Source: Lophium mytilinum
Taxonomy: Eukaryota; Ascomycota; Dothideomycetes; Mytilinidiales; Mytilinidiaceae
DNA length: 64,000 nt
Assembly: GCA_010093605.1 (NCBI GenBank)
Contig: MU004187.1
Coordinates: 191,383-255,382 of the forward strand
Direction of reading: 5' to 3'
Each line of letters begins with the position of its first letter. The first letter of the stretch is position 1. Under the pieces are notes generated by a model. That model did no database searches. It was not told the origin of the DNA and saw nothing but the letters and a program-made list of their open reading frames with translations. Below are positions 1 to 64,000 of the stretch, piece after piece. A program made the position numbers and the translations under genes.

Positions 1-1034
1 ACTCTTCTCTATGCATTATCTTATATTATAAGCTCCTATATACGCTGCGTATACTACCTTCTTCTTATAGTATCTAGCAACGTGCCTATAGCCCTAGTAT
101 TAGAAGCATTAGGTAGCTATAAAGCCTACCTTATACTTTAAGGCCTCTAGTATATATCTATTCTATGCTAGCCCGCTATCTATAATCTTATTTACTATTA
201 CCTCCGTGCCTATAGTAACTATAGCTAATAAGGCGCGCTATTTAGAGTTATTTCTAATAGCCTAGATTTAATTTAGGTGCTTCCACGTAATCTTATATAT
301 AGCTAGGCCTAGGTATAGTACCTTATTATCTTATATAATACTACTTTACAGCATTAGATCCTCTAGGTCTATCTCTTTAGGTACTCCATACACCTCTAGA
401 AGGACCTTAGGTAGTTAGATTTATACTATTTTACCTAGAACCTTTATCTATTCCTTCTTCTTTAATAGGGCTTTCTTAGCAGTTACGTCTAGTATGTAGG
501 CCTTTACGTCTCTACTCTAGAGCTTTCTAATGCTATAGATCTTTATTATATTAGGCTCTTCTACTACTTAGAGCTTATAGGTAATAGTTGCGTTTAAGTT
601 CTTATTTATTACGGCGTGTTTCTTCTTATTCTTAATATATATAGTAATTTTATAGGTAGTCTATATTATATACTCTCTATTTTCTATAGTCTTACTATTT
701 CTTTCTACCGCCGCTACTACTATATAGGTTATTTCTTATATAGATAGCGCCTATACGCCCTTCTATATTTTCTCTATTATTTTTATTATCTTTCTCTATA
801 GCGTTTATTATAGGTCCTCTATAGTACCTAAGAGGCTAGCTAGTATGCGCCCGGCGAAGTTCTAGAGGTACTTAAGGGCGTTATTTATCTTAGAGTTAGA
901 GAATATAGGCTTATTCTATAGGGAGTTCTATATACTATAGGCTTCTTTAATAAGCGCTTAGATATTAGCGTAGATATTCTACTTAGTCTTTAGTTAGTAG
1001 GTTTAGTTTTAGAATTATTATTAGTATTATTAGT

Positions 1035-1067
<33 letters not shown>

Positions 1068-3480
1068 ACTGCTATATAATAGGGGTTATAATACATAATT
1101 CTATTATAACGCCGCTAGCACGGCTTATAGAGCTCTAATACTGCGTGTAAACATTTATATAGCCTTAAGTAGCCCCTAGAGGCCCTCCTTAGGTTATATT
1201 TCTAAGGTGCTGTAAATTTAATTACATTATATTTTTTTTAGATAAGCTATATAATTCTACTACTAAGAAGCTGCCTATAGATAATAAGCTAAATAATTTA
1301 TCTAAAGTAACTATTTTTACTAGTAATTAGATTCTTTAATAGGTTTAAAAGTACTTAAAAGGTAACTCTATAGTTTAAGCTATTAAATATACTAAATACT
1401 AAAATTAGCGCTAATTACCCGTATAATTCTATTAAGACTATTATTTATAAATAGAGCTAGGTAACTATAAAGTTATTAATAACCTTCTCTATATCTATAA
1501 GTAGCTCTATATTCTAGATATTAAATAACTATATACTTATATTATCTAATCTATATATAAATCTAAGCCTACTAGATATACTAGAATAACTTTAATCTAT
1601 ATATAACTCTATAAGTACTATTACTAGCCCTAAATAATATTCTCTATAGACTAGTATATTAGTGCCTATCTAGCTTATAAGAGATCTAAATACTCTTAAG
1701 AGGGTAAATAAGAACTACTCTATCCCCTATCTATTCTAGACTAATATTAGTATTATATCTCTATTAACTTTATTACTCCCTTACTAATCTATAAGTAATA
1801 GGGATATAAGCTTAAATATATTATAGTTATTATTAATTAGTTCTTAAAAAAGAGAAAGTTTATAGCTATAAACTCTATAGAGGCTAAAGATATTATATAG
1901 GCATTTATTAAATAGATCTAGTAAGAAGAAGAATACCTATATTTTATTATTTCTAACCGCGGACCTTAATTTATATTATATTTCTAGAAATAACTATATA
2001 CTTAGATAGAAATAAAGCTAAAGCTCTCTACTACCTTCTACTTTAAAATAGATAGATAAACGGAAATTACTAATATAGCTCTTAAATAGTACTTACGCGC
2101 GTATATTAATTATAAGTAGAATAACTAGGCTAACCTCTTACCTATTACTAAGTTTAAAGCTAATTTAGATAAGATAACTATAGGTATTTCCCCCTTTATT
2201 ACTATAAAAGAATATAATCTATATTTTAGTCTTAAGCTAGCTAATAACTCTATAGCTAAAGAACTATAGAAGGCCCTTAGAGAGAAGGCTAATACGCTCG
2301 CTAAGTAACTAAATAACCTCCGTCTCTTTCTCTATAATAAATTAATTTAGGTATAAGCTAGATAGAAAGAGTTTACTAACTATAAATAGAAACTAGCTAT
2401 AGAGTTTAAAGTTAGTAACTAAGTTATATTAGACACGCGCAATATTAAGACTTAGCGCCTAAATAAGTTACTAGACTATAAATAACTTAGTCTATTTAAA
2501 ATTACTAAGGTTATTAATAACGCCGCTTACTAATTAGCCCTTCTATATACTATAAAGGGGGTATTTAATATCTTCTATCTATAGCTACTCTATTATATTA
2601 CTTATAAGCCGCTAGAAGAATAAGTCTAGAAGAAACTAGAACTAGTTAAAATTAATAAAGAAGGCTATAAGTAATAGAATATTAATAAAATAGTTAACTT
2701 ATATATTAATAATGCTATACTTAACCTAGCTATAAACTAAAAGGGCCTACTTTAGTATAAGATCCTCTATACTAGTTACCCTAAGTAGAATACTAATTCT
2801 TAATAAGAATTTTATACTAGTATTACTAACTACTATAATATTATTATAGACTATTACTATATCTACCTAAAAGTAAAAGAACTCTATAAGTTCTTCTAGA
2901 AGCCTAAGTATTAAAAGCTGCTACTTACCCTAATTATAATAATACTCTATAGATAACGCGTTCCCTATCTTACTAACTTAACTAGTACTAACTAGTTAAG
3001 CTATTACTAATTTATATAAAATTAGATAATACTATACTATATAGACTATATAAATAAAGCTTAGTAATATATATAAGATTAACTATATTACTAACCTTAT
3101 ATTTAAGGCCTAGCGCGCACCTATTATAACTCTTCTATTTATATAATTGCAAGATAATTTATTAAAAGAATTAACTAAAGAAGGACTATCTTATAGTAAG
3201 TATATATACTAAAATAGAAAGGCTATATATATATAGCTTTCTTTTAGAGGGGGGTAGTATTATAGCTATAATATAACCCTTATTATAATATACTTCTATT
3301 ATAAGTAATAGTATTATATAGCCTCTATTATGTATTACTATTATATAACTTTACTTAGCGCCAGCCTTACCTACCTCTTAGCTAGCGCTCCGCGCCCTAC
3401 TCTCTCTTCTTATAGCTACTTTATTATATACTTAATACTATCTAGTTTTCTATTATAATTCTATATTATACTATAATATT
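1..3480. mobile_element. RIP-degraded repeat block, probably LTR (Gypsy-type) retroelement remains
   Basis: The stretch is extremely AT-rich, dominated by TA steps, and has no open frame of useful length on either strand. This is the footprint expected of repeat-induced point mutation (RIP) in ascomycetes. A purine-rich tract near 3246-3256 is followed by sequence that could be the start of a terminal repeat, the layout at the 3' end of an LTR retroelement. I infer a Gypsy-like element because of this tract and the element's size; no protein domain can be shown. It is broken throughout, with far too many changes to count, and is old relative to the neighbouring genes. The left end lies outside the window. 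Confidence 0.5.
1019..1070. repeat. TTA/ATT trinucleotide microsatellite
   Basis: The sequence is an almost uninterrupted run of TTA/ATT units with occasional AGT interruptions, inside the AT-rich block. It is a simple repeat with no coding sense. Confidence 0.85.
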
Positions 3481-3483
3481 TTT

Positions 3484-4183
3484 AGCCTAGCCTTTATACT
3501 CTTACTACTTAGTACTTATATTATAGCTTATACTTATAAATAGCTTTAATATCTACTAAATAGCCTAAACCTATTAAGATATTACCTACTAAATTAGCCT
3601 TAAAGTATTAAAAGATTAAATTAAATAGATAGTAAATTAAATAGATAGTAAATTAAATAAATAGTAAATTAAATAGATAGTAAATTAAATAGATAGTAAA
3701 TAGATAAAGAATTAATAGAGATATATACCTAATTCTAGTAGTATAATATAGCTAGGCCTCTAGAATATAGCCTAGTAATATAGGTATAGATTATTATATT
3801 ATATCTAGCTACTATAGGTAGTAGATATATAGGTAGCTACTTATTTAAGTAGCCGGCCTATACTATATTACCGGGCTATATTCTAGAGGCCTAGCCGCGT
3901 TATACTACTAGAATTAGGTATATATTTCTATTAATTCTTTATCTATTTACTATCTATTTAATTTACTATCTATTTAATTTACTATCTATTTAATTTACTA
4001 TCTATTTAATTTACTATCTATTTAATTTACTATCTATTTAATTTAATCTTTTAATACTTTAAGGCTAATTTAATAGGTAATATCTTAATAGATTTAGGCT
4101 ACTTAGTAGATATTAAAGCTATTTATAAGTATAAGCTATAATATAAGTACTAAGTAGTAAGAGTATAAAGGCTAGACTAAAGA
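3484..4183. repeat. Large inverted repeat with internal 16-nt tandem units
   Basis: The arm at about 3484-3790 is repeated as its reverse complement at about 3860-4183, around a spacer of roughly 70 nt. Each arm carries a series of near-identical 16-nt units of the type AAATTAAATAGATAGT (about 3630-3705) or its complement (about 3947-4050). The right arm keeps a few more G/C positions than the left, for example CCGCG and CCGGG near the inner edge, as if the arms had decayed unequally. It may be two copies of one repeat inserted head-to-head, or the palindromic end of a mobile element. Confidence 0.8.
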
Positions 4184-4430
4184 AAAGAAATACTATCTTA
4201 CTAACCTAATATTAATAAGAGTATAAAGGTAGATAGTAAGAGTATAAAGGGCTAAACTAAAGAAAGATATAATAGAGAATAATTACTATCTATACTAGTA
4301 AGACTAGTAGCTAAATACTACTTTAAGACTAGTAGTATTTCTTTTACTACTTACTATTTATATTTAGTATCTTTTTACTACTTACTATTTATATACTTTT
4401 TTCTACTATAATAAGGGCTTTTCTTTTAAA

Positions 4431-4655
4431 GAGGGGGATAGTAGAGTAACTAAGTAGTTACTAGTAAATAGTACTTAAAAGAATCTAAAAGTAGAGTATT
4501 ATTATTTAGAGCTATTATAGATAGTATTAAAGGGCTATTTAGTCTTATTATAAATAGTAAGTATTCTTTTAGAGAGGGGGATAGGTATAGGCTAGCTACT
4601 TAGATAAGCAGTCGCCTATATACCTGCCGCCCGTAGTAGCTAGATATAATACAAC
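4431..4655. repeat. Remnant repeat end at the boundary of the AT-rich block
   Basis: Two purine-rich tracts (about 4431-4440 and 4571-4580) resemble the tract that precedes an LTR. The stretch 4583-4650 is related, in reverse orientation, to the inverted-repeat spacer at about 3795-3866, but it is clearly less AT-rich. Beyond 4655 base composition becomes that of ordinary genic DNA. I read this as a terminal-repeat fragment of an old, broken retroelement; the family is uncertain. Confidence 0.45.
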
Positions 4656-4779
4656 AACCTACACCCGCATCACCGGGCTACAGCGCCCCGCCATCTTGGC
4701 AACTCCAGCCGACCCACTTAAACTTTTGCTTTCGCTGCGGCTTCAAACTACAACACGCATATCAACCAATACCTCGACA

Positions 4780-5700
4780 ATGGCAACACGCAAGCGGAAC
4801 GAATGGCTAGATGCCGAGGAGAGTGATGATGACGAGCAGGGCTACGATTCCGCCGAGGAGAGCAAGACCAAGGCGTTACCTGGACGCGCAACGAAGAGGC
4901 GGAAGGTCGACGACGATTCGAATGAGGAAGATGTCTCAGACCATGCCGACGAAGCAGAGGATCAAGACCAAATAGCTTCACGAGTAGAGGAGGACAAGGA
5001 AGATATCATGCCTACAGAGAAGCCTACGAAGTCGAAATCGAAAACCCTCAAAACGCTCTCGCAGAAAAAGCTTCGTGCCGCAGAAAAGGCCCGTGCCTCA
5101 ACCGGCGTCATCTACCTCTCACGCGTCCCTCCCTTCATGAAGCCCTCGACCGTAAAGCACCTCCTTTCGCAATACGGCGAGATCGGGCGCATCTTTCTTG
5201 CCCCTGAAGATCCAGCCTCCCACACGCGCCGTGTCAAGGCCGGCGGAAACAAGAAACGCTCCTTTACTGAGGGCTGGGTCGAATTCATCGACAAGAAAGA
5301 CGCCAAACTAGTGGCAGAGACCCTCAATGCGCAGATCATTGGCGGCAAGAAGGGTGGATGGTACCACGACGACCTGTGGAACATAAAATACCTCAAGAAC
5401 TTCAAGTGGGACAAGCTCACCGAGCAGATCAATAATGAGAATGCCGAGCGGGCAGCCAGGCTACGGGCGGAGATTTCGAAGACGACGCGCGAGAACAAGA
5501 TGTTCCTGGAGAACGTGGAGAGGGCGAAGATGCTGGACGGCATAGCTGCCAAACGGAAGAAGAAGGCTGATGATCACGACACCGAGGACAGGGGGTTTGT
5601 CACCTCGGCGCACAATCGGAGAGAATTTAGACAGATCAAGGTCAAGTCCAAGTCGAGTACCGATCAAGGGGAAGCGATCGTGCCGCTACGTCGTCTGTGA
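4780..5700 (+). CDS. ESF2: Pre-rRNA-processing protein ESF2 (ABT1 homologue)
   Basis: ESF2 is a nucleolar RNA-binding protein of the small-subunit processome. It acts in early cleavages of the 18S rRNA precursor and stimulates the helicase Dbp8. The 306-residue product starts at the ATG in a good context (GACAATGG); the same frame is open further upstream but has no earlier ATG. An acidic and lysine-rich N-terminus of about 110 residues leads into a divergent RRM that begins GVIYLSRVPPFMKP. The ABT1/ESF2 signature follows (GGWYHDDLWNIKYLKNFKW), then a basic helical segment with ENAERAARLRAE. There is no intron. The gene begins only about 125 bp from the RIP-degraded block, yet its codons look normal. 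Confidence 0.95.
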   Translation: MATRKRNEWLDAEESDDDEQGYDSAEESKTKALPGRATKRRKVDDDSNEEDVSDHADEAEDQDQIASRVEEDKEDIMPTEKPTKSKSKTLKTLSQKKLRAAEKARASTGVIYLSRVPPFMKPSTVKHLLSQYGEIGRIFLAPEDPASHTRRVKAGGNKKRSFTEGWVEFIDKKDAKLVAETLNAQIIGGKKGGWYHDDLWNIKYLKNFKWDKLTEQINNENAERAARLRAEISKTTRENKMFLENVERAKMLDGIAAKRKKKADDHDTEDRGFVTSAHNRREFRQIKVKSKSSTDQGEAIVPLRRL

Positions 5701-6115
5701 GGTGTGCCTAAGAGTCGGACCCAACCAGAACCCGTGTTTCGAAACAAGGAGCACAACATCCCTATGTGCCCCTAAGCAATCACGTTTCCCGTGCAGGGAA
5801 CTGAGCTACTCATACTTCAGCTTGAGCAGTGGCTGTGTTGGGGTGAGCGTATCTTGAATCGAGCCTGAGTACAGTAGCTCATTGGAATTCAGTTTTGCGC
5901 CCGTATTCGACAGAGAGGGCTGAGACTGGGTCCCTCCCATTTCCGGCCCATATGCTTCCAGGTTTCAATTTCAGAGCGCGACTCGTAATCTCCGCACGTG
6001 ATAGAGAGCACGTTGGAGGATCACGATCACAAGTCGATACTTCCCGAGGCCCCCTCCGGGGATTCCTCGAGATTTTGACTGATATCAATATACAGCCGAA
6101 TCTCATTAATTCCTG
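5701..6115. other. Intergenic, no gene seen
   Basis: This is the 3' flank of ESF2. Short open stretches here have no gene-like codon use or recognisable motifs. Confidence 0.6.
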
Positions 6116-6275
6116 CTTAGCCCCCTACTGTGACTTGGAGAACCCCTGAGGATTCTAAGAACGAAAGGCGATGTCGAGTCTCAAGCAGCGTAGATTGGCC
6201 TGCCTCTTGACTAGTCAACGATTCGCAGTCGGGCCACCCCATACAGTGGTGTTAAGTGAGCAAAATCGAAGCCAA
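6116..6275 (+). repeat. Dispersed repeat, copy A
   Basis: About 160 bp match the reverse complement of 10325-10498. Shared blocks include GAACCCCTGAGGATT (CCCCCGAGGATT in copy B), CTCTTGACTAGTCA, TACAGTGGT and GTGAGCAAAATCGAAGCCA. Identity is moderate, with small indels. No coding potential is seen, so it may be a MITE, a solo terminal repeat, or another non-autonomous element. It lies in the 3' flank of the GH25 lysozyme gene. Confidence 0.75.
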
Positions 6276-6539
6276 TCAGTGACAGATTTGTGTGCCCAGA
6301 CATATGACGAAGTCCTGTAACCCACTCGTTTAGATTCGCCTAGTAACCGGATCACTACAGGACCACCAATATATCTCAATAGAACAAAGCCCGCGAAAAC
6401 CAGGCGTTCATACCACTCAACCCGTCGCAAGCTTCTTCAAATTGTCCAACGACCCATTAAACGTATCCGCATCCCCCCCATACGCATACCTACACCACAT
6501 CAGCGTTCTTGCTCTTCCACCGCCACAACATGGAAGAAC

Positions 6540-7263
6540 TTACGAGTTACTGTACTGCCAGATAGTCTGATATCCCCACCCTCCCGGAATCGCCCCCGGC
6601 GAACTTCCATACCTTGCCAACACCAACGGCGAGTTCGCCGAAAACGCCTTACTATTTCCCGTGCACGTTGTCCACCAGTCGTTAGTGCTATAGATCATGG
6701 GATACCGTCCCGTGAGGCTGTGGTACTGGTTCACGAAGTCTGTGATCCAAGATACCATGGCCGAGGTCGAGAGCCCGTAGCAGGCGCTCGTGGGTCCGTA
6801 CTCGATGTCCAGCATACCTGGGAGAGTTTCGCCATCGCCGGACCAGCCGCCGCCGTGCGCGACGAAGTAGGAGGCTTGGGCTGTGCCAGAGGCGCCGTCC
6901 GGGCGAGCGAAATGGTAGCCACCCCGAATGAAGCCGGCGGCAGTGGCGGCGGTGTAGTGGGAGGAGAAAGAGGGGTCCTGGTATGTGTTTCCTTCCGTGG
7001 CCTGGGTATTGTTAGGTTGTCGAATAGTATCGAGAGGTGAGAAGATCTAGGGAGCATGCCCGTGTCGGACAAGTCGAGAGAGCAGATGTCTCCACACCTT
7101 TTTACGCGAAACTTGTCCATACCTTGATGATCACAAACCGCGCTCCTGAGCTATATGCAGCCCCGAAATTCACATTGGTCTGGTAGTGCGAGATATCGAA
7201 CCCCTGGACGACGGCTTCGGCGACACCAACGCCAACGGCAAGCAATGAGAAAAGAGATTTCAT
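6540..7263 (-). CDS. Secreted glycoside hydrolase family 25 lysozyme
   Basis: GH25 enzymes (Chalaropsis-type lysozymes) cut the beta-1,4 bond between N-acetylmuramic acid and N-acetylglucosamine in bacterial peptidoglycan. The product is 200 residues from two exons, 7263-7123 and 7001-6540, split by a 121-nt intron (GTATGG...CCCAG, phase 0). A signal peptide is clear (MKSLFSLLAVGVGVAEA). Mature sequence begins VVQGFDISHYQTNVNF, the usual GH25 opening with its catalytic-site Asp. GYHFARP and GMLDIEYG follow, the latter holding the conserved Asp and Glu. The C-terminus (WGYQTIWQYSNS) is the normal GH25 end, so the gene looks whole. The fungal family is generally thought to be of bacterial origin. 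A role in dealing with bacteria is inference. Confidence 0.93.
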
Positions 7264-7345
7264 GTCTGCAAGCAGGTTGTTTGTTGAGAAGTGGGTATTG
7301 GATTGATTGCAGAGAAGTAGTGAGCAGTAATAGTTTATCCAATGG

Positions 7346-7352
7346 CTTTATA
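7346..7352 (-). promoter_or_regulatory. TATA-like box of the GH25 gene
   Basis: The minus strand reads TATAAAG about 83 bp upstream of the lysozyme ATG, a plausible core-promoter position. Support is motif and spacing only. Confidence 0.4.
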
Positions 7353-8149
7353 CAAGTCCGTGGTCCCTGTATAACAGCAGCTAATTCTGTAGCTCCTCCA
7401 ACACGAAATACAACGTAAGAGGCGTTCTTTTGTGTGATACGAATGAGTTACTGCGAGGCGGAGTTTGTCCACGTTGTGTTGCAATTGGCTCGTATTCGTG
7501 GTCAATATGATGAAGGGGCGGTCCATTCGCTGGATCATCGTTGAAGCTATCCGGGTCGTACCGCCATGGACATGGTACAAGAAGTGCCATCTTTACGGAC
7601 CTTCCCGATTGTAGCCATTTGTGTGTATAAGCCCCACAGTTAGGCAATGCCTCTGAGCTTCTGTTGGGTGGAGAGACATGAACTATCGCGATGCGGCAGC
7701 TAGAAATCACCGTCCGGCTCTCCGTGTTTCAGCACCCGAATCTGCACTCTGGCCCCTTGTACAGTACTCACGTGATCATGCGCCGATATGGCTGAATTCA
7801 GCTCAGGCCCAGCTCACCTGCGTGCAACCTACATAGGTCTCCACCATTGAACATCAAATCTACCAGCCCACCCCTATGGAAGAGTTTAATCACATGTGAG
7901 TACCATAGCTACCTCAAGCCAACCATTTCCTCTAGGTCGCAACTTTCTGTGAGTTCCTCATTCACCACATATTTCCTCGAGGATATGATTTCTTCTTTTT
8001 CTTCTCTGGCAGAAAATCGGTCTTCATCCCTCTTGTAGGTACTTTTAGGTCACCCAACGTCTACGTCCCTCACGCAAAATGTAGACAAACTGATTGACGT
8101 CAAATACCCAACACCTTTGCCAGGCCATTCGCTAGTGTGGATAAAGACG
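7353..8149. other. Intergenic, no gene seen
   Basis: This is the divergent region between the lysozyme and phosphotransferase genes and should contain both promoters. No further coding exon or RNA gene was recognised. Confidence 0.6.
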
Positions 8150-9499
8150 ATGGGGAGTAGTAATCTGCCGATGGACCTGACGCATGTAATCAAAGAACCA
8201 GCTCCTTCGTTGGGCAGCGTCTCGTGGATTGGAGCCGATGATTATGACGAGGGCGACGAGTTCCACGATCGAGCGACCAAATTCTTCGCATCTGTCAAAT
8301 GGGACGTGCTCGCGTCCCATGCATCCACCATTCGCAATGGTATACCCTGTGATTTCGGAGAAAAATTCTCGATTGGCCATTTCAATATGGTTCGACTGAT
8401 TACTTTTGAAGACGGTATCCGATGGATCGCCAGACTGAGGCTGCCGGAGCTGAAGGCCGTCTTTGGTGATCGCGAAGGGCTCGACTATATCAACACCATG
8501 AAGGTGGAAATTGCAAGCATGAAGTTCCTGAGGTATTATGTCTCCTTTCGGATTATGTTAAGATGACGCTAATTCAAGCCTCTTCCTTAAAGATCAAAAA
8601 CCTCAATTCCAGTACCAACAGTACATGGCTACAGCGTTGATGCGACGATTGATATCGGTGCACCCTATATCTTGATGGACTACATACACGGAACGGTTGC
8701 AACTGAGCTCCGGGACGTAAAAGAATGTGCCGCCTACCCTTCATTTGGCACTCAAGCTCAAGACCGAAAGTTCATGCAGCAGATAGCTGATATCCACGTG
8801 CAACTATCCCAAGTCACATTTGACCAGGTCGGAGGTCTGTATTACGATGAGAGTACGGATGAGTTTTCCGTTGGCCCAGAACTTGAGACTGGGAGAGGTC
8901 CATGGCAGCTCTCAACCGACTACTACAGTGCGCTGGCCGACCACGCGCTGAAGGTCTGCGTTGCTGATGCAGACGAAGACGTGCAGTCGAGTGCCTCGCT
9001 TTCCCTCCCAGTTCTGTTTAAGCATCTTATGTCAGTCTATGGTAACGCTGGTGGTACTTTTCGGCTTGCAAATCGCGACTTTGGCGCTCACAATCTTCTT
9101 GTGAATGACGACTTTGATATCATTGGAGTCATCGACTTCGACGGCATCATGGCGGCTCCACTCGAAGTAGCCGCGCAGTATCCCACTTTCGCAGGGCTAG
9201 ACCAGCAGCCTCCTGGTAACGTTGAGAACCGGCCAGCCGCGATTGAAACGTACAAAAAATCTGAGATAAGACGCAGAGAGTACAAGGAGATGGTAACATT
9301 GTCAGAAGCTAGACTGGGCATTGCCAGCACGACACAGCCAGCACTCTCAACGTGCTTGGAATCAGATGCTGCGTTCGTCTACCATGGGATGTTCAAGTAT
9401 GCTGGCCACCAGAAGTTCGTGAATGACAAGTGGATGGATGGGTACTCTAGGATGCTACGTCAACACATCAAATCTGGGGCATCGAGCTCGAAGCGTTAG
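8150..9499 (+). CDS. APH/choline-kinase-like phosphotransferase family protein
   Basis: This belongs to the large fungal expansion of aminoglycoside-phosphotransferase (APH) fold proteins, small-molecule kinases whose substrates are mostly unknown. Two exons (8150-8532 and 8593-9499) flank a 60-nt intron (GTATTA...TAAAG, phase 2) and give 429 residues. The N-lobe carries the phrase FEDGIRWIARLRLP. The hinge is PYILMDYIHG. The catalytic loop reads NRDFGAHNLLVN, with NRD replacing the usual HxD, and is followed by the metal-binding IGVIDFDG. The first ATG in frame is at 8150. Replacement of the catalytic-loop His by Asn is common in fungal relatives, so activity cannot be judged. The conserved intron junction (KFLR/SKTSIPVPTVHGY) supports the model. 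Confidence 0.85.
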
Positions 9500-10324
9500 C
9501 CAGCTCCGCTGCCTTTTCATTTACTAGAGCCACTCATGACGGACGGGTTTCGAAGCATTTTCGAACCTGGTGAGTGGCAGTAAAATGGAAAAGTAATCAA
9601 GACCAGATGCGGGGCCAAAAGAGATTGTATTGATGATGATCGAGAAGCTAAATATTGAGTGTAAGGAAGGAAGGTATACACAAGATGCTGAGCAAGCCTG
9701 CTAGAAGCACATCCGTTGCATCCTTTATTACTCAGCTTGCTTTCTCAGCCTTCACCTTCTAGCTGGACTTTCTCCGCTCCAAAATATATAACAACTCGTT
9801 ATCACCTCAATGCAACTCATGTTTCCCTCACGCATTGCCTCGCATCCATACCCCAGCTGCAAGAACCTTACGAAAATATCTGTAAACCTCTCAACGGGCC
9901 TCGTTTCGAAGACTGTTCAGTCTCTTTTGCAGGAAGACTAACCGACCGGTTCATAAGGTAACGGAGTTGCATTGTATTGTCACTCCCCGTATATAAGTAC
10001 TCTAGCCGGAATCACGCATATAGCCCTCATTCAAAGTCTTATACAAGCATAATCGCCTTCCGTGATCCTTCCACTCCGCGGTTTATACAGCAGGATAGTT
10101 TCATATCTATCAAGGTGGTCGGTGAATTCATATTCCGTATTAACTTTAGGTTAGAGGATGCAGTATATAATTGCCCTCTTTAACTATGAAACTTCCGTGG
10201 TATCTACTTTGTGTTGTTTAGTGAGTCATAGTGTTAGGCATTCGATCCAGGTCCAATGATCTTAAGACGGAATGACTACGTAGACGGACATATTACTAAG
10301 ACGGTACGGGAAGTTCCTGACATG
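9500..10324. other. Intergenic, no gene seen
   Basis: This is the left part of a 2.5-kb gap. Only short random open frames occur, and no domain motif was found. Confidence 0.55.
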
Positions 10325-10498
10325 CTTGGCTTCGATTTTGCTCACTTGATACCACTGTAGGGGGTAGCCTGGTTGCGAAGCAGCTGACTAGTCAAGAGAC
10401 AGGCTAACCTGTGCTGCTTGAAACTCGACCTCGCCCTTGGTACTTCGAAATCCTCGGGGGTTCTTCAAGCAGTGGTGAACTAGTGTGCCTAAACTTAA
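10325..10498 (-). repeat. Dispersed repeat, copy B
   Basis: Read on the minus strand, this matches 6116-6275 on the plus strand, so the two copies are inverted about 4.1 kb apart. The longest exact block seen is GTGAGCAAAATCGAAGCCA. Differences are a mixture of transitions and short indels, so the copies are not recent. Confidence 0.75.
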
Positions 10499-12041
10499 GG
10501 CCTTTCGCTGTACATACCTGGTCATCACAGGGACACCAACGAGAGCATAAAGCCCCTGAATACGAATCAACTAGCAAGAATTTTAGCTTGTGATTAGATG
10601 AACGTTGAGTATTCTCTTGCGGAGGATCCCTTGGGATAAAAATAGCATTGTACTCGATAGGTAAACTATATCTGGAGTGGCCATTCTTGGCCCGTGCGCA
10701 ATCCACTACACGGCTTTTCAAACTTCCACCTCATCGAACGCGTCTTCCATCACTAGAACCAAAAGTCACGCACTACAGGCCCAGCAAACTCTGCCGCTAT
10801 CCCTGCCGCCGGTCGCAGCATTTGCGAAGTGGTTACTCCGACTGTCATCGGCCAGGGAAAGCTTGAGCAAGCATCAATTTCTCAGCCTCGCGCGGGCGAT
10901 GTCATCCCCTTTCCATCAAGCGTCAGATCTAACGGAATCCGGGGTGCCGGGCTTCGTCACTACTTGAACTATTCCCACGCAAAGCACTATGACTACATGT
11001 AGCAAACAAGCAATTGGACGATCGTACAGCTTGCGCTTGATAACTACTCTAGAGTCGCATTTTGCACAGCTGACTTCCCCGCTTCCTATATCCTATGGCA
11101 CAAGTACTGAACATGTAAAAGAAAGCCAGGAATTAAGGGTTTCAACATTCTACTATCTCGGCAAGCTTGGTAATCTTTGAATCTCGAGGTCTTCATCTTT
11201 CTGACAACGGTCGACGAGGAACGAAATGCATGCGTTTGTTTTCATTTCCTTTTCTCTAGACGACTTGTGTATTGGACGGTACCTAGAATCATGGTTGCGT
11301 TGTCATGTCACTTAATCTCCATGTGGGTCTTTTGATCATACACCAAAGATGAAATCCGTCTATATTACAGGCGCCTGTTAATCTTCATCGTTATAAACTT
11401 TTTCTCAAAGTCAACCTTCTTCCATCATGGTGGTGATTATCACCTTTTCTTTGTGATAATCTCCTAACAATATCCAGCAAATGTCATGAGAGAACACCAT
11501 GAGCGTAGTCGTGGTACCAGTTTTCTATCCCACCATAAGATTTTGTTGCTGTACAGTTTTCATAGCTTCGAAGGGCATTGTACTTGAGGGCTTTCATTCG
11601 TACAAGCTTCTTATATCTACCCAACGGCAGTGATCTTGCGGGTGTAGCGTGCTGCACGCTGTGCACGTGAGTCCCAACTCCACGATGCTCTCGAGAATTG
11701 TTAGAGCAAAGCCGTCATCGTGCATTTTTCAATCCTTAACATCCGGCCACCAGCCTTTACCACCCGCATGCACCTGCATTCACACGCTTAAACTCCCAAT
11801 CAAGTATTATAATTCACCGAATCCGGGGATGGTGATTCTCGCAGTCTCCGTATAAATATCTCCATTTTTCCTAAACCTCAAACCAGTTTTCCCATCACCA
11901 CCTTATCACTCTACCCCACACCACCCACAATTCTTAACCACCAAACACACCTTCCCAATTACAAACTCTACTCAGCGCTTCAAAGACACTTGGTGCTAAC
12001 TCACTTCAGTCAAGCAGACGCTTGTCTTACGCTGCAAAACA
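10499..12041. other. Intergenic, upstream region of FamA
   Basis: No coding sequence was recognised. The last 200 bp are pyrimidine-rich with many ACCAC runs, a leader-like composition, and hold a TATA-like box. A branch-like GCTAAC followed by CACTTCAG at about 11995-12010 could be the end of a 5'-leader intron, but no good donor was identified. Confidence 0.5.
11851..11858 (+). promoter_or_regulatory. TATA-like box of FamA
   Basis: TATAAATA occurs about 190 bp before the FamA ATG and is followed by a pyrimidine-rich leader. Confidence 0.4.
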
Positions 12042-14176
12042 ATGGCTCCTAAGAGAAAGGCCAGAAGCGACGAAGACGAAAATCCAATTGAGCACTACTA
12101 CCAGAGCCTGCCTGCTTCGAAGTCTCGGAAGACAAAAGGCGAGACGTCGGCATCGTCCCGTGCTCTACATGAGTTATCGCCCAAGGTCTATAACTCCCGG
12201 CTTGCTATTCAACAGGCTAGCTGCTACGGCAACAAAATCTTAGACCTGGAAGAGCCACCTACAACGTCTAGCAACCAGCTCGGCGTCACAGCTCGGGAAC
12301 CGCCCAGGCTAAATGCAAATGTCTCTACTCTCGAGGTTCAACGGACGGAGGAAGCTCATTACGGTCAAAGCGAAGCAAACTTCATTCAGCACGTTATAGC
12401 CAACCCTGGTCGGGATACAGCGTCCACCGCATCCAGCACAACACCGACCACGGAATCTCTCATAGCTACTCATTCACGCGGTGTTGCATCGGACACTGGC
12501 CATTCCGCACTCGATCCACAGGCTATTGGTGCGGAATCCCAGATTCGAGCACGAGTACCCGGAGATCTCCCAGCCTTTGGCTCCCACTTCGCGGATAGTG
12601 GCGCGGCAGACCAATGGCGAGCGGCCAATGTCGTGAGAATACCATCTATCGACCCTGACGAGGATCCAACGCTCGAATCAGTTCATGCAGAATCACTAAA
12701 GTGGGTTGAGCTGATGTACAAAATGATAACCAATCGAGAAAATATCGGAGACAACATCAAGAGCGACACGTACAAGAAGTATGAACGCCTTGCGCGCATA
12801 TCATCTGAGAATACAGAGGCAGCCTGCCATTACGTTATGGTAAGTCTCCCTTCCACCAACATAGGAAAGAGCACGAGGAGCTAACGATTCAATAGCGGGA
12901 AGTATTTACTGTTTGTCACTTAGGGTTCTTGCTGGGGGATCCAAACATGGACATGGCTAAGCCACGGAAAGGCAAGAAAGACGGATGGTCTCCGACGGAG
13001 AATCCTCACGAGTTTGAAAAGATTGCAGACGATGAACTCCAATGCTTTATGCGGATGATAAAGATCTGTTACGCGCTGAAGGTATGTAGGCACATGCTGC
13101 TACTCTTGCACATTGTCTTCTTTGCATGCTAACTTTGTGTTCAGCACGAGAAGACCATTTGCGCTGAGGTCCTGAGTGGAGGATTTGGCGACAGACTCGT
13201 AAGGCAATTTGTCAACGCACCTATCGAATGGCGTCGTGTACGTTCTTCCTTCCCATAACTGATATCACAAAGTGGCATACTTTGCTAATCACTGATGTAG
13301 AGGAAAGGCAACAACCGTCATGGCAACGACGGAAAAGCAGAGAAATCAGTTCAACGAGCAGAAAAGCGCATAGAACAAAAGCGCGCTGCAGAACAAGCAA
13401 AGAAGCTTGCAGCTGCCTCAGGTCAGGGGGCCACTAATGTTGACACCGATGTCACTTCTACGAAGAAGAATGCCAGCGATGCGAGCAAGGCACGTGCATC
13501 GAAGAAGCTTGAGCCGCCAATGAACAGCATAGTCAAAGAGGCATTCGCTCTTGGGATCACGATTCCGGACCTATACGTCGGACTTCTGATTGATGAAGAG
13601 GAGGAGGAAGAGGAGCAGCATGTGCCACTACAATCTCCAGCGACTGCTTCAACTCAGCCTCTATGGTGGCTCGGCGAAGCGATTGAGTACAGTTTCGTTG
13701 ACAACGTTGGCCCATCCGACACTCACCAACCTGAACCTACTCCAGAGGCTTCGAACCAACAACCGGCCGCACCAAAGAAGCGGGCGAGGAGATCCGCAGT
13801 GGTGTCAGACCCTCCTAAGCGGAGGGCAAAAGAATCTAAGACTCCAGGGCAAGAACCTGCTGCTCCAGACACACTTCTGGAGATGCCAGCCCAGCAAGCT
13901 CTCCCCAGCTCTACCGAGAAGTATACTGTTCCTTACAGCTATCAGACCCAGTGGCAGATGGGATCTCCACGAAGCCTCCAGTCGGCGGAAGTATCTTTCG
14001 ATCACCAGCTACTTCCTATCGCGGGCTACCAGAACCAGTTACAGCCTGGGCCATATGACCAATTCCCACCTGCTAGAAACTATCAAGTTCAACCGCCATT
14101 CTCTCCCGCAGAACCCACAGAGCAACAGCTCCTGGATGCTCACGGTCAAGCACAGGTCGAGGAATGCGATCCTTAG
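12042..14176 (+). CDS. FamA: unrecognised nuclear-type protein, founder of a three-copy local family
   Basis: I do not recognise this protein. Four exons (12042-12839, 12896-13081, 13145-13237, 13301-14176) joined at phase-0 introns of 56, 63 and 63 nt give 650 residues. A lysine-rich start (MAPKRKARSDEDE) resembles a nuclear localisation signal, and an RALHELS motif follows. The core runs from about residue 180 to 365 and contains FADSGAADQWRAANVVRIPS, CFMRMIKICYALK and FVNAPIEWRRR. Next come a basic Lys/Ala-rich helix, the motif EAFALGITIPDLYVGLL, an acidic run, and a Pro/Gln-rich disordered tail. FamB and FamC (minus strand, 33-39.5 kb) share core, motifs and order. After the TAG the same frame stays open for 35 codons (14177-14281). 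A regulatory nuclear role is inference only. Confidence 0.75.
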
Positions 14177-14284
14177 ATACAAGGAATTGATACCACTGTC
14201 CGCGTTGACTCCAACGATTGGCCGAGGCACGGTATTTCGAGCACGTGGATGGAGCCATTCTGGTTCGACCCAAATAACGCGTGA

Positions 14285-15494
14285 TGTTTCAACGGAGCAA
14301 GGTCCAGGGATGGGTCAGAAAGGCGCTACTGACACTCGATCTTGATTTTCTTTGGTGAGCGAAATTAAGACTCTTTCATACGATTGCGGGAGTTTCGATC
14401 ATACGGGAGTATTTGTATAAGAAAAGATACCTAGGGTTAGAGTGTGTCTTGGCCACATGGGGTTGATGAGACCCTCGACTGCCTTATTCTACATCTACCT
14501 ATGTCTCTAATAAAAGTGCTTATAATGAATGAAATTGGTCTGCCTACGCTCCTATTCTATTGTCTCGCAGTACAACGAATTGCTGGAAATAATCCACTTT
14601 GAACTCGCCAGCCGATGAACACACCACACTGATATATAATTATAATAGATGTGTGGTCAAAGGTTGACTTTATGCAAGGCTGGCGCGTGATATAGCCAAC
14701 ACTAAGACTTATCCGGCTTAGTCTGTGCCCAACCGCGTACCTTGCAGCGCACCCACCTCCTTTCTCCAGGCTTTTTCGTCGATCCCTCACTCTCCAAAGC
14801 AATCCCTCCCAGTGCATATCCTCATTTTATTCTCACGGTTGAAACCGGTTTCTCCGCCTGCCCGAATTTTGTTGGGCAGCCTTGCTGAGATGTCACCGTC
14901 TTCCACGCAGGATTTTTCACGTCGACCTCGAAATTAGCGCCTTTTAGAAACTTATGTACTCGTAGTATCTTACCAAACGCCCAACAGGCGCCCACTGATA
15001 GTCGATGGCACAAGGAAAGGCGCATGCGTTCACTCATCCGGAGCAAACCTTCGCATCGCCATAATTATGTGGGGTTGTTCCAGCGCCCTGGCTGATTGAA
15101 CGCCGATCATAGCGGCCCTATTTCCAAAAGGCCCCTAGTCAAGAGCAGAAATGTGAAGAGCTTGCTCAACTAGGATGATCATCCCTAGATATTGTTACCC
15201 GAAGAATAGAGACTGGGATATACGAAAAGGTTAACCAAAATAAGGTGGCCAACCTTACCTGCCGCCGTGATCGGCCATTATGTGCATCTATATAGGTTTA
15301 ATAAAGGGGGGTGTCAGCACCAGCCCACAAGACTACATAACCATGTATATCCGCGATGGAATGCGCCGAGATAAGTAGTCCTCTAAAACCTCACTTTCGT
15401 TCCTGTTGCTCCCCGAAATAGTCACCTACAGTCTCTACTTATCATCCTCGTCTATCTTTTTAATCGCGACCTTTCTTTTGCACAACTTGAAGAC
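14285..15494. other. Intergenic, no gene seen
   Basis: This is the 3' flank of FamA and 5' flank of the next gene. Open frames here are short and show no motif. Confidence 0.55.
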
Positions 15495-16685
15495 ATGGGA
15501 ATCGGCGACCAAACCGCCCTCCAGTGGGTATTCCCTCCTGGAAATGACCATGAAACTAGCGACGTCGCAGCGAATTTTGGTCCTGTATATGTTCAAGACT
15601 CGATTAAAATCGAGTATACTCCGGCGGACCAGCCCGCTCAGATCGTATTAGCGTGCGGTTTTAGCGGCGATGCCCAAGGTCAGTACGTATCAACAATACA
15701 GCTCTATGACGCCTGGAACATCATAGTTGACTTTGATCTAGCATCTGTTATCGAAACTAGAAGTGCCTCCAAGTCGCCATACTTCTGGAATCTGCTCAAG
15801 CCCGCTGGAAACGGAAATGGCGCATGCCATTTCGCATTCTCTTCAGCATCAGCAGGGAATGGAGATTACTGGGTATACATGTCCGCTAAATCTGACCACA
15901 TCACTGTCTGGAGCGATCTCTCTGTGGCTACTGTTGGTACTGCTGCAACAGCTCTGACGCATCCAAGTCAGACTTCATCGGCGGTTGCAAGCAGTGCAGC
16001 ATCTACTACTTCGTCGACACTCTTGGTCGCTGCCCAAGCGGCGGTATCTTCGAATAGCAGGCCGACAACAATCGTCACAAGTACAACACATTCTTCCATC
16101 ACCAGGTTAGCACTAGATACATCCAGACCATCAGCTTCGGAAGCTTCAGAATTGGCACTAGCAACAGTCACACCTGCTGCGTCAAGTGGTTCAGCCTCGA
16201 CCGCAGCACCCACCACGGCAGACAAGCCCTCTGCAAATCACACAGCTCTTGGCATCGGTGTGACTGCCGCGGTCCTCGCCATCATAGCCTTCGTACTCGG
16301 TCTATTCTTGTTTTTCAAAAAGCGAGGCAGGGATAACTTCATATCCCTACCTGACGAGCCTCTTCCCGACACAAAAGCTACAATATCACGACCTCTGGCC
16401 ACGAAAAACGTCGGATACGGAATTGAGATGGTACCCCAAGAAAAGAGCTGGATGTATGATCGATATACGCAAGGGGCGCAGCGGGTAGGAGACAACGCGC
16501 CCCCGAAGGCTGTTGTAGCGCCGGAGAGTAACGTAGTCTCGAAAAATCCCTACTCAGCGGCTATGATGTATCAAGAGAAACCATACCCACAACTTCCTGA
16601 GTCGGGAGGACAGCCGCGATCAGCGCCAGCACCACCGCCAAAAGATGCGTCGGAAATGCCAGAACAACCCGCGCAGCCGTTTTGA
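15495..16685 (+). CDS. Ser/Thr-rich single-pass membrane protein
   Basis: The 396-residue product has a compact N-terminal domain of about 145 residues (QWVFPPGND...VYVQDSIKIEYTP) with two cysteines. A Ser/Thr/Ala-rich stretch (about 146-248) typical of an O-glycosylated wall-proximal stalk follows. One transmembrane helix lies at about 251-275 (ALGIGVTAAVLAIIAFVLGL), with FFKKRGR as stop-transfer, and then a Pro-rich cytoplasmic tail of about 120 residues. The layout is that of fungal cell-surface sensor-like proteins, but no WSC or Mid2 signature is visible and the function is unknown. No signal peptide is encoded at this start. A hydrophobic stretch just upstream is in another frame. Confidence 0.75.
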   Translation: MGIGDQTALQWVFPPGNDHETSDVAANFGPVYVQDSIKIEYTPADQPAQIVLACGFSGDAQGQYVSTIQLYDAWNIIVDFDLASVIETRSASKSPYFWNLLKPAGNGNGACHFAFSSASAGNGDYWVYMSAKSDHITVWSDLSVATVGTAATALTHPSQTSSAVASSAASTTSSTLLVAAQAAVSSNSRPTTIVTSTTHSSITRLALDTSRPSASEASELALATVTPAASSGSASTAAPTTADKPSANHTALGIGVTAAVLAIIAFVLGLFLFFKKRGRDNFISLPDEPLPDTKATISRPLATKNVGYGIEMVPQEKSWMYDRYTQGAQRVGDNAPPKAVVAPESNVVSKNPYSAAMMYQEKPYPQLPESGGQPRSAPAPPPKDASEMPEQPAQPF

Positions 16686-17467
16686 GGGCATCGAAGCGAG
16701 TTGACGTAATATGAGAAGCGAATTTACGGTGAAAAGAGATCCTGATCATTGTGGCGGGTTGGATGTTTATTGTGATACCTCTTTCTCTACTGTCGGTAAT
16801 GTTTAAACCTCGTTATAGCGTAGACGTCTTCACTCTCAAACGATCTATGAGGTCGAGCAAATCGCTAGTTCGCAGCGGCGGTAATTCTATTGTAGATGCA
16901 CTAGTCATTGATGGGACGGGCAGCACGTGCATGACTCGTGCAACACCGGCTTCATGGCGGGGTCCCCGCATCTTACCTCCCACAACTCAACGCCATGATA
17001 TCTTGCATATTTCCTCGTTTGCTATATTCTCCAAACTCTAATAGACCCGCGTTCACACAAGAAGACTTACCTTCCCCGCGCACGATACAAGATCAACGCT
17101 GGCATTATGTTATCGGTCTTCGGCCCCTCCCAATCCTTGGCTTTGTCCCCAATCCACGCTATAAGCTACGCTTTACCAGTTTCGATACAATAAGCCCTAG
17201 TATTGGAGGCCTCCAAGCCAAAAGCAGTCGATGACATGACGGAATGGCTGCTATACACACCGATACCCCACGTACTACTCCACTTCTCATGCGGCTCTGT
17301 GCCTTGGAACATGGCAATTAAGAACCCGATTCTTCAAATCCTTATCATACCTCTAGCTCTTCTGTGATTCTCCAGATCACAATCGACGTCCTATAACATT
17401 TGATTAAGGCCCTGGAGGTGATATTCTGTCGCTAGCTATCGTCACGACTAGTGGAAGAGTTCACATC
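16686..17467. other. Intergenic, no gene seen
   Basis: About 780 bp separate two plus-strand genes. No conserved motif or RNA gene was recognised. Confidence 0.55.
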
Positions 17468-19525
17468 ATGGTCTTCCAAGGCTTAAGGCTATCTCTCCTG
17501 CCACTTCTCTTTTCTTCATTCGTGGGATCCGATTCTATCTCGTTTGATGTCAACTCATATGGCAATGATGATCCCACGCCCTTCCAGACGTATCTTTCGA
17601 ACCAAGACGTGAAGCCACCGGAGCTTCTTGTGACGAAGAATTCTTCTGGACTTTCTGACGGCTTTGTTTTCATCGGCGTAGATGGAAAACCGACCTCAGG
17701 CCAGAACAATCCTGTCATCTATGGTCAGAAATACGCGTACGCTAAATCGAACATCACCTAATAGTTCTCCAGAAATGTCAAACAAAAGGCTCGGCTCTCT
17801 CATCTGGACAGGCAACTACACCGAACCCTTTGATTTCAAAACGCAAATGTATAAGGGGAAGCCACATCTGACAATGTGGGTAGGGGAACTCCTCAATGGT
17901 AAAGCTAAGCTGTGAGCCAAGGTAGAAGATTGACTGACTGAATTATGAGGCTATGGACACGGATCTTACTACATCCTTAATCAATCCTATTCAGAAGTCG
18001 CGCATTTCTCGCCCGTCGGATATCCTGATCTTGGAGACCTTCACGAGTTCACTATTACCAAGGATGATACCGCTTTAGTAACTACCTACGTCGCCAAGCC
18101 ATGGGACCTGACCGAGTTTGGTGGCCCGGCAGATGGCTGGATTTTTGAAGGTCTTTTCCAAGAGATTCATATCGAAACGAACGTAAGCTTGGGGGTCCGA
18201 ATGTTTCTTCTATCACTCGACTAAGTGACTTACAGCAACTCATCTTCCAATGGAATTCCACAAGTCACGTGGGGTTGAACGAAACCTACAATGAACTATC
18301 TGGCACTGGCTCCGAAGGCTCTCCATTCGACTGGTTCCACATCAACTCCGTCGAAAAGGACGCGAACGGAGACTATCTTGTCTCTGGCAGGGTCATGGAT
18401 TGCCTGTATAAGATTTCCGGTAAAGACGGAAGCATCATTTGGCGGCTCCATGGGAAGCAATCAGATTTCGAAGTTGAAGATGCTGCAAATTTCGCGTTCC
18501 AGCATGACGCTCGTTGGGTTGATGATGTAAAGCAAGATCAAATTACTATCTTTGACAACGGCCCTACTGATACCGTCGGATACTCTCGGGGACTTCTACT
18601 CGCTGTCGACCAGACTGCGAAGACAGTCCGACTCATGCGGGAGTTCACCAATGGGGTAAAGACGTTTGCCCAGTTTGAAGGAAGCTTACAGGCCATTGAT
18701 CCTGGCAACGAGAACACGAACTACTTCCTGGGCTTTGGTGCTCAACCTTTCTTTTCCGAGTTGAACTCTGACGGAGAAATCCTATTAGACGTCCAGTTCG
18801 GCAAAACCAATGCCGTAAACTCCTACAGAGCTTACAGACTCCCTTGGGTGGGAATGCCCCTTACCAATCCCGACATATACTATAATCTCGATGCAAAGAA
18901 GGTCGCTATATCGTGGAACGGCGCAACTGAGGTTGAGCAATGGGTGAGATTCTCTCATGTCTACAAGAAAAAGCGTCCTAGCTTACGCTTCTAGACTATC
19001 TACACATCCTCAGATCTCCAAACCTCCGCCTGGCGGGTCCTTAAAACTGTCGACCGCACCGGCTTTGAAACCTCAGTCGATCTCTCAGATACCTCACCCG
19101 CAACCTACGTCCGCGCCAAAGCAGTCGACGTAAACGGCCAGCCGCTAGGATGGACAGACGCTGCAGATGGAAAATCCCTGTTTCCGGCCAAAACTCCAGA
19201 TGCCGCGGAGTCTAGTAGCTCTATTGTGGTCAGCTCCTCTACGATATCGTCGATGAACAGCTCCTCTACGATGCTGTCGATGAACAGCACGTCAGCGAGT
19301 ATAATCATTATTATGAGCACGAATAGCACATCTGCGCGTATGACTATGACGAGCTCAACAGTTACAAAGATTTTTTCTGCAACGAGTACCTCAGCGGAAG
19401 TATCGATATCGCCCACCGGGACGGCTGCTGCAGCTTCGCCTACAAAGACTGGGACTGCTTGGAAGGCGGAGTCACCCAAGGTAGCGATTGTGGTGTTTTT
19501 GGTAGCTTTGGTCGTTGCGCTTTGA
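17468..19525 (+). CDS. Secreted, GPI-anchored arylsulfotransferase (ASST)-like protein
   Basis: Five exons (17468-17736, 17789-17898, 17950-18182, 18236-18943, 18995-19525) give 616 residues with consistent phases. A signal peptide (MVFQGLRLSLLPLLFSSFVG) precedes the ASST-type beta-propeller. Recognisable family landmarks are DVKPPELLVTKNSS, GSLIWTGNY, NGYGHGSYYILNQSY, DWFHINSVEKDANGDYLVS and NFAFQHDARWVDD. In bacteria ASST moves sulfate between aryl donors; the activity of fungal members is not established. The C-terminus is Ser/Thr-rich, contains a near-perfect 27-nt tandem repeat at about 19230-19285, and ends in a hydrophobic tail (VAIVVFLVALVVAL) preceded by small residues, as expected of a GPI attachment signal. 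The cell-surface location is inferred from these two ends. Confidence 0.87.
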
Positions 19526-19680
19526 GTAATGAGATTGATGTGTGATAGACCTTAAGAAATGAGATTTGAGCAAGGCTGTGCATAAGGGCATGTCCACCTC
19601 AACACGGTTTCACAGCTTCAGGCCCTGGTTTGAGCCCCCCTGGACTCAACTTGCATCAAATCAGCGTATCTTTCCATGCA

Positions 19681-22377
19681 CTATATGATCGTGAGCGTAG
19701 AATCTTCAACGCCCCCAAAGAAACCAAGAACGTCAGTCGAACATCCAATTCGCTCAAAAGATTCTGACTCTTCACGCGGTCGCCACAGCAAAAGGGCAAA
19801 GAGTCCGACGAATCTTACGTCCGCAACCCTGAACAAGAACAGAGGACGCGTGCGCTTGTCCAATCCATCCACAACCCACTCAACATCCATCGAAAGAGTG
19901 GCGAGAGATGACGTCTCTGTCTTTACATGGTTGCCTTGGGGGCCTGCACTCCATACCTGCACCAACCCGCCGCTCACTACTAAGCTGGCAGATTCCAGCT
20001 GGCCAAACTCGTCGCCCAATCTGTGCGGTGTCACTATGCAGCGAATAATCTGGCAGAGCATCTTCGTATGCTCGAATTCGTAATAAGTTACTTGCCCATC
20101 GATGCTCGCCCAAGACCAAGTCGGTGCCCGCCACAGCGGCAGTTGCTGTCGTTGAGTTTCAGACGCGTGACGTTGCCACAGCATGTCCTCAACCAGCGAA
20201 TGTTCCCACAGGCCCGCGTAGTACTTTCCAAGGTACTCGAATTGTTTTGCCAGCCCTGTGAGCGCGATAAGACGGTCGCTTGAAAATGTGAAATCCAGAC
20301 CAGAATACTCTTCCACGATCTTGTGCCACCGGGTAATGAGTAAGTCTCGGGCAAAGCGCGTGTCAATGGAAGCCCTGAGGCCTGACATGGACTCTGCTTT
20401 TGACATATCAACTCGCGCAAAGCGCGTGTCAATGGAAGCCTTGAGGCCTGACATGGACTCTGCTTTTGACATATCAGCTCGCGCTACGCGTTGTGCGAAC
20501 GCGTGATTTTTTTTAGGATGTGGTACTCGGGAAATATTGGGTTCAAAGCCGCACTCACAGCGCAACATTGTCGCGCATTCCCATATGAGTTCGTCTGGCC
20601 CGAAATGCAAAATTCGTGGAGATAGGAGCCGCTCTTGGTATACCCAGCCTCGTCTTAATAGCGGCGAGTGCGGCACTGGATTTTCTACTAAGCTGGAGGG
20701 GACTAGAGGAACTAGGAGGTTGTGCAAAGGCCGTAACTGGGGTCTAAGGCGCACCTCCCACTTGTCAACACCGGCATTGCGTGGCCGAAGCGTGAGACTT
20801 TGGGCGACGGGAGTGGGTTTCCAAAACAGCCCATCGGCGTCACTTCTGAGCACTGGGTATGTATTCTGGCCTTCTGCGCCGGATGCGAACAGCGTGAGCG
20901 TAGATCTAGCGAATATAGACCACATTTCAACAGACTCCTTTTGCCAGTCTTCCTCATCATCCTGGACAATGCAGATGGAGTCTATCCAGATATAGCGAAT
21001 CCCCAGTCTGCGGGTGAAGACTATGGCATCTTGAAATCTTTGGGTAAGATCGGACCAGGGGATATTCTGCAGGTACTCCTGGAGTGTTGACTGAGTTGTT
21101 CGCGTCATCTCCGAGACTGGAAGCCATCGGTGGCTTAAGCAGACATAAGGTGCAGCTTCGCCACTGGTCACAAGTAAGCGGACTTTTGGCAGTTGGTCCT
21201 TTGGGTTATCGAGACTAATGTCGGCGCTGGCTACACCAACGTCAAGTACGCGAGTGGGCAATGGGGATCCATGTGACTCATGGGTTCCAGAGCAATCGGG
21301 GTGATATTCTTGGCACTCGCGCAAACGTGCTTGGGCCCAGAGTAGTGATTCTGTGGAGGAAGTATCTCCCGAAACCATTGTGGTTGGATGATGCATACTA
21401 GGCCATGGCATCGGCATTGCTATAAAAGTCTTTAGCAAGTCAGGCAGACATATAGGGGATATATGAGGTAGAATGGTGTTACAGACATGAAAGCAACGCA
21501 AAGCGTTTCGCTGATTTACGGAACTGACTCGATAATGGAATCGCAATTTCAATAGCTTACCTCCTACACTGTCCAAATGCCATTGTGATGAGGCATACAT
21601 ACCATCCCCTAGATGACCTGTAAATTCCAAACGTACACCCCTGTGCTGACCTTTAGTGATCCGTACTTCCGTAACCTCTAAGACTATCCCGGATGCGGCT
21701 ATTTCATCTACCGGTTTTCCTGGCGAATCGTCTCTATAGAACCCTCTCAAAACCTCTATCTGGACTACATTCCTCATGGCGAGGATGCCGTCGACGAACA
21801 GACAACATGCTTGGCAAGACCCGCGGTCCGACGAGAGTGTGAGGTCGTGGAAAGAAACTTCTTTGAATCGGTCGTATGGACCCTCATATAAGAGGATATC
21901 TTGGCATATTTCACATGACAGCTTCGAATTTGCCTGATCTAATACAGAAGGCTTGCTGCCATCTTCCAAAAGACTGCTGTTACGGGCAGACGTTGATCGG
22001 TTTTTGGGTCGCCTCAGCCATTCCTTTATCTTTTTGAAGCCGCGAGGGGCTACTTGCTTGGCCTCCTCATGGTCAGCTGCTCGTCGCAAGGGAGTCTCTA
22101 TGATAGATTCAGGATCAGAGATATCCTCAGTAGAGAATGTCCCAATGCTTGTCCAGTAACGCGGCATCGTAACATTCAGGAACGTGATAAGGTTGTGAAA
22201 GGTCGATTTGCGATTCAAATTACAAGTCCATCTTAATAACTCTAATGAGAAATGGGATGGAAGTTTAATGCGGGGAATATAAGCGCCTACATACCCAGGG
22301 GCGGACAGTGAACTGAGCTTTGACCACGTGACCCCGTTGTTGGGGCGTTTGTTATGATGCACTTTTCGTAGCGACAT
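19681..22377 (-). CDS. HET-domain (heterokaryon incompatibility) protein
   Basis: The 898-residue single-exon frame carries a full HET domain at about residues 405-555. It opens APYVCLSHRW and continues with FTRRLGIRYIWIDSICIVQD and EVMWSIFARSTLTLFAS-like sequence. The C-terminal flank has RRGWVYQERLLSPRILHFG, ELIWEC and APTWSWASIDG, as in most HET proteins. A cysteine-containing N-terminal region (CEICQDIL, CQACCLF) is also usual. HET proteins mediate non-self recognition and programmed cell death after hyphal fusion. A 22-residue unit is tandemly duplicated between the two C-terminal blocks. A start at 22167 (MPRYWTSIGTF) is equally possible and would remove 70 poorly conserved residues. 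The gene is head-to-head with the next gene, so the promoter region is short. Confidence 0.9.
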   Translation of the reverse strand: MSLRKVHHNKRPNNGVTWSKLSSLSAPGYVGAYIPRIKLPSHFSLELLRWTCNLNRKSTFHNLITFLNVTMPRYWTSIGTFSTEDISDPESIIETPLRRAADHEEAKQVAPRGFKKIKEWLRRPKNRSTSARNSSLLEDGSKPSVLDQANSKLSCEICQDILLYEGPYDRFKEVSFHDLTLSSDRGSCQACCLFVDGILAMRNVVQIEVLRGFYRDDSPGKPVDEIAASGIVLEVTEVRITKGQHRGVRLEFTGHLGDGMYASSQWHLDSVGGKLLKLRFHYRVSSVNQRNALRCFHVCNTILPHISPICLPDLLKTFIAMPMPWPSMHHPTTMVSGDTSSTESLLWAQARLRECQEYHPDCSGTHESHGSPLPTRVLDVGVASADISLDNPKDQLPKVRLLVTSGEAAPYVCLSHRWLPVSEMTRTTQSTLQEYLQNIPWSDLTQRFQDAIVFTRRLGIRYIWIDSICIVQDDEEDWQKESVEMWSIFARSTLTLFASGAEGQNTYPVLRSDADGLFWKPTPVAQSLTLRPRNAGVDKWEVRLRPQLRPLHNLLVPLVPSSLVENPVPHSPLLRRGWVYQERLLSPRILHFGPDELIWECATMLRCECGFEPNISRVPHPKKNHAFAQRVARADMSKAESMSGLKASIDTRFARVDMSKAESMSGLRASIDTRFARDLLITRWHKIVEEYSGLDFTFSSDRLIALTGLAKQFEYLGKYYAGLWEHSLVEDMLWQRHASETQRQQLPLWRAPTWSWASIDGQVTYYEFEHTKMLCQIIRCIVTPHRLGDEFGQLESASLVVSGGLVQVWSAGPQGNHVKTETSSLATLSMDVEWVVDGLDKRTRPLFLFRVADVRFVGLFALLLWRPREESESFERIGCSTDVLGFFGGVEDSTLTII
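20351..20482 (-). repeat. 66-nt tandem duplication within the HET gene
   Basis: The units 20351-20416 and 20417-20482 differ at about two of 66 positions. They encode two copies of a 22-residue segment around DMSKAESMSGL, and the frame is kept. The near identity points to a recent duplication or ongoing gene conversion. Confidence 0.93.
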
Positions 22378-22471
22378 CCCAGCACCTTTTCCCTTACCAC
22401 CATATCAACCCACCGAACTCTCCACACGCCGTACCACCACTATCGCGCGCCCCTCACTGCAATTGATCCTC

Positions 22472-24607
22472 ATGGATCCACCACAATTCAAATTCCCGCC
22501 CGCATCCCCGGGCACACCTCTATTCGCCGTCTCGCCCGAACGCGTCAACCGCACACGTTCACCATATACAAGCAGCAGCAGTGGCGGTCGACACCTCCCG
22601 CAATCACCGTCCCTCCCGGACCTCGGCAGCGGCAGTGGGTCGCCGTTCAGCAAGCGTTCACATGAGCGGACCGACTCGGATGCCCATGTCCAGGGCATGG
22701 TTGCGCGGTTCAACCACCTAGAGTTGAAGGATCACAACGAGCAGCATCGGCGCGACGAGATTGCCTACAAACGTGCAGAAATGGCGCGGGAGATGGCCGA
22801 GCTTGATCTGCAAAAGATGACCGAAGAGAAGGACGCTTCCGAGAAGGATGGAAAGCGGTGGAGAGAAGAAGTTCGGAAGTTGAGGAAGGAACTTGAAGAT
22901 GGGAGAGATAGGGAGAGGAAGGCTATTAAGAGGGTTGAGGTACTGGCTGTATGTCACTTCCATTCATATTTTACCGGGCCTTTGGTCTCGTCAGGAGGGA
23001 TCATACTAATTGGACTACAGAATGAGCTTGATCGATCCAAGGAGGTGACAACACATTCAGCTGGTGCCTACGAGAAGGAGTTACGCCGTGCCAGAAAAGA
23101 AGCATTCAAGGCTTCTACGACCCTGGTCAAGACGCAGGAAGAGCTTAAGGCGACGCGTAACTCGCTGCGAATAGTCCAATCTGGACTCGAGTCCGAGAAG
23201 ATGAAGTCATCCACGCGTGAGCAGGAAGCTTTCACGGCACAATACCAGCTGGTGGGCATCCAAGAAGCTCTTGAGAAGGCGCGCGATCAGATCAAGATAG
23301 TTGAGGAGGAGCGTGATTCCCTTAAGACGAATCTAAAAGAAGAGGAAGTCGCGCGCATTGCCGCCGAGGGCAGAATTGCTTTGCCAGTATCTACTACGGA
23401 TGAAGACGATGAATTCGCCTCGCCAGTCAAGTCACCACGGAAGCCGAGAGTCGTTCATGCGACATCTGATAGCGAGAACAAGGAGAATGTCGTTCCCAAG
23501 CGAGCAATTGAGCTTAAGTCGATCCAAGAGGAGCTCTCGCTAGAGAGGCGCCTCCGGGAGCGGGCAGAGGATCAGATCGTATTCATGAAGATGGAATGCC
23601 AATTCCAATGCTGCTCATGTAGGCTGGCAGAGATCCATGGCTCAAATTACGTTCACGACAGTACATACAACTCAGAGATGGAGAGGATCAAGGCCACCGT
23701 CCCTATCTTCACCCCTCCTCCAAGCAACCACGATGCCGAGGAGATGGAGGGTATTGTAACGGAACTAGTTCATGTCGCTGAGGAGCTAGTACAACTTGTG
23801 CAAGAGCCGACTCACGCCGAGCAACAGCGTGTAGCTACTCCACTTGAGCAGGAACTTAAGCAGGAACTCAAGCAGGAAGTCGAGCAGGAAGCGGTAGAGG
23901 AGAAAGAGGAGTCGGAACCACAACTTGCATTCTCCCCAACCACGGGTACATTCAAACCAATTAGCAACGAGCAGAAGGAAGAAGAAACACCACAAGAGGC
24001 CTCAACACCAGCGCCTGCCAAGCGATTCCAACTCTCCAACATCGATGAAACAGCACTGGAGTCTTCCCCGTGGGGACCCGGACCAGATCACTCCATGATC
24101 CGCACCTCAACAACTTCTCCACCTCCTTTCAGGCCTGCTCAACCCATCTCCACTCAACTTCAAATTCCCGAAGAAGTCATCGAAGACGACGAGGACGACC
24201 TCCCTAGCGACCCTACGCCTTCTTCTCCTCCGCAATCAGAGCCTCAAACTCCCCTCCACGGACCATCTGCTCCACTCACCCCCGCCTACCTCCTCCGCAC
24301 TATCACAACCACCACAACCATCCCACTCCACTTCTCTCCTGCGACGCCACGCCATCACGATCTCCCGCCCACACCGTCGACGATCTCGCATCTGCCGACT
24401 AACGCGACATCGAGCCAGCCGCTGCAGCCGTTGGAGTTGAATCGGCTGCCAATCGATCGCGAAGCCGCGCTCGAGCAGATCAGACTCCGTCGAGGCAGGG
24501 CGAGGAGCCTAGCCATGGGGCAGGCGACGCCGAAGAAGCAGATGCTAGAGGGAACCGGTGTGAGGCGAGATATCAGTGCGCCGGTAGGCAGAGCTGGAAG
24601 GCGATAA
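22472..24607 (+). CDS. Long coiled-coil protein, unrecognised
   Basis: Two exons (22472-22948 and 23021-24607) are separated by a 72-nt intron (GTATGTCAC...GGACTACAG, branch-like ACTAATTG). The intron happens to be open in frame, so a naive translation would include it. The product is about 687 residues. It has a Pro/Ser-rich N-terminus, then coiled coil from roughly residue 75 to 300 (heptads around QGMVARFNHLELKDHNEQ and KELEDGRDRERKAIKRVE). An acidic, Pro-rich disordered half with an ELKQELKQEVEQE run follows, and a basic C-terminus (LRRGRARSLAMGQATPKKQ). A spindle-pole-body or cytoskeletal role is possible from architecture alone. I cannot name the family. Confidence 0.75.
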   Translation: MDPPQFKFPPASPGTPLFAVSPERVNRTRSPYTSSSSGGRHLPQSPSLPDLGSGSGSPFSKRSHERTDSDAHVQGMVARFNHLELKDHNEQHRRDEIAYKRAEMAREMAELDLQKMTEEKDASEKDGKRWREEVRKLRKELEDGRDRERKAIKRVEVLAVCHFHSYFTGPLVSSGGIILIGLQNELDRSKEVTTHSAGAYEKELRRARKEAFKASTTLVKTQEELKATRNSLRIVQSGLESEKMKSSTREQEAFTAQYQLVGIQEALEKARDQIKIVEEERDSLKTNLKEEEVARIAAEGRIALPVSTTDEDDEFASPVKSPRKPRVVHATSDSENKENVVPKRAIELKSIQEELSLERRLRERAEDQIVFMKMECQFQCCSCRLAEIHGSNYVHDSTYNSEMERIKATVPIFTPPPSNHDAEEMEGIVTELVHVAEELVQLVQEPTHAEQQRVATPLEQELKQELKQEVEQEAVEEKEESEPQLAFSPTTGTFKPISNEQKEEETPQEASTPAPAKRFQLSNIDETALESSPWGPGPDHSMIRTSTTSPPPFRPAQPISTQLQIPEEVIEDDEDDLPSDPTPSSPPQSEPQTPLHGPSAPLTPAYLLRTITTTTTIPLHFSPATPRHHDLPPTPSTISHLPTNATSSQPLQPLELNRLPIDREAALEQIRLRRGRARSLAMGQATPKKQMLEGTGVRRDISAPVGRAGRR

Positions 24608-25289
24608 TACTTTCCAATTGTGCTTCACTAACGTGCGCGAAGAAGATACCCAAGTTCCAAAAGTCCGCTACCTGGTCGCATAGGCGATACGAGTATCAAC
24701 AGCGGTAATTGGGATGGGTATTTTGGCCCGGTCCGTGGTGTAGTGTCGGTCCCTTTCATATCTCGGCTAGCGTTTCCAGTCCGTTGGGTTGTCGTTCGCA
24801 GGGGTTCAGAATGGGATGGTTTAGCGGCATTGCTGGGAGTTAGGGGGTGTTTCCTTTCCCTGCAGATGCTCGCAGCTTTCTTTGCTGGGAAAGGGAGATA
24901 TCTCTATGTGGTTAGATTGATAGTATGGTGATTGTGCTTCAGTATAATTTAAATCCTGTGTTAAAATCTCTCCTGAGTTGTAGTATAGCCGTGCGAGACC
25001 TTTGGTATTTGATGCCTTCGAGAGCTTTTCGCCACTATCAGCCTGCCACACATATACGCCGTACCAAATTCGTCAGCAGTTGGAGTTTCAAACAACATCC
25101 CATTCTTTGCTACCATGCAACCATGAAAATGTGTATTTGATTCGCTTCGTCAGCCCGGGTACATGCAAAGCCTACCATCAGAGTGGTCCCCCAGTCCAAA
25201 TCCTGACCTTGAGACGGGCCTCTACCCAGCTTTTCATCTCCAGCCTTGACACCGCCACACCTAGCCACCAGCACAGAATTATCAATCCT
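24608..25289. other. Convergent 3' region, no gene seen
   Basis: This lies between the stop codons of the coiled-coil gene and RPS5. No additional coding exon was recognised. Confidence 0.6.
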
Positions 25290-26195
25290 TTACCGATTGC
25301 TCTTGGCCACACGCTCCAGCTCGTCCTTCTTCTTGATGGCGTACGAGTTGCTGCTGCCCTTGGCGGCGTTGATGAGCTCTTCAGCGAGGCACTCGGCGAT
25401 GCTCTTGACGTTGCGGAAGGCGGCTTCGCGGGCGCCGATGGTGAGGAGGGCGATGGCCTGGTTGACGCGGCGCAGGGGGGAGACATCGACGGCCTGGCGA
25501 CGAACGGTACCGGCAGAACCAATACGGGTGGAGTCTTCGCGGGGGCCGCAGTTGACGATGGCGTCGACGGCGACTTGGATCGGGTTCTGGTCGGTCATGA
25601 TGTGGATCTGGGAAGAGTGTGGGGTTAGCTTCGTTGTTGCTTCCATGTATATTTCGAACATCTCTAGTATTGAATTTGTGCCTTCTGATCCCCCATCTCT
25701 CTAACTGGGTGCGGTGTGGCGTTTGTGATGCGTGGAGGGTACGTACGATCTCGAAGGAGTGGGCAACGATGCGGACAGCCATGAGCTTCTTTCCGTTGTT
25801 GCGGCCGTTCATCATGAGCGAGTTGGTCAGGCGCTCAATGATGGGGCACTGGGCCTTCCTGAACCTCTTGACAGCATAGCGGCCAGCGGAATGTGAGATG
25901 TAGACGGGCGACCGGATTTGGATGTAATCGCTGTAGGAAATCGCATGCTCATTAGCCTTGATATCTCTCGAAAGCCACTGAATCTCCCCCAATGCGACAA
26001 TGCATCGTTCTTCCACCCCAATGGAATTCCAAAGTGCAGAAACGGGGGCGCCTACGTCAACGAGATATCCCGGATCTCGACATCCTCATAGCTCCATTTG
26101 TTGAACAGCTTGATACTGCCAATTTCCTCGGTGACCTCTTTCGGCAGGACGAGGTAGCCGGATGGGCTCTCGACTTCGACTTCGCCGTCCGACAT
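25290..26195 (-). CDS. RPS5: 40S ribosomal protein S5 (uS7)
   Basis: uS7 binds the 3' major domain of 18S rRNA in the head of the small subunit, near the E site and mRNA exit. Three exons (26195-26056, 25930-25747, 25607-25290) give 213 residues. Signature stretches are [60 protein letters not shown] and [19 protein letters not shown]. It ends [14 protein letters not shown], the invariant eukaryotic S5 terminus. Introns of 125 and 139 nt are longer than most in this window, as is common in ribosomal protein genes. The N-terminal extension ([20 protein letters not shown]) is fungal-type. Confidence 0.97.
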
Positions 26196-26643
26196 GATTG
26201 CGACTCCGGATGAAGGTGGTTCGTTCGTTCGGAGAAGACTGGCGTGAGGGGTGGGAGAGAGTGTCGTTGGGCGTGGTGTTTTCACTAATGTCGTCGTTGG
26301 CGAAATGCTTCTCTGTGGGTGCACGGGCCCGTCGCTTAGATTAGACTTGGCATGAACATCCCTGTCAAACTCAACACCACGAAATTATCGCCAGATAGGA
26401 TCAAGACTGGACTGTAGGATAGAAGATCATAATAGCAATATGTTACCCAATTGAACATGCTCCTAACACGTAGATCGCTTTACAAATGGCTAACATCACG
26501 GCATATCAGGTTGCACTGTAGGAGTAGACGGCTGCGTCTATTCTATTAATATATACGAGTACAGGCAGGGTGTTAAGTAGCCGATTAGGATAGTTAAACG
26601 CACATCCAAGTATCAAGTGGTTTGCGAGCCACGAAGTACTCTT
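26196..26643. other. Intergenic, RPS5 promoter region
   Basis: The region upstream of RPS5 and downstream of the next minus-strand gene has no recognised coding sequence. Confidence 0.6.
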
Positions 26644-27678
26644 TCAAGTATTCGCCCTCGCTTTGACGACTTTCTCCAAACACGTGCCGATAGCCTCCAT
26701 TGACACCCGCCCATCTTTAGTTTTCAGTCCCACCTCCGCAGCTCCCGCATACGCTTCCTTCATCATGCTTTCATCGATCTTGACAAGCCAGCCTTGACCC
26801 GTGATGATGGTGCATTGCCCGCCCTTTACCTCTCTCGATCCCTCCACAGCACCAGCAACCCTAAGCAGCCTTTCAACCCACTCCCTCTCCCTCTGAGCAG
26901 CCCTTGCTGCCTCATTCAGATCGACGACTCCATTCTCCTTCAGTCGCTTCTTGACAGCGTGTAAGCACCTATCCCTTGTCATCCTCTCTGCCTCTGCCTC
27001 CAGCCTCTCCAGCTCCTTCTTCCTGTCACGTTCTTCTTTTTCCTTCATTCTGATCTCTTCCTCTACAGCTGCCCGTCTTCTCTTCTCCTCGAACAACGCT
27101 TCCTCCCTCTCCTCCGCCCCCTCCGCCTCTTCTGCTTTTTGCGCCTCCGATCTCTGCCGCACGAATTCATGATATGCCCGCCGCTGATCTTTCCGCGCTA
27201 GACTCTTCGCTTTCTTTGCGCCAACTACGCGGCTCTGAGTCTGTCTTTGCGTATGGTTCTGATTCTGATTCGCGGGACCAACGCCCGCATCGTCGTCCTG
27301 AAAAGCAAGGTTGGGCGCACCATTTATCCCCGGCGGCGGCGGCGTCGGCGCGAGCGGAGGGGGCTCAAATTCTAGGTCATCATCCGAAGAACCATCCTCG
27401 ACAATAGCTTGTGGCCGAAGATGTGGGATGATGTCTGCGGCGTCTTCGGGTGCGTCGTCTTCTTCTGTTTCAGTGGGTTGGTGGGGTGGTTCTCCAGCTG
27501 TGGGAGGGGCTAGCCGCTTGGCACGGCGCTCGAGTATTGCAGGCGCAAAATACAGAGCGCTGCAGAGGGCGATGGTGTGTATTATGTCTTGGATGAGGGG
27601 CGTGGAGGGGTCAGTGAACGGAAGAAGGAGGTCGAGGGCATGGCGTAGGGTGTGGATTATGGATGAGAGGGCCTCCAT
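26644..27678 (-). CDS. N-terminally membrane-anchored, charged coiled-coil protein
   Basis: The 344-residue single-exon product has a hydrophobic segment near the N-terminus (DIIHTIALCSALYFAPAIL). An acidic/Pro-rich linker follows, then a long Glu/Lys/Arg helix (about residues 165-250, EERDRKKELERLEAEAERM). The C-terminal domain of about 90 residues contains NEAARAAQREREWVERLL and GQCTIITGQGWLVKID. Membrane anchor, charged helix and small C-terminal domain in this order resemble DDRGK1-type proteins, but the defining DDRGK motif is absent, so I do not assign it. The frame is open upstream to an ATG at 27861; the start at 27678 is chosen because the hydrophobic segment then lies at the N-terminus. 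Confidence 0.7.
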   Translation of the reverse strand: MEALSSIIHTLRHALDLLLPFTDPSTPLIQDIIHTIALCSALYFAPAILERRAKRLAPPTAGEPPHQPTETEEDDAPEDAADIIPHLRPQAIVEDGSSDDDLEFEPPPLAPTPPPPGINGAPNLAFQDDDAGVGPANQNQNHTQRQTQSRVVGAKKAKSLARKDQRRAYHEFVRQRSEAQKAEEAEGAEEREEALFEEKRRRAAVEEEIRMKEKEERDRKKELERLEAEAERMTRDRCLHAVKKRLKENGVVDLNEAARAAQREREWVERLLRVAGAVEGSREVKGGQCTIITGQGWLVKIDESMMKEAYAGAAEVGLKTKDGRVSMEAIGTCLEKVVKARANT

Positions 27679-28741
27679 GTTGACTGTCTGCTGTGGTAAT
27701 GTTCCCCAGGCAGTGAGATGGTGGAAACTGGTGTGGCGAGTAAGTTCGTAGGTGATGAATAAAGATAGAAAGAATTCAAGGTTGTTCCTGAGTGCCAAGA
27801 ATTTCGGGGTTTGCACGCGCAGCCGATCTCTCTCCGCTCCACTCAACACCAACTTCATCATCGTGACACTCAAACAATATCATTCCGCACACTAGGCCAA
27901 TGCTATCTTTCTCGTTGTTTGAGATCAGCTATGGACTGTACTATGCGTTCGTTATGATACTATTGACTCAACTGTATAACCTTAAGATGTCAGATTAGAC
28001 TTCAATACCTCGCGGCAATACCGAGTGCATCGTCATCTGGCAATCGTTTCATTGTGTGGCGTAAGTGAATAGCTGGAAACTCTCAAGACATCACACAAGA
28101 CATTGTTGACTATAACAACTGTTGTATATTACGTGTACACTATGCTCGATGGTGGAATGACCGGATAGCTGAAAAGCCCACTACAGCGCCTTGTCACGAT
28201 GTCTAAGACTACATGAGTGAGGATGGAGTGCTAGTTGCTAACAGGCCATGTCTCCGCAAAAGCGGTTAGGTAGGGTTCGAATGTACAAGGTATAGAAGCA
28301 TTCCACGTATCCCTTGGTGTGTTTGCCGATTTTGTCCTGCATTCCGTTCTACTTTTTTCGACAACCATCACATACCGCTGAAGTCAACAACAAAACACAC
28401 GATGGCCCCGTCAACTTTGCAACTTTGTGGAACCGTTCCTTTTTTCTCCTTCGTCTTTTGCGCCTCTTGCAACGGCGCATCTTGTTGCCAGCGCATCGTT
28501 TGCTGTCCTTTCATCTTCCTTCTTTTGCCAACCCATCCCAACGGCGCCTTAACTGGGAATTACGCGCAAGTAGCAATTGACTTGACCACGAAAGCATCTC
28601 AGCCAATACACAATACCAGGCAAGACGCGCATTACCTAGCGGCACAGATCGTAAATTGCGTTCCGAGAACTACGCGCTTAAGTAGAGCTCCGAATTCGAG
28701 CAAAGCGCACAGCTTTCAAGTACATACTTGGCAAACGCGAC
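27679..28741. other. Divergent intergenic region, no gene seen
   Basis: About 1 kb separates two divergent genes. Small open frames around 28310-28760 lack motifs and overlap the leader of the next gene. Confidence 0.5.
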
Positions 28742-31700
28742 ATGGCTCCCTTGGATATACGTGACCCGTTCGGGGGCCACCGGGAGCTAGGTACGGGCGC
28801 ACTGATCGGAATTCTCACGGGCGTTGGGCTTGCCATACTAGGTCTTCTGGTTGGCCTTACATGGCTCCTTGTCAGAGCTGTCAAAACTCACAAACGGCTG
28901 CTTGCAGACCTTGAACAGAGAGGAGTCAATATAGCTCGTCCACGTATGGCCGAGAGCAGCCATACGCTTATTACGAGGCCTCGCGCAGTTTTGAGACGCA
29001 ACTCTTTCCTTCCGTTCAACTCGCAATCCGGATGGGGTGCACTTCCATCACACGAGACGATCCCAAATCCTGTGCCTCCACCACCTCTTCCACCACAATC
29101 AGTGACAACGCTGAGGTCCACGAATCATGACAAACGGGTCAGTCGTCTATCGTGGCCCTTTCCAGGGCGCAGAAAGTCCGGTCGCGCTTTGCAGCTCAAA
29201 CGAATTCGAGTGGCGCCCCTATCAGCAATCGTCGAAAGTCCAAAGGCATCTCCTCTGGTACCAATCTTGAATGGACCTATACAAGGACGTTCGTCAGCGT
29301 CCGTAGGAACTAAAAGCCGGCCAAGCTCCGACCAGTCACTTCTCAAACACCATCCAGCTCTACGTAGCAACTGGGAAGGAAACTACGCAGGAGCGAGCTA
29401 TCATAAAGACGATTCGAATAGTCAGGCGACAGATCCACAGGCCATCACTCTAGCAAAGCGCTACGGACCGAACAGGTCTAAGTCGGTCGCGGCAATTCCT
29501 GTGAACGACTCATCGAATCCGCCGACCAGCTTCGACCGTCCCAGACTACACCAGAGGTCCATGAGCCTCGGCAGTCAAGCGTCTGGGCTTGCGCCAGATG
29601 CTCCAATGCCACCATTGCCACTAGAAGTCGCGCGAATCAGATCGGAGGCAAAGCGCAAAAGTCTGCTTGCGCGCAGCCCCTCTCGCTTTTCTGTCTCTAG
29701 CTTTGAATCCGCTGGAAGCTCGATCCTCGCTACCCAATCCAGTCCAATCGTCAAACAAAACAATCTCCATCTGCAAAAAGTGACAAAAAGGCACTCGGTC
29801 TGTCTTGGACCACGGCCTCCCCGAGACACGCTTACGCTTCATGGACGTAGCCCACGTTTCTCTCAAAGCTCTATCAAGAGCAACGTGGCGCATTACAGTG
29901 TTACAACAACGCCGTCCAGTAAGCGACACTCTACTGCGTCTAATAAGCGACACTCTGTGGTTGAGGGTATGACATCGAGAGAGAACAGCGGCAATCTTCG
30001 GACTATCGCAAACTCCAGATCATCAGACTCAGCACGATGGAAACGAGCTTCACTCGCATCGCCGGCAAGTAGCACTCTTACCGTGCGAAGTATGACAACT
30101 CCAAGACGGCATTCTGGAATCACGGTCACGGCTTTTGGATCACCTCAGGAGCGAAGAAAGACTTCAGCTCTTCGCGATGTCTCAGGGAATCAGGGCCCGC
30201 CAACGCGGCAGCTATCTCAAGCTTCAACTCAGGCCTCATCAACACGCAGCAGCAACGGCAACCCCTTTCAATGGGACCCTGCGCCTCTCCTATCTGGAAA
30301 ACCTTCTGCACTGAAAGGCAGTCCTAGTGCGCGAAAGGGCCATCGAAGGCAGAATTGCGTACGCATATCACTCGCACCTACAATACTCGGACCTCCATGC
30401 AGGTCGCCTAGCCCTTGTCCTTTGATTATGAATGACATTCAGGAGGAATCTCCCGACACTTCTCAAAAGGCAGCCCCACATTCCGTCGGCATTGGCTTCT
30501 CAAATACAAGATCTCTTCCGCGACCACCAAGCGCGTCGGTCTTTGCCCCAGATCTAAAACTGAATCCTTCATTCCGAACATCACTCACTCCAAGCTCACC
30601 AACTCTATCGCTGACGACTTACCGTATGCAAATTGCAGAGTCTCCACATCTTGATCAGTATAAGAACCACTGGAACAGTACTCGCGACTCGAGCCGATTG
30701 AGTACGGGCTCAATATCAAGCATCCCGGCATTCCCCAGTCCGTGTCATGACATCGGATCCATTCGTAGTATAGCAGAGCCCCCACCTACGTTCGCGTTCT
30801 CGAGACCATCCAATGAGTACGTGCAGGAAATCAGGATGCCAGACTCTCCAGTCGCTCCATCATCAGCATTTGACTCGGCCATTCCAGATTCGACATCCTT
30901 GCAAAGAATGCCGGAGCAAGTCGAGAAATACAATCCTGATGCACCACATCTTGGGTTCTCAAAAGCAGCTATCAGCTCACCAACACAGTTCTATTCGCTT
31001 TTCACGCCCGCTTCTGATGATCACTTTTCGAGTTTGTGTAGTGGTAAAAAACGTGGCAGAACTCCATCAGACTCTCCTCCATGTTCGCCAAAGACTGTGC
31101 GACCCCATGCATTCCTACCGATATCCGCCACTCGGCCTCCAGTTGTATTGGATTCGGCAGAACAGCCTTCTCTGGGAGATGGATTATTACTCGATACCAT
31201 TGACCCAGCACTTCTGAGCAGAGATATCTTCACCAGCCCCGCCAGTGGGATAAGTAGAAGTTTGTTAAACTCCCCAAATTGTAATACCACACATAGTGCT
31301 CGCGGGTGGGACCAATCACCCGTATCTACCATCCTCGATCCACTTCTTGAAAACGCATTTCTTTCCCAGCCCCGTACATGGTCTACACCCCCTAAGCTAG
31401 CACCCTTGACTTACGTACGATCACATGCGCGCTCGCAATCCGCACTCCAACCCCCAGCGTTTCGTCCACAATCCCCGCTCAACTTCAATCTCAATCTAAG
31501 TCTTGACCATCCTGCAGCTTCTAGCAACGAAGCCCCCGAATCACCGACATCAGCGTATTCCTCTCCATCTGCCACAGCTCCATCGTCTCCGCGTCCTGCG
31601 CACGCCTCACTCCCTGGGGCTCTACCTTCGAAACCTACTCGACTCTCTCAAACCACCATCCCAACACTCTCGCCTACTCCCATGGGCCCCCGCGCCAGTC

Positions 31701-32461
31701 CACCAAAAAACCTCCGTCGCACCGTCGCCGAGTTGCGCCGCATGAATTCGGACGCGGAGAGGGGCGGTCGTGGGGAACGGCGGTACCTACGCTTAGGGCG
31801 CGAGGCGAGTCTCCCGGGTTTGAGCGCGGTTGGCGATGATAGTCTATGGGATGATAGTGTGCTGGAGGCAGAAAGGCAAATGTCAGACGTGCATGAAAAC
31901 TGGGAAGACGCGATCATCACTGAAGAAGCAGATACTGAGACTGGTGGCGAGGGTGACCAGACTTTCATTGATATCGGGGACTCGAAAGGCGATGTCCAAG
32001 CCAACGGAATGATCAACGGTCTTCCAGAACCTGACTTTGATCTTGATGCTAGTATTCTCTCGAAGTCATTCTACGGCAACGACGCCCAGGAAAATCGGTC
32101 TAGCTCCGTTTGGGAAGACGGCGAGCGCTTCTGGCACTCAACGCCACCGCGCCCACGCGAGGCGCAGACTCCTACCCCGTCGCCATCGCCGGTAGCGAAG
32201 CCGGAACCACTTCGAGTAAACGTAACCCAGAAGCGTGCGAGTAGGAAGTCGTTTGTTGTAAGGCCTGACGATGGGGATACTGATGCTGGCGCCGATGCCG
32301 GGGTCACTGGTGGAAGCAAGAAGAGGGTGTGTAGAGTGAGGGGAAGTGCCAACGAAGTAAACGCGTCGAATGGGTTCGCCAGGGTGAGTATACAGATCCA
32401 GCCGCCGAGTGAGAGGGGGACGCCGGGGAGTTTGTATGATGCGCAGGGGTTTTTGAGGTAG
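28742..32461 (+). CDS. Large single-pass membrane protein with disordered Ser/Pro-rich tail
   Basis: The single-exon 1239-residue product starts at an ATG in good context (CGACATGG). One transmembrane helix sits near the N-terminus at about residues 18-46 (ALIGILTGVGLAILGLLVGL). A basic segment (RAVKTHKRLLADLEQRG) follows it. More than 1,100 residues of low-complexity Ser/Pro/Arg-rich sequence follow, with many RRxS-like sites that could be phosphorylated, for example KRHS at about 395-410. The end is more ordered and acidic (LDASILSKSFYGNDAQENRS). Such proteins are frequent in Pezizomycotina and have no known function. The type I-like topology, with a short outside end and a large cytoplasmic part, is inferred from the positive residues after the helix. 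Confidence 0.75.
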   Translation: MAPLDIRDPFGGHRELGTGALIGILTGVGLAILGLLVGLTWLLVRAVKTHKRLLADLEQRGVNIARPRMAESSHTLITRPRAVLRRNSFLPFNSQSGWGALPSHETIPNPVPPPPLPPQSVTTLRSTNHDKRVSRLSWPFPGRRKSGRALQLKRIRVAPLSAIVESPKASPLVPILNGPIQGRSSASVGTKSRPSSDQSLLKHHPALRSNWEGNYAGASYHKDDSNSQATDPQAITLAKRYGPNRSKSVAAIPVNDSSNPPTSFDRPRLHQRSMSLGSQASGLAPDAPMPPLPLEVARIRSEAKRKSLLARSPSRFSVSSFESAGSSILATQSSPIVKQNNLHLQKVTKRHSVCLGPRPPRDTLTLHGRSPRFSQSSIKSNVAHYSVTTTPSSKRHSTASNKRHSVVEGMTSRENSGNLRTIANSRSSDSARWKRASLASPASSTLTVRSMTTPRRHSGITVTAFGSPQERRKTSALRDVSGNQGPPTRQLSQASTQASSTRSSNGNPFQWDPAPLLSGKPSALKGSPSARKGHRRQNCVRISLAPTILGPPCRSPSPCPLIMNDIQEESPDTSQKAAPHSVGIGFSNTRSLPRPPSASVFAPDLKLNPSFRTSLTPSSPTLSLTTYRMQIAESPHLDQYKNHWNSTRDSSRLSTGSISSIPAFPSPCHDIGSIRSIAEPPPTFAFSRPSNEYVQEIRMPDSPVAPSSAFDSAIPDSTSLQRMPEQVEKYNPDAPHLGFSKAAISSPTQFYSLFTPASDDHFSSLCSGKKRGRTPSDSPPCSPKTVRPHAFLPISATRPPVVLDSAEQPSLGDGLLLDTIDPALLSRDIFTSPASGISRSLLNSPNCNTTHSARGWDQSPVSTILDPLLENAFLSQPRTWSTPPKLAPLTYVRSHARSQSALQPPAFRPQSPLNFNLNLSLDHPAASSNEAPESPTSAYSSPSATAPSSPRPAHASLPGALPSKPTRLSQTTIPTLSPTPMGPRASPPKNLRRTVAELRRMNSDAERGGRGERRYLRLGREASLPGLSAVGDDSLWDDSVLEAERQMSDVHENWEDAIITEEADTETGGEGDQTFIDIGDSKGDVQANGMINGLPEPDFDLDASILSKSFYGNDAQENRSSSVWEDGERFWHSTPPRPREAQTPTPSPSPVAKPEPLRVNVTQKRASRKSFVVRPDDGDTDAGADAGVTGGSKKRVCRVRGSANEVNASNGFARVSIQIQPPSERGTPGSLYDAQGFLR

Positions 32462-33059
32462 TCGAAGGGAATATGGTCGCTGATAGGGGGTGTGTTCATC
32501 ACAGTCATTTAGTTTTTCCTCAGTCGCTTAATCGTAATGCCTTGGTCTTAAGACAATTTTTGGCAAAGTGACTTGGTTACTGGCCTTGTTTCCTTTGTTG
32601 GTTTAGATAGCGCGTGCCTAGCCAACGCTCAGAGCCCTCATCCATGTGAAGGGTTGAGGGCACCAGAATGATCATAGGCCCGCATCACATACCTGACTAG
32701 CATCTTAGGAAATTTTAGTTCATCTACGTCTTTCCATCCACCCAAGTTCACCATCCTGAACGAAATAGATATACAAGAGTCAAGGTATACCCATGACTGT
32801 TCAGTGCTATGTACACCCCTCGCTCGGCGGCAAACTCCTATCACACACCTATGCCGTTCTCTATAGTATTATCAAAGATCGACATCTGGAGTTGCAACCC
32901 CTTATCAAGTCAGCCGCTTTCTTGAAATGCCACCCACAAGAATTGAGACACATCATGGTATGTCCGAATACCGTCTCTGTAAGTCCGGTTGTTTAAGTTT
33001 CGCAAAAAGTTCATTCCCTGCTTACCATGATTTCGCAAGAGAGCGATTCATTGAGCACT
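32462..33059. other. Convergent 3' region, no gene seen
   Basis: About 600 bp lie between the stops of two convergent genes. No motif was recognised. Confidence 0.55.
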
Positions 33060-35198
33060 CTAGAGCTCCTCTTCCATATCATATAGATTTGAGGATCCAA
33101 AATCACCCAGATCATTGAAGATGGAGTAGTCTGGAGCCGCCGTAGGTTCCCTGAGAAACTCATTCCAGAAATCCGGATTTACCCCTGCGGAAGTTTCAGG
33201 AAGGTAGGCGTTATCCTGGATCTCATCGGAGGGAGCTACGCTGTTCTCGGGAAACCAAATGTAGTCAACACACCCAGGAGGAGTATCCCATCCAGCGGCT
33301 TCGCTAGTATTGGCCACTGGGTCAACGGGATGAGCAATGACTGGAGAATATGGTTGGTTTAGGCCTAATGCTGGCTGAATGTTGGTTGTCTGAATGCTCG
33401 CTGGCTGAATGTTGGTTGCTTGAATGCTCGCCGGCTGAATATTTGCGAGATAAGTGAGGGGAGACACAGCTGGAGCAGCCGATTGGTGCTGGGCCTTCCC
33501 ATGTGGAATGTTACGAGTTGCCGACGGTGAATCAATGTCGATAGGCGAGTCCCGACGAAGGATTGGTGCATTGCCTATGCTCACATCGTTCTCGAAGGGT
33601 GTAGATGATTGAGGATGCAACTTCTTCGCCCTCGGTTTCGGCGGCGGCTCTGAGGCCTTCTGCGTCTGCGGAGCAAGAATGGTAGGTGTTGCAAGGTTTT
33701 CCTCAGCCTGTGCGTTCATTCCAACTGGCTGGGCTGCGATTGTTGGTATGATTGTTGCCACCGAGTTTCCGAAATGGTCCACATTGTGGGTTGATGTGAC
33801 TATCGAAGCTGCACCAGAGCCAAGTCCATTTCGTGGGACCAGTTGCAGCGTCGGATTGTTTGTATTGGGATGAACCAGTGGTGCTGCAGTTTGCAGGGGA
33901 GGTAACATTGTAGACTGTGCCTGTGTGGGATGTCCTATGTATGCTGCAAATGAGCGAATCCCAAGAGCTGCAGCTTCTCCATACTCTTGAGTCATATCAG
34001 GCTCAACATAAGTTTGACGCGGTTTATCCTCCTTGGGCGCCTTGCGATTGTTGTTGTTTTTTCGATTGCTTTCTTTGCGGCGGCGCCATTCGATTGGTGT
34101 ATTGACAAACTGCTTGATCACTTTATCGCCGGTGTCTCCCTTAAGAACATCCTCGCAGACCATCTTTTCCTTCTTCAGCGCGTAGTATATTTACAAGACT
34201 CGGTCTGCACAGGATAATTCTCGGTCCGGCTTACTGCCTAATCTGGAGGTCCCGCACGGTTTGTCCAATGTCAGGTCAAGGGTCTTGTCAGCGAGAAAGA
34301 ATCCCTCTTTACAGAGAGTCAACATCTCTTCGACAAGCTCGTGACACGCAAGCTGAAGTTCCTCTACAGTAAAGTAAGGTTTCTGGACGAAATGTTCGCG
34401 GCCCTTGCTGGTGGGATTGTCCTTAACATCCGATTGATCAGTCATACCCTGGTAGAAGAGGTTGACGATCTTCAATCTATCTGCTTCTATCTCAACGATT
34501 GTCGGATCATCTGTACAAGGTATCCACGGTAGTCTGCAAATATTATCTCGACGCCATCTCCGAGCCTCGTCGAGATCCGCGAAACGGTTGGCAAAAGGAG
34601 GGAAAACGCTTGCCGCAGTTTTAGAAGCTAGGGTAGTTAGAGAGATTGGTGCGTGCTGGATAGCTGGGTCGGTGTGAGCGGCAGGGTCTGTCCGGGAACT
34701 TGCGGTGGTTTGGAACGTTCCGGTCGGTATGGCTCCCTGGACCTCCGTCGAGTCGAGTCCATGATGCATAGACGCAACCATATTTGAGTTTGTGGCGGTA
34801 TGGGACGAGGCTGCTGTATTCAGCATTTGACTCGGTCCAAGGCGCTGGGTGTGCAGATAGCCAGGATCCATCTGCTCATGGTAAACCTGAGACTGATCTT
34901 TCAATTCTGTTCGGTACCCTGTCCGTCCTTCCTCGTGCTCGTCTACTTCATTCTCGTTCGTAGAATGAGCCGATGAGAATCTGGTGTTATATAGCTGTGA
35001 GATGTTTTTTTCGATCGGCTCCGCCTGGGTAGCGTGCGCCCTGATTGAGGTCGGAATGTTGATCGATATTGCTTGGAGGGCTCTCCCTTGGGACGGTATT
35101 TCCATCCTCGTACCCTGGTCACTAAGTCGGGACTTTTTGCGAACTTGCTCGCTGGGAAGCAATTCCTCGACCTCTCCAAAGCTGCGCTTAGGCGCCAT
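33060..35198 (-). CDS. FamB: intronless paralogue of FamA/FamC with an in-frame stop
   Basis: This is an unrecognised family member of about 712 codons in one frame (MAPKRSFGEVEE start, GRALQAIS motif). Its core aligns with FamA: FADLDEARRWRRDNICRLPW, ACHELVEEMLTLCKEGFF, YYALKKEKMVCEDVL and FVNTPIEWRRRKESNRK. It also has the AALGI motif (EAAALGIRSFAAYIG). None of the three coding introns of FamA and FamC is present; the sequence runs straight through all three sites. A TAA at 34193-34191 interrupts the frame at RVL/IYYALK, where FamA has Lys. Downstream the frame is open for 376 codons, holds conserved sequence and ends in an acidic tail (YDMEEEL). A repeat based on TNIQPASIQ lies at 33365-33450. 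It could be a pseudogene, a truncated protein, or read through. Confidence 0.65.
33365..33450 (-). repeat. In-frame tandem repeat in FamB
   Basis: Three degenerate copies of a unit encoding about 9-10 residues (NIQPASIQ-type) lie in tandem in the disordered tail of FamB. FamA and FamC lack the repeat. Confidence 0.8.
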
Positions 35199-35210
35199 GG
35201 CGTCGGTCTG

Positions 35211-35375
35211 CTAACATCTAACATCTCAGGTTAGAATATGATGAGGAGGTGGTGTGAATATAATTGGGGTTAAGACAAAAGGGTATATCGGGTCCAAAAG
35301 AGAACAGGAAGCTCTGAGTGGTGTAGGGAAAGAGTGAAGATGTGCCCGAGCTTCGAAACAAGTGGAGCAACTTAC
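35211..35375 (-). other. Probable 5'-leader intron of FamB
   Basis: Reading the minus strand, TCTTG/GTAAGT at 35376-35371 is a consensus donor. A branch-like TTCTAACC precedes the acceptor GATGTTAG/CAGACC at 35211, 13 nt before the ATG. The 165-nt interval is pyrimidine-rich. FamC has a similar arrangement (39716-39518) with a similar post-acceptor sequence (ACCGCG). Confidence 0.55.
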
Positions 35376-35540
35376 CAAGAGGGACTGATCTGTTTTAGGC
35401 GCTGGAATCTATGAGAGCGAGCGTAACGAGTCTTGAAGAGATTGGTTGTGGTGTTGGTGGAAGAGCTTGGTGTGAAGAGTTTGGTGGGGGGGTTGGTGGG
35501 AGGAGGTTGATGGGAAGGTTACGCGTAGGAGTTGGTGATC

Positions 35541-35548
35541 CTTTTATA
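35541..35548 (-). promoter_or_regulatory. TATA-like box of FamB
   Basis: The minus strand reads TATAAAAG about 165 bp upstream of the proposed leader-intron donor, followed by a pyrimidine-rich leader. Spacing is compatible with a core promoter. Confidence 0.4.
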
Positions 35549-37294
35549 GTTCAAGTGCAGGCCGCATAAATATCATCTATTAGTGAATCGAAGTAGGCTG
35601 AAGGGCACTGGCGTGCGCGACTGATGCTTCTCTGAGCATTCACGTCCTCGATTCTTCGGGATATATAAAGAGCTTGATTCCATTGTATTCCACAGTATCA
35701 CTCTATGCTGTCATCCACTTACCAACTTCAACGAGTCAGAGAAACTGGCTCGGTCAATTTGCTAGGATCAACCAACTAATGGAAGCTGGTTTCAAGTTGG
35801 GTCGATCAACTTAAAAACATCTCACAGCTAATGGAAATCGGTTTGCGTCTTTGTTTCCAAGTATTTGAGGATAAGTATGAGAGTTCAATGTGCCAAATGA
35901 TGTTGATGATCATCATTTGGAAAAGACGAGCAGCACCAACTAAGAGAGATGAAGAAGAGAATCTTCGAACATGGCGATGAAGTATCCTGAGCTTCGAAAC
36001 AATCAATACCGCAAACTTCGATAGATAATCAGCTAGATCCTATTGAATGGAATCTTAATGCATTGCATCACCCTCTGACCCTCTTGAAGTGATTTTTTCC
36101 CTTGTGTAGTTGGAGCATTAGGCGGCGTTGCTGGATCGAGGGAATCGCAGCCGAGAGGCCGCCGAAAGAGTGAAGGAGATCGATGAGAAAGCAAGCTCAA
36201 AGGCCAGGCTGAGCGCCTCTAAAGGAAATAAAGCTGACTCTTCTATAGATTTGCTGGTTGGTTGCTGTTTGACTGCTGCATCTAGACGTATAGCTTCGAG
36301 GAAGATAAGAAATTTCGCGTCTCCCCTTTGCCTGTTTGTCCTCCAACGAGGTAGCTTCTCTAACTAGATTCAACTGAAATCAAGCCATTGCCTGAAGGAA
36401 CTATCAAGATCTTGAAGCATTAAGATAGCGATAAATTCTATGAGTATCAGCACGTCGTCAATGAAACCAATTCGATGCCCAACTGCTGATTCCTTAAGAT
36501 GTTAACACCTCTTTTCAGCGGCCACTTTCAATCCCGCTGAAAAGATCTGCTGAAAGTGATACTTGAAGCCCACAATGTTTGATCAGGTGACGAAGAGTTT
36601 GCACGACAGCTGACAAGTCTATGTGGGGACAAGCTGACGCGCTCTCTGCTTGCATCTCTCAAACGCATCTCATCTCAAGTTTCGGCCCCTATGGAGCTGC
36701 TAAAGTGTAGCTTTCCGACGCGTATCTTTGCGCCTTGTATCCGTATTCTAGGGCGAAGTGCCGCCTTTGACGCGTCGCAAGATGCTTGCAATACTAGAGG
36801 AGGGTCTCGCAATACCTTGGCGCTGTCCTTCCTGACTGGGCTATGAGAGAAGCAAATGAAGTGTTTAAAAGTCAGCGTGTTTTAGATGGAGAGTGCTGAG
36901 AGAGTGAGCAAGTGCTTAGTGCGGAGATGTTGAGCACGGACCAGATAGCTCCCCTCTGCCTTCAGGGGCCTCGACATCAACACGATCTTTACAGCCATGA
37001 CGTAGTAGTGCTCCGCCATAACCTGAGAATTAAAGTATTAACATGAGGGTTTTTCCTAGTTCTAATCTAAGCTAAGAGGATTTCCGGGAGGTCTCCGTAT
37101 CTGAGTATACAATATAGACATAGACCAGGAGACATCGCCATGTCCTTTTCCAGGGTTTTTAAACAACAATTAAAGAATCACACGCATCGGCACACGTTAT
37201 TGTAAGCAAAAGAGAGATGCAACACGCATGCAACAAAAATCAACAAGAGCCATCCAAGCACCGCAGCTGTAAACTTGCCCAGCTTCTCCAAAGT
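35549..37294. other. Intergenic between FamC and FamB, no gene seen
   Basis: About 1.7 kb between two tandem paralogues carries only short open frames without family motifs. No clear repeat was found by eye. Confidence 0.5.
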
Positions 37295-37477
37295 CTACAA
37301 CTCTTCGAAAAGGGAATCGATGTCCTCTTGGCTCATCACCCTAAATTCCAAAGCACCTTGGGACTGTCCGTCAGAACCCGAGAGCACCTCAGTTTCGAGG
37401 ATCTCTGACGATGGCTCGACAGTCAAAGAAGTTTCATGGGTTGAAATCGACTCTGCGTCTCCCAGCCAGTCATTTTG

Positions 37478-39463
37478 CTAGAATTGGGCATTCCCTGAGA
37501 GCCCAGCGTTGTCCCAAATTTGGAGTGGGGTGAATTGCGTCCCATAAATCGAAGACGGATCGAAAGACGCCTGTTCCGTTTGAGGTAGTAGTTCAGGGAG
37601 TGCATTATATCCAGTCGTGCCGTCCGAAACTGGGGTTAAATTATCTAGCATTGGTCGCGTGGAAGGGCTCAGAGTGAAGTCCGAATCTAGCTCTTCAGCG
37701 AATTGGCCCATCCTTGGAAGGATCATTTCTGGTGTGGTCGTGCCCGAGGTAGTCGGAACCTCGTTGAAGACGGTTTGAACAGATCGGGCTACCGGTTGTC
37801 GGACACCTAGAATGTGACTGCTCGATGAAGCGATGGGACTCGGGGACATTGGTGGCAACATGGTTTGCTCCGCACGCTTCCTAGGTTGCTTCGGTTGCGT
37901 GGTTGGCCTTCTAGCCTTGCCCTTCTTTGGATGCATAGATGGGGTTACGCCTGCGGCTGATGGTGGGGCATTTGCTGGGCCCAGCACCGGTTGCGCACCA
38001 AAGCTTGGAACAATGTGCGATGTGTTCATCTGGGGGCTGGGGATTTCAGTATCTGCATCGCCCCCGGGGGTCGCCACTTCGGGCGTGGCCAATGAAGCAT
38101 CTGGGTGTCCTGCGGAAGCGTCTATTTCCACACGAGGGCGATATGCATCGGGAACTTCAACCCCCAGGACTAGAAGGTTCCGGTAGGCTAGAGGTATATA
38201 TATTCCTAGTGCAGCCGCTGCGAGAGCCACATCGTTAAGCGGAGGCTCCGCTTTTGGTGGCGAATGCGGTATGACGGACGGGTTTGGGAGTACCACTTCC
38301 GTCTTGCCCGCGTTCCTTTGCCTGCCCTTCTCACCCCTTCGCCAGTTTTGGAGGCGGAACTTCTCTTTGTCCTATTGTAGATGTCAACTCATTTTCTTTA
38401 AACATGAACGAGGAGATTTCCGGAACTGACTCACCCGGCGACGAGCTATCGGAGCATTTACGAGTCTCTTCACATTGATATCTCCGCAAACAGCGATCAG
38501 GACCTCATCACAGAGGGTTTTCTCGTGCTAAACACAATATGGGTTAGTATGGAAGAAATAGAAAGACCGTGGCTGCACGTACCTTGAGAGCGTAACAGAT
38601 TTTCAGTAAGCGCATAAAGCAAGTGAGTTCGTTGTCTTTGAACTTCTTGACATCGCCAATTAGGCTCTCGTGTAGGCGACAACCTGTCTCGCACACCTCC
38701 AATGCTTCAAACTGTGTCCGCATTAGCTCTGACTCTTTAAGTCAGGGATTCAGAGAAGACCCACTAAGATTTCAATGGACGCGCCCTCAATGTCTTTTGT
38801 TGAATACTGCTGCATGATGACCATGCGCTTGTATCCCTCGCTGGTGACGGTATCTCTCACAGCAGACAGATCGGTGATATGATTGTAGATAAGTCTGACC
38901 CATGCTTCCATTTGGCCGCGGGCCTGATTGATAGTTACATCCGTTTCAGGTTTCAGGTATGGCTGCTGTCTCCTACTGTCCGCGCGCCAATCGAGACCTA
39001 GGCCAAAATCTTTGAAGTGACCTTGAAAGCCCGGATAGCCTGCTGGTGTTGAGGTTGGGATGGTGGCTACTGTCTCCTCTGGTTCATTTTCTACAACGTA
39101 GGGCTGGTGTTGGCGTGCTCCAAGAAGCTGAGCTTCATCTTGGATCGTCTGCTGGTGTGAGCCGGTCCAACCTCCCTCTACAGTTGCTGTCGTCGGCACT
39201 GTAGACGCGAAGCTGGAGAGTAAATATTCGCTGGCATTTGAGTATCTAGTGTCGGGGGATATAGAACGCTGTGGAGCGCCGTGTGGTCCTTCATGAGTAT
39301 TGACACGCGGCCCTCCTGAACTATTCACTGGTAGATCCTGCAAAGCTCGAAAGGAGTTTTGATTGCTGCCATTCATCTGTTGTGGCGCGGACAGAAGTAT
39401 CTTTTTCCGTTGTGGCTCTGTGCTCGTCTCGTTCTCGTTACCATTCAGCTTTCGCTTCAGCAT
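37478..39463 (-). CDS. FamC: third member of the FamA/FamB family
   Basis: Four exons are inferred: 39463-38765, 38711-38583, 38527-38435 and about 38365-37478, giving about 602 residues. Introns 1-3 fall at exactly the FamA positions, and exon 3 is 93 nt in both genes. The N-terminus is MLKRKLNGNENE with FRALQDLP. Core landmarks are FKDFGLGLDWRADSRRQQPY, ELTCFMRLLKICYALK, HEKTLCDEVL and LVNAPIARRR. The AALGI motif reads AAAALGIYIPLAYRNLLV. To keep the frame, intron 3 must end at the AAAG before 38365 and not at the TAG seven bases upstream. After the TAG (37480-37478) the frame stays open 60 codons to another TAG at 37297-37295, with acidic sequence ending EDIDSLFEEL. Function is unknown. 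Confidence 0.72.
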
Positions 39464-39517
39464 GCTGTCGAGTAGGAGAAAAGAGAGCGGAAGTCCCTGG
39501 CCGGAGCGTTCGCGGTC

Positions 39518-39716
39518 TGGTCGAAGTTAAGAATTGGTGCCTTGACAAGTAATAGTGTTGAGTTCGGGCGGTGGTGGAAATGAATGTGTGTATGTGGTGG
39601 AGATGGTAGTGAAGCAAGGTAGAAACAGAGCTAGCTTTAAAAGGGCGCATGAAAGGGCATAGGTAGTGAATGTGGAGTGGAGATACAATTCAGGGAATCG
39701 TGAAGATGTTACTTAC
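39518..39716 (-). other. Probable 5'-leader intron of FamC
   Basis: On the minus strand GGCA/GTAAGTAA (39717/39716) is a strong donor. CTTAACTTCGACCAG/ACC ends at 39518, about 54 nt before the ATG. The position is comparable to that in FamB. Confidence 0.5.
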
Positions 39717-41105
39717 TGCCTTGGCACTGGCTGGTGGATGTGAATTGGAGGATTGGTGGTATTGACGGTCGAGGAAGGCTTTGCATGCAAGCGGGTAGTG
39801 AAAGCTCATCCTAATAACGACCTACACGTGACCGGCATGATGGACGTGAATGTACCCCTCTGGACGCAACAACTTGACACAGCTTCAACACAGAGCGACC
39901 ATGAAGAGCGCCGATTCAAGGGCGACTCGATCGAACCCCTAATACTAGGTCCTAATGGAATTGGTGGAGGAGGGGTCATTCCAATCGACAGCCCCAAACG
40001 CTCATATCGTTTCGAAGTCGGGCGAAAATCATCCAACATCGTCACACCATGAAGGTAGAGGTGTAGCAGGACGGGATAACGTTTAATCATGAGCATCATC
40101 ATTAGCGGCTTAATATAGTGGACTGAACAGTCGATGTTGGAGCATCGATATACTCCTTGTAATCGTACCGCTGAAAAAAATCATCGCCATATATTTGCAT
40201 CGTAAAAGTGTCGAAGGATGTTGAACGCAGGCCGTAGTGTCTATCATTAGATGGAAAACAAGCTAATATACAGGAATGCACCCAGGTTTGCTACCGCATC
40301 GATTGCCGTAGGTTATTGTCATAATCTAACAAAGGTTATGCCATCTGGCAGAAAATTGGCTGAAGGGTCCCTAGTTGTGGGATATTATTGTCTCGTTAGC
40401 AGATGGGACGTAGAACAAAGCTGGAGCACTCACGTCAACAATAGGCTTCAAGGACGACGTGAACGGCGGGTAAGGGGTTTCTATGATGGTACAGCGCAAT
40501 TCACTCGGACTACTTCCTCGCTTGGGGCGCATATGCAGCCGGTCGAGCTAGCTCACGTCAATGGAAATTGAATCCGCATGATGTTGAGAATCCGAGGGCT
40601 TGAACCCGACGATGATGGGTTCTATGTTCGATAGAATAGTCTGTGTCCCCGGCATGATCCCAAGTGCAGGTGGTCATGGCTTGAAGCCGACTTAGTCAGC
40701 TAGCACCCTGGACCTCACCCTCATCTCACGTTCAGGTCTACCGTCTTTCCTATCACAAACTGATAAAGAGTTGTTGAAAAGATATCATATCTTCAATGTG
40801 AGGATTCTATGAGTAGCCCCGGAAAATGGCCTGAAATTTGAGGCATTTTGATGCAAGTTGGCGAATCTGGACTGCCGTATCGATGATGACGCGTCTTACG
40901 CGGCCGCCGCAAGCCACTTCCCTTTTAAAGACCAGGGTCCAGCCCAAGAAGCTATCTACATAACAAGCACCTCATTAAATTTCCTCGAGTTCCTTCCGAG
41001 CTCTCGAAGCACCTTGAAAGGCAGGTGTTGCTTTCGGTGATTTCCTTCGTTCTAGCCTTGCGCGCCAACCTTCCCTGTCGCTCCCTATCTCTTATCATCA
41101 GCCTA
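39717..41105. other. Divergent intergenic region, no gene seen
   Basis: This separates FamC from the AIM6-like gene and should hold both promoters. No coding exon or RNA gene was recognised. Confidence 0.5.
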
Positions 41106-42524
41106 ATGAGCCCTTCGAAGTTGTTCAGTGACCATGACCGGGATGGGGTAGTGTCTGAGCTAGAACTAGAATCTCTGCTTTTAGATGAAAGGCTTGGTGA
41201 GCGGGATGTCGGCACAAGCTCTCATATCCGCTCTAATTTCCGTCGAACGAAACGAGCTCGTAATTGGGGCCGGAAACTACGGATGCCCGTGGCACGGAAG
41301 AGCATCGGTGTATCGATATGTCCAACCGCAGGGAGGCAGAACTGTACTAGAAGAGGGCTGAGATACCTGATCTTCATGCTTGCAGTTGCTGCTGGAACCT
41401 ATGTGGGCCTGTAAGTGTGCCTCGTGCTCTGAAATATCTAGATAACTCACATTTTATAGTTTCATATTTACCGTCCTCCCATGGCTCCCACCAGACCCAT
41501 TCGACGACGCGTTTGCACATTTCCGCCATCACTCCGATCCGATTTCCGTCGACTCTCCCTACTATCCTACGCACTTTATCCAAAGTGTACTGCCTGTGGT
41601 AGGTGTGTTTATTCAGTTCTTCTTCAATCGAGCTAATTATCATAGCCGTGTCACTCACACAATGACTATTGGCGCCGAACACCACTCTATGCAGCCCTAG
41701 GTTCTGGTTGCATAAGCGTCGAGGCCGATGTATGGCTTTTTGAGAATGACCAACGAGAGCCAGAGTTGTTCGTAGGACACACTACTTCCACATTGAGTGA
41801 TAACGCGACTCTCCGAACCATGTACATCGATCCGCTGGTCAACATCATAGAACGTATGAATGCGCCCAGCACGATCGCGGGACCAAGCGCCATCTCTCAC
41901 GGCGTCTTCTACCAAGACCCAGGCCAAGCTTTGACTCTTCTGATCGACTTCAAGACTGACGGAGTCAACACCTTCGCTCAAGTCCAAGAGCAGCTAGTCC
42001 CTCTTCGAGATCGAGGCTGGCTCACCACTTGGAATGGCACCGCCCGAACCCACGGATTAGTCACTATCGTGGCTACCGGGAACGCTCCTTTCGACCTGCT
42101 TACTGCAAACAGAACCTATCGAGATATCTTCTACGACGCTCCTCTCGACGCGCTCGAAGATGCCTCTGATCGCGAACCACAGCCTGGGGATCCGCATGGC
42201 TTCTCGCCATACGGGTTCAAGTACAACCCTTCAAACTCGCATCTAGCGTCCGCGCCTTTCATACGCGCTCTTGGTGTCAACAAGGTTACCTTCTCGGCCC
42301 CACACATCTGGGGCCCTGCACTTTCCGAAGCGCAAGCTCTTATAATACGCCAGCAAATATCGAATGCCCGCGCCCGGGGTCTAGTTCCTCGGTATTGGGG
42401 CACACCACGGTGGCCGCGTGCCCTGCGAGACAGAGTTTGGGAAGTATTGTATGACGAGGGAATAGGACTGTTGAATGTGGATGACCTGAGGGCAGCGCGA
42501 AAGGGACATTGGGGTAGTAGGTAA
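41106..42524 (+). CDS. AIM6: AIM6-like PLC-type phosphodiesterase, membrane anchored
   Basis: Three exons (41106-41410, 41460-41598, 41646-42524) give 440 residues. A basic N-terminus precedes one hydrophobic helix (about residues 85-108, RYLIFMLAVAAGTYVGL). The remainder has the PLC-like phosphodiesterase TIM-barrel fold of the AIM6 family. It opens with PCHSHNDYWRRTPLYAALGS (His and Asn-Asp at the active site), followed by GCISVEADVWL with the metal-binding Glu and Asp. Later landmarks are LTLLIDFKTDG and FGYN-like PYGFKYNPSN. Yeast AIM6 loss affects mitochondrial inheritance, but its substrate is unknown. The gene appears whole, and its introns (49 and 47 nt) have canonical ends. Confidence 0.88.
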
Positions 42525-43750
42525 TGTGAAGGGAATTGAATCTATGGTACAATGGAAATTCGAGTCTACGACGAAGCGCTCTTAACACTTGTGCATTTGT
42601 GATTGCAAATAATACGTCAACCGCTGAAATGCTTGTAAAACGTAGGATATGAGCAAACAGCGGGAGGGGGAGACATCTTAGCAACATGCCTGACGTGCGG
42701 AAGAGAATTCAGAGGGAGATGGAAGGGTACATTTTGTAACGCTAATTAGACACGACTCTAAGGCTCAGTTCGGATTTGGCTTGCGTTGGCGGCGTCTTGT
42801 TTTCCAAGGTTGTTATGAGGTCAACTTAGCTGCGCCATTTCTAAGACGTTATTCTATGTGAAGATAGATGGGCCTCAAGCAGACTCAGCCTTAGGATGTT
42901 GGAAATCCTAATTCGTATTTCCAAGTCTTAAAAAGGAGCCCAACGAGTATTTTAGCGGTCGTGGAAAACCCTCCGAGAGTCTCAAAGCGGTGCCTACATG
43001 GAGCAAACCACTCGCCTCTTTTCGTGCTCTCTTCAAGCATTTCCTATGCATCTCTCGATCTGCGTTCCCCCCCTAGTAAGCATACAAAGAAATATAAGGA
43101 GGTGAAAGATCTTAGATAAGTTGGTGGAGACAGTCTAATTGAACTCGAGGAGCAGTGAGGCGAAGTCCACTAACTCAAGGGTGGATCTGGGCTTGGTATA
43201 TTGCCCAGATCAGGTAAGTCCGAGAAGGACCGAAGACAAAACCATTGAACACAGGGAGTATACCTTGGCAAGCAGCTTGGCATAATAGAAGATGACAAGA
43301 AAACAATCCGGCAAGTTCGTGTAAGACTATGTTACATTTGAGCACAACATTGAGGCTCTGAGCATTCATCTTAGAACCAATCACAGCTCGACCGCATCGG
43401 GAGAGCACCGGTGAGGCCGAAAAAGGTGAACTAGGACATAATTGGACTGAATTGATATTATGAGCGGTTTGAAGTAAATTCTTCGAAACGAAACCGATAA
43501 CTCGTTAAGAGACGTTTCATATAGCTAATTGATAGGTTCTCATAAAGCAAAGATGAGTTTCAAGGATGTCCCGTGGGGTGCAGGAGACTTCACTACCCCA
43601 GATTGTGGCGTTGGTGCCAAGCGAGCTGACCACGGGACCTCGGTTCCTTTCACATGCCATGATGCGTGCCGTCGGCCACGAGGTCTACAACACCGCAACC
43701 ACCCTCCCTCTTCCTCTTATTCTTCCTGTCCTGCTGGAAGATGCTGTATC
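42525..43750. other. Intergenic, no gene seen
   Basis: About 1.2 kb between two plus-strand genes contains no recognised coding sequence. The last 200 bp are the transporter leader. Confidence 0.55.
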
Positions 43751-46358
43751 ATGGCCGCCCAATCTACCCTCCGGCATAGCGAGGACCCTCTGCGTGCCCT
43801 GTTTGCCCACTACTCCGGCATCCTACGCTCACGCGTCAAGCATGCCTCGAAGGTCACCAAGCTTCTCTCCACCCTCGCCCTCCTCGTTTCCATAATCGGT
43901 GCCGGGTATGGAGGGAACAACTGGTGGAAGATTCGTCGGAAAGAGAAGGAAACGGGTCGACGATTGCTGCGGCGTAACTCTGGATTAAGAGGCAAAGACG
44001 GCTCCCGGACCATATACGTGCCGTATCGCGATGCCACCTCCAAAGTCACGATCCATCCCACGAAGCCGACCACCTTCGATGCCCATCGGCGACTCTTTCT
44101 GCAGCCGCCGCGTGCAGCGGGTTTGGGCGATGGAACTGCACCGCAGGTCCCACCACCGCAGACGAAGCCAGGGTTGAACCTCGCCTTCCTGCACCAGTTC
44201 CTAAGCCTCCTCAATATCATGATACCGCGATGGAGTAGTAAAGAAACGGGACTGCTGCTGAGTCATGGTGTCTTTCTGATGCTGCGGACATACCTCTCGC
44301 TGGTTGTTGCTCGCCTAGACGGTGAGATTGTCCGGGATTTAGTAGCAGGAAACGGCAAAGCCTTCCTCTGGGGTATCGTAAAATGGTGTGGCATCGGCAG
44401 CTTTGCATCCTACACAAACGCTATGATCAAGTTCCTACAGTCGAAGGTCTCGATTGCGTTCCGGACTAGACTCACGCGATATATTCACGACCTCTACCTG
44501 AATGACCATCTCAATTACTACAAGCTCAACAACCTGGATGGAGGGATCGGACAAGGCGCAGATCAGTTCATAACTCAGGATCTGACGCTCTTTTGTCAAT
44601 CCGCCGCATCGCTTTATTCGTCACTTGGAAAGCCATTCGTCGATTTATGCGTATTCAACTACCAGCTATACCTATCACTAGGCCCCATCGCACTGAGTGG
44701 GCTCGTGGCAAATTACTTCTTGACCGCAACCATTCTCCGAAGACTATCTCCGCCCTTTGGCAAATTAAAGGCTGTGGAAGGGCGACGCGAGGGTGACTTC
44801 CGAGCTTTGCATTCTCGTCTTATCGCAAACGCTGAAGAAGTGGCTTTCTATGGTGGAGATCAGATGGAAAGACACTTCTTGGATAAGGGATTCCGAGAAC
44901 TCAAGCACTGGATGGAGGGAATATACAGCCTTAAGATACGATACAATATGCTGGAGGATTTCGTACTCAAATACAGGTTCGTATGGTCAGATTGTATGAT
45001 ATGGACCATACTAACATCTTTGCAGCTGGTCCGCGTTTGGCTACTTCATAACATCTCTACCAGTGTTTCTGCCTGCGTGGGGCGGAGTTGCGAAGGCTTT
45101 AGAGTCAGTCGACATTGGGGAAAAACAAGGCCGCGAAAGAAACAGAATGAAAGATTTCATCACAAACAAGCGGCTAATGCTTTCACTAGCTGATGCGGGC
45201 GGCCGAATGATGTACTCGATCAAGGATCTTTCTGAGCTGGCTGGGTACACGTCGCGTGTGTACACTTTGATCAGCACTCTTCATCGCGTCCATGCCGACG
45301 CGTACTTCCCTCCTCCCGGCTCGCGTCCCGAGCTATACTCTCTGTCCGACGTCCAAGGCACTATCCACAAAGGCTTCGATGGCGTCAGACTTGAACACGT
45401 GCCTGTGGTAGCTCCAGGATTATATCCTATGGGCGGAGACGAACTCATTGAATCACTCTCATTCATTGTTCATACCGGTGAACATCTCCTCATTACTGGC
45501 CCGAATGGCGTTGGCAAAAGTGCCGTTTCTCGCATAGTTGCTGGACTTTGGCCGACTTACCGAGGTCTCGTGAGCCGGCCTCGATCCGTGGGTACAGATG
45601 GCATCATGTTCCTCCCGCAGCGACCCTATCTCAGTACTGGAACTCTGAGGGATCAGGTCATCTACCCTCATACCGAGGTAGATATGAAGGATGCGCAGAG
45701 GCGTGACTTTGAGCTGAGTGGGGTGCTTGAAGAAGCTCGGTTGGGTTATCTACCCGATCGCGAAGGTGGCTGGGATACCCGGAAAGACTGGAAAGACGTC
45801 TTGAGTGGAGGTGAGAAGCAACGTATGGGCATCGCGCGGCTCTTGTACCATGAGCCACGCTACGCTTTTGTGGATGAGGGTACTAGTGCTGTCAGCAGCG
45901 ATGTTGAAGGTCTGCTTTACGAGCGGGCTAAAGCAAAGGGCATCAGTAAGTTTTGGTTTTCTCTCGCTTTGCTTGAGAATACTAACATGATCTCAGCTCT
46001 CATCACGATATCTACGCGCGCATCACTCAAACGATATCACACGTACACCCTGACTCTCGGCATAGGCGAGACAGGAGAAGAATGGGACTTGCAACGTATT
46101 GGTACAGAAAGCGAAAAGTCATCAGTGGAAAAAGAGTTGGCTGAATTGCGCGAAAGACTCGCCAAGGTTGAAGAGTGGAAGCAGAGGAGACAAGAAATCG
46201 AGGATGAGCTAAACAAAGTCTGGGTTGAAGGCGGCGAGAGCTTGCCTCCACCTCCATATGTCGAGAACACCCCGGATGAGGAAGACGTCGCCCCGAAGAC
46301 AACACCTAGTGACGGAAACACGCCTCCGATCGAAAGCATTGATGCCATTGAGGAATAG
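43751..46358 (+). CDS. Peroxisomal ABC half-transporter, ABCD (PXA/ALDP) family
   Basis: ABCD proteins import very-long-chain acyl-CoA or fatty acids into peroxisomes for beta-oxidation, working as dimers such as yeast Pxa1-Pxa2. Three exons (43751-44976, 45026-45945, 45997-46358) give 835 residues. The membrane domain has the family EAA-like loop NAEEVAFYGGDQMER. The ATPase domain shows Walker A GPNGVGKSA, the signature LSGGEKQRMGIARLL, and Walker B with D-loop YAFVDEGTSAVS. ITISTRASLKRYHTYTLTL holds the H-loop region with Arg where most ABC ATPases have His, as is usual to check in ABCD proteins. The C-terminus is a coiled coil followed by an acidic disordered tail. Whether it is the Pxa1 or Pxa2 orthologue I cannot decide. 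The start ATG is in a good context (TATCATGG). Confidence 0.93.
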
Positions 46359-46559
46359 GAACATCAATGATACCCCAAAATCAAGACGGGATAATCACGA
46401 ACGTCTTCGCAAGACAACGCGTCCCCGTATCGCCACACTCACATACTCGAACCATTTGAGATCATTCGGCAGAAAGACAACTTGAATATACTAAACACGA
46501 TACCAAAGATTACAAACCTTCTCGACGTATGAAGCCATGGCATCAAAGCGTGCTCAAAG

Positions 46560-47398
46560 CTACTTAGGTCCAGCGTAATGCAATTCCTTCGGCATTCCCC
46601 ACTTATCAAACGTCGCAAATTTCCAGTACCCGGGATTCCAGTAGGTGAAGAGATGCATGATCACCAATTTGGCGATCTTTGGGGCTGGCGGAAATGCAGC
46701 ATGCATTCCGTTCTCGTACGTGACATCGTCGTTGCAGAAGAAGAGCCGCAAACCATGGAACTTACTTAACGAACACATGGCCCTCTTCCCGTCTTCGTCC
46801 ATGAGCTTGAGCATATCGAGCCTATCCCCGTACTGCGCCAGGTTCAGGATCGTCGGAATCTCGTCGGTGAGATGCTCGATTAGGACGTCTTTGAATGAAT
46901 CCATCCTATCGACCAAAGTCTGACCAGCGAATTTGTATTCTCGCCCTTAAAGGCTGCGCAAGTAGGCCGCGAAGCTCTCGAGGCCGCCGTGGAAGACCGC
47001 TGCATCCATCACATCAGCTCTTGGCACCCTTCTTCATGGACAGGAGCAGATCATCGCTCACCATGCTGCTTGACATTTGCGTCCATCAACCCCGTTTCCC
47101 CAACCTGCGCCTCAATACGTGGAAACAAAAAGTCTTCCTCGCCGTCATGGTGTGCGTTCAGCAGCTCATACCACGCTAGACTATACCCGATGAAGTTCTC
47201 GTAATCGTGCGGCTGCACGCGTGGCGCTTGGAGATAGATACTATTCAAACCACGGATGACGCTGTTATGGACGAGAGCCATGCCGGAAGCCACTTTGGTG
47301 AACTGGTCTATTGCCCCGGTTTGGAAGAGAGGCGTTGGAAGGAGTGCGAGGGGACCGTTGACCACCCAGCTATACTGCGCTTTTGGTTTGCTGGACAT
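46560..47398 (-). CDS. Hemerythrin-like (HHE) domain protein with one in-frame stop
   Basis: Two exons (47398-47062 and 46999-46560) flank a 62-nt intron (GTGAGC...GATGCAG, phase 1) and span 257 sense codons. Hemerythrin-like metal ligands are visible in ALVHNSVIRGLN, NAHHDGEEDFLFP, KQHAVFHGGL and EHLTDEIPTI. This matches the fungal HHE family, whose members bind a di-iron centre; physiological roles are mostly unknown. A TAA at 46949-46947 interrupts the frame between FAAYLRSL and GREYKFAG, in the middle of the four-helix bundle. Reading frame and conservation continue on both sides. No alternative splice that restores the frame was found. It may be a young pseudogene, an allele-specific mutation, or a sequence error. 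Confidence 0.75.
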
Positions 47399-48498
47399 GT
47401 TGCGTTGATCGTCTGTACTTTTCGACGTCGGTAGTAAAGTAGACGTTCAAGCCCACCTAAAGATGTAAGACCGTATGTTGTAAAATCATGGGAAATATAG
47501 ATGCAGCTGAACCGCGCTGGTTGGATACCGTATACATACAGCCTATCCACTAATCACTCTTTATATCCTCCACCTTACTCCACAGTAACGTCCACCTCCG
47601 CTCCGCAACCCACAAATAAGCTAGTCCAGAACCTTGCCAAGCATCGTCGTCAAAGAACGCAGCCACACAAAGCCCTGATTGGCCCCAAGCCCCCTCTTTC
47701 ACAGCCCTAAGCACACGTGGAAATCGCATCCGGCGAATTAGAACGCCAGTATAGTTCCTGCAGTACTCTGCAATATCGCACCTAGTTACTCCTAACAATG
47801 TCTTCTCTGCCCCTGAACTCAAGGTTGGGGATATTTTTCCCAAGAACGTGGACAGCACTCGCTCCTGAAAAATCCAGGCCCACTCGTGCATAGGACAGAT
47901 CTATATCGTATCGTGTCTGCCCCCGTTTGAAATTGGGTGCATATACGGGAAGTCTGCAACGGCAAATGTGGATGGTAACGTGGTTCAAATCGCCTGTTAT
48001 AACAAAGACACAAGCGATAGGGTAAAGAGAGGGGAATGGGGTATACTTTAGATTAGTAAGTCAACAGGCTACATTGCTCTCCTTTTCTTGGTGGTCCAGA
48101 TTGATAGTTTCGCTCCATTGTTCTCAAGAAAAGAGCCACTGAGCAGAATCACTACTTTCTCACAGAGTTACAAGCTAACTAGCCACGGATTGCGCACAGA
48201 GATGGGCAGGTTCATGTAACCTTCGAATTTGGCTGCGCAGATATTTTGCGGTACGACGTATCATCATATGTTCATTCAGCAGAATCATGTTTGCAATTCA
48301 AGAGTCTGCATTTCATACATAAAGCCATCCAAAGGCGAAGAGTTCCATCATACAAGTGAGCTAAGACTTGCTATTTCCTCAATTGATGACTTCCACACCA
48401 TTCCACTCCTCTCCCCAGCTTATCAACGAGAGTATCGACAAGCCGTGACCTGCTCCGCTGACACCGGGCACCCAACGGATTAAAGGCAACGTCTGTGC
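47399..48498. other. Intergenic, no secure gene
   Basis: The minus strand is open for 113 codons at 47891-47550 and contains WIFQERVLS, reminiscent of the WxxQERxLS block of HET proteins. The rest of that frame shows no HET similarity. I see no secure gene here. Confidence 0.4.
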
Positions 48499-49962
48499 CT
48501 AAATCTTCGGATGATACTTGTACCCAGGGTACTGATTGAACTTGCTCTGATCAAACGTGAGCAGAGCAGGGCAGTTGAGCGCACTCGTGACGGGGTTGAT
48601 GGCATTGTTGACGAGATTTAGAATTGGCGTGAGTACACTAGCAACGAGTCCGCTCAAAACACCAGGGATAGCCTGTTGCGCGGCTTGGAAAGCAAAACAA
48701 GCTGCGTTGTTGCCCTGGAGGAGAGTCTGCGCGTTGTAAACTCCACCCGTGACGTTACCGAGATCCACGCCGGTGAAGGAGTTGACGGTGCCGGTGTTGC
48801 CGCCGACTTCGACGATGTCCGGGTACTTTGTTGCGAGGATGGCGACATCAGCCTAGAGATGTGTTAGTGACATGAATGATGAGAGGGGAGCAGGATGGCT
48901 TACGGCTGCAGCAACAGCGCCATATGGGTTCGTCAATGGGCGGCGGTACCAGTTAAGTGGTATGCGTTCCTGGCCCTTGTTGTAGACGAGTGCGTTGTCC
49001 GGCCCTGAAATGGCGAAGAACGACTTCAGAACTGCCTTTGTGAGAAACCCATTTGGCCTTTCGGCGGAGTGGTTTGACATCAAGTTGACGACGAAATGAT
49101 GGGCGATTGGAGGAACCAGACCAGCGAACGGGGCCGAGAAGAAGTAAGGGTTGTTCTGAATGGAGAAGTCATGGACCTCCTTGTTGTGATTGCGGAGGAT
49201 GTCAAGGGTGAACTCTCCGTCGGCATTGGCGGTCTTGTAGAGCGAGTCAAATTTGGAAAGGATCAAGCTAGACGCGTCGCCGTTGTTGAGATAGGCGTCA
49301 GACTGTCATCATGTCAATATCTCACCCAGTCTATTACTCTGGTTTAACTTACCCTTGTGGGAGAAGCATCACTCTCGTAGGAGTTATGCGAATGCGAAAT
49401 TCCCTCCGGATTGGTTATCACACCGCCCAGCAGCGCTGGAGTGTAGCTACCCCCGACTGACCATGTCTGGCCTGTGGGATCACCAGTCAACGCAATTGCA
49501 ATGGCGCTCAGAGCAGCTGCAAATTCTGGTCCAAATCCGTACGCTTTACCCAGCCCATCAATCGCTACCGATAATTAGCCAACGAACAGTGTCGCGATTT
49601 AAGAGTCACTTACTGGTCTGAACTGTAGTGATTCCCGTGCGGGGAAGAAATCCATGGTTTGCTGCAGCGTTAAGTCCCGGGCATGGCCCACGCTTTGAGT
49701 AAATCAGCATAGTTCCATGGCTATTTGACTGAACATAACGAACCAAATCATTCGGGCCTGGAGACTGGAACTCGTTGGTAGTACCCGGGCGGACGTCAAC
49801 AAATTGCGCGCCAGCATCAAAGGTAAGACTGTCAATAGGACCAGAATTGCCCTCGTCGGCAGAGAGTGGCAGTGCACGCTTGTGAAGGTGTGCCATCGGG
49901 CAACCCGGAGCCGGGGCAGCGAGGGCAGTAGATGCCAAAAGAAGAAGGTTAAAAAGCTTCAT
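48499..49962 (-). CDS. Secreted heme-thiolate peroxidase/peroxygenase (chloroperoxidase family)
   Basis: Four exons (49962-49614, 49564-49353, 49302-48904, 48852-48499) give 437 residues, the size of long-type unspecific peroxygenases. A signal peptide (MKLFNLLLLASTALAAPAPG) is present. The heme-ligand motif PCP is intact in GPCPGLNAAANHGFLPR, which gives the axial Cys thiolate. The second family motif (EGD or EHD followed by xS) reads ESDAS in SHSHNSYESDASPTR, keeping the catalytic Glu and the Asp but with Ser at the middle position. Such enzymes use peroxide to oxygenate C-H bonds or halogenate substrates outside the cell. A consensus TATA box lies 73 bp upstream. The C-terminal third is longer than in short chloroperoxidases and has no anchor. 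Confidence 0.92.
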
Positions 49963-50034
49963 GATGACGAGGATAGGATGGTTTGACGAGAGAATCTGTG
50001 AGTAGAAGGTATTTTTGATGCCTGCGTCGTATCC

Positions 50035-50042
50035 CTTTTATA
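50035..50042 (-). promoter_or_regulatory. TATA box of the peroxygenase gene
   Basis: TATAAAAG on the minus strand lies 73 bp upstream of the ATG. This is the best TATA match and spacing in the window. Confidence 0.55.
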
Positions 50043-52566
50043 CCCACTCCCGTGAAATGGAATAGCATCGTCATATCAACATTCAGGTATGCTCAACAGC
50101 GCCAGGTTTACTCCACTGTAGGCTCTACTGCAAGCACTGAGAGAAGCGAGGTCGCCGAGGTCAAGAAGACAAAAGGGAACAAGATCTTCTCTGCTGCAGA
50201 GATGCTAGTTCTAGCTGCTGATTCTGCAACCTTGATTTGGAAGCCACTATGCAGCCATAGATCTCGGAGGCTACTCCAGCCTAGCGATTGGGCAATTCAG
50301 AACTTGACTTGGAATAAACAAATGCATGTACGGTGGGCTGACAAATATTGCACCATGGCGGGAATTGACGAGGATGTGGAGGTGCTTAAGCCACAATACC
50401 TCTAAGGTTCTCAGAGCCCAATAGAAGGAAAGGATTAGCAAGTAACAGATGTTGCTGGGAAGGAAAAGGGGGTACTTTGGATTGACGAAACCTATGCACC
50501 GATTGCAACATTCTCGAAGCTGGCGGCTGATGATTAGACTAGAAAGCCACTATCATCACCGAAGCTACGAAACTGGCCCACGTATTTCTTGTTTGCACCC
50601 AGGATTTAGTCGGTACAGGCTCACCCAGCGGTCAACGAAGGAACTCCCGAGCTCGTTTTGAACATCATCTGTAGTTCTCAGTAAAGCCAAAGGTCGAAGG
50701 GCGACAGTATGTATGGGGTGTAGGTTCGACAGGTAAATCTTTTGCCCCCCTGCAGCTTTCTAGAAAGAATCCCATGGGCGTCAAACAGGGTGGTCCCCAG
50801 CACTAGCTCTTACAAGTACGTAGGACCGGCGACAAGAGCGCAACACAAGGCAGCTCGGCATTTCAAAAGTTGAAAATAAAACATGGCTATTGACGTGGCG
50901 TGGGGATTGGCTTGACGCCAACACGATTTAGCTGATATGACTCTTTGCTGATTGGTTAGGGGAAGTTCATCTAACTTAACCTTAAGGTTCGAACTTAAGG
51001 TTGAGATAGCGTGACGACCCTGCCGTCCGGAAGTTTACCGGGAGCACAGGGATGTATTATTCTCATGTATCGCCCAATCCAGTTCATAAGGCCCTGTAAG
51101 GTCCAGACCATGTCGGAGACAATTCCGCTGCCTATCACTCTATTCGAAGGACCTGAAGATCCGGCAACACGGCGATATAGCAGGGTATGCTCCAGCCGAC
51201 AATGGATCGGTCCTCACAGCCCTGGTCTCGGGCCAATACAAAGTGCAGACGGGCCGCTGATCATCCCGCAGGTCAGGTCTGGCTGGCGATGGACAAGGGG
51301 TGGCGAGCAACCCGCTTGACTGGATGATGAGGGTGTGGACTGCCGTGCATGGCACTATTGAGAATGACAGAACTAGATTGGACGGACGGAGAGGACTGCT
51401 CTCGAAAGAGTTGAAAAAATGAAAAGAGCAATAATTGCGAATGCGGAGGGCCGCCTTGACCTACGCCAGCCCAGCACGCCATGATATCGTGATCGAGTCG
51501 AGCCAACGACGATGCAGCCATTACCACCAAACTGTTGCCATAAATTGATCGTGCAGCAATGACGAAGTGGCTATTTCCATCAGCTCTTGATCTCGGAGAC
51601 AATTGCATCCGCGACGCGGGACAGATTCGATCGGCGGGAGATCGCGACTTTGAGGCTGAGATGGCGCCTTACGTTGGGTGTCACGGGAATTAAAAAGAAA
51701 GCATGAAGCCAGGTGCCGTTCTAGTACCACCATTAGCAATGAAATAGACACATAACCTGGATGCCACCTGAGCTATGAGAATGGAGCATCGAGGACCCAA
51801 ATTCCAAAAGAAAGAAGATCTGAACGTTTCACACACCTTTCCCGATCTAGCCCCCCGTCTTCGCTCTGGCGGCTTTCGGAGAAGGACTCACAGACTTCGC
51901 GTTTTAGAGGCCAGCGGTGACAGTCGCACTTCGTCCTGTGACAGCGTCATGACAATCTACGGTAGTTCTAAGTTGATGATAGTTCTAGGAAGTTACATAT
52001 AATCAAGTAGTAGCGGCCAGAGACCCGGGGATGCCATCTCTGCCGCGACATAGCTTGAATCACCGAAGACGTGAGTAGGTATCTCCCCAACTTCTACTGT
52101 CATTAATGTGAGAATATGGAAAGTGGGTGAGTTCGGCCGGAGGTGGTCGCGGTGTTGAGGTTCCGATTAGTCATTGCAGCGCTCACGTGATCTATATACA
52201 AGGCGTTTGTAGTAAGTAAGGCTTAGGTCTTTTCAGACCCATACGAAAGCTTCATGAATAATCTTGCCTAGTTAGGTAAGAGGAATTGTGGGACAGACGG
52301 TGCCTGAACTCAGGAACGTATCCCCTCACGTGGCCTTCAGCATGAACGTTGTGCCTCAGCACCTTCCTTCGTTTTGCTAGGAAAGATGTTAGTGTTGTGG
52401 AAAAGCAGAGAAACTGGCGTTGAGCTCGTGTGCTCATAGTATGCCATTTACCACGGGTGAGGTCTATTCGTAATGCTGCCAGTTGCGCAAGCCTCGTAGC
52501 CATCATCTCCAAGCTCTCCCTCCATACGGTCCTCGCTGTCTGCTACCTTTTGAGAGACAGCCTTCG
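50043..52566. other. Intergenic, no gene seen
   Basis: This 2.5-kb gap holds only short open frames without recognisable domains. A short perfect inverted repeat (AACCTTAAG, 6-nt loop, CTTAAGGTT) lies at about 50978-51002. Base composition is ordinary, so it is not RIP-degraded. Confidence 0.5.
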
Positions 52567-53555
52567 CTACTTGAGGCAAGCAACAACGGCGGCGATTGCG
52601 GCAAGCGTCCCGTCCGGATCCTTCACACGCACTGTCTCCAGACCAAGCTCCTTCGCAGGGTAATCATTGCCGCCAGGGAATATAGCATCCCCAATGAACA
52701 TCATATGCTCGAGTGGGATACCGCTCGCATCGCGCAGCTTCTTGAGGCCGTATCCCTTATCGACGCCTTTCTGCGTGATGTCAATCGAAGTCGCGCCGCC
52801 CATATTGATGGACAGGTCAGGCAGTCGCGTGTGCAAATCCGCCTGTATCACCTTGCGCTTGGCGAAATCAGGATCCCAAATCTCCTTGGCCGCGACTGGT
52901 GCCTCCTGGCCGAGCGCAGAGAAGGTAATCTGGCTGCCGCGGTCCTCAATACGCTCGCCCCAGGTCTGCTCTGGTTTGAAGCCGGTCGCCTCGAGCGAGG
53001 CCTCAAAGGCCGCAATGATCTTTTTCCTCTCATCGTCGTTGAACAGCTCTGCATAAACCGCCTGCCAGTCGGCATTCTTGTGCGTGTAGAGCTTAGTACC
53101 AGTGGTTGGCATTAGCCACAGCTTCGAAAGATCTGCGCGTGCTGGTAGGCGGCTTGCGACCTGCTTCCTGAATTGAGACCAATCGCCACCAAAGACTTAA
53201 GGTATGCGTTAGCAGTATTCACAGAAGATGGGAGTTAGTGGCACTAGTGATCATCAAGGTTCCTTGTGCTTCAATTGCTGATCAAACGTGTTGTAGATAC
53301 CGCTGGTATTTCAAGTAGACTTGTCTAGATGCCACGCGGATGTAGGAGCAGCATTCCACAGTGCAGCATTGACAATTTGAAAAGAAAGGTACGAGAGGTA
53401 CCAAGAAGTCTACTATGAATACTGGAACCGTACTTACTTACCGCCACGTTAGCAACGGCCAGGAGATCGGCCAATGCCTCGCCCATCGTGTCTTTTAAGG
53501 GCTGCTTGCTCTCGGCAAGAGTTCCATCGAGGTCAAAAGCGACAAGGGCGATCAC
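52567..53555 (-). CDS. HAD-superfamily (IIB) phosphomannomutase-like phosphatase
   Basis: Two exons (53555-53438 and 53195-52567) with a 242-nt intron (GTAAGTACGG...TTAAG, phase 1) give about 248 residues, the length of eukaryotic phosphomannomutase. HAD motif I is FDLDGTLAE, motif II NVAVIFGGDW, and the cap region has WGERIEDRGSQITFSALGQ. Motif III/IV comprises KGVDKGYGLKKL and MFIGDAIFPGGNDYPAKE. Compared with Sec53/PMM2, the cap sequence is closer to bacterial HAD-IIB proteins and the usual RNC mannose-phosphate signature is not seen, so mutase activity is doubtful. The reading frame before FDLDGT has no ATG up to the preceding in-frame stop. The start given is a GTG, and a non-AUG start or a further short upstream exon must be assumed. 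Confidence 0.8.
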
Positions 53556-54041
53556 GATTCCACTCTGTGTGCGTAGTACGACAGAGTGGAGGTGTGTTTG
53601 TGGGCTTTCAGTTTGAAGTTCGAGAGAAAATGATTGTGATCGCTGTTGACACGTTCGTGTTATTCTAGGCTATGCGCTAAACTTCAATTGGATGCATCAT
53701 TGGTTGATGAATTAGAAAAGCAGTGAACATTTCCACTTCAGGTCACATGAATCTAACTTCGAGCCTATTACCAGCCACTGCTTCCCGTCTGCTACTGAAC
53801 ATTTCATAGGCTCATGTTAACAGAGTTGGCCGCCGCATATTGCTTACGCAGGCGCTCCCAGGGCACTTAGTATATAATCATGCCATGGACCGGGAGACAA
53901 TTTTCGGTAGGCACATACTGATCATATGATGCTTTAAGAGAAGATGATTTCACCTGGTTGAGACGTAGAGAGGCTCTTCGGGTATCATTATTAGAGTTCA
54001 TGTCAACTACAGGAAGCGTAGTTGCCGACTTCTGGAGCTCT
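53556..54041. other. Intergenic, no secure gene
   Basis: This may hold the missing first exon of the HAD gene, for example ATGATG at about 53694-53699 on the minus strand. No convincing splice donor was found. Confidence 0.4.
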
Positions 54042-55354
54042 CTAAAGCTGGAACCTCGTCCGGACTTTCTCCATTCTCGATTTCCACTCCCACTCCTGGC
54101 CGCTTGCTCGTTGGATGTTCCTGTCTACCCTCCTCAATTTCTATGGCATGTTAGTCAATCTGGCGAAGACGTGAGGTTAAGTGAAATACTGACCAGTGTG
54201 AATCTCGGTCCCAGCTCCTGGAGCCCTGCTCTTATCTCTTCTGCTCCTTTCATTGGCTTGCCGTCCTTGTCGAGTATCGACTTCTCTGAGGCTCTTTTAT
54301 CCCGAAACACGTATCGATGCCGCCGTACAAAGATGTAATCGCGCTGATTATGAAGCGTTACGACCTGCCTTCCTTGAACTTCTGGCTGTGGCGGGAAGAT
54401 AGTCTTGAAAAGATGCGCTGTCAACAATCCAAGCGGCGTCCTGAAGTTGTTGAGGATGAGCTCGGGATAATGATTAGTCGGGTTGCCATGACCGGGGAGT
54501 TTCCGACCCTCGACCCAATTTGAGATTGTGAAATGGAACATGGGGCCGGATGGTAGATGCACGATATCCAGACCCTCGGGTTTCTTCTGGTCCTCCATAA
54601 GTATGACCAAGGTGGTGTATTCCCTGTTCGCAGCGAACTTGGCAATCTCGCGGACTGAATATTTGTGCGCGTTGAAGTGCGCTGTGCGTCTGATATAGTT
54701 ACTATTAGGGAATAGACTGCAGACCAATTCGGCCTCGTAATGGAGGTTGCTGTTGATAGACGTCGTGACGAGGACTTTTGGATCCTTTTCTTGTGCTGCA
54801 AACAGCGTCGGGAACTTCGCCACTAAGCCCTCGGGTGTGAGATCCATATTTGTGCCCGTGGTGCTTGTCGGGCTTGTTGCGCGACGTGTGGGGCCTGCTT
54901 CCTTTTGCTTTCGTTTGCCCTTTGCATTGTCCTCGTCTGAAGAATCGTCCTTATCTTCGTCCTCGTCCAACATGCTATCCATGTCACTGTTATGCTCCTC
55001 AACCTCGTCCTCATCTTCTTCGTCTTCCAGCTCAGCTTCCTGCTCTTGTGCCTCAGTCTTCTGCCGTTTTATTCTGTCCACATCAACCGCAAGCCCCAAT
55101 GCATCCTCTTCGTCTCCACCAACTTGGTCCCACGTCCGCTTCTGATCAATTGTAATTGGTACATTCCGCGCTAGACGTTCCTCTTTCAGCTGTGGGTTCT
55201 TCTCTTCCTCTCGCCTCCTCCGGAACCTCTCATCCCGCTTGAGGCTGTCTCTGGCTTTTTTCTGCTTAACATGGAGTTCGTGGCGCTTCGTTTTATTGCC
55301 CGTCTTGAACGGTAGATGCGACTTGTCGGTCCGTACAGCCCTTGAGGATCCCAT
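54042..55354 (-). CDS. RPF1: Ribosome production factor 1 (Brix domain)
   Basis: RPF1 acts in the nucleolus in assembly of the 60S precursor. Two exons (55354-54194 and 54140-54042) give 419 residues; the 53-nt intron (GTCAGT...GCCATAG, phase 0) separates GPRFTL from KLRRVDRNIQ, a conserved join. The N-terminus is basic (FKTGNKTKRHELHVKQKKAR). A long acidic stretch (about residues 100-150) follows, then the Brix domain (PKVLVTTSINSN, HFTISNWVEGRKLPGHGNP, NHYPELILNNF, RDYIFVRRHRYVF). The end (EWEWKSRMEKVRTRFQL) is the RPF1-type terminus. The gene is divergent from KRR1 with 307 bp between the two ATGs, and both serve ribosome assembly, so coordinated expression is likely. Confidence 0.95.
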
Positions 55355-55661
55355 CTTGAAGACTGGCACTGGTGGTGTGTGTAGGATGTGAATTAGTGAT
55401 GAAGAGGGAAGTCGAAGGGTTATTTTTCGCGGGAAAAAGTGGGACCGAACTTTTCTCTTGGCAGTCCAAAATCTCAAGTCCAACCTCGTCGCATCCGCCG
55501 AAAAATTACAACCCCGACAAGCACTCCACAACCCCTCTAAGTGTCTCAGGACTAAAAACCGAGTGTTATACCCAGCATACTCTCCCTTTCTATCACCTAA
55601 AACTAGAAGACAACCTCCCCACCACTCCACGGAGGTCCGCAAAATCCCCCAACCGCCCACC
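55355..55661. promoter_or_regulatory. Shared divergent promoter of RPF1 and KRR1
   Basis: A 307-bp interval separates the start codons of two divergent ribosome-biogenesis genes. No single regulatory motif is certain by eye. The short distance and the shared pathway suggest a bidirectional promoter. Confidence 0.6.
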
Positions 55662-56684
55662 ATGCCCTCGACCTACAAAAAGGACAAACCGTGGGACACC
55701 GACGACATCGACAAATGGAAGGAAGATACCTTCAAGCCCGAAGACAACATCGGCGGCACCTTCGCCGAAGAATCCTCCTTCATGACCCTATTCCCCAAAT
55801 ACCGCGAAGTCTACCTCCGCACCGCCTGGCCGCTCATCACGCGCTCGCTCGAGAAATCCGGCATCGCCTGCACGCTCGATCTCGTCGAGGGCAGCATGAC
55901 CGTCAAGACAACGCGGAAAACCTTCGACCCAGCCTCCATCCTCAACGCGCGCGACCTGATCAAGCTACTTGCACGGTCGGTGCCCGCGCCGCAGGCTGTG
56001 AAGATCTTGGAGGACGGCGTCGCGTGCGATATCATTAAGATTCGGAATCTGGTGCGGAACAAGGATCGCTTTGTCAAGCGGCGGCAGCGGATTCTGGGGC
56101 CGAATGGCTCGACGCTGAAGGCGTTGGAGCTGCTGACGGAGTGCTATATACTCGTGCAAGGGAATACGGTTTCTGCGATGGGCGGGTACAGGGGTCTGAA
56201 AACTGTGCGCCGTATCATCGAGGACACGATGGCGAATATCCATCCCATCTACGCGATTAAGGAGCTCATGGTTCGGCAAGAGCTGGCCAAGGACCCAGAG
56301 CTGGTCGGCGAAAACTGGGATCGCTTCCTGCCGAACTTCAAAAAGCGCAGTCTGAGTAAGCGCCAGGTGCCGTTCAAGGTCTCGGATAAGAGCAAGAAGC
56401 CGTATACGCCGTTCCCACCGCCACAGGAGAAGAGCAAGGTGGATCTGCAGATCGAGAGTGGAGAGTTCTTCTTGGGGAAGCAGGCCAAGGAGAGGAGGGC
56501 GCGTGAAGAGCGCGAGGAGAAGATGAAGGAGAAGATGGAGGCGAAGAAGGTGCAGAGGTTGCAGGAGTTTGTGCCGCCGGAAGAGGAGGGTGCTGTGAAA
56601 GAGAAGAAGCGGAAGAGAGCAGACGGGGAGGAGAAAAAGAAAAAGAAGAAAAAGAAGGCAGAGGTCGTGGAGGAGGAAGCGTGA
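55662..56684 (+). CDS. KRR1: KRR1 small-subunit processome component (KH domain)
   Basis: KRR1 is a KH-domain RNA-binding protein of the small-subunit processome, needed for 18S rRNA maturation and 40S assembly. The intronless 340-residue product begins [19 protein letters not shown], the family start. It continues [19 protein letters not shown], the KH-like region with [18 protein letters not shown] and [16 protein letters not shown], and [34 protein letters not shown] follows. The C-terminus is a lysine-rich helix and tail ([13 protein letters not shown]), usual for nucleolar KRR1. The frame is open upstream, but the ATG at 55662 is the conserved start. Its divergent neighbour is RPF1. Confidence 0.97.
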
Positions 56685-57263
56685 TCATGCTATGCAGTGT
56701 GCGGATTTCATTACCTAGCGGAGCCAAGGCGTTCGGGGCGCTCTTGTATTGAAGTGGATGCAGGTGGGCAGTCCTTCTTAGTTTGAAAATAGGCTTCTTT
56801 TGAGGTACATTTACGTCCTGCAGAATCAACCTATAGTTCGTCAATCAACTATACTACGTAATTGAAACATAGTGCAATTGAAGTATCTACTAAGCGGGTA
56901 AGGGTCCGAAGACTCTCCTGGAACCATTGGATTGCTAAGGTCTATAGTACCCTGTTCTATATAATACACAGCGGCTGGCGTCAGACACAAGAAAAGTCTA
57001 ATGGTGGTAATAAAAGTGTACTAAGACGCTACTAAAGACAAAACCCTAGGGATTGGAAAGCCGGCGGTGTTGCCTGTGAGGTGTATAATCGACGCTCTAC
57101 GACGATTGATCCAAAGCCACAGTAGTGAGGTTGGCTTATTTTTTCTCGTCCGGTCCGGACCATTGCAGGTAAGATGTTGCATTAATTGGGTATACCCATC
57201 CACCTTACGACTGCGGTCCAACCAGTCGAATTCCTGTCCTCGGAATGTACTGCAAACAGCGTG
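56685..57263. other. Convergent 3' region, no gene seen
   Basis: This lies between the stops of KRR1 and SED5. It has ordinary composition and no motif. Confidence 0.6.
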
Positions 57264-58359
57264 CTATCCAGCGATCAAAACCCACAGAAGGAAGACTAGT
57301 ATCAACCGTCAGTAAACTATGAGACAAGCAACGTATACCCAAGAGAGGAGACTCACATATCATCAACACCCCAAACATCTTAGCCACAAGCCACCTATTC
57401 CCACTAACCCGACTCCAATACTTCATCAACTCCCGCTGTGCCCCTTGCACATTGTCCACCACATCCTCAGTGTTCGCATCGATCCGCTGTATCTGTTCGC
57501 TCTGTTCCGACACCATCTGCGCCAGCTGCCCAAATATACTCCCGAGCTCACTGATCGTGCTTTCGATCGTCTCAATCGCCTGGCCCCGCTGTTGGATATA
57601 CTGATTCTGCGGCTGCGCCTCCTCCATCAGCATCAACTGCGCATCACTCTGCGGCCCGTTCCGCATGAGCGCCGAGCTCCCCGCCGGATCTAACGACAGC
57701 AGATCCTGTTGCGCCGCACTCGTATTCTGGAACCCAGGCGACCGCCCTCTTTGCGGCGTCTGGTTATACAGCGGGCTATCCGTCCTCTGCGGGTCCAGCG
57801 ACTGGCTATGGCTCGCCGCCACATTCACAAAGTTCTCCGTCCGGCTCCTGCTCGCCTGAATATTCTTAGTCCGCACCTCCAGCACTTCGCGGAAGTTTCC
57901 CCCAACGTCCGCGAGCTTGCTCTGCAGTAGCATAAGCACATTCTGGTTATGCTCCCCAACTTGATCGCCGCCGCCAGGTTTCGCGTTCGGGTGTTGCGAG
58001 GCTGTCAGGCTCTGGAGTCCCTTGATGTTCGTGTTCAGCGCCGACAGGTCTTGCTTGATGATGTATGTGAGTTCGTTGATCTCCACGGGCCGGTCGTCAA
58101 AGAGGGTCTTCCGCTTTGCGAGTTCCGCCAGGCGCTCCAGCTTGCCCATTGTGCCTGAGATCCCGCGACCGATGTCTGCAGCTCGCCGCGCGAACTCGGA
58201 GCGCTTGCTGGTAGCGGCAGCGCCATTTGCGGAGGCTTGTTGGGAGGGGGAGAGGAGCGGTTGGCGGCCCTGTTGGCCCTGCTGGGGGTGGCGGCGCTGG
58301 GCTTGGACGAGGATGGAGCGGAATTCGGCGGTGCGGTCTTGTATAGAGGTGGTCGCCAT
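57264..58359 (-). CDS. SED5: Syntaxin SED5 (Golgi Qa-SNARE)
   Basis: SED5 is the Qa-SNARE of ER-to-Golgi and intra-Golgi fusion. Two exons (58359-57357 and 57295-57264) give 344 residues. The last exon is only 32 nt and completes the membrane anchor, MFGVLMIFFLLWVLIAG, after a 61-nt intron (GTGAGT...ATACTAG, phase 1). The N-terminus is ATTSIQDRTAEFRSILVQAQ, the Sed5/syntaxin-5 signature. The Habc region includes INELTYIIKQDLSALNTNI. The SNARE motif spans about residues 245-310, with QMVSEQSEQIQRIDANTEDV around the ionic layer. Earlier in-frame ATGs at 58461 and 58452 would add about 31-34 residues not typical of the family. The annotated start gives the usual length. Confidence 0.94.
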
Positions 58360-58940
58360 GTCGGAGGTGATTATGCGGCGGGAGCGCGCGAAACGGGCGG
58401 AGGAGTTGGCGTCGTAAAGGGTGTTGGTGATGTTGCTGGCCGAAGCGTTCATGAAATGCATCGGCAGGGGCCACGGGGGGTGAGCGATCGGCTAGTTGAG
58501 TCAGCATCAGCCTACGCTTCTTTGGGCGTAGATTACACTCACCATCTTGTTGCTTTATTGTGAGGTTGAACAGTTACAGTGATGTTGGACTAAAGATGTG
58601 AGACGAGACACTGGTCAGGAAACAAGCACAAATATGGGTTCGGGGGCGTGGAGACATGTGCTGTATAGCAAGAACAAGTGTCAACTTCTTTTCATTGGCT
58701 CGAATGCTCACATGATGCTATCTTTAAATCATCACGTTTCCAGACTTCTTATAGCGAATTCAGGAGCAACGCCTCTCGCTTCCATCCGTGTAACGAATAG
58801 CCAGTACTTCTAGTTCATTCTTATGAACGGTCCGATAATGTTTCGAACAGTCGATTGACACATCGCCCCGATACTTAGAATGTCGAAGCATTTCAGGAAC
58901 AGTGTTAGAGTAGTTGTACACATACCTACATAGAGGCAAG
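58360..58940. other. Intergenic, no gene seen
   Basis: This is the upstream region of SED5 and 3' flank of the next minus-strand gene. No motif was recognised. Confidence 0.6.
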
Positions 58941-60921
58941 TCATCGCAGAGAGATACCCTCCGGCTCCGACGCTTCAAGCCCGTCATTCGTGAATCCAGT
59001 ATCCTCCATATCATCATCACTCGGCAGGTCAAACCTCATGAACTTTTCGTCGCTCGCCGCCGTCCCCCACTTGACCACATGGCCCTCCTGAACTTCACAC
59101 TTTTTCAATACCGTTTTATCATCGCCTTTTGCGGGACCCCCTTCAATCCTACACCTCCTTCCAAGCACGCAGTCAGACAGCTGTGCATTGGCCCCTACCT
59201 CCGCACCGTCCATTATCAGACAGCGCAAGAGGCGAGCTCCCTCTCCGATCTTGCAGTTGAAGCCGATGACTGACTCCTTTATGTTGCACTTCTCTTCCAC
59301 GGTGACGTTTTCGGCGAGGAGAGAGTTTTCGGCCTGCACACTACAGCGCTTTGGTATTGACTTCTTGTGTGCAATTTTGAACTTGTGTGCAAAGGGCGAG
59401 GCCTTTTCTACGCCAATTTCTTCTATTGATGGAAGTTTCGCCAAACGGAGGGAGACGTTGAGTAGGAGCTGCACAGAGTCCACGCGGCGGATGAGGGGGT
59501 TGGTCGGCGCTGATGGTTGGATGTAAGCCAGAATCGGGGGTACAGGTAGTGGTAGCTTTTGGTTTAGTGTCGAGAGAGGAGCTTGAGGGGAGTCGGGATC
59601 TCGAACTCTCGAAGCGAATGAAAGCGGTGCCTTTCCTCCATCTGCACTAGGATTTGGATCAACCCACGTGCTACTTAGCTTCGCAACATTAATCTCTTCG
59701 TCTAAGCCGAAAGACCTATCGACTGGACTGTCTGAGGCGCTTCCGTTCTGGAAGATATCTCGTAGACCGAGTTTGTCACCCAGACCTTCCTGCCATCCAG
59801 CCTTCGCCCACCAACCCAACACTTCTTCGCTAATGCTCTCAAATTTTTCGTTCCTCTTCATCATCTCCAGCACCCAGTACGGGAAGAAGTAGACGTGTGC
59901 GTCTCGATGAGTAGTCAGCATCTTTATGCGCCCATGTTTCTTGAGCAGCTGATGCCGTACCGGTAGGCATTTCCGGACTTCGACAATATCGTTCAGCGTG
60001 TCCGTAGGCACTGTGTATACCAGGTTGGAGATATCTCGGCGCAAAGAATCTCGAGGGGGAGGTACAATTGGGGGTGATAGAGGCGTGAGGGCAATGAGAT
60101 CTGTCTCTTCTCCCTTGACACCATCCTCGGTCTTCGTTTCATACCAAACACCTAATCCGCCTCTTCGACCGATCTTTTCACCCCCGAGCCCTATTGGTGC
60201 TTTTATCCCATCAAAGATGCCCCCCGTAGCTCCGCCGAGACCTCCTTGTTCAACCATCCATGCTTCAGCTAATGAAGCCCCACCAAGCTCGCAAACCAGA
60301 TCGCACGGCAGGACAATGAAGTCACCAGTGATGATCCTTTGCACTTCTTCTAGCCGAAATATTTCCCCTGTGCCGGTCTGATGTGTTAAACCTTTCGGAG
60401 CCTTGAGGTCAGGGCGAGGTGCGGGGAGGGACGTGAGGTGGGGGTTTTGCGACAAGGCAGCTTCGATTGCGTCCTTAGACTCGGCGGGTGTGATGAGCGT
60501 AATATCTATAGGAGGTAAGTATGCTACTATGTCTGGAGGCTGCGTATCATGACTCGTGGCAAAGGTGTACACTGTTCTGCCGCCGTATGAGGTAGTCTTG
60601 CTCATTTTCGGGAATATTCACTGATATCAACCCCACTATGCTTAGAGGCTTGAAATTGTAATGAAGGGCTCCTTGCAGCGGTAGAACAGTGTACACAGAC
60701 CTTCGGTAAGGGAAGTGCAGGTGGATTCAGGAAGGCGCTGTACCTGTGACTCCCATGCGATAGCACCATTCCAGAGGATACCACACCATAGGCCTATTTG
60801 CGATCGGGAGAAGAGCTTTCGGAATATCGGCGGGACTCGAGGTAAATGTGCTCATAGAGGCACCTGGCCCGCAGAGGATTACGGCCTGGAAGCCTGGTTG
60901 CGGCATTGTCGAATGTGGCAT
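58941..60921 (-). CDS. GCD1: Translation initiation factor eIF2B subunit gamma
   Basis: eIF2B-gamma is part of the catalytic sub-complex of the guanine-nucleotide exchange factor for eIF2. Two exons (60921-60744 and 60505-58941) joined across a 238-nt intron (GTACAG...CTATAG, phase 1) give 580 residues. Exon 1 encodes the start of the nucleotidyltransferase-like domain (GFQAVILCGPGASMSTF, ADIPKALLPIANRPMVWYPL). The join GVT/DITLITP matches the family. Exon 2 continues with ITGDFIVLPCDLVCELGG. The left-handed beta-helix repeats sit near the C-terminus (NSLLAENVTVEEKCNIKES, GFNCKIGEGARLLRCLIMDG). An acidic tail closes the protein. Part of the intron is open in frame with exon 2 and starts with an ATG (60605), but that sequence has no counterpart in the family and is best left as intron. 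Start choice between 60921 and 60906 is open. Confidence 0.92.
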
Positions 60922-61391
60922 GGTTTTGGAGAGACCCCCGCTGTGACTGTAGGACTAGGACCCTGGCTCTTTTGATTTTTGAGATAGCTCTATGGTGGAG
61001 GAAGAGGCGGTCAATCCGTTATATAGCGCTCAGAAATTGAACTCACCGTCCACTTATCTAGTGTAGGTCGTCAATTATGGGAAGTACCAGGAAATGAAGA
61101 AGCGAAGTTGTAAGAATTCAAAGACTCGTGAGTCGAACAAACGCAAAGGGCCGTAATATTCACTGACGTAATACGCGTAATGTATCTCGGGAGAGACCGC
61201 CAGAACTCCGATCAATTTTCTATACTCGCATCCCATCCCATCAACTACCACCTCGCAGCCGTCTGCAGCAATTCCCTAGTCGGCTATCGAAGCCACTTTG
61301 GAATCATCTCCATCCCGCTCAACCAGCCTCTCCCAATCAGCGCCGCCTTTTCAACTTCCACTTGGCCGCCGGCTCTACACAGCACATCGCA
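60922..61391. other. Divergent promoter region of GCD1 and PAM16
   Basis: About 470 bp lie between two divergent start codons. No coding sequence was recognised. Confidence 0.6.
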
Positions 61392-61852
61392 ATGGTAAAA
61401 CCTACCGCCACCTCCATCACCTACTTCTCTAACCCCCCCAGGCGCACCGCATAATAACCCAAGTCGTCCTCACGGGCTCGCGCATCCTCGGCCGCGCCTT
61501 CGCCGAGTCGTATCGACAAGCCGCCGCCTCTCAAAAATACGCCGCCGCTTCTTCGAAAAACCCAAACGCTACAACGTTCTCCGCGTCCGGCCTAACGCTC
61601 GACGAAGCCTGCAAGATCCTGAATGTTCCGCCACCAAAAGGCGGCGAGGCGAACCTGACGGCTGTGCAAGAGCGATTCAAGAAGCTGTTTGATCTGAATG
61701 AACCGAAGAAGGGCGGGAGTTTCTATCTGCAGAGTAAGATTCTGAGAGCGCGGGAACGGATAGAGATGGAGGTGAGGACGGCGGAAGAGGCGGCGTCGAG
61801 AGAGGCGGAGTTGAAGGAGGGGTGGAAGCCGAAGGTGTTCAAAGATCGGTAG
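61392..61852 (+). CDS. PAM16: Mitochondrial import motor subunit PAM16/TIM16
   Basis: PAM16 is the degenerate J-like partner that holds and restrains PAM18 at the TIM23 channel on the matrix side of the inner membrane. The coding sequence is the ATG alone (61392-61394), a 47-nt intron (GTAAAA...CCCCAG), then 61442-61852, for 137 residues. The mature start MAHRIITQVVLTGSRILGRAF is typical. The J-like domain has LTLDEACKILNVPPPKGGE and LFDLNEPKKGGSFYLQSKI, where the J-protein HPD is replaced by DLN, as expected for this family. It ends in a charged helix (AASREAELKEGWKPKVFKDR). Length and ends are normal. The first coding exon consists of nothing but the start codon. Confidence 0.94.
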
Positions 61853-62521
61853 TGGCTTGGTATATTGGAGCGGTATGTTGGGTGGCGGTTTGACGATATT
61901 CTCCTCTCTGGGCGCCTCCGGTCAAAGACGACGCGACATCGTTTGAGCGGGTTGGGTGGGTCCGGGGGTTGGTTGGCTGGGAGAACCTGGGCATTTGGAG
62001 ACACAGACCTTCGATTGTTTTGCTATACACGGCGGAACCATATTGAACAGCATTAGCATGGCGTTTGGGGCATTGTAGACCATCTTGTAAAAATAGTGCC
62101 CTGCGACGGTTGTAAATACATTGCACGTAAGGATCTCAAGCTATCATTGTACGGTGTGAATTCTATATGCACTCGAGCTACGACACTTCTTCATTGCTCG
62201 TTGTATTACTCCAAATTGGGATATGTAAGGCATCCACCATTCTTCTCCCCCATCCGTGATTCTGGATTGCTGCAGTCTGATTCAACCAAATTTCGAATTT
62301 GTTGTTCTGGAACTCGCATTTCGCTCATTAGGGGGGGTATCTTGGGTTGTTCCGGTCCTCAAGGTCGAGATTGCTTCGATGCAGGGCAGGATCCTGTCCC
62401 AGGTGATTGATCGAACGTGTCTGTAGCATAGCCTCTGAGGCGAAGCCGCTCTTAAACCCTTGGGGGTGATGGAATCCACTTCATACTAAGAGATCGTAGC
62501 ATTTGACAAGGGCTCCCGTAC
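61853..62521. other. Convergent 3' region, no gene seen
   Basis: This lies between the stops of PAM16 and RIO2. No motif was recognised. Confidence 0.6.
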
Positions 62522-63953
62522 TTATATAGACCATCCAGCAGCCGCCTTAGCAGCGCCACGTTTGGAGAATGTTGACGGGGCGACAGAAGGGGCGACAGCA
62601 GGAACGAGCTCCGGGACAGCTTCTCCATCCTGAATATCAAGAACCTCCATCCCGTCGACGAGACTCGAATGCAGGAGTCTCAGATTGGCCGCTGTGACTG
62701 GACCGCCTTGTGAGGGGAGCACGTCCTCATCTTCTGTGGGCGGGAGTGTTCCAACCTCAGGCTGAACAGGAAGGCCCTCTTCGGGCTCGCTGTCATCTTC
62801 TTCCTCTTCGCCTTCTGCCCGTCCTTCGCCCTCGACACCGTCCGCACCGACTTCTTTCATGTAAGCATCCAGTTCTTTCGCCATCTTTCTGCTGAACCCT
62901 GAGGCTTCAACCGCAATATCCAACCGATTTTGAACAACCTTGATAGACTCTGCAAAGAAGGGGCCCGGATCATCGCTAGTGAAGTGGAACCTCCTAGAGA
63001 AGAAGCGCTTGATACACGCCACATCCCTATCGAAATAATACTGTGCATTTGGGTGGTCGATCGAAACCATTTGCGGAAAATCAATGATAGTCGGGACGAG
63101 CGTAATCGATTCCGCGGGCTCCTTCACCTCATCGCCGCCTTCAGGCATCGGCGCGTTCCCTAGTGCATCCAGTTCTTGCTCCTCCTCGATATCTGGTAGC
63201 GAATGAGTCCTCCCATCCACCCCTGTCTTCCTCTCCTCAATGAGAATGTTGAACTCATTGTAATCTCCGTGAATGAGCCCCACTCCCGCTAACCGCACAA
63301 TCAGTGCCAACAGCTCTGCATACAGCCCTGCCGGATCTGGGACACTGCTGATCTGCCGCAGGGGGAACGCATTAATCAGACTCATTACAATCGTGTGTCT
63401 ACTCTGCGCCACTGGTACTGGCACTGGGAAGTCGTTCTCATGTAGCGCTTTCATGATCGCAAACTCTTTCAGTGCCGCGAGCCGGCTCATATACATCCAT
63501 GATCCAGACGTTCGATTACGGAGATAGTCGCGATTAGCCTTGACAGTGCGGAAGGAAATACGGCCCAGACGATGGATCTTGAGCACGCGCTGGATGCCTT
63601 CTGCGGAAGCGACGACGTAGATGTCGGATTCTTTGCCAACGCCGATTTGGTTGCCGACGCTGTAGATGCTAGTGGATTTGCGGTGGGTATTGAGGGCGAG
63701 GTAGTCCAGGCCGCCGTAGGTTAGGCGGTAGCCGTCGTCTTGTCATGTGTGAGTGGGTGATATTGGAGAAATGAAAGTAGACGTCAACGAAAGAATGACT
63801 GAACTGAGACCTACATTTCGCGTTTTGGATTTTTGCGATCAGGTTTACTTTGGCTAGATTGGATATATTTCTATGAACGCTGTTCCGGAGGCCAGATAGT
63901 TGTCCTATCAGTTTCGTGGGAACAAGTTCATGGTTTTTGCTGCCCATTTCCAC
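62522..63953 (-). CDS. RIO2: RIO2 atypical protein kinase/ATPase (first exon outside window)
   Basis: RIO2 is a conserved kinase/ATPase required for late cytoplasmic maturation of the 40S subunit. Two exons lie in the window: 63953-63815 and 63738-62522, split by a 76-nt intron (GTAGGT...TGACAAG, phase 1), for 451 residues. The visible start VEMGSKNHELVPTKLI follows an acceptor (CCCACAG) at 63954. The family N-terminus (about 20 residues) must be in an exon beyond 64000. The winged-helix part ends with NAKYDGYRLTYGGLDYLAL. Kinase landmarks are GNQIGVGKESDIYVV (glycine loop), the catalytic loop LIHGDYNEFNILI and the metal site TIIDFPQMVS. The acidic C-terminal region and the end (KRGAAKAAAGWSI) are fungal-type. 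The gene is partial only because of the window edge. Confidence 0.95.
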
Positions 63954-64000
63954 CTGTGGGATATTAGTTCCGTTCTATCCAAATTTTCGCAGAGCGCACG

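What the first reader, a model, noticed from the sequence alone, without database searches (positions are those of the whole stretch)
12042..39463. A local three-member gene family with no recognised function (FamA, FamB, FamC)
Three genes at 12.0-14.2 (+), 33.1-35.2 (-) and 37.5-39.5 kb (-) share motifs in the same order. These are a basic start, RAL[HQ]x[IL]S/P, a core of about 200 residues with (Y)YALK(H/K)EK and (V)N(A/T)PI-x-x-RR(R), an AALGI-type motif, and a disordered Pro/Gln/Ser tail with an acidic end. I cannot connect the core to any family I know. The lysine-rich ends suggest nuclear proteins. Two members are in tandem, and the third is 20 kb away in opposite orientation. The similarity is seen in the sequence; novelty and nuclear role are inference.
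Basis: partly seen in the sequence, partly recalled or inferred. Interest (0 to 1): 0.75.

Follow-up and report, generated by a model that had tools for sequence, protein, structure and literature searches.

The report
Unnamed fungal nuclear-type protein family
Three related fungal genes in this stretch belong to a family of at least fourteen, nearly all on one chromosome, that share a core matching no catalogued protein domain and look like nuclear proteins, one of them with a DNA-binding SAP motif.

Summary
FamA, FamB and FamC are homologous (BLASTP E 9e-42, 4e-40, 2e-28). The host genome shows that the family is not a local trio: at least 14 members, 13 on the window's contig C7 (5.2% of the assembly) in four clusters, one on C20. 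All 14 share R-x7-L-x3-K-x2-C ... P in an otherwise fast-diverging core. No core reaches a Pfam-A cut-off, and PDB sequence profiles give only chance-level hits. FamG carries an N-terminal SAP domain over the curated cut-off, and NLS-like clusters are fivefold enriched over shuffles, so the nuclear inference gains support. The fold is untested: the one AlphaFold run gave pLDDT 43.6. FamB has an in-frame TAA inside its core. A, C, D and E share three introns absent from the other ten and form one group (94/89). FamA and FamC stop at a TAG followed by a coding-like tail, cause unknown. Best reading: DNA- or chromatin-associated nuclear proteins evolving by duplication and decay along one chromosome. 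A real uncatalogued family, though lineage families of unknown function are a known kind of thing.

The parts
12042..12839 (+). FamA exon 1: basic start, RALHELS, first half of the core
   Evidence: splice site shared with FamC, FamD and FamE
12896..13081 (+). FamA exon 2: core, ends ..MIKICYALK
13145..13237 (+). FamA exon 3: HEKTICAEVL..VNAPIEWRR
13301..14176 (+). FamA exon 4: FALGI motif, disordered-type tail with NLS-like clusters; ends at TAG
14177..14284 (+). In-frame stretch of 35 codons after FamA's TAG, up to and with the next stop; coding-like codon usage, status unknown
   Evidence: similarity to the relatives' tails not significant
34194..35198 (-). FamB 5' part: MAPKRS start, RALQAIS, most of the core, no introns
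34191..34193 (-). In-frame TAA inside FamB's core
33060..34190 (-). FamB 3' part, same frame: YYALKKEK, VNTPIEWRRR, AALGI, tail ending YDMEEEL
38765..39463 (-). FamC exon 1
38583..38711 (-). FamC exon 2
   Evidence: intron 1 placed at the position and phase used in FamA, FamD and FamE
38435..38527 (-). FamC exon 3: HEKTLCDEVL..VNAPIARRR
37478..38371 (-). FamC exon 4: AALGI motif, disordered-type tail; ends at TAG
37295..37477 (-). In-frame stretch of 60 codons after FamC's TAG, up to and with the next stop, acidic end EDIDSLFEEL; coding-like codon usage, status unknown
   Evidence: similarity to the relatives' tails not significant

Best explanation
FamA, FamB and FamC are members of a fast-evolving fungal family of nuclear proteins. 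Each has a probably helical core of about 165-195 residues as cut here, with an invariant R-x7-L-x3-K-x2-C...P signature, which in most members runs into a basic Arg/Lys/Asn-rich stretch. Long, disordered-type arms flank the core and carry nuclear-import-like signals, in most members with an acidic end. Most likely they work at DNA or chromatin: import by the Lys/Arg clusters, the core (with the basic stretch after it, and in FamG a SAP domain) as the nucleic-acid- or chromatin-contacting module, and the acidic tail as a contact surface for other factors. Shown: homology, membership, SAP domain in FamG's first exon, enrichment of NLS-like clusters, acidic ends in 11 of 14. Inferred: nuclear location, helical fold, disorder, DNA or chromatin contact, role of the tail. 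Copies arose by duplication and stayed on one chromosome. Some decay, and FamB, with a stop in its core, is most simply a recent pseudogene or a truncated copy.
For: Homology of the three beyond chance. Twelve of twelve cores recovered by an HMM built from the other eleven, E 1.7e-12 to 1.7e-56, while the best of 1000 shuffles of each core came no lower than 0.0063. Two further members, first seen as weak hits (FamN E 0.0035, FamP E 0.11), scored E 2.4e-18 and 2.5e-9 with an HMM that did not contain them. R, L, K, C and a Pro invariant in 14 of 14. SAP domain E 6.9e-7, 29.2 bits over a cut-off of 23.9, in FamG's first exon; the ORF with FamG's core has no Met ahead of the core. NLS-like clusters 30 against 6.0 +/- 2.4, shuffle maximum 14, with 12 of 14 members having at least one. 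Net basic first 40 residues in 9 of 14 and net acidic last 40 in 11 of 14. 13 of 14 on C7, against a C7 share of 5.2%, while the HET matches listed fall on 22 of 24 contigs.
Against: Only 1 of 14 has a recognisable DNA-binding domain. No member is shown to be expressed, nuclear or DNA-bound. The fold is unknown: AlphaFold pLDDT 43.6, pTM 0.23. FamH, I, J and K have net acidic first 40 residues (K's start is not defined), and FamG, H and I lack an acidic end. FamI and FamN have no NLS-like cluster. Such clusters also occur in RNA-binding, nucleolar and non-nuclear basic proteins. The FamG fusion of SAP and core rests on a predicted intron.
Confidence: 0.5

Rival explanations
1. The window copies are mostly decaying relics of a birth-and-death family with little present function: FamB broken in its core, FamA and FamC shortened at the tail.
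For: In-frame TAA in FamB's core. Coding-like in-frame stretches after the TAG of A and C. Cores of the family only 13-59% identical.
Against: FamA and FamC keep intact cores and 3 GT-AG introns each. FamB keeps one frame over 712 codons, one of them the stop. The genes have no RIP signature.
Confidence: 0.25
2. A domesticated or still mobile element: the core is derived from a transposon or Gag-like protein, and copies spread by transposition.
For: Multi-copy, fast-diverging core with disordered-type flanks; RIP-affected AT-rich DNA at the left end of the window.
Against: No repeats of 20 bases or more flank the window copies: the two found (a 32-base inverted pair inside FamA, a 15-base tandem unit inside FamB's tail) lie within the genes. 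No near-identical copies among the members found. No relative in IMG/VR by one pattern. 13 of 14 on one contig, where transposition would be expected to scatter them. No Pfam transposon domain over a cut-off.
Confidence: 0.08
3. Transcription activators in the strict sense (a special case of the best explanation): core dimerises or binds DNA, acidic-hydrophobic C-terminus activates.
For: Tails such as EDIDSLFEEL, LGDIFDMTL and YDMEEEL resemble acidic activation segments (recalled resemblance). Net acidic ends in 11 of 14. In counts of acid plus W/F/Y/L over 39-residue windows, the best window is at the C-terminus in FamB (tied), and at or near it in FamC (tied) and FamE once the post-stop stretch is added.
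Against: In the same counts the best windows of FamA, C, D, E, F and G as they stand are not at the very end (three windows listed for each of seven members). No known transcription-factor domain.
Confidence: 0.2
4. The TAG codons of FamA and FamC are recoded (readthrough, or A-to-I editing as in some other filamentous ascomycetes), giving long and short forms.
For: Coding-like codon usage after the stop in A (0.053), C (0.016) and also E (0.046), against 0.88 and 0.98 for I and H. Editing of UAG premature stops is known in Fusarium graminearum (PMC11156358, passages read).
Against: The middle A of these stops is not more often in predicted hairpin loops than in 251 background UAG/UAA (39% of background as high for A, 87% for C, 19% for FamB's TAA). 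The tails do not align significantly with those of relatives. Editing was not found in the Aspergillus and Botrytis species tested (same passages). Simple loss by mutation explains the same data.
Confidence: 0.05

Closest known systems
SAP domain (Pfam PF02037) proteins
   Same: FamG carries a SAP domain over the Pfam cut-off at its N-terminus; nuclear-type composition with disordered-type arms.
   Different: No SAP hit in the scans of the other 13 members; the shared core is not SAP.
TPR_Nup160_C (Pfam PF23347)
   Same: Weak hit of FamC at full length (E 0.14) and of one of 12 cores (E 0.011).
   Different: Far below the curated cut-off (11.8 against 27.1 bits) and seen in one member only: treated as chance.
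HET domain genes (Pfam PF06985)
   Same: Large multi-copy family in the same genome; one member lies in the window between FamA and FamB.
   Different: No Pfam HET hit in this family; the HET matches listed fall on 22 of 24 contigs, 6 rows on C7 (a capped list), while this family is nearly confined to C7.

Membership tests
SAP domain proteins (PF02037) | SAP motif of about 35 residues over Pfam's gathering score | tested here: not met
   FamA, FamB and FamC have no SAP hit. FamG has one. So the family is not a SAP family, though one member bears the domain.
Family of FamA/B/C (core with R-x7-L-x3-K-x2-C...P) | Core found by an HMM built without the member, better than all shuffles | tested here: met
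   12 of 12 jackknife tests; N and P scored by an HMM built without them
Any Pfam-A family (24736 models) | Core over a curated cut-off | tested here: not met
   best core E 0.011 (two families, one member each); outside the core only FamG's SAP domain passes
Known fold | Structural match of a confident model | tested here: inconclusive
   pLDDT 43.6, pTM 0.23; no fold search run on so poor a model. Profile against PDB sequences: best E 0.059 and 0.11.
Processed (retro-) pseudogene, for FamB | Introns of the parent gene precisely missing, parent intron-bearing | tested here: not met
   The three core introns are missing not only in FamB but in 10 of 14 members, and FamB groups with FamG, whose core has none either (85/82), not inside A/C/D/E (94/89). 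Poly-A remains and target-site duplications were not looked for.
Transposable element | Terminal repeats, target-site duplication or near-identical copies | tested here: not met
   repeats of 20 bases or more in 10500-16000 and 32000-41000: none flanking; highest core identity 59%. Short target-site duplications were not tested.
Secreted effector | N-terminal signal peptide | not tested
   No predictor on hand; the N-termini of A, B and C are charged (MAPKRK.., MAPKRS.., MLKRK..), which argues against one.

The most novel reading that the evidence does not exclude
The core is an undescribed DNA- or chromatin-binding domain, marked by R-x7-L-x3-K-x2-C...P. It founds a fungal nuclear regulator family that has radiated by duplication along a single chromosome, with the paralogues held there by rearrangement within that chromosome.
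Probability: 0.25. Interest if true: 0.6.

Novelty: new member of a known kind. Interest (0 to 1): 0.4.

Why it matters
Multi-copy families of unknown fold make up much of the unexplained part of fungal genomes. This one has a defined core, a short invariant signature that makes it easy to search for, and one member tied to a known DNA-binding motif, so its function is testable. The near-confinement of 14 diverged copies to one contig would fit mesosynteny (gene content kept per chromosome while order is scrambled; Hane et al. 2011, PMC3219968, abstract read) and could serve as a paralogue-level case of it.

Tried and rejected
Fold: one AlphaFold job (FamB core read through, with FamA and FamC exon 1 and exon 3 rows; exon 2 rows were left out because they misaligned) gave pLDDT 43.6; no fold search was run on it. 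Splicing around FamB's TAA: 40 in-frame GT-AG options of 40-250 bases, all removing 16-83 residues, none with both a YAG acceptor and a donor of 4 of 6; for FamC's TAG 9 options with the same outcome; for FamA's TAG 13 options, one with YAG and donor 4 of 6 but no branch-site motif in place. FamB as a retrocopy: rejected because intron absence is shared by 10 of 14 members. RIP as cause of the stops: the genes have composite RIP indices of -0.56 to -0.73, and only 1-6 kb of the window is positive. Homology of the post-stop tails of A and C to the relatives' tails: none reached p < 0.05 by shuffling (there FamE's post-stop stretch matched FamA's tail at p 0.026 and FamI's matched FamC's at p 0.048, as chance would give among 40 comparisons). 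A-to-I editing in hairpin loops: no enrichment. Relatives in IMG/VR (one pattern) and in GTDB genomes (FamB's 3' half only): none. Block duplication of the B-C pair to the G-D pair: considered because B groups with G and C with D, but gene order does not fit a simple copy or inversion. Literature: looked for such a family and gave nothing that describes it (listings and abstract openings only); some searches were for background. No claim is made that it is not in print.

Full report
Setting. The window is contig C7:191383-255382 of an unnamed 43.2 Mb assembly in 24 contigs. HET-domain genes (152 matches reported), short GT-AG introns and an AT-rich, RIP-like left end (1-6 kb) point to a filamentous ascomycete; the species was not identified.

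The three genes. Gene models were built from the sequence, without transcripts. FamA: exons 12042-12839, 12896-13081, 13145-13237, 13301-14176 (+), 650 aa. FamC: exons 38765-39463, 38583-38711, 38435-38527, 37478-38371 (-), 604 aa. FamB: 35198-33060 (-), one frame with a single in-frame TAA at 34191-34193. BLASTP gave E 9.3e-42 (A-B), 4.1e-40 (A-C) and 2.0e-28 (B-C), and local alignment scores were 410, 373 and 290 against a maximum of 70 in 200 shuffles for each pair.

The wider family. Searching the host genome with members in turn and with an HMM of twelve cores gives at least 14 members: A, B, C (C7, 203.4-230.8 kb); G, D (435.9-449.6 kb); J, K, P, I, N, M (832.2-861.5 kb); F, E (1689.8-1700.4 kb); and H on C20 at 557.7-559.8 kb. 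B is broken by a stop. Each of the twelve cores was recovered by an HMM built from the other eleven at E 1.7e-12 (M) to 1.7e-56 (E), while the best of 1000 shuffles of each core came no lower than 0.0063. FamN and FamP, first seen as weak hits of FamK (E 0.0035 and 0.11), scored E 2.4e-18 and 2.5e-9 with the twelve-core HMM, which did not contain them. One more weak hit, C20:587798 (E 0.03), was not found by the HMM and is left out. Counts are lower bounds, since the genome search scores only the best candidates. Core identity runs from 13 to 59%. Five positions are the same in 14 of 14: R, L, K and C in R-x7-L-x3-K-x2-C, and a later Pro.

No known domain. hmmscan against Pfam-A found no core over any cut-off in A, B and C (A and C spliced, B as two halves), D, E, F and G (D and E as exon ORFs), twelve cores, or H, I, J, K, M, N and P as ORFs. 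The best core hits were E 0.011 for TPR_Nup160_C and for GBP_repeat, one member each; D's exon ORFs gave E 0.04 (Rrn6_K-rich) and 0.15 (Transformer), both below cut-off. Profiles against PDB sequences gave only chance-level hits, the best being designed helix bundles and a CaM kinase. The one AlphaFold model, limited by its rule to window sequence, was all-helical but unusable (pLDDT 43.6, pTM 0.23).

Nuclear evidence. FamG's first exon carries a SAP domain (E 6.9e-7, 29.2 bits against a cut-off of 23.9; also one of 11 hits of the genome-wide SAP search). It joins the core exon by a 187-base predicted intron in frame, and the core ORF has no Met ahead of the core, so the fusion is likely but unproven. 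NLS-like clusters number 30 over the 14 proteins, against 6.0 +/- 2.4 (maximum 14) in 300 composition-keeping shuffles; 12 of 14 have at least one (FamB is counted there over both halves, FamK from its stop-to-stop ORF). The first 40 residues are net basic in 9 of 14 and the last 40 net acidic in 11 of 14. SUMO-interaction-like patterns were also in excess (9 against 2.5, 0 of 300 shuffles as high), but that pattern was written after seeing some of the sequences, and some matches (FamF's) lie inside the core, so it is only a lead.

Evolution. In a tree of 14 cores, A pairs with E (95/94), C with D (100/99) and B with G (85/82); A, C, D and E form one group (94/89, just short of the tool's strict mark), and deeper forks are unresolved with long branches. 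These four share three phase-0 introns at the same sites, 12 of 12 with GT-AG ends, while the ORFs of the other ten run without introns across the core. One gain on that stem, or one loss on the other side, explains this; the tree is not rooted well enough to choose. FamB's lack of introns is thus most simply inherited, not a sign of retroposition. 13 of 14 genes lie on C7, which is 5.2% of the assembly (binomial 2.6e-16 for genes, which are not independent; 3.5e-5 for 4 of 5 clusters). Duplication followed by rearrangement within the chromosome, as in mesosynteny (PMC3219968, abstract read), is a natural cause but was not tested.

Stops. FamB's TAA cuts the core. FamA and FamC end at TAG, yet the in-frame stretches beyond (35 and 60 codons) have coding-like codon usage: 5.3% and 1.6% of stop-free intergenic windows score as high; FamE's post-stop 48 codons 4.6%; FamI and FamH 88% and 98% (the intergenic pool overlapped part of FamE's stretch). 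B, D, F and G were not scored, their in-frame extensions being 3 to 24 codons; J, K, M, N and P were not looked at. Against this, the stretches of A and C do not align significantly with relatives' tails, the stops are not preferentially in hairpin loops, and RIP indices of the genes are normal. Shortening by mutation is the simplest cause. Recoding is kept only as an outside chance.

Conclusion. A real, uncatalogued, multi-copy fungal family, most likely nuclear and DNA- or chromatin-associated. Whether the core is a new fold is undecided.

Noticed in passing
window 14177-14284 (+) and 37295-37477 (-): In-frame, coding-like stretches directly after the TAG stops of FamA and FamC; FamE has one too (L016:3866-4009), its TAA lying within a GTAAGG donor-like site.
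   Followed up: partly
window 1-6000: AT-rich, strongly RIP-like DNA (GC 28.5% and 25.5% in the first two 2-kb blocks; composite RIP index 1.45, 1.70 and 0.53 per 2 kb) next to normal genic DNA.
   Followed up: no
window 19681-22404 (-): HET-domain gene (Pfam PF06985, E 5e-25) between FamA and FamB; the genome search reports 152 HET matches, a capped count.
   Followed up: no
L013:1377-1710 (C7:435.9 kb): SAP exon fused by a predicted intron to the FamG core.
   Followed up: yes
C7:832.2-861.5 kb (L043, L056, L057, L062, L072, L073): A second cluster of six highly diverged members (J, K, P, I, N, M).
   Followed up: partly
FamA, FamC, FamD, FamE core: Three phase-0 introns at shared sites found only in these four; possible multiple intron gain on one stem, or one joint loss elsewhere.
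   Followed up: partly
L056 (FamJ), L042 (FamH), L013 (FamG): SUMO-interaction-like hydrophobic-acidic patches (VVIEISDDEDE, YVISDSD, PIVLGADDEE); pattern defined after the fact.
   Followed up: partly
window 33370-33429 (-): Short tandem repeat with a 15-base start spacing inside FamB's tail.
   Followed up: no
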